Position numbers and translations under genes: made by a program. A stretch of 64,000 nt of DNA from Tricholoma matsutake. Its lineage: Eukaryota; Basidiomycota; Agaricomycetes; Agaricales; Tricholomataceae. Positions 1-64,000 of this stretch are shown in pieces. The notes below the pieces were generated by a model. That model searched no databases. It worked only from the letters and a program-made list of their open reading frames with translations, and was not told the origin of the DNA. The first letter of the stretch is position 1. Every line of letters starts with the position of its first letter. Where the stretch lies: positions 7,440,001 to 7,504,000 of the forward strand of contig AP026541.1 of NCBI GenBank assembly GCA_026075535.2, given 5' to 3'.

Positions 1-395
1 CATAAGAGTCACTGCGGCAAAGAGATCAGAAGGGAATCGACGCGCTGGTGGGCTGAAGATGCAACGTGCCATGGTAAAGGCATGGGATGTACATCAATAA
101 TCTTCATCTGTTGTTGGAATTTTAAACTGACATGTATCAATCTTAGGAATTTGTTCAGTGTGCACTGCAGAGGGAGGAAATAAAGGACACAATTGTTGAT
201 GAACACTCCCTCTTGTGTTTTATCAATTTCAGTGCTGAACAATGCAAGCGGGATCGTCGAGGGAATGATATCCCAGGCACATTGCTTGGGGCAGTTTGTC
301 TTTTTTTCTTCTCATTGCTCATAATTTATAGAAGGGTGATGACAATTCTATACAGTCTCAACTTAAGAAGCTTTTCTTCAGAGCACTTTGAATTC
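1..395. other. Left edge, no gene assigned
   Basis: I see no convincing coding exon here. A 97-codon open frame crosses the stretch but does not match the frame of the recombinase exon that starts near 396. It may hold mutated 5' exons or the promoter of the Crypton-like gene downstream, or the end of an element cut by the window edge. Confidence 0.3.
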
Positions 396-3229
396 ATAAG
401 GAGCAGGACGCCAAGAACACCAGTCTTGCATGCAAGTGCCCAGCGACATCTGTTATTGTCTGGGATGCTATCAAAAACTGCATGGATGAAGCTTTGGAGA
501 GAGTGAGAAGGTGAGTGCTTAAAGCTGGGTAAGACAGTATCGGATTAGTAGCTCACAGTTACCCAACAGCAGACTAGTGCCTAGTGAAGATGCACCTGAT
601 ATCATTGCCAATACATTCCTTATGGAAGTGACACAGAAGCAACTTGACGCAATTGGCCTAGGGTTCCTCCAGCATCGCGAATGTGAGGAATCTCTCTTTC
701 CTTCCATGTGCCTGTTTAGCTGACTGCAGTGTTCCAGTACAATCAGTTGTCAATGGTCACCTCGCTTGGACTGCACAGAATGCAACAGGAAACTGTGGTG
801 ATGATTTCCATGCCCTCAAGCTTGCAGAACTTCAGCTGTACACCATGCTTCACCCAAACAAGGAGACCGGCATGTTTTCCATGCTAGGGCTGCAAGGTGA
901 AGAAAAGGCAAGGCAGCGGGGCATGCGAACTGTAAGTTCCACCCTGTGGTTGCCCCAGAAAATAACTTCATATGTTAGGTAGGTCATAAACCCAGTCTAC
1001 TCAGTCTTTATAGCACATCTCTGGCCAGAAATGTGCCCACTTGGTGGATTTGCTTTTTATCACCATTACCTCCATGATGTGAAGGATATTACAAACTAGT
1101 TGAAGATTGACTGGTCCATAAACAAAAGTTGGCATCAGGTTGGACTTCCTTTGCTTCTTCGATACTTATTCATAGCCTTCTATTGTAGATCCATGTCCTA
1201 CATGGTCCGAAGTCCCCTACCACACCATATGTGGAACAGAACCTATACAATCTTTATGTTCGGGCATTTACAAAAGCTGGGTTTGACTCTAAAATGAAGG
1301 TCCACCTTCCAAGACATGTCTTAGGTTACAAACAGGAAGCAATGGGGTAAGTGTGGCTCTTTCTCCTCCTTCTTGCCTCTTGGTCATCGAGTCACTCAAT
1401 AACCCAATCTTTAGGGTTGATTCGGCAGAGACATCTAAGCTAGGTTGGGTGCGTGGAGAAACATTCTTTGACATGTATGCTCCAGCACTACCAAAAACAG
1501 TAAGTATCTCAGTTTCTGGTACAAGTCAGATCTAATGTAGGCTTGCAATATGCAGGCAATTCTCGGCGCCCATGGGTTCAAGGCTCATGAGGTGTATGAT
1601 CCTGTATGGCACCACATTCATGTTCCCGAACAGTTTTTGAGTCTTGCATGCCCAATGGCTGAGGGGATCCATGCAGAAATTGTCGGTGCGTATACCTCTT
1701 GCATCAGTTGGAAAAAAAGTTTTCAATGATTGTTACTAGGAAAGAAAAATTTGACAGGTGCTGCAAACTACTGGTCCATGATAATGACCACACGTCCCTA
1801 TGTCTTCCAGGTACAGCTTATCTACTCTCATGACATTGTTGAAGGATCTAACACCTCGAGGTAGTGTGGAGCTGCCATCTATGAACTTTGTCCTCAGTCA
1901 GCTCTATTGCCTGCACTTGCAAACAAAGATGTCCAGACATGGATGAAGACAACATTCCGAACCAAGCTCACAGCCCTGCGGGCAGCTGCTGGGAGCTCTG
2001 TAGATTTAGTGCACCTGCAGAATGAAATTCTTCAACAAGCACTGGAAGAAAATCAGTCTCTTCTACAGGATCAGAAGGTGCAAATGGAGAAGCTCATGCA
2101 AATGATGCAACGTCACACAGCAGTGCTCTCACCCACTCAAGGATTTTCTACACAGACCTATTCTCATTGAGGTAAGCCGTCTAAATTTTGACTGCTTCAT
2201 ATCTAACTAGATTTCTCACAGTGGGTATTGAACAGTCAGATGGCATTTTACTCCCTTCAGTTGAAATCTATGGATGCCATGCTACCTCCCATCCTGACGA
2301 CAATGGTGTATATGAAGCAGAGGACTTGATCCTTTGGGCATTTGTCAATGAATCTCCATGAGCCACTGCCACTCCTCAAGCAAGATCTCAAGTTGACCTA
2401 GTGTTACCCCCAGCTACTGCTTTTACGATGCCTGGTATGTGGTGGCCAGCTTCAGAACCTGCTGCTCTAATATTTGCCATCTCATCCCAGGTCAGGCAAA
2501 CCTTCTATGGCTGCCAGTCCTTGGTCAGAAGTCAGTCCGATGGGATCAAGTATTTGCACTAGTGAAGCGGCTGGAACTGCTCTGGGACTGCTGGCAACCC
2601 TCGAAGTCCCTTGATCAGTTTGATCTTCAAGAACTCTGGACATGCTATAGTCTTGGAGAGCCCATTTTCAATGATGTGCAAGTTCAGACTGGAATCAAGC
2701 CACCACTTCAGCTTGTGGAGCAGTATTTCCAATCCAAATGGTGTGGTCACAGCTCAGGGGTGAGTCGGTTGTCACTGGCAGGTATACTCAACTTGAAATA
2801 TTGTTCCTATAGGATGGGAAAAGGTGGGAACGTGTTCATGAGATACCTGAATGGATTTTGTCGCAATCAACTGCACATGTTGTTTCTCTGACAGTCATTA
2901 TTGAGGAGCTCAAGGAGATGCGCTGTGGCTCTGGCAACAAGACAAAGAAGGGGCTCAATGCTCTTGTGAAGGAGGTGAAGCAACTCCGCTTTGCACATGC
3001 ACAAGAGAAAACTTCTGACAGTGACCCTTCTTTTGAGCCACCACTTCTACCATCAGCATCATTGATGTCCTCGCTTGTGTCAGCATCTTCCTCATCTATG
3101 GCACTGTCATGTCCATCAGCACCAGCAACATTTTGTGCTGAGGTAATTGGTATCACTGTGAGTGGGTCTGAAAAGAAATGGAGGGCGCTGCCAGTGGATG
3201 CCCAAAGAAAGAAAAAGAAAGCTGCATGA
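396..3229 (+). pseudogene. Crypton-like tyrosine recombinase with Ndc10-like and GCR1_C-like domains (decayed)
   Basis: The spliced product reads as the Crypton/Ndc10 type of tyrosine recombinase, a DNA-only mobile enzyme family from which yeast Ndc10 is thought to derive. An exon ends at 510, the next runs 570-682 (reading LVPSEDAPDII), and another follows from 730 with WTAQNATGNCGDDF. Further exons hold the central Ndc10_II-like block with GWVRGETFFDMYAPALPKT (about 1440-1500) and DPVWHHIHVPEQFL (about 1600). A coiled coil follows (about 1990-2110). The last exons give a GCR1_C-like DNA-binding domain: GIKPPLQLVEQYFQSKW near 2695-2740, then WERVHEIPEWI near 2825-2860, and a basic tail ending at 3229. 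Introns are 45-70 bp with GT-AG ends. Stops interrupt it, for example TAG near 1097 and TGA near 2167 and 2358, so it looks inactive. The start codon is not identified; the 5' end given is where the reading frame opens. Confidence 0.75.
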
Positions 3230-3495
3230 AAATTGATCATCCTCACATTGTTTATCTCTACGTCTTGTTGACTATGGTCTTTATTTTGGGGTGTTGTGAA
3301 TCATACTCTCTTGATATGTATCATTATTACTATTTGTCACAACATACATCCTACTAGTCATCATAGGTGCACTGTCCAATAATTCCACCAGCACTATATT
3401 ATTTACAACAATTGTTTGCTGATATAACACTGGTGGCTGATATAAATCTCGAAGTGCATAGCTGCTAATGTCTCAGTTGTCCTTGCTTCATCACC

Positions 3496-5381
3496 ATGGG
3501 CATACGAGGGCTGTGGAAGGTAACATCATACGAAGACTTAAATCAATATTCAGCCTAACACCACCACTGCAGACACTTGCACCTATCCAGGAAGAAAGGT
3601 CCTTCCTGGACCTCACAACAGTTGAAGGATTTCAGCGAGATCCTCGAGCAACCCATACACTTATTGTTGGTGTTGACATCAGGTGAGTCTCATGCACGCA
3701 AACAAAAGCAGCTGCCAGGACCCTTATAATTATTGTATTCTCCAGTATCTGGCTTGCTAGCTGCCAGGCCATCCTGGAAGGACATGGGGAGATGGGTGAA
3801 AACTCTGTGCTTTGTGCCCTCTTCTTCAAATTATGCCGCCAACTCAAGACACCAGCCGTTTTTGTCTTTGTCTTTGATGGGCCTTGTAGACCTGAGGTCA
3901 AATGTGGCCAGCATGTAAAGAGACAGGATCCTGAGCTGATTGAGGCCTCAAAGCAGCTCATTGACATGTTTGGATTCTACTGTCATCAAGTAAGTCATCA
4001 CAGTGTTTGTACTACCATTGACAACTAATATTGAACACTTGTGAATCTACAGGCACCTGCTGAAGCTGAAGCAGAGCTTTCAGAACTCAATCAGCTAGGG
4101 TTAATTGATGTAATTATCACTGAAGACAGTGATGCATTTGTATTTGGTGCTGAGTGTGTGATCTGAGACTCATCAGTGTTTACAATGTGCTGTATCCTTA
4201 AAGTTATATACTGACTCGGACTCGGAACTATGTTCTTATACTTTTAGGATAAACAAAAATGCTCTGGATGAGGTTGCGGCATATTTTTCACATAGTATTG
4301 AAAATAGTGACACCATTGCTCTAACACGAGGTGGCCTTGTTCTCATAGCACTGCTAGCTGGTGGTGATTATGATTCTGGTGTCTCAGGGATTGGAACAAT
4401 TATCACCTATGGTCTTGCTTGATGTGGCTTTGGTGACATGCTAATTGATGCTGCATGAAATCAAGATCAACATGACTTTCAAATCTTTCTCAAAGGCTGG
4501 CAAGAAGATCTCCATCTGGAACTCTCATCAAACTCTCGTGGTTTCCTTGGACGCTGCTATGGGAAACTAGTGCCACACATTACCAACACTTTTCCTTCTC
4601 ATGTTATGCTGAAATGTTATCTTCATCCTATAACATCACAATCAAATGAACAGTCTACACCAATTACATTGACCTCCAAGTCCTGGCGACCAGGTGAGCC
4701 AGCACTGCATTTGATCACCAGATTCTGCCAACAGTGACTCAGATGGGACACCACCACAGGGATCTTGAAGTGTTCTCATGCAAACCTGTGGGAAGGTGTC
4801 TGTTTCCGCATGTTGTGTATGGTAAGCTGTCCAATTTCATGCATAGGATTAAGCTTCAAGTTGAGCATTGTCATATACAGCCTACAGTCATGTACAGCCC
4901 TGCTCAAAAACTGCTTGCTATGCCACATATGCAGGCAAGCATTATGCAGATCAAAGATGCAAGATGTAGCAATGTTTCTGGAGCCTTGCCATTCATGAAA
5001 GTCACAGTGTCAGTGGTGAATTTTGTGAAGCTTATGTATTGTGATGGCACACAAGCTGATGGAGAAAAACCAGTAACATTAACGGTACCCAATTCTATTC
5101 TTCAAGCTGCACTGTCAAAAACTCCACAGTCTGACAGGCCAAGTGGTTTGACTATCCATTTGGTAAGTGCCTGGTACTCATAAGAGTCATAACTACTGTC
5201 AGTTGACTGCTTCAACAAACAGGTTGACTTCCTTGATCTCATGCAAAATGAAGATACAAACTCTGAAGATGATGAATATCTAGGTGAAGTGATTGATTTG
5301 ACAGGAATCAAGGAGAGAGGCAATGAAGAGGATACAGGCATATTTATAGGTGACAATGACATAATTGATTTGACTGTATAA
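3496..5381 (+). pseudogene. XPG/FEN-like PIN-domain structure-specific nuclease (four in-frame TGA)
   Basis: The product matches the XPG/FEN1/GEN1 fold, nucleases that cut DNA flaps or junctions. Starting from MGIRGLWK at 3496, all metal-binding blocks can be seen in order: VGVDIS (split by the intron at 3684-3746), VFDGP (about 3875), APAEAEAEL (about 4052), TEDSDAFVFG (about 4120) and the helix-two-turn-helix approach GGDYDSGVSGIG (about 4365). Introns with GT-AG ends lie after K8, in the VGVDIS block, before APAEAEAE, before INKNALDE and further 3'. The C-terminus is acidic with EVIDLTG and DIIDLTV, which look like SUMO-interacting motifs. Four in-frame TGA codons (4164, 4420, 4456, 4735) break it; the first two stand where family members carry arginine, as expected if CGA became TGA. 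It follows the recombinase by about 270 bp on the same strand, which suggests but does not prove a shared element. Confidence 0.8.
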
Positions 5382-6644
5382 CAGTGTAATTGATTTGAAT
5401 GTCATATATACATCTGTGCTACCATTAAGTACAGTTGCTAGAGCAGAAGGAGCAGAATGAGAAGCATAAGAAAGTGAAATGAGGGACAGGATTCAAGGTT
5501 ACGAGCCTGCATGCACACCACCATCAATTCCAACACTAACAAAAACCTAAGAGGTGGCCACAGTGGCCACAGGAAAACAAACTAGTGTGAATGGCAGGTG
5601 GGGGCAGCAGTATGCATGCCCGTGTGGAACGAATGCAGAACACAGCAAGAGAAAGTCAACACTGGCAACCACCAAAGCAAGACAGCAGTGGAAAACAGCG
5701 GAAAACAGTTGTGACCAGGGATGATATTCCACGTGGAATACCTCTCATGGACCTGCCCAACATCCCAGCACTTGGCATCCCACCCAACTAATATAAACAT
5801 GCATGGATATTCCATGTGGAATACCTCTCGTGGACCTGCCCAATATCCCAGCACTTGGCATCCCACCCAACTAATATAAACATGCACACATGAACTGCCT
5901 GAACATCCAACAAACCAACAAACTGAACATGGGCAAGCATCAAATCCAACAGCACAACGAGAGTGTGCCCAACATCCTCATGACCTGCTTAACACAGCCT
6001 GCCCAACATCCCTCCCCAGCAACTCAGCATCCACCCACACGCAAACTGCCTGGGTATCCAACAAACCAACCAACTGAACACGGGCGGGGCAAGCGTCAAA
6101 CCCAACAGCGCATGGGGAATAGAACAGAGAAGCCACATGGTGGCGCAGCACAGGAAACAGAGCGACACAATAGATGCAACTTGCAACATGAAGAGAAGGA
6201 TGGCATGGACTAGAGGCCTGAAGAGAGAAGAGAACGACAGCAACAGAGAGGCCGAAGCTGGCAAGTGCAGCAGCAGCAGGAAAAGTTGTGACCAGGGAGG
6301 TCGATCACAGGCAAAAAAGTTGTGACCAGGCTTTCGGCAGAGGAGGAGGACAAATTGATGGGAGATGACAAATTGCAAATGGAGAGCCTGCTGAGGGGAA
6401 TGATGCCAGCAAGGACACAGGAGTCACAGCGAGTGATGAGAGATGGATAAGGGAAGTGGCAGTGCGGATTTGATTGGCAACTTGGGTCACCATCACGACG
6501 AATGCTATATAGAACTTAATATAATTTGACGAGGGAAACTAGAATACAGTACATGTAATCGAGGTGTAGACTATATACTACTGGAATAACATGTGATAAA
6601 GGGTGCGGATGTAGATAAGGGATGCTGATGTAAGAGACACTCTT
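5382..6644. other. Non-coding repeat-like stretch
   Basis: No convincing gene. It holds an 83-bp tandem duplication (5723-5888) and a phrase like AAAGTTGTGACCAGG near 5707, 6283 and 6317, which suggests fragments of a dispersed repeat. It ends abruptly where the pol fragment of N1 begins, probably a deletion breakpoint. Confidence 0.5.
5723..5888. repeat. 83-bp tandem duplication, two units
   Basis: Units 5723-5805 and 5806-5888 are nearly identical from GATATTCCACGTGGAATACC onward. The few differences include CG against TG in the CCACGTGG core and CG against CA in CTCGTGG, the CpG-decay pattern seen across the window. Confidence 0.9.
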
Positions 6645-8554
6645 ACACTTTCTCGTGCAATGTGATCCTGACAACCCTCGAAAACAATATTACAGTTGAT
6701 TCAGCTTGATCATGCTTAATGACCACAAATCCCAGTTCTTGCAAGTGAAACTCGAACTCTATGGTCTATATCGCCCTCTCGGAGCACTTCAATTGTACCT
6801 AATAGGGGTCCGAAACCTCATCATCGAAGTCGATGCAAGGTATATCAAAGGCATGCTCTCTAATCCTGATATCGCACCTAGCGCTAGCATCAATCAATGG
6901 ATCGTCTCAATTCTCACTTTTCACTTCACATCGCAGGTGCACATCATGGTCCAGATGGACTTTTGAGACGTCCTCCACAAGCCTAAGATGACCAGTTTGA
7001 TAACGAAAATGATTTCAGAGACTGGATCGACCGTCTTCATGGCTTCATACACCAAATCAATCCCATTACAACTCGTCCCTTTACTTCCTATCAAGTTTTG
7101 ACACACTCTCTCTCTTCAGATCTCAGTAAGGGGGAGGATCTGACCTACGACGATGTCCCACGAACAAACAATGTGAAAAAGGATGATGAAAGATTACTTC
7201 GTGTTCGAAAATGGTTAGAGGATTTGGTATGACCTCCAGATTTATCAGATTCCAAATACGCTACCTTTGTTCGATATTGCACCAAATTCTTCTTAGATTG
7301 CAGTAAAATTTGGAGAAAGGACTCTCACGGAGCTCAGAAAATCGTCGCAACTCCCAAACATCATCTCTCAAAGTTATTCGTGCAGCTCATGACGATATTA
7401 GATACAAGATGGTGTTCACGATGAAATCAGTCATTTCTCTATGGTTCTGGTGGCCTAACATGAAAGCAGACATCGCATGGTTTATCTGCACCTGCCACCT
7501 CTGCTAAGTATGACAAACTCGAAATTTCCTCATCCCACCTACCATTGCCACACCCGCACCTTTATTCGGCAAAGTCTACATCGATACTATGCAAATGCCT
7601 CCTTCGAGCGGATTGAAGTATATCATACAAGGTCAATGTTTGCTAATGACCTATCCTGAATGGCGAAATCTTTGACGAGAAAACGCCATGACCCTCGGGG
7701 ATTGGATCTTTGAAGACATCATCTGTAGATGGGGTTCCCTATACGAAATTGTGAGTGATAACAGATCAGCCTTCATCGCAGCATTGGAGTACCTTTTGAA
7801 ACAATATCATATTAACCACATTTGGATTAGCGGTTACAATTCTCATGCGAATGGACTCGTCAAAAGAGCTCACTTCGACATTTGACAATCATTATTCAAA
7901 GCAGTCGATGGAGATCAGAGCAAATGGTCAGCTGAAGCACACTTGGTGTTTTGGGCAGAACGAGTTACAGTACGTAGACGTATGGGTTGCTCTCCTTACT
8001 TTGCAGTTACAGGTTCACACCCCCTCATCCCACTCAACATCTCCAAAGCAACGTATTTGCAACCCCCTCCCAATTCTATCTTATCGACAACCGATCTCAT
8101 CGCTCAAAGAGCAATAGCATTACAAAAATGATCATCTGACCTCAAAATTCTATATTTGAAAGTCTATACTGCTCGACTTGAAGCTGCGAAATGTTTTGAA
8201 CTCATTCACAAACGAACGATGCGCGACTACAACTTTGAAAAAGGCGACCTGGTCCTACTTCGAAACACGCAAATTGAGAAATCCCTAAATCGCAAGATGC
8301 GACCTCAATATTTAGGTCCCCTCATCGTCATCAATTGAAACTATGGAGGAGCCTACATCATCTGTGAAGCCAACAGATCAGTATTCCATCGACCAGTCGC
8401 CGCCTTCCGACTTCTCCCTTATTTTGCTCAAAAGTCAATTCCCCTTCCACTGAACTTCCTCGATATCAACTCCAAACATCTTGAAATACTTCGAAATACT
8501 TCGAACATTGACGAGGATATTCCCGAAGACCTTCCAGACTTTGAAGACAAATAA
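6645..8554 (+). pseudogene. N1 pol remnant: RNase H, linker, integrase
   Basis: Homologous to the 3' half of N2 pol. It begins inside RNase H, passes a linker that contains the internal polypurine tract (7124-7139), then integrase with an HHCC zinc finger (ending CHLC, now followed by a stop), a catalytic core around SDNRSAF, and a GPY/F-like block (YLGPLIVI). It ends at 8554. Many stops are present; several are TGA where N2 has CGA, for example 7883 against 17028. There is no chromodomain. Confidence 0.85.
7124..7139 (+). other. Internal polypurine tract inside N1 pol
   Basis: CAGTAAGGGGGAGGAT repeats the tract that precedes the 3' LTR at 10271-10286, but lies within the coding linker between RNase H and integrase, where it encodes SKGED. 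A role as a central plus-strand primer site is inferred. Confidence 0.7.
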
Positions 8555-8804
8555 TTATTCCTTTCTCTTTCTTTGCGATCACTTACATATGACTTCGATT
8601 TCTTTTAGTGTACAATACAAGTCGCGATATCACATTATAGTGTGGTCGCGCAAACTCCAAAAGGGTTTTTCAGCCATGATGATCTACTGAGCCTTTCCCT
8701 TATTCTCTTTATTTTCTTTCTTTTCCTTTTACTTTTATTTGCTACTTTTTGAGACTCACAAGATTTAAATTGCAAAAATAATACAATGAAGTTTTCTTTT
8801 TTTT

Positions 8805-10138
8805 CTACTCCTCCTTCATAACCTCTAAAAGTTCTATTTCCCTCCCCAGAACTTCCATCTCCACCTTCTTCTGTACCAATTTTGCTGCAAGCATCTTCCG
8901 TTGAACCACCCATTTGTTGCTAATGACCTCGATATCGTCATTCAATGATACCTCCTTCGCTTTGCCCTTCCCTTTTGACCACTTTTTGTGCTTTGACTTT
9001 GGCATCTACAGTTTTGACGGTCCCGCAACTGTCTCCTCTGCCTTGACCAGCCCAACAACTCGAATTCGAAGAGCCAAAACAATCCAAATGGAAGGTGAGA
9101 TAAGATTCAAGATGAGTTCGAATGAAACTTGTGCCTGGCTTGGACTACGAAACATCTTTTGCAGCCCCAAATTTTCTAGCTTCACCCTTTCGAAGCCCCT
9201 TCCTCGATACTCCTTCCCAATAGCACCCCTGCAGCACCTCAGTGCACTTAATGCACTTTGGGGCCTCTTCTTTGACCACACAGTGCGGCTGGGATTTCAT
9301 CCTAGCACATCGATCATACTACAAAATTGTTAGCAGTCCGAAAAACCTTTGAAGAAGTCAAAAATGAAAACTCACTGGACCCTCAAAATTGAGCAGTCTG
9401 CTCATTGCAAACTTTGCTTGCTTCACCTCCATGGAGTCCTCGACTTCATCCTCCCCATCTTCACCTACCTCAATCTCCACTACCTTTTGTTTTGTCACCC
9501 GCACCATGGGCAGCTCCTCCTCGTCCTCGTCCTCGACCCCTGCCTCGGCCTTCTCGATCAATTTAGCTTTGGCCACCAGTTCCTCATTTTGTTGCAACAA
9601 CTTGGCCTTCGAAAGGGTCTTGGCACAAAATTCACCCAGTGCCGTTTTGCGAGCCTCGACAAGAGTGGCCCTCTGATCATCCAGTTTGGCCTTCTTAGCA
9701 GCCGCTGCTGCCTCTCAAGCTAGTTCCTCCTCCTCCTGAATTCGCCTCCCCTCTTCCTTGGCCTCCGCCCATGCTTTCGCCTCAGCAGCTTCTCAATCTT
9801 CACATTCCACCTCTTTGCACAACTCCAAAAATAACAGCTCAGCACCCCATGAAAGCCATTCGCGCCATGCCAATAGTTGGTACAGCTCGAAAACTTCATC
9901 AACAACCTTTTGAACGGCTGGATCATGCTCTTCACCCATATCGTCTGTGAGCTCATCATATTCAGCCTAGACCAAACATTTTAGCCACCCATACAACAAA
10001 ACAAATGCAGAAACATACCATTTTGTCGCAAAAACCCTTCCCCCACACCTCGAAGTCCAAATCTTCAGCGGCACTGCACTCGGGCATCGACTTGGCATAG
10101 TCAAGGATGTCGGTATTGAGTTCGGCGAGGAGAGACAT
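8805..10138 (-). pseudogene. N1 antisense accessory gene with Zn2Cys6-like cluster
   Basis: Spliced gene on the strand opposite to N1 gag-pol, between pol and the 3' LTR. It opens at 10138 (MSLLAELNTDILDYAKSMPE), continues with a helical charged region, an acidic stretch (about 9400-9560), then an exon that begins at the cysteine cluster, and ends in a basic, then coiled-coil tail (EMEVLGREIELLEVMKEE) at 8805. The cysteine cluster has lost its first Cys (Tyr here); the rest fits CX8CX8CX2CX6C followed by YWEGVSR. Stops and frame breaks show decay. Function unknown; DNA binding is inferred from the resemblance to fungal zinc-cluster domains. Confidence 0.75.
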
Positions 10139-10248
10139 GATGAGAAATAGTATTGGAGGTGTAGGAGTGATGACAAAGAATGAGAAGTTTTTCGACTTTT
10201 GTTTACAGTTTCAACACAATCACGCATTTTGCACGTGACTCCAATCGG

Positions 10249-10285
10249 CTGACTGGGACAATCAGGATTTCAGTAAGGGGGAGGA
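10249..10285 (+). other. N1 hairpin plus polypurine tract
   Basis: CTGACTGGGACAATCAG forms a stem with one mismatch and a 5-nt loop, followed by the purine run ending directly at the LTR start TGATAGG. The same arrangement precedes the 3' LTR of N2, N6, N7 and M. The purine run is the expected plus-strand primer; the hairpin role is unknown. Confidence 0.8.
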
Positions 10286-10554
10286 TGATAGGTCCACCTT
10301 GTGCTCTAAGCTCTGGGAATGTCTCCAAATGCATCGACACATCACCACACATGCTCCCAACCCCTACAAACCCCTACAAACCCAACGAAACTGCTCCAAG
10401 ACTATTTTGAACAATTTTAAACAACTTTGAACAATTTTGCAACATTTTGAACAACTTTGAACAACTTCGCAGCACCTCAAATGCCTTCAGCCACCATATG
10501 CTTATCGCACCGCCCTTCAGACACATGCAGCACACCTTGTAAGAGTTAGTGCAT
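10286..10554 (+). repeat. N1 3' LTR, left part
   Basis: Starts TGATAGGTCC after the polypurine tract and stops at GTTAGTGCAT, where N2 is inserted. The matching LTR of N2 reads GTTAGTGCGTCAC at this spot, so the original target was GCGT. Confidence 0.95.
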
Positions 10555-11684
10555 TGATAGGTCCACTGTGCACTCTAAACTCTGGGACCATCTCCAGAGG
10601 CATCAAAACATCAAAACGCACGCTCCCAACCCCTACGAACCCCGCGACACCGCTCCGAAACTATTTCGATCAACTTCAAACAACTTTGAACAATATCGCA
10701 GCACTTCAAATGCCTTTGGCCGCTGTACACCAATCGCACCACCCTTTGGATACACACAGCACACCTTGTAAGAGTTAGTGCGTCACATATCGAGCACCAC
10801 TGGACACGAGGAGATACAACGACAGGATTTTAGGATGCAATTGTGGCACTTTGACACCTTGATGATATATTAGATCAATGGGGACAGGTACCAGTAATAA
10901 ATCATGTCTCTAGACGTTTCCCTTCTTATCGTCTTTCATTTATCCTATGATTTGCAAAGATTCTCTATTGTTTTATATCTTGCCTCATGTATTCCTCATG
11001 TTTTATTTCCTTTTTAGTATCACTTCTCCCAAACATATATAGCCTTATACTAGCTACTTAGAAGAACAGAACATATCGTCCTCTCACACCAATTGTCTGA
11101 TTTAAGAGCTATTCTCTTGAGTCCAAGCATCTCGACTTAGTCTCAAAATTCAGTGTTTTACGCCGAATTTCCTCAAACTCCTCGTACTAGCTTCTCAAAA
11201 CTATCGCATATTGTCTATCCTCTCTAGACACCTTTCTATGTCCTCATAGTCTATCCTCAGTCACCGTCAAAGGTGTCTTCGTCTTCTATAAAAACCTTCA
11301 AACTTCTTCAAACTTCATCGCACCTCTTCGAACTTCATCACACCTCTTTGCACCTCATTGCACTTCTTTGAACCTCATTGCACCTCATTGCACCTCTTCA
11401 AATACTCATCGAACTTCATTAAATTTCCCTCAAACGTTATCGCAGCACTTTGTATGCCCTCGATTATTATCGAACTTCTCTCGAACATCATCACAGCACT
11501 TCGAATACTTTCGAGCCTCATTGAACCTCATCGCACCTCATTGCACACCCTTTAGAGTCGTTTTCATACCCCTGGTTTACAGCAGTGATATTTAGTACCA
11601 CCTTGCAACCTTCCTCTAACTAGTGTTATATCATTCGAGCCCTTATTGTGGGTTTTGTTTGGGTTTCCTGGTCAAGTATCATCA
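10555..11684 (+). repeat. N2 5' LTR
   Basis: 1130 bp, TGATAGG...ATCATCA. Contains a run of imperfect decamers of the type CCTCATCGCA (about 11310-11550). Compared with the 3' LTR, most differences seen in the first 100 bp are transitions at CpG sites, such as CA here against TG there from a shared CG. Confidence 0.95.
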
Positions 11685-11687
11685 TTT

Positions 11688-11709
11688 TGGAGCCCACCAC
11701 GAGGGGTTT
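11688..11709 (+). other. N2 primer binding site
   Basis: TGGAGCCCACCACGAGGGG begins three bases after the LTR end. The same site, differing at one A/G, follows the 5' LTR of M, N6 and N7. TGG pairs with a tRNA CCA end; I cannot say which tRNA has the matching acceptor and T-arm. Confidence 0.8.
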
Positions 11710-11851
11710 CTAAATCATTTCATCACCTAATCCATCTCGAATCTCCCGGCTTAGGCCAACACAAGCTAGAAACCTACAGATCGACACTCATCACACCTTC
11801 GAATCTCTTGAACAATCGGGAGATATTCTTATACCTGTTTCCGCAGCAGAA

Positions 11852-14161
11852 TTGACTCATCATCGACTATTCCCTTCACCAATATCATTGCCCTCAACAT
11901 CATCTTCTACTTCTTCGTCTTCGTCATCTACATCTTCATTCATCCTTCCAACAACTTTGACTCCTCTACCATCATTCACACAAGTTTTAACTCCTACTCC
12001 TAGAAACATCGCATTCATGACTACGCAAGCAACGATGCCATCTCGTGGTCATTCCACGGCTCTGAAATTCGACCCTACCCAGCTGCAAGAACTTCGCAGA
12101 TACTTTAACGAACTCGAATTGCTTTTCTTGGCATGCAATGTCACGAACTCGGAGGATATGAAGAAGCATGCTTGTTGCTACCTCAATATCGACACTTCCG
12201 AACTCTGGGAATCAATTCCAGAATACGACGCCGGCATTTCGTTCCAGAACTTTCACATCACAATTCACCAACTGTACCCCGGTTCTGAAGACAATTGGAA
12301 ATGGTCGATTTCGGACATGGACAAACTTGTCAGCGAACAACTTCGCATAGGTATTTACAACGCGAGCAATTTGGGATTATACTACTGGTCATTCTATAAC
12401 ATTACAAAGTTTCTATCTACTAAAGGCAGGATTTCCGACGCGGAACAAAGCAGAGCCTTTGTCAGGGGTTTCCAACCAGGCTTATGGGCTAGAATCGCTT
12501 GACAACTTGAACTAAAATTCCCTGATCACTACCCCGATGACCCCTACCCACTTGACGATATTCACGCAGCAGCAAAATTTGTTTTAGTGGGATCTATTGG
12601 CTCAGATTTGACATCACTACTTAGTTCGCATTCTTCAGCACCTTCGGCAATCCCAACAACATCGACATCTTCGCCCCAAATTAAATCAGAAGACCTTATG
12701 GCAATCCTCGAGAAATTTGCAGCCACTCTTGTAACAGCTTTAGCAGGTTCGAAGACCATGAACACTACTTGACCTAACAGCGGATTTCATTCGGAACAGC
12801 TCGAAACATTAGTTTGCATCTTTTGTGGGCTTACAGGACATTTTATTAGCGACTGCTTAGTTTGCCAGTCTTATATCAATGAAGGAAAGTGTAAGAGGAA
12901 CACAGAAGGCAAAATTGTTCTCCCAAATGGTCAATTCACTCCATGAAGCATCCCCGGTCATTTTATCAAGGACAGGATTGACAAATGGACTCGACGAAAC
13001 CCTCCATCTAACCTTACCCCTTTGCTAATGTATAATATCGCACCTTCAACAGTTTCTTTGACACCATCCAAGGGTGTTTACCAAATTAACGACTTATCCA
13101 CAATGGCCAAAGATCGTATCGCACAACTCGAACAAGAGATATATGCTTTGCGAAGTGGTAAACCTTTTACGAGAACTGATTCGAATGTGCCAGCGGCTCC
13201 TACCTCATGGCCCTCGATCCCTGCAATGGTTGAACGATTTGTCCCACAACCACTGGCACCATCGATATCGTCCACAGCAACCAACCCACCTACTTCAAAT
13301 ATGGCACCATCTTCGATCTCTGAGCGATCATCGCAACTGGTAATACATCCCTACAATGGCGCTAAAGAAAACTCATACCTACCTCCTCACGAATGTAACT
13401 TTGCATCGATAGGCAAAGCAAAAGACGGGCCATCATACCATACCCAAGCTCCCATTCAAAAGGACAAAATCACCAAAGATGTCTTCACTCGATTGATGAA
13501 AACACCGATTATCACTCTAACCCCCGAAGAATTACTTTCGCTATTGCCCGAAGTTCATGCAAAATGGAAAGAACAGGTCACTGCGCATCGTACCCAACAA
13601 CCTGAAGGAAATAATGCTACAAATCTCCTTCACGATGACCTATTCATAATTGACGACCCTTATGAAACCTATATTAGCAGTCTTTGCCCTGGAGAAATAC
13701 CCAAACCTTTTATTGCAGCGAAGGAATCGCATTCTATTAGATCGGTTATTATGAACATCAACGGAAGAAATCCAGTCGAAAGCATAGTCGACCTGGGTTC
13801 ATCAATCATCATGATGTCGGAAGAAGTCTGTCATGAACTCGGTCTCGCATATGATCCTTCAATACACATCCCTCTGCAATCGGCTAACAGTGGTATTGAC
13901 CAGAGTCTAGGTTTGGCACGAAACGTACCTTGCGAAGTTGGTAGCATCACTCTCTATATGCAGATACACATCATCTGTGATCCAGCATACGACATTCTGC
14001 TTGGACGACTGTTCGACGTTCTCACAGAGAGTACAGTCAAGAATTGTCGAAACGAAGCACAGACAATATTCAATCCAAACTTGACATGATCCTGCGCTAT
14101 TCTGACTATTCCCCGATCTAATCGATGAAGAAGAGTAGTTCGCGAGGATTTTCGCAACTAG
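11852..14161 (+). pseudogene. N2 gag-protease
   Basis: One frame carries a Ser/Thr-rich N-terminus, a capsid-like helical region (KFDPTQLQELRRYFNEL, LYPGSEDNWKWSISDMD), a zinc knuckle CIFCGLTGHFISDC (CX2CX4HX4C, about 12812), a coiled coil, and a retropepsin-like block VDLGSSIIMM (about 13788) followed by AYDILLGR. The protease site is D-L-G-S here, D-P-G-S in element M, instead of the usual D-S/T-G. Zero-frame stop TAG at 14159. Premature TGA codons lie at 12500, 12771 and 12944. The start is uncertain: the frame is open upstream without a clear ATG. Confidence 0.85.
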
Positions 14162-17100
14162 AGGATAAAATCTTGGAGAATAACCAGTGTGCCCTCATTA
14201 TTTCATTCGACCATTCTAATTCCTCTATAACTATCGAGTACACTGTGATTATTCCCAATATTGACTCCTTGAACTCTTCAAACCCTATTTCCTTTTCTTT
14301 GATCCTTGTGAACTTATATTTAACGGCTAGTCACCAGTATGCAACGTCTTTATTGGGCCCGATGGCCACCTCTATGCACAACTTCGCTCTCATGTCCCCT
14401 CCCCACGTCTCGTCAACCAACTCTATATACCCAACCTTTGCAGCATCGAAGAAGAAATACAAACCAGTTGCACAGAAGGTTTGGCTGGTTATTACTGAAC
14501 TACCCAATCGATTTCGCATCATTCAAACAATCACTGGCGACCCCCTCGAGCAAATGCCAAAACTCAATCCTCACCCCCCATCGTTTGTCCCTTCTCCCCG
14601 ATATACACTCAAATGCAAAGCTATCATTGACAAAAACCATTCCGGCAATTTTCTATGGCCAGAAGAACGAAAGCTTATGCACGATTTTATTTGAAATCAC
14701 GAAACGGGTTTTGCATGGACCGAACAAGAACGAGGAAGCTTCTGCCCCAACTTCTTTCCTCCTATAGAATTCCCTGTTATTCCTCACACTCCATGGGTCA
14801 AACATAATATCCCTATACCTCCTGGTCTGTACGAGCAGATCTGCAGGATGCTAAAAAAGAAGATAGAAGCAGGAGTATATGAGTTGTCGAACTCATCGTA
14901 TCGGTCGCGATGATTTTGCATTGCAAAGAAAGATGTGAAAATCACTTCGAATCATTCACAGTCTTGAGCCTCTTAATTGAGTAATGATACAGCACTCTGG
15001 CATTGTCCCAATTCCAGAGCATCTAGCCAAACAATTTGGTGGACGCGCTTGCGGTGGAATGTTGGACTTATATGTCGCATTCAATGAAAGGAAAGTCGCA
15101 GAATCATCTCGAGATCTAACAACATTTCAGACGCCTTTTGGAGCGCTTTGAATCGTCACTCTACCGATGGGTTGGACGAACTCGGTCCCAATCTTACACG
15201 ACAACGTAACATTTATCCTACAACCCGAAATCCCTCATATCACCATCCCTTACATCGATGACACACCAGTTAAGGGTCCAAAATCAGAGTATCGAACTAT
15301 TGGAGGATCTTACAAGACGATCGCTGATAATCCAGGCATTTGACGCTTCGTTTGGGAGTGTTTCGGGAATCTAAATTGTATAGTCCAACGCATGAAGAAC
15401 CTTTTCGGGTCCGAAACTTTACCTTTGCATTTCCAAAATAATTGTTCTAGGTCATCAATGCAATATTGAAGGTCATATGGCCGATCTCACTTGCATCACA
15501 GCAGTTAGCAAGTGGGGGCCTTGTCGAAGTCTTACCGAAGTCAAGGCATTTCTAGGAACCATTGGAGTTTGTTGTATCTTTATTCAGAACTTTGCTCAAC
15601 ATGCTACAGCTCTAATGCACCTTATGCGAAAAGATGTCCCTTTCAATTTTGGACTGAAACAAATTGCAGCACAGGAAGACCTGAAGCAAGCATTGGTCAA
15701 TTCCCCAGCAATTCGCGCTATCGACTATTCATCCGACGCCCCAGTTATCCTATCCGTCGATACCTCATACATCACTATTGGCTTCTTCCTCGTGCAATGC
15801 GATCCCGACAACCTTCGAAAGCGATATTACAGTCGATTCGGATCGATCACGCTTAACGACCGCAAATCCCAGTTTTTGCAAGCGAAACTCAAACTCTACG
15901 GTCTATATTGCGCTCTTGGAGCACTTCAATTGTACCTAATAGGGGTCTGGAACCTCATTGTCGAAGTCAACGCAAGGTATATCAAAGGCATGCTCTCAAA
16001 CCCTGATATCGCACCTAGTGCTAGCATAAATCGATGGATTGTCTCGATCATTACTTTTCATTTCATGTTGGTTCATGTCGCAGGTACACATCATGGTCCA
16101 GACGGACTTTTGAGATGTCCTCCACAAGATGAAGATGATCAGTGCGATAACGAAAACGATTTTGGAGACTGGATCAACCGTCTTCATGGTTTTGTACACC
16201 AAATCAATCCCATTACGACTCGACCTTTCACTTCCTATCAAGTTTTGACACTCTCCCTCTCTTCAGATCTCAGTAAGGGGGAGGATCCAACCTATGATGA
16301 TGTCCCATGAATGAACAATGCGAAAAGGGAAGACGAAGAATTAATTCGTGTTTGAAAATGGTTAGAGGATTTGGTATGACCTCCAGATTTATCAGATTCC
16401 AAATATGCTACCTTCATTTGATATTGCACCAATTTCTTCTTAGATTGCAGCAAACTTTGGAGGAAAGACTCGCACGGAGCTCACAAAATCATTCCAATTT
16501 CCGAACGTCATCTCGAAGTCATTTGTGCAGCTCATGACAATATTGGACACAAAATGGTCTTTGTGATGAAAGCCGTTATTTCCCTACGATTTTGGTGGCC
16601 TAACATGAAAGCAGACATCACATGGTATATTCACACTTGCCACCTATGCCAGGTACGACAAACTCGAAATCTCCTTATTCCACCTACCGTCGCCACACCC
16701 GCACCTTTATTTGGCAAAGTCTACATCAATACCATGCAAATGCCTCCCTTGAGCGGATTCAAGTATATCGTACAAGGCCGATGTTCACTAATGACTTATC
16801 CCAAGTGGCAAAACCTTTGACAAGAAAATGCGATGACCCTCGGGGACTGGATCTTCGAAGATATCATTTGTAGATGGGGTTTGCTATATAAAATTGTGAG
16901 CGATAACGGATCAGCATTCATTGCAGCATTGGAGTACCTTTCGAAACAATATCATATTAACCACATTTGAATTAGTGGCTACAACTCTCGTGTGAATGGA
17001 ATCGTCGAACGAGCTCATTTCGATATTCGACAATCGTTATTCAAAGCAGTCGATGGAGATCAGAGCAAATGGTTGGCTGGAGCACACTCAGTGTTCTGGG

Positions 17101-17699
17101 CAGAACGAGTTATGGTTCATAGACGCATGGGTTGCTCTCCTTACTTTGCAATTACAGGATCACACCCCCTAATCCCGCTCGACATTTCCGAAGCAACATA
17201 CTTGCAACCCCCGCCCAATTCTATCTTATCGACAACCAATCTCATCGCTCGAAGAGCAATCGCCCTACAGAAACGCTCAGCCAACCTCGAAATTCTCTAT
17301 TCGAAAGTCTATACTGCTCGACTTGAAGCCGCAAAACATTTTGAAGTCGTTCACAAATGAACGATGCACGACTACAACTTCGAAAAAGGCGACCTAGTCC
17401 TACTTTGCAACACACAAATCGAGAAATCCCTCAATTGCAAGATGCGACCTCGATATTTAGGCCCGCTGATCGTCATCAATCAAAACTATGGAGGAGCTTA
17501 CATCATCTGTGAACTCGATGGATCAGTATTTCATCAACCAGTCACAGCCTTCCGACTCCTTCCCTATTTTGCACAAAAAGCAATTCCCCTACTGCCGAAC
17601 TTCCTCGATATCGGCTCTGAAAGACTCGAAAAACTTCGAAACACGTCGAACATTGACAAAGATATTCCCGAAGACCTTCCGGACTTTGAAGATGAATAA
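14125..17699 (+). pseudogene. N2 reverse transcriptase, RNase H, integrase
   Basis: Continues pol in the -1 frame relative to gag-protease. Visible blocks: KKKYKPVAQKV (about 14450), PWVKHNIPIPPG (about 14795), RT palm CGGMLDLYVAFNER, the catalytic loop YIDDTPVKG (about 15250), RNase H, the linker with the internal polypurine tract, the integrase zinc finger ending CHLC, core SDNGSAF and NGIVE (34 residues between the last D and E), and a GPY/F-like block YLGPLIVI. Ends at 17699. Stops and one frame change around 15000-15480 show it is dead. No chromodomain. Confidence 0.88.
16271..16286 (+). other. Internal polypurine tract inside N2 pol
   Basis: CAGTAAGGGGGAGGAT, identical to the tract at 19390-19404 before the 3' LTR. 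Kept in N1 and N6 at the same pol position. Confidence 0.75.
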
Positions 17700-17953
17700 T
17701 TATCCCCTTTCTTTGTTTGTGATTGCTTTCCTATGACCTCGATTTCTTTTAGTGTACAATACAAGTCACGATATCGCACTATAGCATGGTCGTGCAAACT
17801 CCAAAAGGGTTTTTTGGCCATGATGATTTACTGAGCCTTTCCCTTATTCCTTTTTTTTCTTTTCTTCTTTCTTTTCCTTCTTACTTTTCTTATCGTTCCT
17901 TTTGAGACTCACAAAAAATCTAAGCTATAAAACAGAAAGAACGACATAATCTA

Positions 17954-19254
17954 CTACTCTTCCAACATCTCTTCCACCACTTCTATTTGCCTGCACAAAA
18001 CTTCCATCTCGACCTTCAACTCCGCCAACCTCGTCGCCAGATATCGATGACGAGTCATGATCTCCTCATTGACATCCTCACCCTCTTCGAAACTATGCGA
18101 TGCTTTTGCTTTGGCCTTTCCCTTTCCCTTCAACAACCTCTTTTTCTCCTTCAATGGTTTCGAAGGGCCTGCGACCGGTTTGATGTCAGTGATGGGACCC
18201 ACGACATGAATTCAAGGTACTTTCGATCCGAACATAGGTTAGCATACACTATGAGATTATATCGAATGAATTTCGTACCTGGTTTTGGGTGCGAATCCGG
18301 TTTCGCAACCCCAAATCATCTCGCTTCACCTTTGCGAAGTCCCCGCCTCGAGACCCCTTGCCAGTAGCAACCCTGCACTGCCTGAGTGCACTTCGTGCAC
18401 TTTGGGGCTCCCTCCTTGACAATGCATGACAGCTGGGATATCATTCTAGCACATTGATCGCACTACAACATTGATTAGCAGCCTGAAAACCCTTTGAAAA
18501 CAAAGCGAAAACTCACCGGGCCTTCGAAGTTGAGGAGTCCGCCCTCAGCGAACCTCCTCTGCTTGCTCTCTACCCCTTCCTCGATGATCTCGTCTTCATC
18601 ATCCTCGCCTCCCTCGATCTCCACTACCTTACACTTCCCAATCCTGATTATCGGCAATCCTCCCAAATATTCTTCCTCATCCTCCTCTCCAGCCTCTAGC
18701 CTCTCAATCGCTTGCACCTCCATTGTGAGCTCTGCATTTCATCGCTGCAGTTCTTCCTTTGACAAAGTTTTAGCATGAAACTCAGCAAGGGCTGCGTTTC
18801 GAGCGTCTACTAACACCCCCCTCCAAGCCTCAATCTTCACCTTCTTCGCATCTTCCTCTGCCCTGCGAGCCTCCTCCTCCTCCTCCCAAACCCATCTCGC
18901 TTCCTCTTCCCTTCGCTCTCACTCTACCTGCTCACTCAGATCTGCAAATAAAAAGTCTCCCACCCACAAAAGCCATTTGCGTCGAGCCATTGGTTTGAAA
19001 AGCTCGAAAACCTCATCGACGACCTGTTGCACAGTCGAGTCGCATTCCTCACCCAAATCATCCGCCAATTCATCGTATTCCACCTGAACATATCACGTTA
19101 GAATCTGAATATTGAATGGGAATCGGAAACTTACCATCTTCTCACAAAAACCTTTCCCCCACACTTTGAAGTCGAGGTCTTCAGCAACACCACGATTGGA
19201 CATCGATTTGGCGTATTCGAGGATTTCGGTGTTGAGTTCAGTGAGAAGAGACAT
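17954..19254 (-). pseudogene. N2 antisense accessory gene with Zn2Cys6-like cluster
   Basis: Best-preserved plus-element copy. Start at 19254 (MSLLTELNTEILEYAKSM). Exon 1 ends near 19136; exon 2 holds VEYDELADDLGEE, a charged helix and an acidic region; an intron near 18516-18464 precedes the cysteine exon. The cluster is CDQCARMISQLSC then IVKEGAPKCTKC and TQAVQGC: CX2CX8CX8CX2CX6C. The final exon carries AGPSKPLKEKKRLLKGKGK and a coiled coil ending EVVEEMLEE at 17954. The spacing resembles fungal Zn2Cys6 transcription factors but with eight instead of six residues in the first loop. Some TGA stops, for example in the helix region. Role unknown. Confidence 0.8.
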
Positions 19255-19366
19255 GATGAAAAATAGTGTTGAAGGTTTGGAGAGGTGACAAAGAAGAACA
19301 AGAGGTTTTTCGAGTTTTGTTTACAATTTCAACACGATCATGCATTTTGCATGTGACTCCGATCGG

Positions 19367-19403
19367 CTGACTGGGACAGTCAGGATTTCAGTAAGGGGGA
19401 GGA
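19367..19403 (+). other. N2 hairpin plus polypurine tract
   Basis: CTGACTGGGACAGTCAG makes a perfect 6-bp stem with loop GGGAC, then AGTAAGGGGGAGGA runs into the 3' LTR start at 19404. Confidence 0.88.
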
Positions 19404-20513
19404 TGATAGGTCCACTGTGTGCTCTAAACTCTGGGACCGTCTCCAGAGGCATCAAAACATCAAAATGCACGCTCCCAACCCCTACAAACCCCACGACACC
19501 ACTCCGAAACTATTTCGATCAACTTTGAACGACTTCAAACAATATCGCAGCACTTCAAATGCCTTCGGCTGCTGTACACCAATCACACTGCCCTTTGGAT
19601 ATATGCAGCACACCTTGTAAGAGTTAGTGCGTCGCATATCGAGCACCACTGGACACGAGGAGATACAACGACAGGATTTTAGGACACAATTGTGGCACTT
19701 TGACACCTTGATGATATATTAGATCAATGGGGACAGGTACCAGTGATAAATCATGTCTCTAGATGTTTCCCTTCTTATCATCTTTCATTTATCCTATGAT
19801 TTGCAAAGATTCTCTATTGTTTTATATCTTGCCTCATGTATTCCTCATGTTTTATTTCCTTTTTAGTATCACTTCTCCCAAACATATATAGCCTTATACT
19901 AGCTACTTAGAAGAACAGAACACATCGTCCTCTCACACCAATTGTCTGATTTAAGAGCTATTCTCTTGAGTCCAAGCATCTCGACTTAGTCTCAAAATTC
20001 AGTGTTTTACGCCGAATTTCCTCAAACTCCTCGTACTAGCTTCTCAAAACTATCACATATTGTCTATCCTCTCTAGACACCTTTCTATGTCCTCATAGTC
20101 TATCCTCAGTCACCGTCAAAGGTGTCTTCGTCTTCTATAAAAACCTTCAAACTTCTTCAAACTTCATCGCACCTCTTTGCACCTCATCGCACTTCTTCGA
20201 ACCTCATCACACCTCATCGCACCTCTTCGAATACTTGTTGAACTTCATTAAATTTCCCTCAAACGTTATCGCAGCACTTTGTATGCCCTCGATTATTATC
20301 GAACTTCTCTCAAACATCATCGCAGCACTTCAAATACTTTCGAGCCTCATCGCACCTCATCGCACCTCATCGCACACCCTTTAGAGTCGTTTTCATACCC
20401 CTGGTTTACAGCAGTGATATTTAGTACCACCTTGCAACCTTCCTCTAACTAGCATTATACCATTTGAGCCCTTATTGTGGGTTTTGTTTGGGTTTCCTGG
20501 TCGAGTATCATCA
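19404..20513 (+). repeat. N2 3' LTR
   Basis: 1110 bp partner of 10555-11684, ending GAGTATCATCA. Followed by GTGT, the right target duplication, and then by the rest of the N1 LTR. Confidence 0.95.
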
Positions 20514-21258
20514 GTGTCACATATCAAGCACCACTGGACATGAGGAGACACAACGATGGGATTTTAGGATGCAATTGTGGTGCTTTGATGTCTTGATGAT
20601 ATATTGGATCAATAGGACAGGTACCCGTAATAAATCATGACTCTATATGTTTCCCTTCTCATCATCTTTCATTTATTTTATGATTTGCAAAGTTCTTTAT
20701 TGTTTTATATCTTGCCTCATGTATTCCTCATGTTTTATTTCCTTTTAAGTACCATCTCTTCCAAACATATATAGCATTGTACTAGCTACTTAGAATGACA
20801 GAATAGATCGCCCTCTCACACCAATTGTCTGATTTAAGAGCAATTCTCTTGAGTCCAAGCCTCTCAACTTAGTCTTGAAGTTCAGTGTTTTATGCCAAAC
20901 ATCTTCAAACTTCTCATACTAGCTTTTTGAAACCATTGTCTATTGTCTATCTCCTCTCAAAGCCTTTCTACATCCTTATAGTCTATCCTCAGCCTTTGTT
21001 GAAATTGTCCTTGTCCTCTATAAGCCCTTAGAACTTCTTCAAACATCTTCAAACATCTTCAAACCTCTTCAAACTTTCCTCGAACATCATCGCAGCACTT
21101 CGTACACTCTCAAACCTCATTGAACATTATTGGACCCTCTCTAAAGTTGTTTCCCTAACCTTGGGTAACAGCGGTGATATTTAATACCTCTAACTAGCAT
21201 TATACCATTTGAGGCCTTATTGTGGGTTTTGTTTGGGTTTCCTGGTCAAGAATCATCA
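20514..21258 (+). repeat. N1 3' LTR, right part
   Basis: Resumes the N1 LTR at GTGTCACATATCAAGC and ends AATCATCA. It is more diverged from the N2 LTRs than these are from each other, as expected for the older host copy. Confidence 0.92.
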
Positions 21259-23009
21259 CTGGTTCAAGACTACAGAAGGCTCAATGACATCATGGTCAAA
21301 AATTGCTACCCATTACCTCTCATCTCCAAACTTGTGAACCAGCTCCATGGAGCCCGATACTTCACCAAGCTCGACGTCTGTTGGGGTTACAATGTGAGGA
21401 TAAAGGAGGGAGATGAGTGGAAGGCAGCCTTTCATACCAACCATGGTCTTTTTGAACTGCTTGTCATGTTCTTTGGGCTTACTAATAGTCCTGCCACCTT
21501 TCAGACCATGATGAATGACATCTTCCATGACCACATCCTTGAAGGCATTGTTTGTATCTATCTCGATGACATCCTCATCTTCACTTGCACAGTTGAAGAG
21601 CATCGTCACACCACACACCTTGTCCTGGAATGACTTCGACAGTACAAACTCTATCTTCATCATGACAAGTGCAAGTTTGAGAAGATTAAGATTGGGTACC
21701 TCAGCCTGATTTTCTCGGAGGGTCAGGTGGAGATGGATCCTATCAAGGTGAATGGGGTCACAGCTTGGCCAACACCCACAAACAAGAAAGAGGTGCAGTC
21801 TTTCCTGGGCTTCATCAATTTCTATTGGCATTTTATCAAGGATTTCTCACATCATGCATGACCACTGTTTGACTTGACAGGAAAGGAGGCATGGAGGTGG
21901 GATAATGCACAACAGGAGGCATTCGAAAAGCTTAAGGAGATGGTCACTTCTGATCCCATTCTTACCATTTGTGCCTATTTTGTGTAAAAGCCAACAGTTC
22001 TGACTTTGCAATGGGCGCCGTGTTGTCTCAGCAGTCTTCAGAGGACCTGAAGTGGCATCCTGTTGTGTTCTACTCCAAAAGCCTTAGTGCTGTGGAGTGA
22101 AACTATGAGATCCATGACAAGGAGATGTTGGCAATAATGCTCGCACTTGAGGAATGGTGACACTTTCTCAAGGGTGCCCAACACAAGGTGGAAATTTGGA
22201 TCAATCACAAGAATCTCGAGTACTTTATGACAGCCAAGAAATTGAACCATTGTCAAGCTTGTTGGTCCCTATATCTATCCAGATTTGACTTCTCCTTGCA
22301 CCACCGTCCGGGTCACAGCATGGGGATGGCAGCAATGACAATCAAGACATTGTGTTGTTGCAGCCAGACCTGTTCACCATCCAGGCATTGGAAGGCATCA
22401 CACCCCAGGGCAAGGAGCGGGACATCCTATGCAATGTTCATCATGCAAACTGTAGCAGTTTACATGAGGATGTTGGTGCCCAAGCTGTTAAAGAACTGAG
22501 GAAGGGATCCACCCTTTCCTTGCATGTGGCAGAGTGGGCTGAAAGGGAGGACTTCTTGTATTTCAGGGATCACATCTATGTCCCCAATGACCCAGACCTT
22601 CACTGGCACATCATATCCCAATACCATGACTCACAGATTGCTGGTCATCCTGGACACTGGAAGACCTTGGAGCTCACCTCACAGAATTATTGGTGGCCAC
22701 AAATGTCATGGCTCATTGGTCAGTATTGTTGTACTTGTGACCTTTGTTTACACACCAGGATTCCTCATTGCCAACCCATTGGCAAGCTACACCCTCTTCC
22801 TGTTCCAGAGAGTTGTCAGTGTCAACTTTGTGGTGGAGTTGCCAGAGTCGAATGGGTTTGATATGGTGATGTGCACAGTTGATTCAGTGGGGAAATGTGC
22901 TCACTTCATTCCCACTCACACCATTGTCATCACCCTGGGTGCTGCCCAACTCTATCTCCACCATGTGTGGAAATTACATGGACTTCCTGGCACTTTCCTT
23001 TCTGACCAT
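21259..23009 (+). pseudogene. B pol part 1: RT, RNase H, integrase N-terminus
   Basis: RT blocks [32 protein letters not shown] and the active-site YLDDILIF (about 21556) are clear, followed by RNase H and the integrase zinc-finger region (QNYWWPQMS, then C..CDLC about 22735) and the first catalytic block VNFVVELPES. Stops occur at 21633 and 21860, among others. The frame stops at 23009, where solo LTR N3 splits the second catalytic motif. Confidence 0.88.
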
Positions 23010-24478
23010 TGATAGGTCCACCTTGTCGTTCAAGCTCGGAAAACACATCTACAATCGTTGTCGAAGCTCTATGAACCCATGCAATCGTTGTCGAAGCTCT
23101 ACGAGCACATACGAACCCTTCCGAAGCTCTACAAACCCCTCCAAAGCTCTACAAACCTCTATGAACCTCTACAAAGTCACGAGAATGCTTCAAAATCCTT
23201 CGCAACACTTCGAAATTCTTTGTATGCCTTCAGCCACCATAATACAATTCCCCCGACCTTTGTACAGCTCAGGATAGACACTTGGAGCATTGTCGACGAG
23301 CTCCGAACCAGTATTGAGCAATATCGCAGCAATATCAGCCTTCGAACAAGTCTGATATTTCCTCGACCAACTTCAAAAATCATCAAACATCGCAAATTGA
23401 CATCGGACACTATATTGCCATCCGAATAATCATCGCACACATGCCAGACGTATTCCCTACCATTGTCAAACAATATCGCACCAATATCGGGCCACGAACG
23501 AAGTCCAAAGAATCTTTGAAAATCTTCGAAAAACATCGAACCTCGAAAAACATCGTCGGACACAGTATTTCCTGTTCGAACGATCTTCGGATGCATGCTG
23601 GACACATGGGACACTATATCGCGTATATCGAACACATTTCGACCGCATGTGCATGCATACAATCCGCTCGAAGCAGTTTCCGATCTTTTATTCAATTTAT
23701 AACAAGGACAGTCCAGTTTTAGCTATTTTTTCTTATTATTTCTTCATCATGTGTTATATTCACCCCTTCTAGGCTCGCTTTATTGTTCTGATATACTTAT
23801 ATTGTCTTTTGCCTCGAGTTTTCCACATGTTTGCCTCATGTTCTCTAGCCTTTTTAGGTACTTTCTTTATTTTATATAAAAAGATGTACTAGATACAAAG
23901 AAAAACAAGAAAGTCGTCGTCTTCCTCCCAAATCACAGTGATTTGAGAGTACAGTTTAGTCTTATTCAGTCCGAAGTTTGGTGTTTTATGCTAAACTTCC
24001 TTGAAATTCCTTGAAATTCCTCGCATTACGCTATTTTCACTCTTGCTTCCCTTGATTAGCCTTTTTGTCACTTCTACTACTCGTCTAGTCCCCCGATGTT
24101 GCGTCTGAACATATCTGTGCACTCGAAATTCCTTGAAACTTCTTTGAAAAATATCATGACATCTTGAAAAGCATCGCGACCTCTCGAAAATCATCGCAAA
24201 GTCTCGAAAATCATCACAAAGTCTCAAAAATCATCACAAAGTCTCGAAAATCATCGCAAAGTCTTGCAAATCATCGCAACCCCTTGAAAATCATCGCAAA
24301 GTCTCGAAACACATTCTTTTAGCCTTGAACTGCTTCGACAAGCAGTTGTTTTATGACTATTTGACGGTCGGTCTGACAGGTGACATCTAGAGGGCCTCAC
24401 AACCTTCCTCTGACTCGTGTTATACCATCTGAAGCCATTTTGTGGGTTTTGTTTGGGTTTCTGGGTTGAGTATCATCA
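23010..24478 (+). repeat. Solo LTR N3
   Basis: 1469 bp, TGATAGGTCCACC...TATCATCA, with no internal region. Flanks CCAT (23006-23009) and CTGT (24479-24482) both derive from CCGT; removing the LTR restores the integrase motif SDRGPQF. It carries a 20-bp tandem array and a run of GAAGCTCTACGAACC-like repeats (about 23060-23170). Confidence 0.93.
24160..24312 (+). repeat. 20-bp tandem array in LTR N3
   Basis: About seven units of TCGAAAATCATCGCAAAGTC, varying mostly at CG (CG against CA or TG). No unique spacers, so it is a minisatellite. The inverted, shorter form is seen in N4 (about 35160-35270) and N5 (about 36950-37060). Confidence 0.85.
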
Positions 24479-25290
24479 CTGTGGCCCTCAGTTTGTGGCA
24501 GAGTTCACTCATGGGCTGTACCGACTTCTGGGGATCCAACTCCTTGCTTCAACTGCCTATCACCCACAAACTGATGGCCAGACTGAGCAAGTCAACCAGG
24601 AACTGGAGCAGTACATCTGCATCTTTGTCAATGAGTGCCAGGACAATTGGGACAATCTTCTCCCCTTGGCTGAGTTTGGATACAACAACCATGTCCATGC
24701 TTCCACTCAACAGACCCCTTTCCTCTTAGACACTGGACAGCATCCATGCATGGGATTTGAACCTCGCCAAACTCCCTCACACATCAAGATGGTGAATGAG
24801 TTCACAGAACACATGAGGGATAGCTTGGAGGAGGCAAAGGCAGCCTTAGCAAAGGTGAAGGACAACATGGCGTGCTTTTACAATCAACACCATTCTCCAG
24901 CCCCTCAGTACAAGATTGGTGATCAAGTTTATCTTGACTCCAGTGACATCTCCACCACACGTCCATCCGAGAAACTCATCCATCACTTCCTGGGACCTTT
25001 CCCCATTTTCAAGTGTGTTGAAACGCATGCCTATCATCTGTGCCTCCCAGCCTCCATGTCCAGACTCCACCCGGTATTCCATGTCGTCAAACTCCTTCCA
25101 GCTCCCCCAGATCCATTCCCAGGATGCCATTCACATCCACCACTGCTGCCTACAGTGATCAAGGGAGAACCCCAGTATGAAGTCAAATTGATCTTGGACA
25201 GCCAGTTGCATTGAGGTAAATTCCAGTATTTGGTGCACTGGAAGGGTTTGTTAAGAACTGATCCTAAGGTGCATGTCGGAATCCAGTCGG
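24479..25290 (+). pseudogene. B pol part 2: integrase core and chromodomain
   Basis: Continues directly from part 1: GPQFVAEFTHGLYRLLGI, then STAYHPQTDGQTEQVNQ with the catalytic glutamate, the C-terminal integrase domain (FLGPFPIFK, LHPVFHVVKLLP), and a chromodomain beginning FQYLVHWKG, broken by a TGA at 25213. Loss of the usual aromatic residues after WKG shows the chromodomain is decayed. Confidence 0.87.
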
Positions 25291-25745
25291 ATCCTGCAGG
25301 TGTTGATGGTGGGAGGTTATTGGGTCATAGCAGATCCTGCAGAAGGGGAACAGAAAGGACTTGGCTTCAACTTGTAAGAAGTTGCACCCTTCACCTCATC
25401 TGGTGTCCTAATTTCAAGACAAAGGTTTGGAGGTAGGAGCAGGTAAGTGCGGGAAGTATGGGAGGATGAGTGCAGAGGGACTTTGGTTAAGTTTGGTTGA
25501 AACCAGAACTTTGGAGGGAGAGCTAGAGGTTGAGTCAAATGAAGTTCGAACTCTTAGAGGATGGAGGTAGGAGTATAACAAGATTGGATTGGCAGATTTA
25601 TGTTGAGTCTAAGTCAAGTCTTTGTTGATATATGAACTGAGGAATGTAAGTCAGAACTAACTAGGCTTAAATACTGGGGTACGGAATCAGAGCAGAACAT
25701 CTCGGTAACTGTGGCAGTATCTCAACTGCATAGATAAATTACTTA
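25291..25745. other. Downstream of B, no gene seen
   Basis: Purine-rich sequence with no recognised coding region. It probably holds the 3' untranslated part of B and its junction with other DNA. It ends with the left target duplication of the hAT-like element (25746-25753). Confidence 0.4.
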
Positions 25746-25753
25746 GTGGGGGC

Positions 25754-26940
25754 TAGGGCATGGCATGGGTAACCCTCAGGTATATTTCCTCATACCCTTA
25801 CCCATACCCATGAACACCATACCCGCATGGGTACAGGTATGGTGTTACCACAGGTTTCCACGGGTTACCCATGGTTATTTGCGGGTTTCGAGAAGAATAC
25901 ATATTCTAATAACTTATTACACTAAACTAAGTTAATAGAAACCCCCTCGCTCGCATTTGGAGTGAGGGAGGGGTGGTGGACCTATTCTAATAAATAAATT
26001 ACATTAAATTAATATAGAAACCCCCCCCCCTCCACATTTTGAGTGAGGGAGGGGGTGTTGGTGCCTGTAGTCAATGAAAACAAAACAAAAAACCCCCCCT
26101 CTCACATTTGGAGCGAGGGAGGGGGGTGGTGCCTGTAGTCGCCGAGAACAGAATGAGTAACCCCCCCATTTGCATTTGCAGTGAGAGAGGGGGGGGTGCT
26201 GCCTGTAGTCATTGATCCCCGTTTCCACCCCACAAGCAGTTGCTTGTGGCGGCAGTTGGGTCCTCGGGTCCTCCTCCTGGTCATCGTCGTCATTCCACCC
26301 GCTATCCACCCACTATCCACCCCATGAGCAGTTGCTTGTGAGGCTGGGGCAGGTGGTGTGCCATCGTGATGTGGTGGCATTGGCATGGGGTCGTTCCATG
26401 TGAGCTCCTCGTTCCTAGGGAATTCCAATCTAGGAAATGAAAGAAACAAAATAGTTAGTTTATGAAAAAAGAAACGAACAAAAAAAAACTTACCATGGGC
26501 CCAAATGACACAATCACATTGTTTGGGCCTGGGTGACGTGGCACTGTTGGGTGTGTGTTGTTAGCTGTCATCATCTGTCATTATCAGTAGTTTAGAACCT
26601 GAAAAAGAAGAAACATAATCAATTAGTTTACAAAAAACAAGAAATGAAACACAAAAAAACTTACTATAGGCCCAAATGACGATTCACATTGTTTGGGCCA
26701 TGCTATGGTGGTGGTTGGATCATTGTATAGTTTAGAATCAGATGTGTCATGAGTATTCAACAAGGTCAGATGATTACTCACCTGACCAAAATCCAGGTAC
26801 TGGCATACCCGCACATACCTGTAACACCGTGGAAAAGGGTACAGTGTTGCCCGGGTATGGCAATCCCATACCCATACCTGTACCCATGCATACCCGTGAC
26901 CGGAAACACACAGTGTTACCCATACCTATGCCGTGCCCTA
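25754..26940. mobile_element. hAT-like non-autonomous element 1
   Basis: 1187 bp, flanked by a perfect 8-bp direct repeat GTGGGGGC (25746-25753 and 26941-26948). Ends are imperfect inverted repeats: TAGGGCATGGCATGGGTAAC on the left, TAGGGCACGGCATAGG on the right read inward. The 8-bp duplication and TAGGG ends fit hAT. No transposase is visible. It contains a G/C-run minisatellite and two copies of an imperfect palindrome shared with the other hAT-like elements. Confidence 0.88.
25935..26215. repeat. Hairpin-forming minisatellite in hAT-like element 1
   Basis: Four units of 70-90 bp, each with a C-run, a short spacer such as GCATTTGGAGTGAG, and a G-run (for example CCCCTCGCTC against GAGTGAGGGAGGGG). 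Each unit can fold on itself, and its G-runs could form quadruplexes. Confidence 0.8.
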
Positions 26941-27033
26941 GTGGGGGCTGCACAGGAGTCTGTAGTCAAATTTGCAAAAAAGACGGCAGCCTTGAGAAGG
27001 CAGCCTGATGCACAGCAGTGTGGGCAGTGCAAG

Positions 27034-30000
27034 TGGTGTTTGAGGGTCCAGTCCATAAGACCAGAAAAAGACCAGACCCTTAACCAAACTTAACTGAACT
27101 GTCGGTCTCAGTCCATCCAAAATGGCCTGCAGTTAGTGTATCAAGGTTCAGTCATAGGACCGAAGACCAAACTGGACTGAACTGCGGTCCATGCATCAGT
27201 CCAGTCTATTTTTCTCACAAAGTGTGTAACCAAAACCGTGGTTCGGTTAACAGTTAACTTACTTTGAAAACATTTGAAAACCATTGTAAAACCGGTTGTA
27301 ACCAGTCTTTTTGCACTTAGTTTATATACCCTATAGAATAATAAACTAATGTACATATTATGTATAATAAGCTAACTACGAGGGGGAGGCCATGTCAATC
27401 GCTGGGTTTTATATATGTAGTAGTAGTTGTACTTGTTTGTTCACAGTAAATGAACATGTTACATGTTGTTTGCATCATGCAAAGTTGGTGTGTTTGGTTA
27501 CAATGACCCACATTCCCTCTGTCCACACTCACCACCAATGACACACATGCGAGGGGCCTGAGGCCCCTCAACACAATGTAAACTAAGTATTTTTATTGTT
27601 GTTTTCATTCTTGTTCAAGTACTAACTGGTTTTTTCTGTTGTTTTTAGGTTATCTACTACTTTTTACAATGACACACAATGCACACCCAACTCTTACTCC
27701 CCATCCAAATGGGATGTGAGGGCCTTGTTTGGGGAGAAATGGAGACTATGAGGGTGACAAGAAGGGAGAACGAGGGGACAAGGGAAAGGTGGGGGCCATT
27801 TTCTTCTTCTTTGCTTTGTTTTATCCACTAACAATATGTTTTATTTCTTTAATTCCCACACCTTGCCTGCTAATGACACCCATTGCCATGAGCCACTGCT
27901 CGTGGGGTGGTGGATTCTTTACCTCACCGCCTACAGGATGACACCCATGCCTGCGAGCAACTGCTTGCAGGGTGGTTTTGTTTCACTCCGGATGACCGCC
28001 ACACCACCACCACCACCCCTTGCTCGCAAACGCCAGACGGGTGGGTGGGTGGTTCTATGTTTCACTCAGACACCCACCAATCAACAACCACGCACACCCA
28101 CGAGCAACTGTTCATGGGGTGAATCCCTACCCTGGCCCCAGCCCCAGTGCTGTCCAGTGACGACCACCACCAATGCCACGTCACACAGCACCACCACCCC
28201 GCATGTGAGCCACTGCTCATAGGGAGGTATGGAGGTGCTGATGACAACAGCCAGGAGGGATGACAAATGAGGGGGAATGACAAACAGCAGGGAATGACAA
28301 ACAATGGGGAATGACAAACAAACAGCAGTGGGACCCCACCCTTGCTACAATCACGAGATGGTGGGGCTATTTCTTTTCGTTTTCTTTTTCTTTTTCAAAT
28401 TTTCATTCTGCATGTAGTTACACTGCACTGCTGCGAGCAACTGCTCGCAGGGTGTATTTATTTATTTTGTATACATAATTAAATTAAGTTAGTTGTGCCC
28501 AAAAAACAGGGGGAAAACCAGTCCAAACTGGTTTTTTTGGATTGTAACTGAACTGATAGAACTGGTTCTAATCAGTTCAGTTATGGTCCAACTGACTTGG
28601 GGTGCTGGTCTAGACCGGTTACGGTTATGGTTAAGCCTCTTAGAGGTCGAAAAACTGGACTGAACTGAACCTTAAAACATTACCTGCAGTCCAGTTAGCG
28701 GTTGATACTTATTTAAAAGTCACAAAAACCAATCAAAGACCGGTCTCAACCAGTCTTTTCATACCCACAAATAACTATGTATTCATGTACCTAAATACTA
28801 AAGTTACTTATACATATATACCAACAAGAGGGGGGATGCCCCAAGAATAAGTGGGGAGGTCTGTGATTATGTATCTTTGAAGTCATTGTACATGTTTGTC
28901 TTAGCTGTACATGTTTGTTTACAGTAAATGAACACAGATGTGTCACATGTCGACGCATTTGTTTGTAATTACAAACATTCATGTGTGATGGACATCCTGT
29001 GCCGCATCACCACCTGGTCCACAACCACAACCACACAAACCAACAAATGCAAAGCAGGGGCCCAAACAATGACCTAGCATCAGTTGGGCCCCCTATGGTA
29101 TGTTTTTTATGTTTTATTTCTTCTTCTTTTACTAACTACATTTTTTTCTTTGTTTTTAGTTGCATTTTGATCATGACAGCTCCCATATCAAATGATGCAT
29201 GCAAGCCTTGCATTACCGCTGTGAGCCTCTGCTTGCAGGGTAGCAATGGGCCTGTTTCTGGATGACAACAATGATGACGGCCAATGCCAGCACCCTACGC
29301 TGTCGCTGTGAGCCTCTGCTTGCAGGATGGCAATGGGCCCTTTGCTGGACAACAACCTAGGCCACCAACACCACATCACACAGCACCATCACCCTGCCTG
29401 CAAGCCACTGCTCGTGGGGGGAGATGGAGGTGCTGACAATGATGAATTGTGGGGATGACAACAACAACGACAAATCAGGGGACAACAATGAATCATGTGG
29501 ATGATGAAGGCGATGCATTGCAGGGACAACAAAGGCAATGAATCAGGGGGACAACACAATGAGTGGGGGGACAACAAACAACAATGTGAACAAACAACAA
29601 AACACCAGGAATGAGGAATAGCAGGGACAACAAACAGCAAATCACAGTGAACAGCAGGGACAACGACAATGACAAATCAAGGGGATGATGAATAGCATGG
29701 ACAACAAATGGTGGGGATGACAAACAGCGGGGAAAGGGACAATGGGAAGCATGAATGGCAGGGACAAGACAACAACCCCCCACCCTCACTACAAACACAA
29801 GACGGTGGGGCTATTTTTAATTATCTTGTTCTTTTTTCTTTTTCTTTCAGTCTTTTAGCAACACCGCTGTGAGCAACTGCTCGCAGGGTGTAAATATAAT
29901 TAGTTTTATTTACTATATAATATAATTTAGTTAGACTCATAAAAACAGCCCAAAGACTGGTTAAAACTGGTCTTTGGGGGTCAACCGAACCAAAGAGGAC

Positions 30001-30120
30001 CAGTCCCATTCAGTTCAGTTGTGGTCTTGCTGATGTGGGTGTCGGTTTGGACCAGTTCTGGTCCACAGTTGACCCCCCTTGGGGTCAAAAAACTGGACTG
30101 AACTGGACCCTTAAACACTA
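27034..30120. mobile_element. hAT-like element 2, interrupted by element 3
   Basis: Flanked by a perfect 8-bp repeat AGTGCAAG (27026-27033 and 30121-30128). Ends: TGGTGTTTGAGGGTCCAGT on the left, TAGTGTTTAAGGGTCCAGT on the right read inward. The element proper is about 1.54 kb; element 3 sits 100 bp inside its left end. No convincing transposase. Internal sequence has AC-rich and GACAACAA-rich tracts and repeated GAGCNNCTGCTC palindromes. Confidence 0.88.
27134..28682. mobile_element. hAT-like element 3 nested in element 2
   Basis: 1549 bp, flanked by a perfect 8-bp repeat CCTGCAGT (27126-27133 and 28683-28690). Ends TAGTGTATCAAGGTTCAGT on the left and TAATGTTTTAAGGTTCAGT on the right read inward, so it is a relative of its host element. 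No transposase seen. Confidence 0.88.
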
Positions 30121-30370
30121 AGTGCAAGGTGGCTGGGAACAAAAGTGGAAGGAGTCAGTGGATGTTGGGTTCGAGGTGCAGAAAAGGGTCAGATGTGTGC
30201 AGGTTCTGATCAGGCGAGGAACAGTTCTTGACAGTATTTCTCCCCTAGTGCCAAGCCTACGAGGCACGTGGGCATTTGAGTCCAAATAAGGAAGTTGGTT
30301 GAATTTCTGAATGTGGCAGTTGGTTGAAAAAAAATTCAACATTGGGTCTTACCACCACCACCTATTCAAT

Positions 30371-30596
30371 ATGTCACCAGCACTCTCCATGAACACCAAG
30401 TTGGCTGCAATGAAGGCCCAACAAGAACAGATGGAGCGGGAGGTGAGGGAGCTAGAGGAGGAGGCAAAGAGGCAGGAAGAGGAGGAGCAGAGGGCACAGG
30501 AGATGCAAAAAGCAGCAGAGGAGGCTGCCAAGGCTGAGGAGCATGCCAGGAGGCAGAGGTGCAGAAGAAAGAAGCAGTGGCTGCACGAAAAGCAGA
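30371..30596 (+). pseudogene. Coiled-coil gene, first part of exon 1, cut by element M
   Basis: Starts at 30371 (MSPALSMNTKLAAMKAQQ) and is almost wholly a charged Glu/Gln/Arg/Ala coiled coil. At 30596 it is cut by element M; the reading frame resumes in phase at 43521. Many Agaricomycete genomes have proteins of this build, with a coiled coil followed by a basic linker and a cysteine cluster; this is recalled, not tested. The 240 bp upstream (30129-30370) may be its promoter. Function unknown. Confidence 0.6.
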
Positions 30597-31618
30597 TGAC
30601 TCTCAGTGATACTTGATACTGAGTTTAACACCAATAAAACACAAACCCTACAACTGCACGTGCGTTCTAATTGCAAAGGTTTGGCTAGAGGGTCTCGGTT
30701 CGTCCTTCGAAATACAACTGAACCTGATACAAGAATAATAGTGATAGTTGAGAAGATGCAGTGATGTGGAACAGTGCGGAAAGCAAACGCGGATGCAAAA
30801 GATTTAATAATATGAAGGTCCAGTACAACGATACAATAAGCGCAACCGAAATGCACAACGCGATACGATAATGTGCAATAAGATGAAGGCACAACGCAGC
30901 AATTCGAGTGCAGGACTATGTAGAACTTCAAAAATGAGCACTATGTGAGAGGGAGCGGGAATGAGGTTAATGTCTGATTCTCCTTTCTTCTAGGCACTAT
31001 TTTACAAGACTGTTTTATGCTACGAAAATTAAAGTAAAAGGAGTTAGATGAAAAAGCACAAGCTCTCAGATCGCAAGTTCTGCCCGTAAAAACAATTGCC
31101 TTGATAAGAAGATAAAAGAGGACAAAATGAATATAATGTTGGATCACAAATGGTTACCATATTTGGTGCACCTTCATTGATGTGCTTCGGGCTTCTCAGA
31201 GTTTGTGTGAACAATAGTGCTATGCAGTAGGAACGCCTGATGTTGTTAATGAATATTGATTATATCATCGTTCTGACCATGGAGTGACTGGAATGAGTGG
31301 CTGATGTATGATACTATCAAAACTGCAAAAGGTGCAAAAGGTGCAAAAAGGTGCAAAAAGGTGCATAAAGGCACATTTGGTGAACGCAGATCGCTGATGT
31401 GGAAGGGTGTGGAGAATGACCTTGTAAGATACCGAATTGCTTGAACAGTGGATTGGAATCGTAGTCCAGTGTATAAGGCCATTTTAGAGAAGTCACAAAG
31501 GAAAGCACAAAATGCAGCTTGTAGCATAGTGCGCCAGATGATTGGAACATTTTATGAATGTTAGTAGAATCGCGAAAAATACCATAGTGCGTGCGCAGAA
31601 CAGTATGCAGTTGTATCA
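30597..31618 (-). repeat. M 3' LTR
   Basis: 1022 bp, read on + as TGACTCTCAGTGATACT...GTATCA. Pairs with 42516-43520. It has about four GGTGCAAAA units near 31323-31368 where the partner has two GGCGCAAAA units. Confidence 0.93.
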
Positions 31619-31654
31619 TATCCTCCCAACTGAAGTCTTGACTGTCCTCAGTCA
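31619..31654 (-). other. M hairpin plus polypurine tract
   Basis: On the minus strand: TGACTGAGGACAGTCA (perfect 6-bp stem, loop AGGA), then CTTCAGTTGGGAGGATA running to the LTR start TGATACAACTG. Confidence 0.85.
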
Positions 31655-31734
31655 TCCAATGAAGTGTCAGCGGAGCAGTGTGCTCATGTAAGCAATGTTT
31701 GATGCGCTGCCTTCTGCTTCTTATCTATCAACCA

Positions 31735-33308
31735 ATGCCATCTATCCTCAACAACTCTTTGCAACCTCGCAATTTGACGTTCCAAATAACTTCTGCATTC
31801 ACTAGTGCACTCAGAGATGCCATCTTATCACTGGAGATGACCATTCCCACTCTTGGAAGTAAAGAATCTGTCCTACAAGCTTGGGGTGAACATTTCTGTG
31901 GAAAATTGGTGCACATTTTTTGTATTATGATTGGAACATCGATAAATGATGCAGTCTGGGTAGGAGATGTATAAAAGATGTCCCGATACCATCTGGGTCA
32001 ATTGGGAACTTGAAGCGCTGTTGGTAAAAGCGCACGCCGTGTTTTGCAAAGTCCTGCATAAGGAATGGTTGGAATGGGGTACAGAATTGATGCCTGACAT
32101 GTTAGAACATAACCGCAAGGCCGAGAGGCAAGCTAAAATTGAGCGGACGATGTTGGAACTTGCAGAGCGAAAGAAAAATCACACACATCGAGTCGACACA
32201 CGAGAAGTGCAGCAAGCATCTTTGATGAAGGATATGATGGCACCCAGGGCGAATATGGAACGGATTGAAGGGGAATTTCGAGTTTTAGATGAAGCAAAGG
32301 CATTGGATGAACAGGAAGTGAGGGAGGACAAAGAAAATTGGCTGAATTTGACGTCGTCGCTGTTAGATCTGGGACCAGATGTCAACATGGACAGTGAAGA
32401 TAGTACGATGTATCGGACGAGCACATTTCCAACCGAGGGGGAAAGCGAACTTGGCAAAGATGAAGCAGTGACCCATGGCAGGGATAGCATGGTGTCAAAG
32501 CGAGTGACACATCAATCTGTCTACGTTGTGGTTCCTCCTATGCCTACTGAACAGGCTGCTTTGCAGGGTGATTGTGGTCCAGTGAGTGGCATATTGATTC
32601 TATTAGCGCTTTTTCTCAGTGTACGCTGTTTTTCAAAGTGCGATAACTGTCATCAGACAATTAAGTCGACTAAATGCATTGTCGTCAGCAGGAAGCGGTG
32701 TTCAAACTATGTGAAGTCAAAGCACAAATGCAAATGGACGGATCAGACAACAGCGGAGTTGCGCAGAAAGAAGGCTGTTAAAACATCGAAGACTCAGGTA
32801 CCTGGTGAGTGGCTCAGGTTAATAAATGGTAGGCCTGCATAATCCGATTTGGTAGGAGGTGAAACACCATCTGACAATGATGATGAAATCGAGGTTATCA
32901 ACAGTCCGCCAACAGGTTGGAATTTGAAGCGCAGGAAGATCACACCCGAGGCGCCCATTACATCACAAGAACATCCAAGGCCTCATCATCTTATCGTGAA
33001 GCAGACGGATACAGAGTCGCAGGGAGGGCATACGAGTATGTGCGAGGACGTTTCTGAGGGAGCCAGTTGAGGAATGGATAGCCAGTCTCAGGGGGACAGT
33101 GGAGGTGCTGAGTGTGGCGCAATGTCAGTCGTTGGCCACCATTCTTGAGGCAGCGCATAGTTGCTTGTCGCAGGATGTTCAAGCTTCTCTCGTCGAAGTC
33201 GAGGTTGTGCAAAGTCAGTTGTGGAGTGTGGAACAGGCACAGCGGGAGGCAAAATTGAAATTGGATGCTGTGGTGAAGCGTCTTGAGGCACTCGAAGATG
33301 AGGAGTAG
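31735..33308 (+). pseudogene. M antisense accessory gene with zinc-cluster-like domain
   Basis: Opposite strand to M gag-pol, between pol and the 3' LTR. Exon 1 (from 31735) resembles the other copies in LQAWGEHFCGKL; exon 2 is a long charged helical region open for about 200 codons from 31967. The cysteine exon begins, as in the other copies, directly at the first Cys (about 32639): CDNCHQTIKSTKC, IVVSRKRC, SNYVKSKHKC. The CX2C second half has lost one Cys (Tyr). An exon with an acidic-basic linker (SDNDDEIEVINSPPTGW) follows and a C-terminal coiled coil ends at 33308 (VVKRLEALEDEE). Stops near 33069 and 33090 may mark further introns or decay. Function unknown. Confidence 0.75.
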
Positions 33309-33520
33309 TCGTGTCCTGTGTCCAATGTTATTCCTGTACAATTGATGTATTCTGTGTTGTCGTGAATTAGAACATTTTCTTTGTGTTGGAAACATGCTTT
33401 TGTGCTTATGTGCGCAAAAGTATTGCAAAATGTGTGGAAATATAAAAGGATGTAACAACTGATAAGGGTGTTGGAAACGGAAACTGTGTAGGCACAGAAA
33501 TATGCATAACTCCGATTGCT

Positions 33521-33555
33521 CTCCTCCCAACTGAAATCTTGACTGTCCACAGTCA
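33521..33555 (-). other. Second hairpin-polypurine module in M
   Basis: On the minus strand TGACTGTGGACAGTCA (perfect 6-bp stem), then TTTCAGTTGGGAGGAG. It lies between the end of pol and the accessory gene, so that the accessory gene is bracketed by two copies of the module. Confidence 0.75.
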
Positions 33556-33766
33556 CTAAGATGGTTGGGGGAGGAAAGAAAATTATTGAAATATGGGAAA
33601 GGCTCAGTAGATCATCATGGCCAAAAAACCCATAGGTTGCGCAATCGTGGAATATGTCCAGTCGCGACTTTAAAGAAAGAGAATAGTCCAAAAATAAAAG
33701 TGAAAATAGAGCACATAAACAGGAAAAAGAAAAACATGCATATGGCGGTGCGCAAAAGAAAATGCG

Positions 33767-34989
33767 CTAATCCGCATCCTCGATGTTGCTTTCATCATCT
33801 TGTACCTCTCCAGGATCGGTATCATCTTCATCATCTGAGCCTGTGATCTCTGATTCTTCCATCTCTTGTAGACGAGTGGTACTGATGTCGAGCACTATAT
33901 CTGGAATTGCGATGAATTTGCGTGCATGATAGGGAACTAGTCAGAAAGTGGCAATCGGTTGATCAAATACAGTTCCATCGAGTTTGGAGACAATATAAGC
34001 TCCACCTTTGTTTCGGGAGACAATGATGAGGGGTCCTAAATATCGCGGTCACATTTTGCGGTTGAGACTTTTCTCAATCGCTGTATTGCGCATAAGTACT
34101 AAATCACCTCTTTGGAAGTTAAAATTGCGGATAGTCTTCCAATGTAGGTGCTTGGAACACTTGGTGGCTTTGTGTCTTGTGGCGTAGACTCGGGAGTGAA
34201 TGTGCTCGAGGTCTTCTGGCCACTTTTGTAAAGCACGTGCTCATCTCGCGATTAAATCAGTGGTCAAAAGAATGGAATCAGGGGGCAGGATTAAGGTATG
34301 TTGCTTCAATGATGTTGAGGGGAATCAAAGGTTGCATTCCTGTGACGATAAAATATGGAGAAACACCAAGACATTTTCAAATTGTGATGCGCTCTGCCCA
34401 AAAGACAGAATAGAGTGATTGAAACCATTTTGACTCGACCCCATCGGCGGCTTTAGTGAGTGCTTGATGTACATCGAAGTGTGCGTGTTCAACAATACCG
34501 TTAGCTCGAGAGTTATAACCGGAAATGCAAATATGGTTTAAATGATAGCACTTACTAAGGTATGCAAGCGCTTTGACAAAGGGTTTGCCATTGTCCATGA
34601 CGATCTCATAAAGTGTGCCCCATCTGCATATGAGGTCTTGGAACATCCAATCGCCAAGCGCAGTCAAATTTTCCTTAGCTAGTGCATGGAATTCGGGCCA
34701 AGTCGAAAGCGAACAGCGGCCCTGGATGATATATTTCTTTCCAAAAGATGTTGGCAAATGCATGGTGTTGATATAAACCTTGCCAAAAAGCGGAGCAGGC
34801 ATCACGACGACCGGTGGTATGAGAACCTTCTGTGTTTGTTGTATTTGACAAATGTGACAGGTGCAAACAAACCAAACTATATCGTCGATGACGTGAGGCC
34901 ACCAAAAGCATCCTAGTAAAGCAGCGTGAGTCACATAAAATCGCATATGACCAATGTTGTTGTGTACTGCATGCAATATTGAAAGACGT
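33767..34989 (-). pseudogene. M integrase
   Basis: Reads from the split RLSILHAVHNNIGH through CFWWPHVIDD and CHICQIQQTQK (HHCC finger), KVYINTMH, VMDNGKPF and NGIVE (34 residues between the D and E), to a GPY/F-like block and an acidic C-terminus ending at 33767. A few stops interrupt the C-terminal third. Solo LTR N4 separates it from the linker at 36368. No chromodomain. Confidence 0.85.
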
Positions 34990-36367
34990 TGATGATGCTC
35001 AACCTGGAAACCCAAACAAAACCCACAAAATGGCTTCGGATGGTATAACACGAGTCAGAGGAAGGATGCGAGGCCCTCTAGATGTCACCTGTCAGACCGA
35101 CCATCAAATAGTCATAAAACAACTGCTTGTCAAAGCAGTTCAAGGCTAAAAGAATGTGTTTTGAGGACTTGCAATGATTCTCGAGGGGTTGCAATGATTT
35201 GTGAGACGTTGCGATGATTTTCGAGATGTTGCAATGCTTTTGAGATATCGCGATATTTTTCAAAGAAGTTTCAAGGAATTTCGAGTGCACAGATATGTTC
35301 GGATGCAAGATCGGGGGACTAGACGAGTAGTAGAAGTGAAGAAAAGGCTAATCAAGGGAAGCAAGAGTGAAAATAGCGTAATGCGAGGAATTTCGAGGAA
35401 TTTCGAGGAAGTTTAGCATAAAACACCAAACTTTGGACTGAATAAGACTAAACTGTACTCTCAAATCACTGTGATCTGGGAGGAAGACAACGACTTTCTT
35501 GTTTTTCTTTGTATCTGGTACATCTTTTTATATAAAATAAAGAAAGTACCTAAAAAGGCTAGAGAACATGAGGCAAACATGTGGAAAACTCGAGGCAAAA
35601 GACAATATAAGTATATCAGAACAATAAAGCAAGCCTAGAAGGGGTGAATATAACACATGATGAAGAAATAATAAGAAAGAATAGCTAAAACTGGACTGTC
35701 CTTCTTATAAATTAAATAAAAGATCGGAAACTGCTTCGAGCGGATTGTATGCGTGCACATGTGGTCGAAATGTGTTCGATATACGTGATATAGTGTCCCA
35801 TGTGTCCAGCATGCGTCCGAAGATTGTTCGAACAGGAAATACTGTGTCCGACGATGTTTTTCGAGGTTCGATGATTTTCGAAGATTTTCGAAGATTCTTC
35901 GGACTTTGTTCATGGCCCGATATCAGTGCGATATTGTTCGACAATGGTAGGGGATACGTCTGGCATGTGTGCGATGATTATTCGGATAGCGATATAGTGT
36001 CCGATGTCGATTTGCGATGTTTGATGATTTTTGAAGTCGGTCAAGGAAATATCGGACTTGTTTGAAGGCCGATATCACTGTGATATTGCTCGATACTGGT
36101 TCGAAACTCATTGACAATGTTCCAAGTGTATATCCTAAGCTGCACGAAGGTCGGGGGAATTGTACTATGGTGGCAGAAGGCATACAAAGAATTTCGAAGT
36201 ATATTCGTGACTTTGTAGAGGTTTGTAGAGGTTTGTAGGGCTTTGGAGGGGTTCATAGAGCTTTGGAGGGGTTCGTAGAGCTTTGGAGGGGTTCGTATGG
36301 GTTCGTAGAGGCTCGACGACAATCGTAGATGTGTTTTCCGAGCTTGAACGACAAGGTGGACCTATCA
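34990..36367 (-). repeat. Solo LTR N4
   Basis: 1378 bp, minus orientation (TGATGATGCTC...GGTGGACCTATCA). Flanks ACGT (34986-34989) and ATGT (36368-36371) reconstruct to ACGT; removing it rejoins the M pol frame in QRLSILHAV. Confidence 0.92.
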
Positions 36368-36712
36368 ATGTTGTGACTGCCATATAATGAGCTGATGTGC
36401 ACCTTGGGGATGTTGTCGCCACAACCATTTGTCGTCTTTGAAGAAGCCAGTTGCATAGTGCATAAAGGTGTCATACTCCGCATCGGAAAAGTCACTAGGA
36501 CACTGCAAAGTGTCCATCCAAATCCAAACTAATTCCAGTTTCTTGTCTTCTGCATCAGCTGCTGGACTGCGAGGTACTTGGCTATAATCATCATCATACA
36601 TAGGTGCAGGATCGCGGGGGCTTTGCACTTTCAATGAGGGTTCTGGCTGCATTAGCGTGAATAGCTGCGGCATAACCGAATGGCCAATAGGATCTTTCAT
36701 GATGTTTGCCAC
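36368..36712 (-). pseudogene. M pol linker between RNase H and integrase
   Basis: A 115-codon open stretch (NIMKDPIGHSVMPQ, then FSDAEYDTFMHYATGFF) that corresponds to the region before the integrase zinc finger in N2 and N6 (LSDTEYATFVQYCTEFF). It ends at N4. Its upstream neighbour is the inverted RT segment. Confidence 0.8.
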
Positions 36713-36784
36713 ATTCTACAACTGAGATTCTGACTTATACTGTACTGTACATTGACGATGTTCTGGAAAAAGGTCCCTTGACAC

Positions 36785-38131
36785 TGATGATGCTCAACCC
36801 GGAAACCCAAACAAAACCCACAAAGGCTTCAGATGGTATAACATGAGTCAGAGGAAGGATGTGAGGCCCTCTAGACGTCACCTGTTGGACCGACCATCAA
36901 ATAGTCATAAAACAACTGCTTGTCGAAGCAGTTCGAGGCTAAAAGGATGATTTTCGAGGTGTTGCGATGATTTTCGAGATTTTGCAATGATTTTCGAGAT
37001 GTTGCGATGCTTTTCGAGATGTTGCGATGCTTTTCGAGATGTTGCGATATTTTTCGAAGAGGTTTCGAGGAACTTCGAGTGCACAGATATGTTCGGATGC
37101 AAGATCAGGGGACTAGACGAGTAGTAGAAGTGACAAAAAGGCTAATCGAGGGAAGCGAGAATGAAAACAGCATAATGCGAGGAATTTCGAGGAATTTCGA
37201 GGAAGTTTAGCATAAAACACCAAACTTCAGACTGAATAAGACTAAACTGTACTCTCAAATCACTGTGATCTGGGAGGAAGACGACGACTTTCTTGTTTTT
37301 TCTTTGTATCTAGTACATCTTTTTATATAAAATAAAGAAAGTACCTAAAAAGGCTAGAGAACATGAGGCAAACATGTGGAAAACTCGAGGCAAAAGACAA
37401 TATAAGTATATCAGAACAATAAAGCGAGCCTAGAAGGGGTGAATATAACACATGATGAAGAAATAATAAGAAAGAATAGCTAAAACTGGACTGTCCTTGT
37501 TATAAATTGAATAAAAGATTGGAAACTGCTTCGAGCAGATTGTATGCGTGCACATGTGGTCGAAATGTGTTCGATATACGCGATATAGTGTCCCATGTGT
37601 CCAGCATGTGTCTGAAGATTGTTTGAACAAGAAATACTGTGTCCGACAATGTTTTTTGAGGTTCGATGTTGTTCGATCGCGTTCGATACGATGCTCGCAA
37701 TGCTCGATGATGCTCGACAATGTTCGACAATGTTTGACGATGTTTGATCATGTTCGATACAATCCTCGATGATGTTCGATCGTGTTCGATACAATCCTCG
37801 ACAATGTTTGATCGTGTTCGATGCTCGACGATGCTCGATCGTGTTTGATATGATCCTCGACGATGTTCGATTGCATTCGATGCTCGACGATGCTCGATCG
37901 TGTTTGATACGATCCTCGACAATGTTCGATTGCATTTGATGCTCGATGATGCTCAATTGCATTTGATACAATCCTCGACGATGTTTGATCGTGTTCGATA
38001 TGATGCTCGCACTTGGTAGACTTGGTTGGGAGTGGTCGCACTGCTTCTGGGACCTCATGCGAGTTATCCGATGTGATTAGAATGTGGTCAAAACGGTGAA
38101 TTGGCCTTTGAGCTGAGGAGACAACCTATCA
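36785..38131 (-). repeat. Solo LTR N5
   Basis: 1347 bp, minus orientation. Flanks ACAC (36781-36784) and ATGC (38132-38135) both derive from ACGC; removing it restores GPLTRYLLPDG in the RT. Contains a dense TCGA array. Confidence 0.92.
37664..38005 (-). repeat. TCGA-rich array in LTR N5
   Basis: Tandem, irregular units built from GATGTTCGATCGTGTTCGA-like and GATGCTCGAC-like pieces, about 340 bp with a CG roughly every 10 bp, each CG in TCGA context or its TTGA/TCAA decay product. Confidence 0.85.
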
Positions 38132-39060
38132 ATGCGCTATCTTCTCCCAGATGGTTCCTGCGAGACTCTAGCTGCTAATTCCAGCATTTGGCACTTCATG
38201 TGGGAGCATTTCCAGAACACAAATCACATTGTTCAGCGCATGAAATACAGCGGTGGTACATTCTCAGGCACAAAATCCATGTTGTGCATTGAAAATTTTG
38301 TCATCATCGGTCACTACTGCACACCAGATGGAAGGAAACCGGATACTGGCAAAGTTGATGTTATTCGCAATTGGGGCACTTGCCATACTCTTTCCAAAGT
38401 TCACGCCTTCCTCAGCACAGTCAGTCTCATGCGCATTTATATTCGGAACTACGTGCATCGCATCCACACTTTGAACAAACTTATACGCAAGGACATTCCC
38501 TTTGAATGGGGCCCAGAGCAGATCACTGCACAAAACGACGTGAAACAAGCTGTACTCAACTGCCCTGCACTTAAACCTATCGACTATACATCAGACTCCC
38601 CAGTTATTCTTGCTGTCGACACCTTGAAAATTGCGGTCAGCTTCTTCCTCTGCCAACAAGACCCCACGAATGTCAAGAAGCGTACTTATAACCAATTTGG
38701 CTTGATCACATTGAATGATTGAGAAACACATTTTTTGCAACCTAAGCTAGAAATCTTCGGACTCTATCGTGCACTCTGCAGTCTACAACTCTATGTTATT
38801 GGCATTTGTAACCTGATAGTCAAAACCAATGTGTGTTACATCAAAGGCATGCTTCAAAACCCCAATATTCAACCTTCCACCAGCATTAATTGCTGGATTG
38901 TTTCTATCTTAACCTTTCACTTCACCCTCGTTCATGTCAAGGGAGCAGTTCACAGTCCAGATGGTCTTTTGCGATGACCTTGGCAACCGGACAATTTAGA
39001 AGAAGATGAAGATGAAGAATTTGATGATTGATTTGAGGCTATGGACAATGTGCAGCGCTT

Positions 39061-39915
39061 TATTTAGGGTGCAAAACCAGTGAGAATGGTAAGCTGAGTT
39101 TGAGCGCTCGTAGACACCCGATTTGATCTTCTTATGGATGATGGCGCATACTTCATTGTAGATACCTGGGGGAATTGGAATATTGTGCTCAATCCAAGGC
39201 ATGTGCAGGATGACAGGGATTTCGACTGGTGGAAAGAATTTGGTCTTAAAACTGCCGCGTTTGAGGTCGCTCCATGCGAAGGCTTCATTCTGTAGGGACA
39301 TGAGGTGATGTAAAAGCTTCATTTCTTCAGGTAATAGGAATTCACCATGGCATGTCTGTAATGCGATCATGCACTCTTTGGTGTAACGTCTGATTGGTGT
39401 GAAAGGTGGGGGGTTTGGTAGTAATGTTGGAATGGCAGTGAGTGGGTCGCCAATAATGTTGCACTCAATACAAAACTTGTTAGGAACAGACACGACAACC
39501 GGTTTCACCTTTTTCGCAACAGGTTTATACTTCTTCTTTGTCATGACTCCTTTCCTAGTTACGATCATCGGTTGTTCCTTATAAATTGCATGCAAAGCGT
39601 CGGGATTGGGAATGTTGGTGGGAATAAATACCATAGAGTCGAAAGAAGGTACAAGCACAGAAGTGGAACTGTCAGAACATTGAGATAAATAAAGATGCGA
39701 AATTATGGAGTCGGGGGAAACTGAATCCATCAGAACAATAGGAGCAGATGAAGAGATTACAAGAGATCCAGTATCTGGATCAATGTTCACAACAATGGCA
39801 ACTTCTCCTTGATCTTCAATCAAATCCTCGAAGTGATGTGAAAATTTCCACATTGTGCAAGGTTGATGGGAATGACAGGCAGTGTGCTATGTGATAACTG
39901 GTGTCAGGGTCGTCC
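39061..39915 (-). pseudogene. M RT N-terminal region
   Basis: In the -1 frame relative to gag-protease: HFEDLIEDQGEVAIVV, MTKKKYKPVAKKVKP, EEMKLLHHLMSLQNEAFAW, PWIEHNIPIPPG, SGVYERSNSAYHS. It stops at the inversion breakpoint; the palm motif expected next (GGMLDLYV in N2) is absent. Confidence 0.85.
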
Positions 39916-42396
39916 TCAAAATTTGGTTGGGATTGTGGAGATGAGTCCAGTGTTCGGATTGCTAATAGTAATTGTTTGCGCTTTGTTTGGAGAATTGTGG
40001 ACAATAGAGCGTGTTAAAACATCAAAAGGACGGCCAAGAAGGATGTCATATGCTGGTGAATGGATAACATGAACCTGAATATAGACGACGATGTTTCCTA
40101 TACATGCTGAAACGTTGCATGCAAGACCAAGTGATTCATCTACATCGCCATTCACAGATTGCATGTGTAAGCAGATGTGCGGATTGTACTGAAGGCCAAG
40201 ATGGTGACACACTGCTTCTGACATCGTGATAATCTGTGAACCGGGGTCAAGGATTGCTTCAATATATTCCTGGTTATTGATTAGCAGCTTGATGGAGCAC
40301 AGTGCATGTGACTCTTTCACAACTTTCAAGATATTGGGGTCATCGGTCTCTCCTGGGCCCAGGTTATTGATATACTGTTTGATAGGGTCTTGTAATATAA
40401 TTGGCTGAGGTTGCACAATGGCGCTACTAGCTGGAGGGGTCACGTAAAGGGGTTTGTTGTTGGGGTCTGCAATGTCTAGCTCATAGTGTGCAAAGGGCAG
40501 AATACCAGCAAAATTTGTGGAAACGATGTCCATACTGTTTGTCATGATGCACTTCAGAGTAACCTGCTCTCGATGACGCTGGCGCAAATCTGGCGAAAGT
40601 GACAATAGTTCTTCATGGGAAACCATAACCGAAGGCACTTTCATAGCCCGCTTGTACACATTGTCGATAATCTTTGGGTCCTGGATAGGAACAATGGTAT
40701 GATATGACAGCTCTTTCCTCTTGGAAGTAGTTGAGGGACCAGTTGTCTTATCACCTACAATGGGTACAAAATGCGCTTCCAGGATGTTGGAATAGGGGTG
40801 AACTGGGGGATCACTAATGGTCTCGGTCTCACGTTTAATAGGGGGAGAAGGCTGGCATTTGTCAACTGGAGCTGGCTGAGGCTCATTAGTGGGTGCGCTT
40901 CCATTGTTCTGGGGTGCCCACAGAGGTCATCACAGAATCTCTACACCATCGAACACTTGTTTCTTGCAAAGCGCCAATAGTTCTCACTTGAGGGCATTGA
41001 TGCACTCTTCTTTCGTGAGCTGCAGAATCTTAATCGTGTCAGCAGGGATTGTCGAAGGTGGGGAAGTGGAAACATATGTCAATTGAATTTGCGCAGTAGG
41101 CATCAGTAGAGGTGCTATGTTATAGATGAGCTGCACATTTGTATTAGAAGAGAGTCGCCCTGATGCAATTTGTCCTGGATTGTGCCTATGCCAATTTTCG
41201 ATACGTTCCGCTAAGTGTTTGCCTGGAATCGAACGTGGAATAAATCCACCACCGGGGAGAATGACACGTCCTTCAGCATTTCGTCGACATTTTCCCTCTG
41301 ATATAAGTCATTCAATTGTGTCGCAGTCAGGAATATAATGACCGATTTGACCACAACCATTGCATGTGTCATTGTTCATGTGTTGTGTAAGATTGCTAAA
41401 GTCTCATCGTGAAGTGTTCAATGCTGTAATGATGGTCTGGGTCATGCGCTCAAATAATGTATTGAAGTCCTCGGTTTTTACAACAGGAGGACTGGACAGA
41501 GGCTGAGGTGCAGGCATGACATAGGTGGGATATGGAGCGTATGGGGAAAATGATGCAGTGCCTTGTGACAAGAATTTGGAAAGTGGCTGGAAATATCTTC
41601 CTGGTCCATCAAAGATGAAGTCGATGGTGTCATGTATCGCATCTAATGAATAGGGAACATTCGTGGCTTGGTTTGGTACTGCGATAGAGAGATGGTTCAA
41701 AATATGCTTGAGCTGATCGGGTCGGAATACTCTAACAAACATCCTACTCTGGTCTGAGCACACTAGAATACCTTGTCCAACTAAATACTCGCTAATGTTG
41801 AAGAACAATTGATAATAGCGTGCAATGTCTTCTGCAGTCACAAGGCCAACACCCAGAGTCTCACCAATGAGTTTGTCTAGGTCGCTAATACTCCATTTGC
41901 TGCCATCGCGTGAACCAGGGTACAGCTTGCGAACTGCATCTTTGAATGCAGCATAGTTATGTGTAGCGCCATACTCTGTTAGATGTTTCCAAGTATCAGC
42001 AGTATCACTGTCTACATAGCGCACGGTGTGAAACTTTTGGTCAGTTTCATTGGTGATGTTACAGTCTCGGAGTAGCTGCGCAACTTTGTTGAAGTACTTT
42101 TGGAGCTCTCGTGGTTTTGCAGGATCAAAATGCGGCGCGTTCTGGTTAGAGGCTGAGGGCATATGCTGGGTAGCCATGGCTGGTGTGGTAATATGTGTGG
42201 ATTGTTGTGAAGAGGTTAGGGAAAGGGGTAAAGACTGGGAGACTGGCGATGAATGCACAGATACAGATGGTGTAAGCGGAGGAAGGGTTGAGTCGGATGG
42301 AGTGTTTGATAGAGACAGTGTGATTGGATAATGAGTATTGGCTAGGAAGAGAGTTTTGAAGTTGGGTGATTGTCCATAATAATGTGCAGCTCTCAA
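39916..42396 (-). pseudogene. M gag-protease
   Basis: Gag is open for 330 codons from 42396 (HFDPAKPRELQKYFNKV, LYPGSRDGSKWSISDLD). Then come a zinc knuckle CNGCGQIGHYIPDC (about 41355), the block GRVILPGGGFIPRSIPG, and a protease open for 248 codons with ILDPGSQIITMSEAVCHHLGL and AYDILLGRPFDVL. The protease has Pro after the catalytic Asp. A few stops (near 41310, 40987 and 40930) separate the parts. Zero-frame end at 39916; RT continues in the -1 frame. Confidence 0.87.
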
Positions 42397-42487
42397 AAGC
42401 TCGGTACAAAGGTCAGGAAATGAATTAATAGCTAGGGCAAAGGGCGAGCTGATGGAGGTCTAATTAAGGTCTGATTTCAAACTGTTA

Positions 42488-42508
42488 GAACCCTCGCGGT
42501 GGGCTCCA
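42488..42508 (-). other. M primer binding site
   Basis: Minus strand TGGAGCCCACCGCGAGGGTT a few bases from the 5' LTR; same site as in N2, N6 and N7. Confidence 0.8.
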
Positions 42509-42515
42509 AAGTTGA

Positions 42516-43520
42516 TGACTCTCAGTGATACTCAATACTGAGTTTAACACCAATAAAACACAAACCCTACAACTGCAGGTGCATTCTAATTGTGAAGGTT
42601 TGGCTAGAGGGTCTCGGTTTGTCCTTCGAAATACAACTGAACCTGATATGAGAATAATAGTGATAGTCGAGAAGATGCTGTGATGCAGAACAGTGCGGAA
42701 AGCAAATGCAGATGCAAAAGATTTAATAATATGAAGGCACAGTATGATGATATGATAAGCGCAACCAAAATGTGCAACACGATACAATAATGCACAATAA
42801 GACAAAGGGGCAACACAGCAATTCGAGTGCGGGACTATGTAGAACTTCAAAAATGAGCACTATGTGAGAGGGAGCGGGAATGAGGTTAATGTCTGATTCT
42901 CCTTTCTTCTAGGCACTATTTTACAAGACTGTTTTATGCTACGAAAATTAAAGTAAAAGGAGTTAGATGAAAAAGCGCAAGCTCTCAGATTGCAAGTTCC
43001 GCCCATAAAAACAATTGCCTTGATAAGAAGATAAAAGAGGACAACATAAATATAATGTCAGATCACAAATGGTTACCATATTTGGTGCACCTTTGTTGAT
43101 GTGCTTTGGGCTTCTCGGAGTTCATGTGAATGATAGCGCTATGCAGTAGGAACACCTGATGTTGTTAATGAATATTGATTATATCATCGTTCTGACCATT
43201 GGAGTGACTGGAATGAGTGGCCGATGTATGATACTATTGAAACCGCAAAAGGCGCAAAAAGGCGCATAAAGGTGCATTTGGCAAATGCAGATCACTGATG
43301 TGGAAGGGTGTGGAGAATGACCTTGTAAGATACTGAATTGCTCGAACAGTGGATCGGAATCGTAGTCCAGTGTATAAGGCCATTTGTAGAGAAGTCACAA
43401 AGGAAAGTGCAAAATGCGGCTTGTAGTGTAGTGCACCAGATGATCGGAACGTCTTATGAATGTTAGTAGAGTCGCGAAAAATACCATAGTGTGTGTGCAG
43501 AACAGTATGCAGTCGTATCA
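42516..43520 (-). repeat. M 5' LTR
   Basis: 1005 bp partner of 30597-31618. Several differences are CG against TG or CA, for example GGCGCA here and GGTGCA in the partner. Confidence 0.93.
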
Positions 43521-43659
43521 CCACAGCCACAGGTTTGGGGGAAGAGGCTGAGGGGAGCAAGTCCCCAAAGAAGAAGAAGGTCACCAAGTCGAAGGCGAGA
43601 GCGGGGTCGGAGGAATCTGAGGGTCCGGTGTGGGTGCAGGCGGCCTTGCCCTGCAAAAG
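43521..43659 (+). pseudogene. Coiled-coil gene, second part of exon 1
   Basis: Continues the frame cut at 30596: GEEAEGSKSPKKKKVTKSK, then VQAALPCKR and a splice donor GTAGGG at 43660. The basic linker followed by a single Cys just before the donor suggests the start of a cysteine cluster whose rest lay downstream. About 90 bp later the sequence joins the truncated LTR of N7, so the 3' exons are lost. Confidence 0.55.
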
Positions 43660-43750
43660 GTAGGGTTTTGTTTTACTTTTCTGTCTTCCTTTACTGATGA
43701 GTGGCATGAATACAAATATCAAAAAAAATTGTGTTTCAAGATGGGCGCGC

Positions 43751-44227
43751 TAGTACTGGAAAAGGAAAAAAGGCCATGAGGCAAACATGAGGCAGACATA
43801 AGGCAGTAAATATAGGGTCTAAATCACAAAGTAAATGAGAAATGATGGAAAAGAAAACATGCAAAGTCATAATATATCAAAGGTAGTTGTCCTATTGTTC
43901 CAATAAATCAAAGAAATGTCAGAAAACATTGCAATGTGTCCTAAAAAGTGAAATGTCTTGTCTCCTTGTGTCTGGTGTGCTCATTGTGCGATGTGGCAAT
44001 GTGTAGCAAGTGTGGAACGTTTGTCCGAAGGTCTGTGCAACAGGGGTACAGCAGCTGGAGGCACTATAAGTGCTACAAAGTAGTTCAAAGAATTTCAGAG
44101 CATTTCAGAGGCATTTTGCAACTTCATAGAACTTTGCACATGTTTGTAGAAATTTGTAGTGTTGGGGGGGATGTGTTGGATTGTGTGGGAACATTTCCAG
44201 AGCTTGGAAGACGAGGTGGACCTATCA
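43751..44227 (-). repeat. N7 3' LTR, outer half missing
   Basis: Matches 62672-63158 of the 5' LTR from TAGTACTGGAAAAGG onward; about 516 bp are gone at the outer end, where it meets the split coiled-coil gene. Confidence 0.9.
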
Positions 44228-44264
44228 TCCTCCCCCTTACTGAAATCCTGACTGTCCTAGTCAG
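44228..44264 (-). other. N7 hairpin plus polypurine tract
   Basis: Minus strand CTGACTAGGACAGTCAG (perfect 6-bp stem) followed by CAGTAAGGGGGAGGA at the LTR border. Confidence 0.88.
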
Positions 44265-45278
44265 TCGCCTAAATGCAAAGTTTGATAACAACAAAATTGT
44301 TTGTGATAATGCATAGAATGTTGAGGCATAGAATAAAACATGTTTGAAGAATTGGGTGCATAGTGAGTGAGCATCGGAGAACATAGTTGGAGGAAAGAGG
44401 TGCCAACTATGATGTGGCATCAGGTTTGAAATCGGTTGGCATATGGGCATGGTGTACAAAATATTTGTGATATTTCTTTTGATGACAATGGAATTGAAGA
44501 ATAGATCAGTTATTGACTGGACAAGTAGATTTCGGGATGCAGAGTGTGATGGTTGGTGATATGCTTCAAAGATTTCAAAAAATGTGTTTGGTGAGTGCAT
44601 TGAATGGGTGTCTGAGAAGAATATCATAGGCTGGGTCGCAATGAAGTATGCAAGTGATATTTCATGCTAAACTGAAGGATTTATCGATTCCTCTTTTAGC
44701 TAACTCCATAGTGATGTGGATTGAAGGATTGAAATCTTCGGACTTTGCTATAACAGATGAGTCATGATTGGCAATATTTTTGCAGTGAAGACTGTTGATA
44801 AAGGTCTCATAGGACTTGTCTAGTATGATGTCTTTGTTTCTAAAAACATTGGTGATGTTGTTTCAGAATGTCTTGTTCAATTTGATCTGTGATAATCCAG
44901 TCTTGTGTGCAAATTTCATGCAATAAAAACAGCAATTCTTCAGAGATTTCTTCAGTGGTTTCTTTGGAGGTTAGAGTGATGATTGGAGTGGTCATGGAGC
45001 GGGCAAAAATATCATGCACAATTTTCATGTTCTCGATAGAGGCTAAGGTATTGTATGAACTTCGAAGGATCTTTCTGATTATTGCTTGTAGCTGCAAAGT
45101 TTTGTTCATGAAGTGGCGAGTACAAATGTTCTTGAGGAGCATTGTAGGGATCGATTAGAGGCTGTGAAATTGAAGCACTTTGCGAAATTGAAGCAGTGTG
45201 CAAGGTCAAAGCAGGTTGCAAATTCAAAATGAGTGGATTAGTGGTCGTATGCGATTTCAAAGGTGCAGAAATTGTTGG
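44265..45278 (-). pseudogene. N7 gag-protease 3' remnant
   Basis: Recognisable blocks: VHDIFARSMTTPIITLTS (about 44990) and PAYDILL near 44620, the end of the protease. Sequence downstream of this is not recognisable as RT, and the text resembling the pre-PPT region (TRTVRISVRGR in frame) is reached soon after. Decayed by stops and frameshifts. Confidence 0.75.
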
Positions 45279-45941
45279 TGTTACAATTTTCCTTGTAATG
45301 GATGGAACCCGACCAACCCAACGTACCCAACGATCCCCTCCAGACAGGAGGCACCCCTGATTCATGCTTAGAGCATGCCCTTGACACCAGACACACACAC
45401 GATGCATGCCAACAACATGCATTCGATCCCCTTCCCATGGAAGGCACCCTTGATGCATGGTGACCCCATGCACCCGAACCCATTCCCACACATGCTGTGA
45501 TACGACAGCCCATTGACATGAGGTCTGTGACGTCGGACTCTCACGATCGACATGCTGCGCCACAGCACTCCATGACATCGGATGCCTCATGCAAGGCATG
45601 AGGCTTATTGTTTCTATTCTTACCTGATACACATCTACCTTTCCGATTGGACAATAAGGACCTTCCTACTAGTATAAATCCTGCAACTTGTAGTAGGGAT
45701 GTCCTTAGTTTAGATCTAGGCAATCTACAGCCTTAACTTGCAACTCATGAACTTACTCGAAACCACTAAGGAAGCCCCTTAGTGCGTGAACCTGAATGAC
45801 TCTATGCAGAAGCCCTGCTAGAGTGCACTACCTATCTTACGTTGGACACTCCGAGTAAGACTAGTGCCAAACAACTCGTCGAGGAAGCACCTCGTTGAAT
45901 GACATCAACTAGATCGAGTGGTTGAGGCTTTGCCCATAACA
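45279..45941 (+). repeat. F 5' LTR
   Basis: 663 bp, TGTTACAATTTTCC...CATAACA. Related copies are at 55021-55685 (solo) and 59899-60657 (3' LTR). Confidence 0.92.
45673..45717 (+). promoter_or_regulatory. F LTR TATA box and predicted 5' transcript end
   Basis: TATAAA at 45673-45678; about 30 bp downstream lies TAGTTTAGATCT (45706-45717), the exact reverse complement of the site beside the LTR. The transcript start is inferred from the spacing. Confidence 0.65.
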
Positions 45942-45943
45942 TA

Positions 45944-45955
45944 AGATCTAAACTA
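45944..45955 (+). other. F self-priming primer binding site
   Basis: AGATCTAAACTA lies two bases after the 5' LTR and pairs perfectly over 12 nt with LTR bases 45706-45717. Tf1 and related chromoviruses prime reverse transcription from the folded-back 5' end of their own RNA with an 11-nt match. No tRNA-type TGG site is present here. Confidence 0.7.
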
Positions 45956-46136
45956 TCTGCTAGCCCACCTGCCTAGGTGTAGGCAATACGTCTCAACACA
46001 CACCACAACAACCAGGGTCTAGACAAACCCCAGACCGACCACCAAGAGAAGCAGAACCACAGCCAGGTTCATCTTGGTACCAATACAATGGAAGACTAGT
46101 CCGTTACTCGACCCCAGCACAGCGTTGGTTCTACAG

Positions 46137-47142
46137 TGATGATGCTCAACCCGGGAAAACCACCAGAACTGCCAATGAGGCAATTGATGATGTTTGCGAC
46201 GAGTCAGAGGAAGGTTGCGAGACGTTCTGAATGTTTGTGGTCAAACCTATGAGAAGATTACTAGTTAACACTAGTCGTGAAGGTAGTGTTATGAGAGATG
46301 AAGGTGTTTGGCGTGGTCCAATTGAGTATCGATCGATATCGAGGGCGATTATCGTCGATGGTTGATATGTGAATTCTGCGGACCTTTCGATAGGTCGATG
46401 GTATATGAAGGGTGCGGCAAACCGCTATGAAGTGTTGGAAGGGTTGCTAGAACTAATGATGAGAGGATCAAAGGAGGATCGAGGATGTGACAATCACAGA
46501 GGTTTCTCATCGATCAAGAAAACCTGCAGAGACTTAGATTGTTTTAGAAAGTTGATCAGATGCTTAGAACTGTATATGAGATGATATGTGAAGACGATTT
46601 CTTCTCATTTCCAAGTAGATACTACAGAGTTTTATATGTTTTAAAGAAACTTCCTAAAATGGAATGAGAAACATGTGTAGAACATGAGGCAAAAGATATG
46701 AGTTAAGGCACAAGGCCATAAAGGAGACTGGAATCCGAACAAGAAAGATATATATATCATATGATGAAAGAGTAATAAAGGGAAAGAACTAAAAGAGACT
46801 GTCCTTTGTGTATAAACTGTGCTAAGTCTCGCAATAATGCATCCAGCGGGTTCTGTGCGCAATAGGGACTTGGAACGAGGCTGACCTATGATCAGCAGGT
46901 TTGAGCACGAGTTGGAATATGTCCTAGTGCATGGTCTTCCACCATTTAGATAACAAAGGTGGCGCCCAATGTCGCTCGTAGTTTCTCGATATTGATCGAT
47001 GACGCTCGACGATGGTCGACGATGATATCGCAATCGATAGAGTGGGTCATGCTGCATCTGGGACGTCGTAGGAGTTAGCCAACATGATTAGAATGATGCT
47101 AAAGTGGTGAATCGGTCCTTGAGCCAAGGAGACAACCTATCA
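46137..47142 (-). repeat. N6 3' LTR
   Basis: 1006 bp, partner of 55789-56829. The 5' partner has an extra stretch GATGAGATCGATGGCGAACG near 56004 that is missing here. Confidence 0.93.
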
Positions 47143-47179
47143 TCCTCCCCCTTACTGAAATTCTGACCATCCCGGTCAG
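47143..47179 (-). other. N6 hairpin plus polypurine tract, with compensatory change
   Basis: Minus strand CTGACCGGGATGGTCAG: a perfect 6-bp stem in which the T-A pair of N2 and N7 is replaced by C-G, then CAGTAAGGGGGAGGA to the LTR. Confidence 0.88.
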
Positions 47180-47290
47180 TCAAGCCGAAACAACCAGGTC
47201 ATGTGACATTGTTGATCGCTGATTTAAGATGCGTCGTGGTTTGAACTTTTCTCTTTTCATTCGATCTCTTCCATCCATCTCCTCGACAAC

Positions 47291-48665
47291 ATGTCTATCC
47301 TCGCCGAACTCGCTCTTCTCATCCTTGAACACGCAAAATCGATGCCCGAGGCTGGCAAAGCCAAAGAGTTGGACTTCGAAGTGTGGGGTCATGTTTTTTG
47401 TGAGAAAATAGTATGTCCTTCCCTTTTCTTTCACTTATCTGCTTCCTAATCTCGTTTGATAGGCTGAATACGACGACCTGATCAGGTCAATCGACGAGGC
47501 ACACAACGAATGTGTGCAGGCGACGTTAGACGAGGCAGCTGGCCTCTTCGCACCATTCACTCGCGAGGATTGGGTTTTGTGGGGTGGGAAGTATCTTTTT
47601 GTGGAGTATTCAAGGAAGAGAGAGGAAGAGAGGAAGAGAGAGGAGGAGAGGGAGGCTCGGCAGGTGGCCATCAAGGCAAAAGTGAAGAGGATCGAGGAAC
47701 GATGAGACGCACTGGTCGAGGTGCATTGAGCTTTCTTGGCTGAAGTCCCGGCCAAAACCGTTTCAAAGGACGAATTCCACGATCGTACAGCTGTGCTCGA
47801 GCTGATACGCCTCTCGATCAATCAGGATGAGGCCGCAGATGAAGCAGCACCCCTGGTGTCATTGAGCAAGTCATCGAGAAGAGGAAGGCGGACGAGATGG
47901 ACGAGGAGGAAGAAGGTGAGGACGAGTTGGATGAAGAACCTGTGGTCGCAAAGCGGGTGCGATTGGAGGAGGGTGATCTGATCACCTTCCATGGGCTGGT
48001 AAGTAGTCGTTTCCTTTTGATATCATTCATGCTAATCACACTCCCGATATTGCTTTAGTGTGATCATTGTGCTGGGCTGAAAACGGCTCCAGAATGCGAT
48101 GTCAAGGAGGGCACCCCAAAGTGCAAGAAATGCACTCAGGGGCTGCAGGGGTGCTACTGGGAGGGAGTATCGAGGCGAGGACTCTGTCAAGGCAAATCGA
48201 GGAAAACGGCGGGCTCTAAACGAGCTACAAAGGGTACTGAGGAGTCGACAGAGGTGTCAACTCCTAGACATAGTAAGTGATCCTTTTCGATCCATGAGTA
48301 CAATTGCTAATCTGTATGATTCCTTAGCCATACGCATTCGGGCTATCCAGCCCATCCAAAATGTGGAGGCCGGGCCCTCAAAACTCAATGAGCACCCAAA
48401 AAGAATGGTGAAGGTGAAGCCGAAGACGGCTGAGAAGGAGAAGGGGAAGGGAAAGGGGAAAGGGAAAGCATGAGAAGTCGAACCTGAGGTCGTGGGTATG
48501 GTCGAGGAAGCATCGATGGCGGTGGAGGACGAAATGACACAGTCGGATGCAGCAAGACTCCATCATTGATATCTTGCGGAAGTGCTGGTGCGCAAGAAGT
48601 TGGAAGTGGAAGTGTTGATGGAGGAAATAGAGGTGTTGGAGAGGAAGTGGGAGGAATCCCAGTAG
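47291..48665 (+). pseudogene. N6 antisense accessory gene with Zn2Cys6-like cluster
   Basis: Four exons on the strand opposite to N6 gag-pol: 47291-47410, 47463-47998, 48059-48272 and 48328-48665, all with GT-AG introns. Exon 1: MSILAELALLILEHAKSMPE. Exon 2: EYDDLIRSIDE, a strongly charged helix, and the acidic KADEMDEEEEGEDELDEE. Exon 3 opens with the cluster CDHCAGLKTAPEC, DVKEGTPKC, KKC, TQGLQGC followed by YWEGVSRRGL. Exon 4: AGPSKL, a Lys/Gly-rich basic stretch, and a coiled coil ending at 48665. All six cysteines are present. TGA codons at 47704, 47728 and 48472 and one frame shift near 47850 inactivate it. Probably nuclear and DNA-binding if ever expressed; this is inference. Confidence 0.82.
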
Positions 48666-48988
48666 AATTCTGTTTTTATCGTTTTAATTTTATCATTTTT
48701 CGTGTGTCTGAGCGAGATAAGGTTGAAATGAGAAATATCGTGTGCGATTGAAGCCAGGAAATGTAAGATATATGCAAAGAAACATAGGAAAGAGAGAAAA
48801 AAGAAAGTAAGACAGACGATTCATCAAAACGAGACATAGGGGAAAGGCTCAGAACTCCTTCATAGCCGAAAAACCCCGTCGAGCTTGCACGAACACATTT
48901 CAAACGATATCGCGATTTGTAATAGTACACTGTTATAAAATCGAGAGTTTGTTTCAATATTGCAAGTAGAAAAAGAAAAGAAAATGGT

Positions 48989-51900
48989 TTATTCGTCTTC
49001 GTCGAGGTCAGGAATGCCCTTGTCAATGTCTCCATCGACGTCCGATGTTGTTCGAAGTTGTTCAAGCCGACAATCGTCGATATTGAAGAAATTTGGAGGA
49101 AGGGGAATTGATTTCCGTGCTAGATAGGGTAGAATTTGGAAAGCTGCTACTGGTCGATGAAGAACTGATCCATTGAGCTCGCAAAGGATATAAGCGCCAC
49201 CGTAGTTTCATGTGATGACTATGAGTGGGCCCAGATATTGAGCTCGCATTTTTTGATTAAGAGCTTTTTTGATCTGTGTGTTTCGCATGAGTACGAGGTC
49301 ACCTTTTTCGAAATTGTAGTCTCGAATTGTTTGCTTGTGAACTTCTTCAAAGCGTTTCGCAGCTTCTTGTTGAGCAGTGTAGACTCTAGAGTAGAGTACT
49401 TCGAGATCAGTCAACCATTTCTGTAGTGCAATAGCGCATCGGGTGATGAGATCGGTGGAGGAGAGTATCAAATTGGGTGGTGGTTGTAGATATGTCGCTT
49501 CTGATATGTCAAGAGGGATGAGTGGATGAGAACCTGTGATCGCAAAATAGGGTGAACAGCCCATTCGTTTTCGAACTGTTACCCGTTCTGCCCAAAAGAC
49601 CGAGTAGGTCCCAACTGACCATCGAGTTTGATCACCATCGACAGCCTTGTAGAGTGATTGTTGTACATCGAAGTGGGCTCATTCGACGAGGCCATTGGCA
49701 TGAGAATTGTACCCACTTATCTGAATATGATTGATATGATATTGCTTCGACAAATACTCAAGAGCAGAAAGGAATGCTGCACCGTTGTCAGTAATGATCT
49801 CATAAAGTGAGCCCCAACGACAAATGATTTCTTCGAAGATCCAATCGCCGATGGTCTTCGCTGTTTCATTGCAAAGCATCCTGAACTCCAGCCAGTATGA
49901 TATCGAACATCGACCTTGTACTATATAGCGATATCCGCCAGAAGGCGGCATGTGCATTGTGTCAATGTAGACTTTTCTGAATAGAGGAGCAGGTGTGGAG
50001 ACGATTGGTGGAATAAGAAGATTTCGAGTTTGTCGCAACTGACAGTAGTGGCACGTTCTGATGTACCATGCAATATTGGCTTTTAGGTTGGGCCACCAGA
50101 ATCGTAGTGCGATGTGAGACTTCGTGGCGAAGATCGTTTTGTGGTCGATATGGTCGTGCAATGACCGGATAATATCGATGCGATGCTCTGGAATCGCGAT
50201 GATCTTGTGTTCGCTGTGATGATCTTTTCGCCATAGTTTGCCGGAATCTATGAAGAACTCGGTGCAATATTGCACGAAGGTAGCGTACTCTGTGTCTGAT
50301 AGATGTGGGGGTCGCACCATATCATCTAACCATTGATGAACGAGCAGTAATCGTTTGTCTTCTTTCTTTGATTTGTCTGATCTAGGTATGTCTTCATACA
50401 AAATGTCCTCCCCCTTACTGAAATCCGAAGCTTGGGTGAAAGTGGGATAAGTCGTGTGAGAGGGGAAAGGTCGAATCGAGATTGGGTTGATTTGGTGAAC
50501 AAAACCGTGTAGTTTGTCAATCCAGTCGCTGAATTCTTCTTCTACTTCGACATCGTCATCTTCAGTTTGTTGAGGACGTTGCGAAAGGCCATCTGGCCCA
50601 TGGTGCATACCTGCGACATGAACTAGCATGAAGTGGAACGTTAGAATGGAAACTATCCATTGGTTTATGCTAGCGCTAGGCGCGATATTGGGATTTGAGA
50701 GCATGCCTTTGATATACCTTGCATCGACCTCGACGATAAGGTTTTGTACCCCTATCAAGTATAAATGAAGGGCCCCAAGGGCTCAATATAGACCATAAAG
50801 TTCGAGTTTCGGTTGCGAAGACCGGGATTCGTGGTCGTTGAGCATGATCAAGCCGAATCGACTGTAGTATCGCTTTCGAGGGTTATCGTGGTCGCATTGC
50901 ATTAGGAAATAGCCGATGGCGATGCTCAATGTGTTGACTGCGAGGATTACTGGGGCGTTCGAGGTATAGTCGATGGCTCAAATCGCTGGCAAGTTTAGGA
51001 GCGCATGCTTGAGATCTTCTTGTGCTGCTACCTGAGATGGGCCAAATTCGAAGGGCACATCTTTTTGAGTAAGATTGATTAGAGGAGCTGCTCGATGTGC
51101 GAAACTCTGGATGAAAATTTGACAAACTCCAATCGTTCCTAAGAACGCCTTAACTTCTGTGAGCATACGACATGGACCCCATTTCTGGATCTTATCGATA
51201 TGCGTTGGGTCAGCCATTCGGCCTTGAATATTGCATCGATGACCTAAAACAATTATCTCAGGGACACAAGCAAATAATTTTGGTCCAGAGAATGTCCCAC
51301 CACAATACTTCATGCGCTGGACGATGTGATTTAGGTTCTCGAAATGTTCCCACATGAATTGTCGAATGCCTGAGTTGTTGACGATTGTTTCATAAGACCC
51401 ACCAATTGTTCAATATTCCGATTTCAAACCCTTCACTGGTGTGTCGTCGATATAAGCAATCATGATGTGAGGGACCTCAGGTTGTAGGATGAAAGTTATG
51501 TCGTCGTGTAGGATCAGAACCGAGTTCGTCCAACCCATTGGTAGGGTGACGATTCAAAGTGCGCCGAATGGGGTCTGGAAAGTCATTAGATCTCGAGAGG
51601 ATTCAGATACAAGCCTTTCATTGAATGCAACATATAAATCCAACATTCCACCACAAGTGCGTCCTCCAAACTGTTCGGCTAAATGCTCGGGGATCGGGAC
51701 AACGCCTGAGTGCTGAATCGTAACCTGGTTTAATGGCTCGAGGCTGTGGACTATTCGTAGCGATTTTGCATCTTTCTTCGCAATGCAAAACCATCATGAT
51801 CGGTATGACGAGTTCGACGACTCATAGACTCCTGCTTTGATCTTCTTTTTCAGCATCTCGCAAATCTGTTCATACAAACCGGGCGGTATGGGGATATTGC

Positions 51901-52655
51901 GTTCGACCCAAGGGGTATGAGGGACGACTGGGAACTCGATAGGGGGGAAGAAATCGGGTCAAAACCTTCCTCATTCGTTTTTGGTCCATGTGAACCCTGC
52001 TTGCTGGTTTCGAATGAAGTCATGCATGAGGTCTTGTTCTTGAGGCCATAAGAAATCGCCTGGATGATTTCGATCGATGATGTTTTTGTGTTCGAGGTTA
52101 TATCGAGGAGTTGGTTTGAATATCGGAGGATGGGGATTTAGTGGAGGCATGTCTTGGAGGGGATCACCCTCGATGCATCAAATAATTCTAAAATGATCAG
52201 GTAGTCTGGCCACGATTGGACGGACTTTCTGTGCGACTGGTTTATACTTTTTCTTCGTCGATAAATAACTAGACTGTGGATTGTCGGAAATAACTGAGGA
52301 AGGGGAAACATACAATGAAGAAGTTCGCATAGGTATAAACACCATCGAGGCATTTCGAGGAACGTGGAACTTGTCGCATGCAGATAAATATAAGTTGGAA
52401 AGCATCGCAGATAGTTCTTCGGAGGAGTCGATTTCGGGGATATTTGCAGTGCGCTCGATAAATATAGAGGAGTCAGAAGAGTTGAACAAGATAATGAAAG
52501 CGCACTGTTCCGAAATTTCATTCTCTAATGCTGAAAATCCTCTCGAACTGCTTTTCGATGACGGTGCGATCGAGGTATCGAGGGAATAGTAGCGGTCCGA
52601 GTTGAGTTCGGATCGCATATCGTGATGGTTTGTGCTTCGTTCCGATAGTTTCTAA
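48989..52655 (-). pseudogene. N6 reverse transcriptase, RNase H, integrase
   Basis: Best-preserved pol in the window: one frame with few stops. From KSSSRGFSALENEI and KKKYKPVAQKVRPIV through RT (GGMLDLYVAFNER, AYIDDTPVKG), RNase H (DARYIKGMLSNPN), the linker with the internal polypurine tract, the integrase finger HDHIDH...CHYC, D in VYIDTMHMP, ITDNGAAF and NGLVE with 34 residues between D and E, then FEKGDLVLMRNTQ and YLGPLIVI, ending at 48989. It is in the -1 frame relative to gag-protease and overlaps it by about 130 nt. Stops include TGA in place of CGA. Confidence 0.9.
50405..50420 (-). other. Internal polypurine tract inside N6 pol
   Basis: Minus strand TTTCAGTAAGGGGGAGGA, matching the 3' tract at 47143-47160, including the GGATTTC that precedes it. 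Confidence 0.78.
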
Positions 52656-55020
52656 TGACGCTTTCTGTTAAGACGTCGAAAGGTCATCCGAGTAAAATAT
52701 CATAAGCTGGGTCCCGAATAATATGTATCTGCATGTATAGGGTGATTCCACCGAGATTGCAGGGCACATTGCGTGCTAAACTGAGTGTTTCGTCCACAGT
52801 CCCGTTGGCAGACTGCATCAGAAGCCTAATCGAGGAGTCGTATGCTAGACTGAGTTCGTGGCAAACATCTTTGGCCATCGATATGATCAAGGAACTGGGA
52901 TCGACGACACTTTCTACCTGGTTGTTACCATGGACATCCATGATAACTGATCTAATCGATGAAGTTTCTTTAGCAATGATGAAAGGCTGAGGGATTTCAC
53001 CGGGTCGGAGACTGCTAATATAGGTCTCATATGGGTCAGGCACGATGATCGCGTTGGGACTAAACAGGTTCGTCGCATTGTTTCCGGATTGTGGGACTCA
53101 TTTCAGTGTGACCTGTTCTCTCCATCTTGTTCAAACCTCGGGTGAAAGCGAGAGTAATTCTTCAGATGTCAGCGTGATGATCAGCATCTTCATCGAGCGC
53201 GCAAATATATCGTGTGCGATTTTCTCATTCTGTACCAGTGCCTGTGTTGCATACGATGGTCCGTCTTTTTCCTTACCCTTTGATGCACCAGTGAAGTTCC
53301 TTTTGTGTGGTGGCAGATAGGTGTTCTCCCTGACCGACGTGTATGGGTGTACCGAGGTTTGCATTGGGGGTATGGTGGTCGATGGCAAAGTGGTCGATGC
53401 GGGAGACATCAATGTCGATGTTGGAGCAGTAGTTGAAGTCGAAGGGTTGACCATTGTCGATGAAGATGTCGAGGGTGGTGGGACTGGAGCAGTAGACATT
53501 GACGATGCAGGGACGGGGGTTGTCGTGGTTGGAACCGAATTTCGAACCTCTTTGTTCGGACGTGAAAATGGTCGACCACTTCGAAGCACAAATATTTCGC
53601 GTTCGAGAGCCACTATTCTATCTTCGGAGTCAGCTGTCAACATTGAGTTATGATAAATGCCTTTCGTCTCCAATCCCGATGTAGAAACGGCATCGGATTC
53701 CATTATCGAAGTGATCGCAGCCGAGGTTGAACTAGTCGAAGTCGAAGGTGCCAATGGTGCGATGCTGAATAAAAGTGTGGCTGCTGGGGTTGTGTCTGGG
53801 TTGCATTTCCACCATTCATCGATCCGTTCCTTGATAAACCTGCTGGGGATACTTCGAGGGGTGAATTGTCCATTTGGAAGTATGATCTTTCCTTCCGCGT
53901 TTTGCTTACACTTCCCTTTGTTCAAGTACGACTGACAAACCATACAATCAGGAATAAAATGTCCCGATAAACCGCAAAATATGCAAAGGAGTGCGTCGAT
54001 GTGTGCCTGTCTGTCTGCCAAATTAGTCCGAGGATTTTTAGTACCTGCGATATGTGTAGCGATGGTGCTAGCAAATCGTTTGAACATTGCGTTTAGATCT
54101 TTGGTTTTAATCGTAATAGTTCCAGGTGATGAGGTGACTGTATTTCCAACGTTCGATGTCGAGTGCGATGAGGAAGTTGATTGGTGGATTACTGAGTTTG
54201 ATCTGTTGGAGCCTGCTAGTACAAATTTTGCCGCATCGTGAATGTTGTTGAGTGGATATGGATCGTTGGGATAATGGTCGGGGAACTTGAGTTTGAGTCG
54301 TCGAGCAATTCGAGTCCATAAGCTGGGTTGGAATCCTCAAACATAAGCTCTGCTTTGCTCGGCTTCCAAGATCCTATTCTTTGCTCACAAAAAGTGAGTA
54401 ATGTTGTAGAATGCACAATAATACATTCCTAGATCGCTCGTGTTGAATATCCCAACACGTAGCTGTTCTCCCACTAATTTGTCCATGTCCAATATGCTCC
54501 ACTTGCGATTGTCTTCTGAGCCGGGATAGAGTTTGTGTACTGCTGTTCTAAATTTGTTGAATGATGTGCCGGGTTGATACTCTGGAAGCGGTTCCCAGAG
54601 TTCTGAAGAGTTGATGTCGAGGTAGCGACAAGCGTGTTTCTTCATTAGATTCAATTCAGTAACGCTGCAGGTCAGGAATAACAGTTCAAGCTCTTCGAAG
54701 TATTGTCAAAGCTCTCGAGGCTGAGTCGGGTCGAATTTTGGAACGGTCGAGTGCCCATGAGCTGGCATTGTGGTTTGGGTAGTCATGAATGTGATGACTC
54801 TAGGGGTAGGGGTTAAGACTTGTGTAATAGATGGTAGAGGTGTCGAAGTTGTTGGAAGGATAAATGAAGAGGTCGATGATGATGATGAAGAAGTAGATGA
54901 CAATGTGGAAGGCAATGATATAGGTGAAGGAAATAGTCTACGATGAGTAGATTCTGCTTCAGAAACTGGAATTAGAATGTCCCCCGATGGTTTGAGAGAT
55001 TTGAAGGCATGGCGAGTATC
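52525..55020 (-). pseudogene. N6 gag-protease
   Basis: Ser-rich N-terminus, capsid-like region (LYPGSEDNRKWSILDMD), zinc knuckle CIFCGLSGHFIPDC (about 53983), a Ser/Thr/Pro-rich stretch (about 53330-53500), ARSMKMLIITLTSEELLSLSP, and the protease block VVDPSSLIISM, in which the usual Gly after the catalytic dipeptide is Ser. Zero-frame stop at 52525-52527. Some TGA and TAA stops. The frame is open upstream to the solo F LTR and, across it, towards the primer site; the start codon is not identified. Confidence 0.85.
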
Positions 55021-55685
55021 TGTTACAATTTTCCTTGTAACTCATGGAACCCAACCGACCCAACCGACCCGACAATCCCCTGCAGACAGGAGGCACTACC
55101 TGATTCATGCCTAGGGCATGTCCTTGACACCAGACACATGCATGATGCATGCCGACTGCATGCATTCGATCCCCTTCCCATGGAAGGCACCCTTGACGCA
55201 TGGTGACTCCATGCACCCAAACCCATTCCCACACATGCTGTGATATGACAGCCCCTTGACATGAGGTCCATGATGTCGGACTCTCACGATCGACATGCTG
55301 CGCCACAGCACTCCGTGACATTGGACGCCTCATGCAAGGCATGAGGCTTATTGTTTCTATTCATACCTGATACACATCTACCTTTCTGATTGGACGATAA
55401 GGACCTTCCTACTAGTATAAATCCTGTGACTTGTAGTAGGGATGTCCTTAGTTTAGATCTAGGCAATCTACAGCTTTAACTTGTGAACTTGTGAACTTAC
55501 TCAAAACCACTAAGGAAGCCCCTTAGTGCGTGAACCTGAACAACTCTACACAGAAGGCCTGCTAGAGTGCACTATCTCTCTTATGTCGGACGCTCCGAGT
55601 AAGACTAGTGCCAAACGACTTGTCGAGGAAGCACCTCGCCAAACAACATTGACTAGATCGAGTGGTTGAGGCTTTGCCCTTAACA
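55021..55685 (+). repeat. Solo F-type LTR in the N6 leader
   Basis: 665 bp, TGTTACAATTTTCC...CCTTAACA, flanked by perfect 5-bp repeats GTATC (55016-55020 and 55686-55690). It is the innermost insertion in the right-hand nest, so F-family elements were still active after N6 landed in F. Confidence 0.95.
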
Positions 55686-55762
55686 GTATCAATACGAAGG
55701 GTTCTCACTTGTGTTGGCCTAAGCCGAGGAAGTCGAGGTTGGTCCGATGATGAAATGATTCA

Positions 55763-55784
55763 GAAACCCTCGTGGTGGGCTCCA
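55763..55784 (-). other. N6 primer binding site
   Basis: Minus strand TGGAGCCCACCACGAGGG, four bases inside the 5' LTR border, as in N2. Confidence 0.82.
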
Positions 55785-55788
55785 AAAA

Positions 55789-56829
55789 TGATGACGCTCA
55801 ACCCAGGAAAACCACCAGAACTGCCAATGAGGCAATTGATGATGTTTGCGATGAGTCAGAGGAAGGTTGCGAGACATTCCGAATGTTCGTGGTCAAACCT
55901 ATGAGAAGATTACTAGTTAACACTAGTCGTGAAGGTAGTGTTATGAGAGACGAAGGCATTTGGCGCGGTCCGATCGAGTATCAATCGATATCGAGGGCGA
56001 TTGATGAGATCGATGGCGAACGAGTTTATTGTCGATGGTCGATATGTGAATTCTGTGGACCTTTCGATAGGTCGATGGTATATGAAGGGTGTGGCAAACC
56101 GCTATGAAGTGTTGGAAGGGTTGCTAGAACTAATGACGAGAGGATCGAGGGAGGATCGAGGATGCGACGATCGCAGAGGTTTCTTGTCGATCAAGAAAAC
56201 CTGCAGAGACTTAGAATGTTTTAGAAAGTTGATCAGATGCTTAGAACTGTATACGAGACGATATGTGAAGACGATTTCTTCTCATTTCCAAGTAGATACT
56301 ACAGAGTTTTATATGTTTTAAAGAAACTTCCTAAAATGGAATGAGAAACATGTGTAGAACATGAGGCAAAAGATATGAGTTAAGGCACAAGGCCATAAAG
56401 GAGACTGGAATCCGAACAAGAAAGATATATATATCATATGATGAAAGAGTAATAAAGGGAAAGAACTAAAAGAGACTGTCCTTTGTGTATAAACTGTGCT
56501 AAGTCTCGCAATAATGTGTCCAGTGGGTTCTGTGTGCAATAGGGACTTGGAACGAGGCTGACCTATGATCAGCAGGTTTGAGCACGAGTTGGAATATGTC
56601 CTAGTGCATGGTCTTCCACCATTTAGATAACAAAGGCGGCGCCCAATGTCGCTCGTAGTTTCTCGATATCGATCGATGACGCTCGACGATGGTCGATGAC
56701 AGTCAACGATGATATTGTGATCGATAGAGTGGGTCGCGCTGCGTCTGGGATGTCGTAGGAGTTAGCCGACATGATTAGAATGATGCTAAAGTGGTGAATC
56801 AGTCCTTGAGCCGAGGAGATGACCTATCA
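55789..56829 (-). repeat. N6 5' LTR
   Basis: 1041 bp, minus orientation, followed by the right target duplication ACGG at 56830-56833. Confidence 0.93.
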
Positions 56830-57852
56830 ACGGATCAACCGACCAACAAAGAGGAGATTTCCTCACCGACAAAGACTTTGAACAACCACACACACCCCCA
56901 CCCGAAACATCCACCCGCTTCCTAACAGACAAAACCGACAACCTCTATAGCGAGATGTCCAAACCCGCTGCAACCACACTGATGACGTCCGTGAAGGACA
57001 TTCGAATCCGATCACCCACAGACTTCTCAGGAGAGCGGACCAAGACTGCCAAGTTCCTGCAGGAGATAGACCTGTACTTGTGAATCAACGACCAGGTCTA
57101 TGACACAAACGACAAAAAGATCATCTTCACACTGTCCTTCATGAATGGAGGGAAAGCAGCTGCCTGGGTGCAGGCATTTGTCAACCAACACCAATCCGAG
57201 GGACTCAGAGAATACGCAGACTTCAGACAGAAGGTCCTAGAGGCCTTCTCACCAATTGATGACGCCAGAACGGCAAAGACAGAGATTAAGAATCTCAAAC
57301 AAGGTTCAGGGAACCTCGAAGAATATGTGGCGAACTTCTGCATCCTGAAAGACAGGACGGGAATCACTGAAGATGCAGCCATGATTGAGTACTTCATGGA
57401 TGGACTGCACCCCAAATTACTGAAGAGGGTACACACAATGGAGACAGTACACAACACTCTCGAAGGCTGGATAAAGGCAGCTTCGAAATATGAAGGCCAA
57501 TGGCAATGGGCCATGGCAATCCTGGGAAAGACCAGGCAGAACCAACAGACAAAAGAAACGATGAAGAAAGGACAGCCCTCTCTTGACATCAACCAACTGA
57601 CAAACCAAGAACATGTGGAACACCTCCAAAAGGGATTGTGTTTCATCTGTCACCAACCAGGACACCGATTGTCTGACCACAAGGATGGGAAGAGCCCCAT
57701 CCAGACGGGATCAGCACCCCCTCCTTACCGAAATCGCTTCACCCAGAAAAAGACTGGGGTGGATGCCTACCAGAAGATCCGCATGATGCTGGATGAACTA
57801 GACGAAGAAGAGAAAGAATGAGCCCTCAACCTCATGGAGGAATTGGGTTTTT
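56830..57852 (+). pseudogene. F gag
   Basis: Typical retrotransposon gag: LTDKDFEQPHTPPP, FSGERTKTAKFLQEIDLYL, TLSFMNGGKAAAWVQAF, then a zinc knuckle CFICHQPGHRLSDH whose last Cys is replaced by His. Its N-terminal part lies at about 45960-46136, left of N6. A TGA at 57081 and another at 57819 both fit CGA decay; without the second the frame continues to TAG at 57850. Confidence 0.85.
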
Positions 57853-59898
57853 AGAACAGCGGCCTGATACAATGCCAGTCACCGCTGTAGTCTCCCTAGG
57901 GTCTGTACTCTTAGCTACCATGAATAGACAATCTATGTGCCTGTCTATTCAGGTAGCTGAGTCAGACAATGGGAAAGACGCTGCAACAAATGCGCTCCTC
58001 GACTCTGGAGCAGGAGGAGTCTTTATCAACTCAAAATTTGTCGAACGAGAAGGGATCAAGACATATCCCTTAGGCCGCACCATCCGGGCCACAAACGTAG
58101 ATGGAACCCTGAATAGGCAGGGAACGATCACCAGATGCATGAAAGGGAGGCTCCACATCAACGGGAGGAGCTACCCAATGGAATACCTAGTTGCCGGACT
58201 AGGCAAAGAATTGGTAATCCTGGGCCTGCCATGGCTGCGGGAGATAAACCCGATCATCGACTGGAAGAAGGGAACCTTTGAGTTCCGAGATGAAGAACAA
58301 TGGGCTCAAATCCAACGAATCTTGGAGAAGACAAGAAGAGCCAAATGAGCCCTCCTGAACACCCTAAAACTCCCAAGGGTCGACACTGAAAGGGAAGCAC
58401 CCAATGACAGAATGGCATGAATTCGACGCATCGTAGCCAAGACAAGACAGAGGCTCTCTGAAGAGAAAGAGAGGAGCCTTGCCTGAGCCAGATTGGCTGT
58501 GGCAAAAACCAGAGAAAGACTCTCCGAAGAGAAGGAGAGAAACCTTGCCTGAGCCCGACTGGCCATGGCAAAAACAAAGGAAAGGCTTTCTGAGAAGAAA
58601 GTGAAGGAGCTGAATTCAGTCCAGAAAGCCATTGCAAGGACCAGGACCAAGGACACTCCTAAAGAAGGTAGGAATCTCAAAGCAGCAAGACATGCCATCG
58701 CCAAGACCCGAGAAAACCAGAAGAAAGAACAACTGGAGAAGGGCAAAAACAACAAATGCGACAGGACACGGCGAATCGTGCAAAAGATGAAGGAATTGCT
58801 AACCTCCACAGGGGAGGAAAACACTGGCAAAAGGAACGTGAAAACGACACCACAAAACAGGACAAATGACCCTCGACAAAGGACTACCCTGACCCATGAT
58901 TATAGGACCCCAGATCACAGTACCATCAACGCTGAAGTACCTATGCCCAGGGAGACCTCCCCTCAAGTGAAGGTCAAAGAGGTACCTGATGAGGAACTAC
59001 TGGCAGATACCAGCATGGAAATATGAGCAATGGGAGAAACCCATGAACAAGATGCAACAGACCTCCTGATTGCATATGTACGAGGAGAACTGGTCATTGG
59101 CATATTCAAACCACCAGAAGAACCACCCCTGACCAAGGAACACCGAGGACCGACCCATACATACATACGGAAAACAAACACAATCTCCAGGATTACAAAA
59201 GCCAAGGACTCCCCATGATATACATTCTCAAACAGCGCATGGATCAGAGCAAAGACATCCATTTCCCAGCGACTTGCGCATGAGCAAGATGAGGGGAGGG
59301 AGGCCAGCAAACAGACCCTGAATGACTTACTGCCACCGGAATACCAGAAATACAGACAGGTATTTGAAAAGGCCACATCTGAACAATTCCCAGAATCAAG
59401 ACCGTGGGATCATGCAATTGACTTGAACGAAGGCTTTGTACCGAAGGATTGCAAAGTCTACCCACTGACACTGAAAGAGCAAGAGAAACTCAATGAGTTT
59501 CTCGACGAAAACCTGGAAAAAGGATACATCTGACCGTCAAAATTGCCCATGGCATCCCCATTCTTCTTTGTGTCAAAGAAGGACTCTGATGCTCTGCGAC
59601 CTTGCCAAGACTATCGCTATCTGAATGAAGGAATGATCCGGAACAACTACCCCCTGCCACTGATTGGAGACCTCTTGGACAAGCTGAAGGGAGCAAGATT
59701 TTTCACAAAGCTTGATATTCGATGGGGATATCATAACATATGGATAAAGAAAGGAGACAAGTGGAAGGCAGCATTCAAGACCAACCGAGGGCTATTCAAG
59801 CCAATGGTGATGTTCTTTGGGCTGTGCAACTCACCGGCAACATTCCAGGCCATGATGAACGATCTCTTCCAAGACATGTTAGATGAAGGATGGCTCAT
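57818..59898 (+). pseudogene. F pol: protease, charged linker, RT N-terminal half
   Basis: Protease motif LLDSGAGGVFINSKFV (about 57998) and LGLPWLREINPIIDW, a long highly charged helical linker (58380-58800), then [83 protein letters not shown]. It stops before the YxDD catalytic loop, where the 3' LTR begins at 59899. TGA codons at 58346, 58418, 58484, 58550, 59024 and 59532 mostly fit CGA decay. RNase H, integrase and any chromodomain are missing. Confidence 0.87.
58434..58640 (+). repeat. Tandem charged-helix repeat in F pol
   Basis: Three clear units of 22 codons (66 bp) reading RLAVAKTRERLSEEKER with small changes, plus weaker copies downstream (AIARTRTKD, AIAKTRENQ). The repeat lies between protease and RT and predicts a single charged helix or coiled coil. 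Confidence 0.85.
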
Positions 59899-60657
59899 TG
59901 TTACAACTTTCCTTGTAACTCATGGAACCCGATGCACCCGACAATCCCCTCCAGAGGGGAGGCACCCCTTGACTCATGCCTGTGGCATGCCCTTGACACC
60001 AGAAGAACCTACAATGCATGCCAACAGCATGCATTTGATCCCCTTCCCGTGGAAGGCACCCTTGATGCATGGTGACTCCATGCACCCGAACCTGCTCCCA
60101 CACATGCTGTGATACAACAGCCCCTTGACATGAGGTCTGTGACTGAGGACTCTCACGATCGACATGCTGCGCTGCAGCATGTCCTTGACATCGGATCCTT
60201 GACATCGGATCCGTAACATCGGACACCTCATGCTAGGCATGAGGCTTACCTCTTATTGTTCTTTGACATGCTGCGCCACAGCACTCCATGACATCGGATG
60301 CCTCATGTGAGGCATGAGGCCTATTGTTTCTATTATTGCTTGATACGCATCTACCTTTCTGATTGGACCATAGGGACCTCCCTTCTAGTATAAGTACTGC
60401 GACTTGTAGTAGGGATGTCCTTAGTTTAGATCTATGCATTCTACAGCCTTAACTTGCAATTCACGAACTTACTCGAAACCACTAAGGAAGCCCCTTAGTG
60501 CATGAACCTGAACGACTCTATGCAGAAGCCCTGCTAGAGTGCACTACCTATCTTACATTGGATGCTCCAAGTAAGACTAGTGCCGAACAACTTGTCGAGG
60601 AAGCACCTCGTCAAATGACATCGACTAGATCGAGTGGTTGAGGCTTCACCCTTAACA
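59899..60657 (+). repeat. F 3' LTR
   Basis: 759 bp; about 95 bp longer than the other copies because a CATGACATCGGATGCCTCATG-region segment is partly duplicated (about 60170-60310). The right flank GTTGG matches the left flank of F. Confidence 0.9.
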
Positions 60658-62133
60658 GTTGGTGCAGGATGCACCACTGGGGCTGGAATAAAAATTGAAG
60701 GCTGCATCGAAGAGATTCAGACTGGGTGACTGTTTTCCATGTATGATCAAGCACTTCAGAGTGCGAGTAGCTCTTGTTCTATCATTGTGATACGATCTTC
60801 GGCTGAGGTGTTTGTGTTTGTGATCTGATAGCTATCTCTGGGTATGACTGTGGGAGCTGGTGAAGATGCAAAATTATACATGAGAACTGGAATGATGGGG
60901 ACTTCATGGTTTTGATGAATCAACCAGGGATGTTTCGAGGAGTAAACTGTCCATTAGGAAGTACTACCTTGCCATCAGCATTCTTCTTGCACTTTCCTTC
61001 ACTGATGTATGCCTGACAAACTAAGCAATCATTGATAAAGGCCACAAAAAATACAAAGTAAGTTTTTGAGCTGTTCCTGGCAAAATATCGGATTGGGATG
61101 AGGTGCATTGTTAGAGTTCAAACCTGCTAAAATGGTGATGAGAACTTTTTGAAAATTGTGGATAAATCTTCGGTCTCAATTTGTGGAGCTGCGGCAAAAG
61201 TCATAGATATCGAAGTAGAGTTTGAAGTAGAGTTTGAAACTTTTGAAGTGTTCATGTTTGTATGTGAATTAGATGTTCCCGCTAACATGAATTTTGCAGT
61301 GTCGTGGATGTTGCTAAGTTTGTAGGGATCATCTGGGTAATGGTCAGGAAATTTGAGTTTGAGACGTTGTGCAATTTGTGTCCATAATCCTGGTTGAAAG
61401 CCGCGAACAAAAGCCCTGCTTTGTTCAGCATCTGAGAGTCAGTTTTTAGAGTGGAGGAATTTCATGATATTATAGAACGATCAAAAATACAACCCTAAAT
61501 CTTGTGCATCATGGATACCAACATGAAGTTGTTCTCCAACAAATTTGTCTGTGTCCGAAATTGACCATTTGTGTTCATCTTCAGATCCGGGATAGAGCTT
61601 GTGGACTGCTAAGCGAAAGCTGTTGAATGAACTTCCAGCTAAACATTTGGGGATGGATTCCCAAAGTTTGGAGGTGTCAATGTCAACATAGTGGCAGGCA
61701 TGCTTCTTCATTACTTCTGAATTGGTAATACCACATGCTGCAAACAGCAGTTTGAGCTCGCTAAAATATCTTCAAAGTTCTCGAGGCTGATTCGGATCGG
61801 ATTTTGGAGCAGTTGAATGACCACGTGCTGGCATAGTTTGGTTCATTACTGTAGCCATGAAAATAATGGGGATTGGGGTCAGTGTTAGAACTTGGATAAT
61901 AGAAGGGGGTGGTGGTGAAGTTGATAGAGCAATGTGCAAAGATGATGATGGTGATTTTGAAGATGAAGGGAAAAAATGATGATGGGTGGATTCTTCTTCT
62001 GGTACTATTAGGATATCTTTGGATAGTTCGAGAGATTCAAAGGCATAGTGAGTGTCAATGCAAAGTTTTCTAGTTTGTGATGGCTGAAGCTGAGGAATTT
62101 TGAGAGGGGTTAGGCGATGAAATAATTCAGAAA
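60658..62133 (-). pseudogene. N7 gag
   Basis: Frame opens near the primer site (RGVSELFHRL), then CIDTHYAFESLELSKDIL, a Ser-rich part, MPARGHSTAPKSD, KKHACHYVDIDTSKLWESIP and LYPGSEDEHKWSISDTD. The zinc knuckle is mostly lost (INDCLVCQAYISEGKC, about 61025), then GKVVLPNGQFTPRNIPG. Frame breaks near 61140 and several stops. Cut at 60658 by F. Confidence 0.82.
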
Positions 62134-62152
62134 CCCCTCGCGGTGGGCTCCA
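62131..62152 (-). other. N7 primer binding site
   Basis: Minus strand TGGAGCCCACCGCGAGGGG, three bases from the LTR border. Confidence 0.82.
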
Positions 62153-62155
62153 AAA

Positions 62156-63158
62156 TGATGATGCTCAACCCAGAAACTCAACCAAAGCAACCCAAACTGG
62201 TCTTAGGAGATATAACACAAGTCAGAGAAAGGGTGCGAGGTGGTACCAAATATCACCATGCTAACCAAAAGTCAGTGGATGTAGTGCAAAGTGTTGCAAA
62301 GTCATGCAAAGCCCTGCAAAGTAGTATGAAACACTACAAAGTGTTTCAAAGCGATACAAAAGAATTAGAGGTGGTGTAAAAGAATTCAAACAAATTTGAA
62401 ATAGTTTCAAGAGGTTTGTGAGATGATAGACAATGTTGAATGACAATTACAATAGACAATGATGATGTGCAATGAATACAATAGACAATTGACGATAGTT
62501 TTGAGATGCAAAGTAGTGGAACAAAGAAGTTTGCGGAAGACTGCAGAGCTTCGGACTAAGACTGAGCTAAGACTCTAGAGCTGAACTCTTAAATCTGATG
62601 ATATACGATAGGGGAAGACAATTTCTTGTTGAGACAGGTAGATAGTACAGGTTATATATGTTTTAAAGAGATAGTACTGGAAAAGGAAAAAAGGCCACGA
62701 GGCAAACATGAGGCAGACATAAGGCAGTAAATATAGGGTCTAAATCACAAAGTAAATGAGAAATGATGGAAAAGAAAACATGCAAAGTCATAATATATCA
62801 AAGGTACTTGTCCTATTGTTCCAATAAATCAAAGAAATATCAGAAAACATTGCAATGTGTCCTAAAAAGTGAAATGTCTTGTCTCCTCATGTCTGGTTTG
62901 CTCATTATGTGATGTGGCAATGTGTAGCAAGTGTGGAATGTGTGTCCAAAGGTCTGTGCAACAGGGGTACAGTGGCTGGAGGCACTATAAGTGCTGTGAA
63001 GTAGTTTGAAGAATTTTGGAGCATCATGGAGCATTTCAGAGACATTTTGCAACTTCATAGAACTTTGCACATGTTCGTAGAAATTCGTAGTGTTGGGGGG
63101 GATGTGTCGGAGTGTGTGGGAACATTTCCAGAGCTTGGAGGATGAGGTGGACCTATCA
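62156..63158 (-). repeat. N7 5' LTR
   Basis: 1003 bp, TGATGATGCTC...GGTGGACCTATCA on the + strand. Contains AAAGTGTTGCAAAG-like short repeats (62280-62360). Confidence 0.92.
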
Positions 63159-64000
63159 GCATGGGTAGGGTGTAGCACGGGTGTGAGTAAACCTGCAGTG
63201 TTTAGGTCACAGGGTATACAGGTACAGGTATGGTACCTGAAATCCTCAACCTGTGTCATACTGCACCCATCCACATGGTGTTGCAGGTTTTCATGGGTAT
63301 TGTTCAGTTGGGCCCACCCAGCCAATTAATTTACTTAATTTATTTATGTCAATCTTCATTTGTTGTGCAGTGCTCAGTACGGCCAATACAACGTGAAGTT
63401 GAGACTATGGAATGTGACTGACAACAATGATTGAACTCATTATCACTACACCTCACACTTCACAAGCTTCACAGTAGGCAACCTTTTAAAAGGTAAGTTC
63501 TTTTTCCTTTTCTTTGTCTTTTCACTACTGATGATCTGCTTTCTAGATCATAACTTGTATTCTCACCATGACAAGCTCCCCATCAAAATTGCTGGTAAGT
63601 TTATTTTTTCTTTCTGTAAAACCAAACTAAACTACAAAATGTTCTTCTTTCTAGGTCACAGTGTTTTCAGCTCGACAATGACTGGCAGATGCAATGCCAC
63701 CCTCCTCTCCATCCAAATGGGATGTGAGGATTTCGTTATGGAGATGGCAGACAAAAATGATGACAAAAATGATGGGGAGGACAACAACAACGATGGGGAC
63801 GGGATGGGTGTCCAAGGGAGGCCCAAACAACACATAGATACACGTCATTTGGGGCCTGGTAAGTTTTTTTATGTTCCTTCCTTGTTTTCCCCCATTCAAC
63901 TGAGTTCTATTCTCATTATCTACAGGTGTTATCTTACAACAACATGATGACCCGAACTACACAACCCATGCCCATCCACCCTCCCTATCCAAATGGGATG
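63159..64000. other. hAT-like element start, cut by N7 and by the window edge
   Basis: GCATGGGTAGGG at the N7 border resembles the inner part of the hAT-like element 1 end, and GGTACAGGTATGG with GGTTTTCATGGGTATTG resembles its subterminal region. CATCCAAATGGGATGTGAGG (about 63709) is also found in element 3 (about 27702). Short exon-like stretches with GTAAGT/TAG borders occur, but I cannot name a product. Confidence 0.5.

Follow-up and report, generated by a model that had tools for sequence, protein, structure and literature searches.

Phygy elements, Ty3/gypsy non-chromovirus LTR retrotransposons of Physcomitrella patens, are stated to prefer NCGN for insertion (PMC6317226), and Ginger1 elements, whose transposase is related to Gypsy integrases, duplicate CCGG in 75% and CCGT or ACGG in 24% of the cases given in the cited part of their description (PMC2836005). 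For PFV, the cited part of the structural report gives a target consensus of V-YR-B and an unstacked central YR step in the target complex (PMC4422553). Here we describe the N family, LTR elements of the fungus Tricholoma matsutake, and compare its targets with those of these systems.

N-family insertions in the window

The window, by which we mean the whole stretch of DNA analysed, comprises 64,000 nucleotides (C4:7440001-7504000) and contains the following N-family features, given in window positions.

10286..21258, plus strand: 3' LTR of N1, an older element, split by N2; 3' flank 21259-21262, CTGG
10551..10554, plus strand: 5' target duplication of N2, GCAT
10555..20513, plus strand: N2 element, LTRs 10555-11684 and 19404-20513, 94% alike
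10770..10799, plus strand: stretch of the N2 LTR with the insertion-free N2 target GTGCGTC; second copy at 19619
16422..16817, plus strand: zinc-binding (H2C2) piece of the N2 integrase, E 7.7e-16
20514..20517, plus strand: 3' target duplication of N2, GTGT
23010..24478, plus strand: N3 solo LTR, flanks CCAT (23006-23009) and CTGT (24479-24482)
34990..36367, minus strand: N4 solo LTR, plus-strand flanks ACGT (34986-34989) and ATGT (36368-36371)
36785..38131, minus strand: N5 solo LTR, plus-strand flanks ACAC (36781-36784) and ATGC (38132-38135)
43751..63158, minus strand: N7, its span taken from an LTR pair 93% alike (43751-44227, 62672-63158)
46137..56829, minus strand: N6 element, LTRs 46137-47142 and 55789-56829, 92% alike; plus-strand flanks ACAG (46133-46136) and ACGG (56830-56833)
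49682..50782, minus strand: RNase H-to-integrase piece of N6 with H2C2, nearest solved structure by sequence PFV integrase

The end signature TGATAGG...ATCATCA is common to the solo LTRs N3, N4 and N5 and the full elements N2 and N6. As in Ty3/gypsy elements, N2 and N6 carry LTR pairs starting with TG and ending with CA, a primer-binding site and a polypurine tract, and the pol region of N2 runs in the order protease (12947-14086), RNase H (15396-16307) and H2C2 integrase (16422-16817); RNase H, H2C2 and rve likewise follow in this order in a relative, P0004. The sequence TTTTGGAGCCC follows the 5' LTR of N2, and a polypurine tract precedes the 3' LTR wherever coding DNA adjoins upstream. The solved structures nearest to the integrase are PFV, then Ty3, both by sequence and by a Foldseek comparison of a fold model, in which the listed chains cover residues 251-543 well. 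Related elements occur in other Agaricomycetes (Heterobasidion, Armillaria, Ganoderma). The search for relatives in viral contigs gave five pattern matches, none of them confirmed.

Read in the orientation of the element, the 5' and 3' flanks are GCAT/GTGT for N2, CCAT/CTGT for N3, ACAT/ACGT for N4, GCAT/GTGT for N5 and CCGT/CTGT for N6. A preliminary description of this DNA had listed these five pairs and claimed that their members differ only by C/T or G/A at the two middle bases; positions and letters all agree on re-reading, and the outer bases are identical in five of five pairs. Two additional ends in the window fit the same pattern, namely the 3' flank of N1 (CTGG) and the minus-strand 5' flank of N7 (ATGC), whose 5' LTR starts at 63158, the LTR start at 44227 being preceded by a polypurine tract. 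Removal of N3 to N6 had been said to restore the reading frames of the host elements, and the joined flanks are indeed open even with the two middle bases masked (SDXGPQF, QXLSIL, GPLXRY, WFXXST). The view that the LTRs show the empty N2 site directly held in part: GTGCGTC stands at the corresponding position in each of the N2 LTRs, but both are copies related to the LTR that N2 entered and not an empty allele.

Elsewhere in the window, a tandem array lies inside the N5 LTR (37644-37999, spacings of 32 and 59 bases), and AT skew peaks at 56001-60000, with values of 0.20 and 0.34 in two 2-kb steps. Rfam at gathering scores had no match within the window.

A CpG-centred target across the genome

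The genome (161,040,721 bases, 13 contigs) was searched with a pattern for the N-family LTR 5' end that left the four flanking bases free and required the fifth not to be G, which removed polypurine flanks. At least 1835 LTR 5' ends were found, compared with 2 for a reversed-pattern control; since the family is large, this count and those of 1800, 575 and 7 below are lower bounds. The middle two bases of the 4-bp flank were YR in 1800 of the 1835 ends, comprising 575 CG, 7 TA and 1218 CA or TG. The other 35 flanks, a minority of which were inspected, count against a CpG rule. Among the matches listed, the centre was CG, CA or TG in 98 of 100 5' ends, in 87 of 91 3' ends (a further 9 of the 100 listed were set aside as reading TTTTT, a shift at the primer site) and in 97 of 100 ends of a single LTR subfamily. 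In 20 random regions, by comparison, CG, CA and TG made up 2.3%, 8.3% and 8.5% of dinucleotides, together 19%, and TA 4.8%. Elsewhere in these flanks, CG made up 0-9% per offset (averaging 1-2%) and the three dinucleotides together mostly 5-38% (mean about 19%), in a profile of 37 5' flanks that included 7 loci picked for TA. The proposed CpG-centred target rule is thus borne out by a large excess of central CG over background across at least 1835 LTR ends, and the observation is confirmed genome-wide as well as in the window.

The F family, an LTR family present in the same DNA, served as the control.

45279-45941, 55021-55685 and 59899-60657: F-family LTRs
55021..55685, plus strand: F-family solo LTR with 5-bp duplication GTATC

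Its LTR of about 665 bp (TGTTACAA...TAACA) has 894 5' ends genome-wide under one pattern. CG, CA and TG together amount to 8-29% at each of seven offsets in 59 5' flanks, the usable ones among 100 listed (the other 41 were polypurine-type), and no motif is evident in the 5-bp F duplications, which the preliminary description had listed as lacking CG. Family G had also been considered as a control.

30589-43520, minus strand: family G, rare, LTR pair 90% alike

The flanks of this element mismatch each other, so that it is possibly recombinant. Family G shares TTTGGAGCCCACC after its 5' LTR with the N family, and four of its five genomic 5' ends have a CG, CA or TG centre; it was therefore dropped as a control and is treated as a sibling of the N family.

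The N-family duplication is 4 bp long: among 31 non-primer flanks at solo-LTR distance, 28 agree with the opposite side in their outer bases, including L112, whose two middle bases are GC. Symmetrised frequencies of the outer bases are A 0.40, C 0.29, G 0.20 and T 0.12 (370 positions), so that the target is weakly V-CG-B, with T avoided at the first position and A at the last. Outside the 4 bp, no strong motif was found in 82 half-sites. Read in element orientation, the five window pairs all end in T; the rule of T at position 4 that this suggested was ruled out by counts of T 38, G 35, C 15 and A 10 in 98 flanks.

Probable CG origin of the CA and TG flanks

If CG is duplicated on insertion and each copy then decays alone, the state of one flank should not depend on that of its partner. 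We examined this in 68 pairs, counted below by the middle bases of the 5' flank (rows) and 3' flank (columns).

5' CG: 3' CG 7, CA 7, TG 9
5' CA: 3' CG 9, CA 7, TG 9
5' TG: 3' CG 4, CA 8, TG 8

Independence is not rejected for these pairs (p 0.81), in line with the C-to-T and G-to-A reconstruction of the preliminary description, the two flanks varying independently among CG, CA and TG. Maximum likelihood puts the proportion of targets that were CG at 1.0 (95% lower bound 0.86), and the estimate stays at 1.0 (lower bound 0.85) in a sensitivity run with nine more full-length or less certain pairs. If changes are C-to-T or G-to-A only, a CG origin is required in 53 of the 68 pairs, and CG is retained in about 32% of cases per flank. 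The pair data leave room for up to 14% CA or TG targets. Five of the seven TA flanks have a recognisable 3' end, and all five have CA opposite, which is consistent with decay from CG through CA to TA and would equally fit a rare CA target. One pair, at C5:5018328, breaks the rule: its 3' flank has TT as the central dinucleotide.

The pairs came from several sources. A genome-wide listing of ends gave 45 candidates, of which nine were dropped (five with a 3' TTTT, the second partner of 4326257, and 6147445, 6349633 and 6446524 with unequal outer bases), as were 5337432 and 5200646 as segmental copies. Twelve short-range pairs from a one-subfamily listing included three already counted and three that were dropped, namely 6535780 and 12758303 for unequal outer bases and 5018328 for its central 3' TT. 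Of 80 regions at solo-LTR distance, 16 had no recognisable 3' end, 32 read the primer site and 32 were other; from these last we dropped L140 (shifted primer site), L123, L124 and L131 (unequal outer bases), L112 (three LTR-end mismatches, middle GC) and the copies L088 and L093. The window insertions N3, N4 and N5 were added. The same subfamily listing held twelve long-range pairs, four with unequal and eight with equal outer bases; these eight, one of them N2, entered the sensitivity run only, together with N6.

Part of contig C1, at about 4.79-5.04 and 5.20-5.39 Mb, appears to be a segmental duplication in which several N insertions recur together with their flanks. What appear to be copies of a single insertion, judged by matching flanks and spacing, read ACGT/ACGT at C1:4795405 and ACAT/ACGT at C1:5200646, and the base change is visible between them.

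Alternative explanations

A retroviral liking for any flexible pyrimidine-purine centre, with CG as one of several accepted steps, would account for the fact that most present flanks are CA or TG and not CG, and it agrees with the central YR favoured by retroviruses with 4-bp duplications in the cited part of the PFV report (PMC4422553). However, TA occurs in 7 of 1835 flanks against 4.8% of dinucleotides in random regions, and targeting of any YR predicts an excess of CA/CA and TG/TG pairs, whereas the pairs lacking CG number 15 same and 17 different (19 and 19 with the added pairs). The TA count and the independence of the pairs rule out general YR targeting, and we regard a preference of this kind as highly improbable. 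Still more remote, to the point of near-certain dismissal, is an artefactual resemblance of unrelated flanks, produced by segmental duplication and CpG decay: some listed sites do look like segmental copies, such as those on C1, but the outer duplication bases and the flanks are diverse, recognised duplicates were taken out before the pair test, and another LTR family in the same genome (F) has no such pattern.

A host protein or chromatin mark might instead recognise CpG or methylated CpG and tether the integrase, or the integrase might read 5mC, so that copies enter methylated repeats; we consider this unlikely, though not negligibly so. Random regions have a CpG observed/expected of 0.45, compared with 0.28 in 1-kb 5' flanks and 0.35 in 3' flanks. 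Two of the 54 distinct flanks have values above 0.7; of the 20 random regions four do (Fisher p 0.04), and these four hold 43% of the 545 CpGs in the random set. Basidiomycete CpG methylation is described as concentrating in TE-rich regions (PMC13297926), and CpG hypermutation of repeats is reported in T. matsutake, its mechanism left open in the part of that paper cited here (PMC6980582). Yet the difference depends on the cut-off (at 0.6, 6 of 54 against 4 of 20, p 0.44; rank test p 0.05), the window is CpG-richer than random regions (0.64 against 0.45), and base-exact centring exceeds what a tether normally gives. A Pfam chromodomain was absent from 20 pieces of N2 and N6, 10 further pieces and 8 relatives, the pieces being broken and the relatives perhaps partial, and the same 8 possibly incomplete relatives showed no methyl-CpG-binding domain. 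The CpG values thus hint weakly that the distribution of present copies departs from that of available CpGs, and the position of these copies in somewhat CpG-poor DNA suggests that something besides CpG supply shapes where they are found. Methylated-repeat targeting would possibly explain these surroundings, as would, equally, purifying selection in genes together with later CpG decay. That the integrase or a fixed partner recognises methylated CpG, turning a host silencing mark into a landing signal, seems to us rather unlikely; if so, each insertion would wear away the site it had used through deamination of 5mC, and methylated repeats would accumulate copies.

A proposed model of CpG-centred integration

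We consider it very probable that the N family, a Ty3/gypsy-type family, owes its flanks to CpG reading by its own integrase complex. In the proposed model, the integrase would insert the two ends of the element on either side of a CpG, with a 4-bp stagger, and so duplicate NCGN, and each duplicated copy would later decay, on its own, to TG or CA. The 4-bp duplication, the CpG centre and the independent decay are given by the sequence itself; CpG reading is the step we infer. It would take place at the centre of the target DNA, where this is sharply bent, with a geometry as in foamy-virus-like intasomes, whose V-YR-B target would here be restricted to a CG centre instead of accepting every YR step. 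Any base contact between integrase and CpG is putative; the fold model is that of a relative and of moderate confidence (mean pLDDT 64, pTM 0.32).

Under this model, copies land on CG, the dinucleotide at which repeats are usually methylated in such fungi, and then mutate away the letters that define their target. Paired duplications in a CpG-decaying genome would provide two-copy CpG clocks for insertions, and two questions become testable: whether an integrase can read CpG, and whether methylation matters.

Comparison with known systems

Retroviral-type integrases usually show weak palindromic preferences, in contrast to the one strict pattern in this large natural data set of 1835 LTR 5' ends, a near-absolute two-base target of an LTR integrase. 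The preliminary description had called a CpG target rule unusual, which needs qualification in view of the precedents in Phygy (NCGN) and Ginger1 (CCGG/CCGT). In a literature search limited to titles and the beginnings of abstracts, we found no fungal LTR element described as targeting CpG.

PFV integrase, the nearest solved structure, resembles the N family in its 4-bp duplication, central YR and avoidance of outer T/A, but has, in the cited part of its report, a weak preference for any YR and not for CG alone (PMC4422553). The errantivirus ZAM of Drosophila is likewise an LTR element with a CG-containing target, bound in vitro by its own integrase; unlike that of the N family, this target is longer (CGCGCg), and the cited part of the report describes that site alone as insufficient for cleavage (PMC2527525). 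Ginger1 shares 4-bp duplications with a central CG, whereas its members are, in the cited description, DNA transposons with terminal inverted repeats (Hydra data) and nearly fixed outer bases; the direct-repeat LTRs at the ends of N elements and their variable outer bases exclude the N family from Ginger1. Phygy elements share with the N family the LTR retrotransposon type and the NCGN preference, and a 4-bp duplication is their commonest in the cited part of a further report (PMC6911290); the host of Phygy, however, is a moss, and the cited part of its report states the preference in one sentence, with no counts (PMC6317226). What is new relative to these precedents is the fungal host, the near-absolute strictness of the target and the CpG-decaying genome in which it is found.
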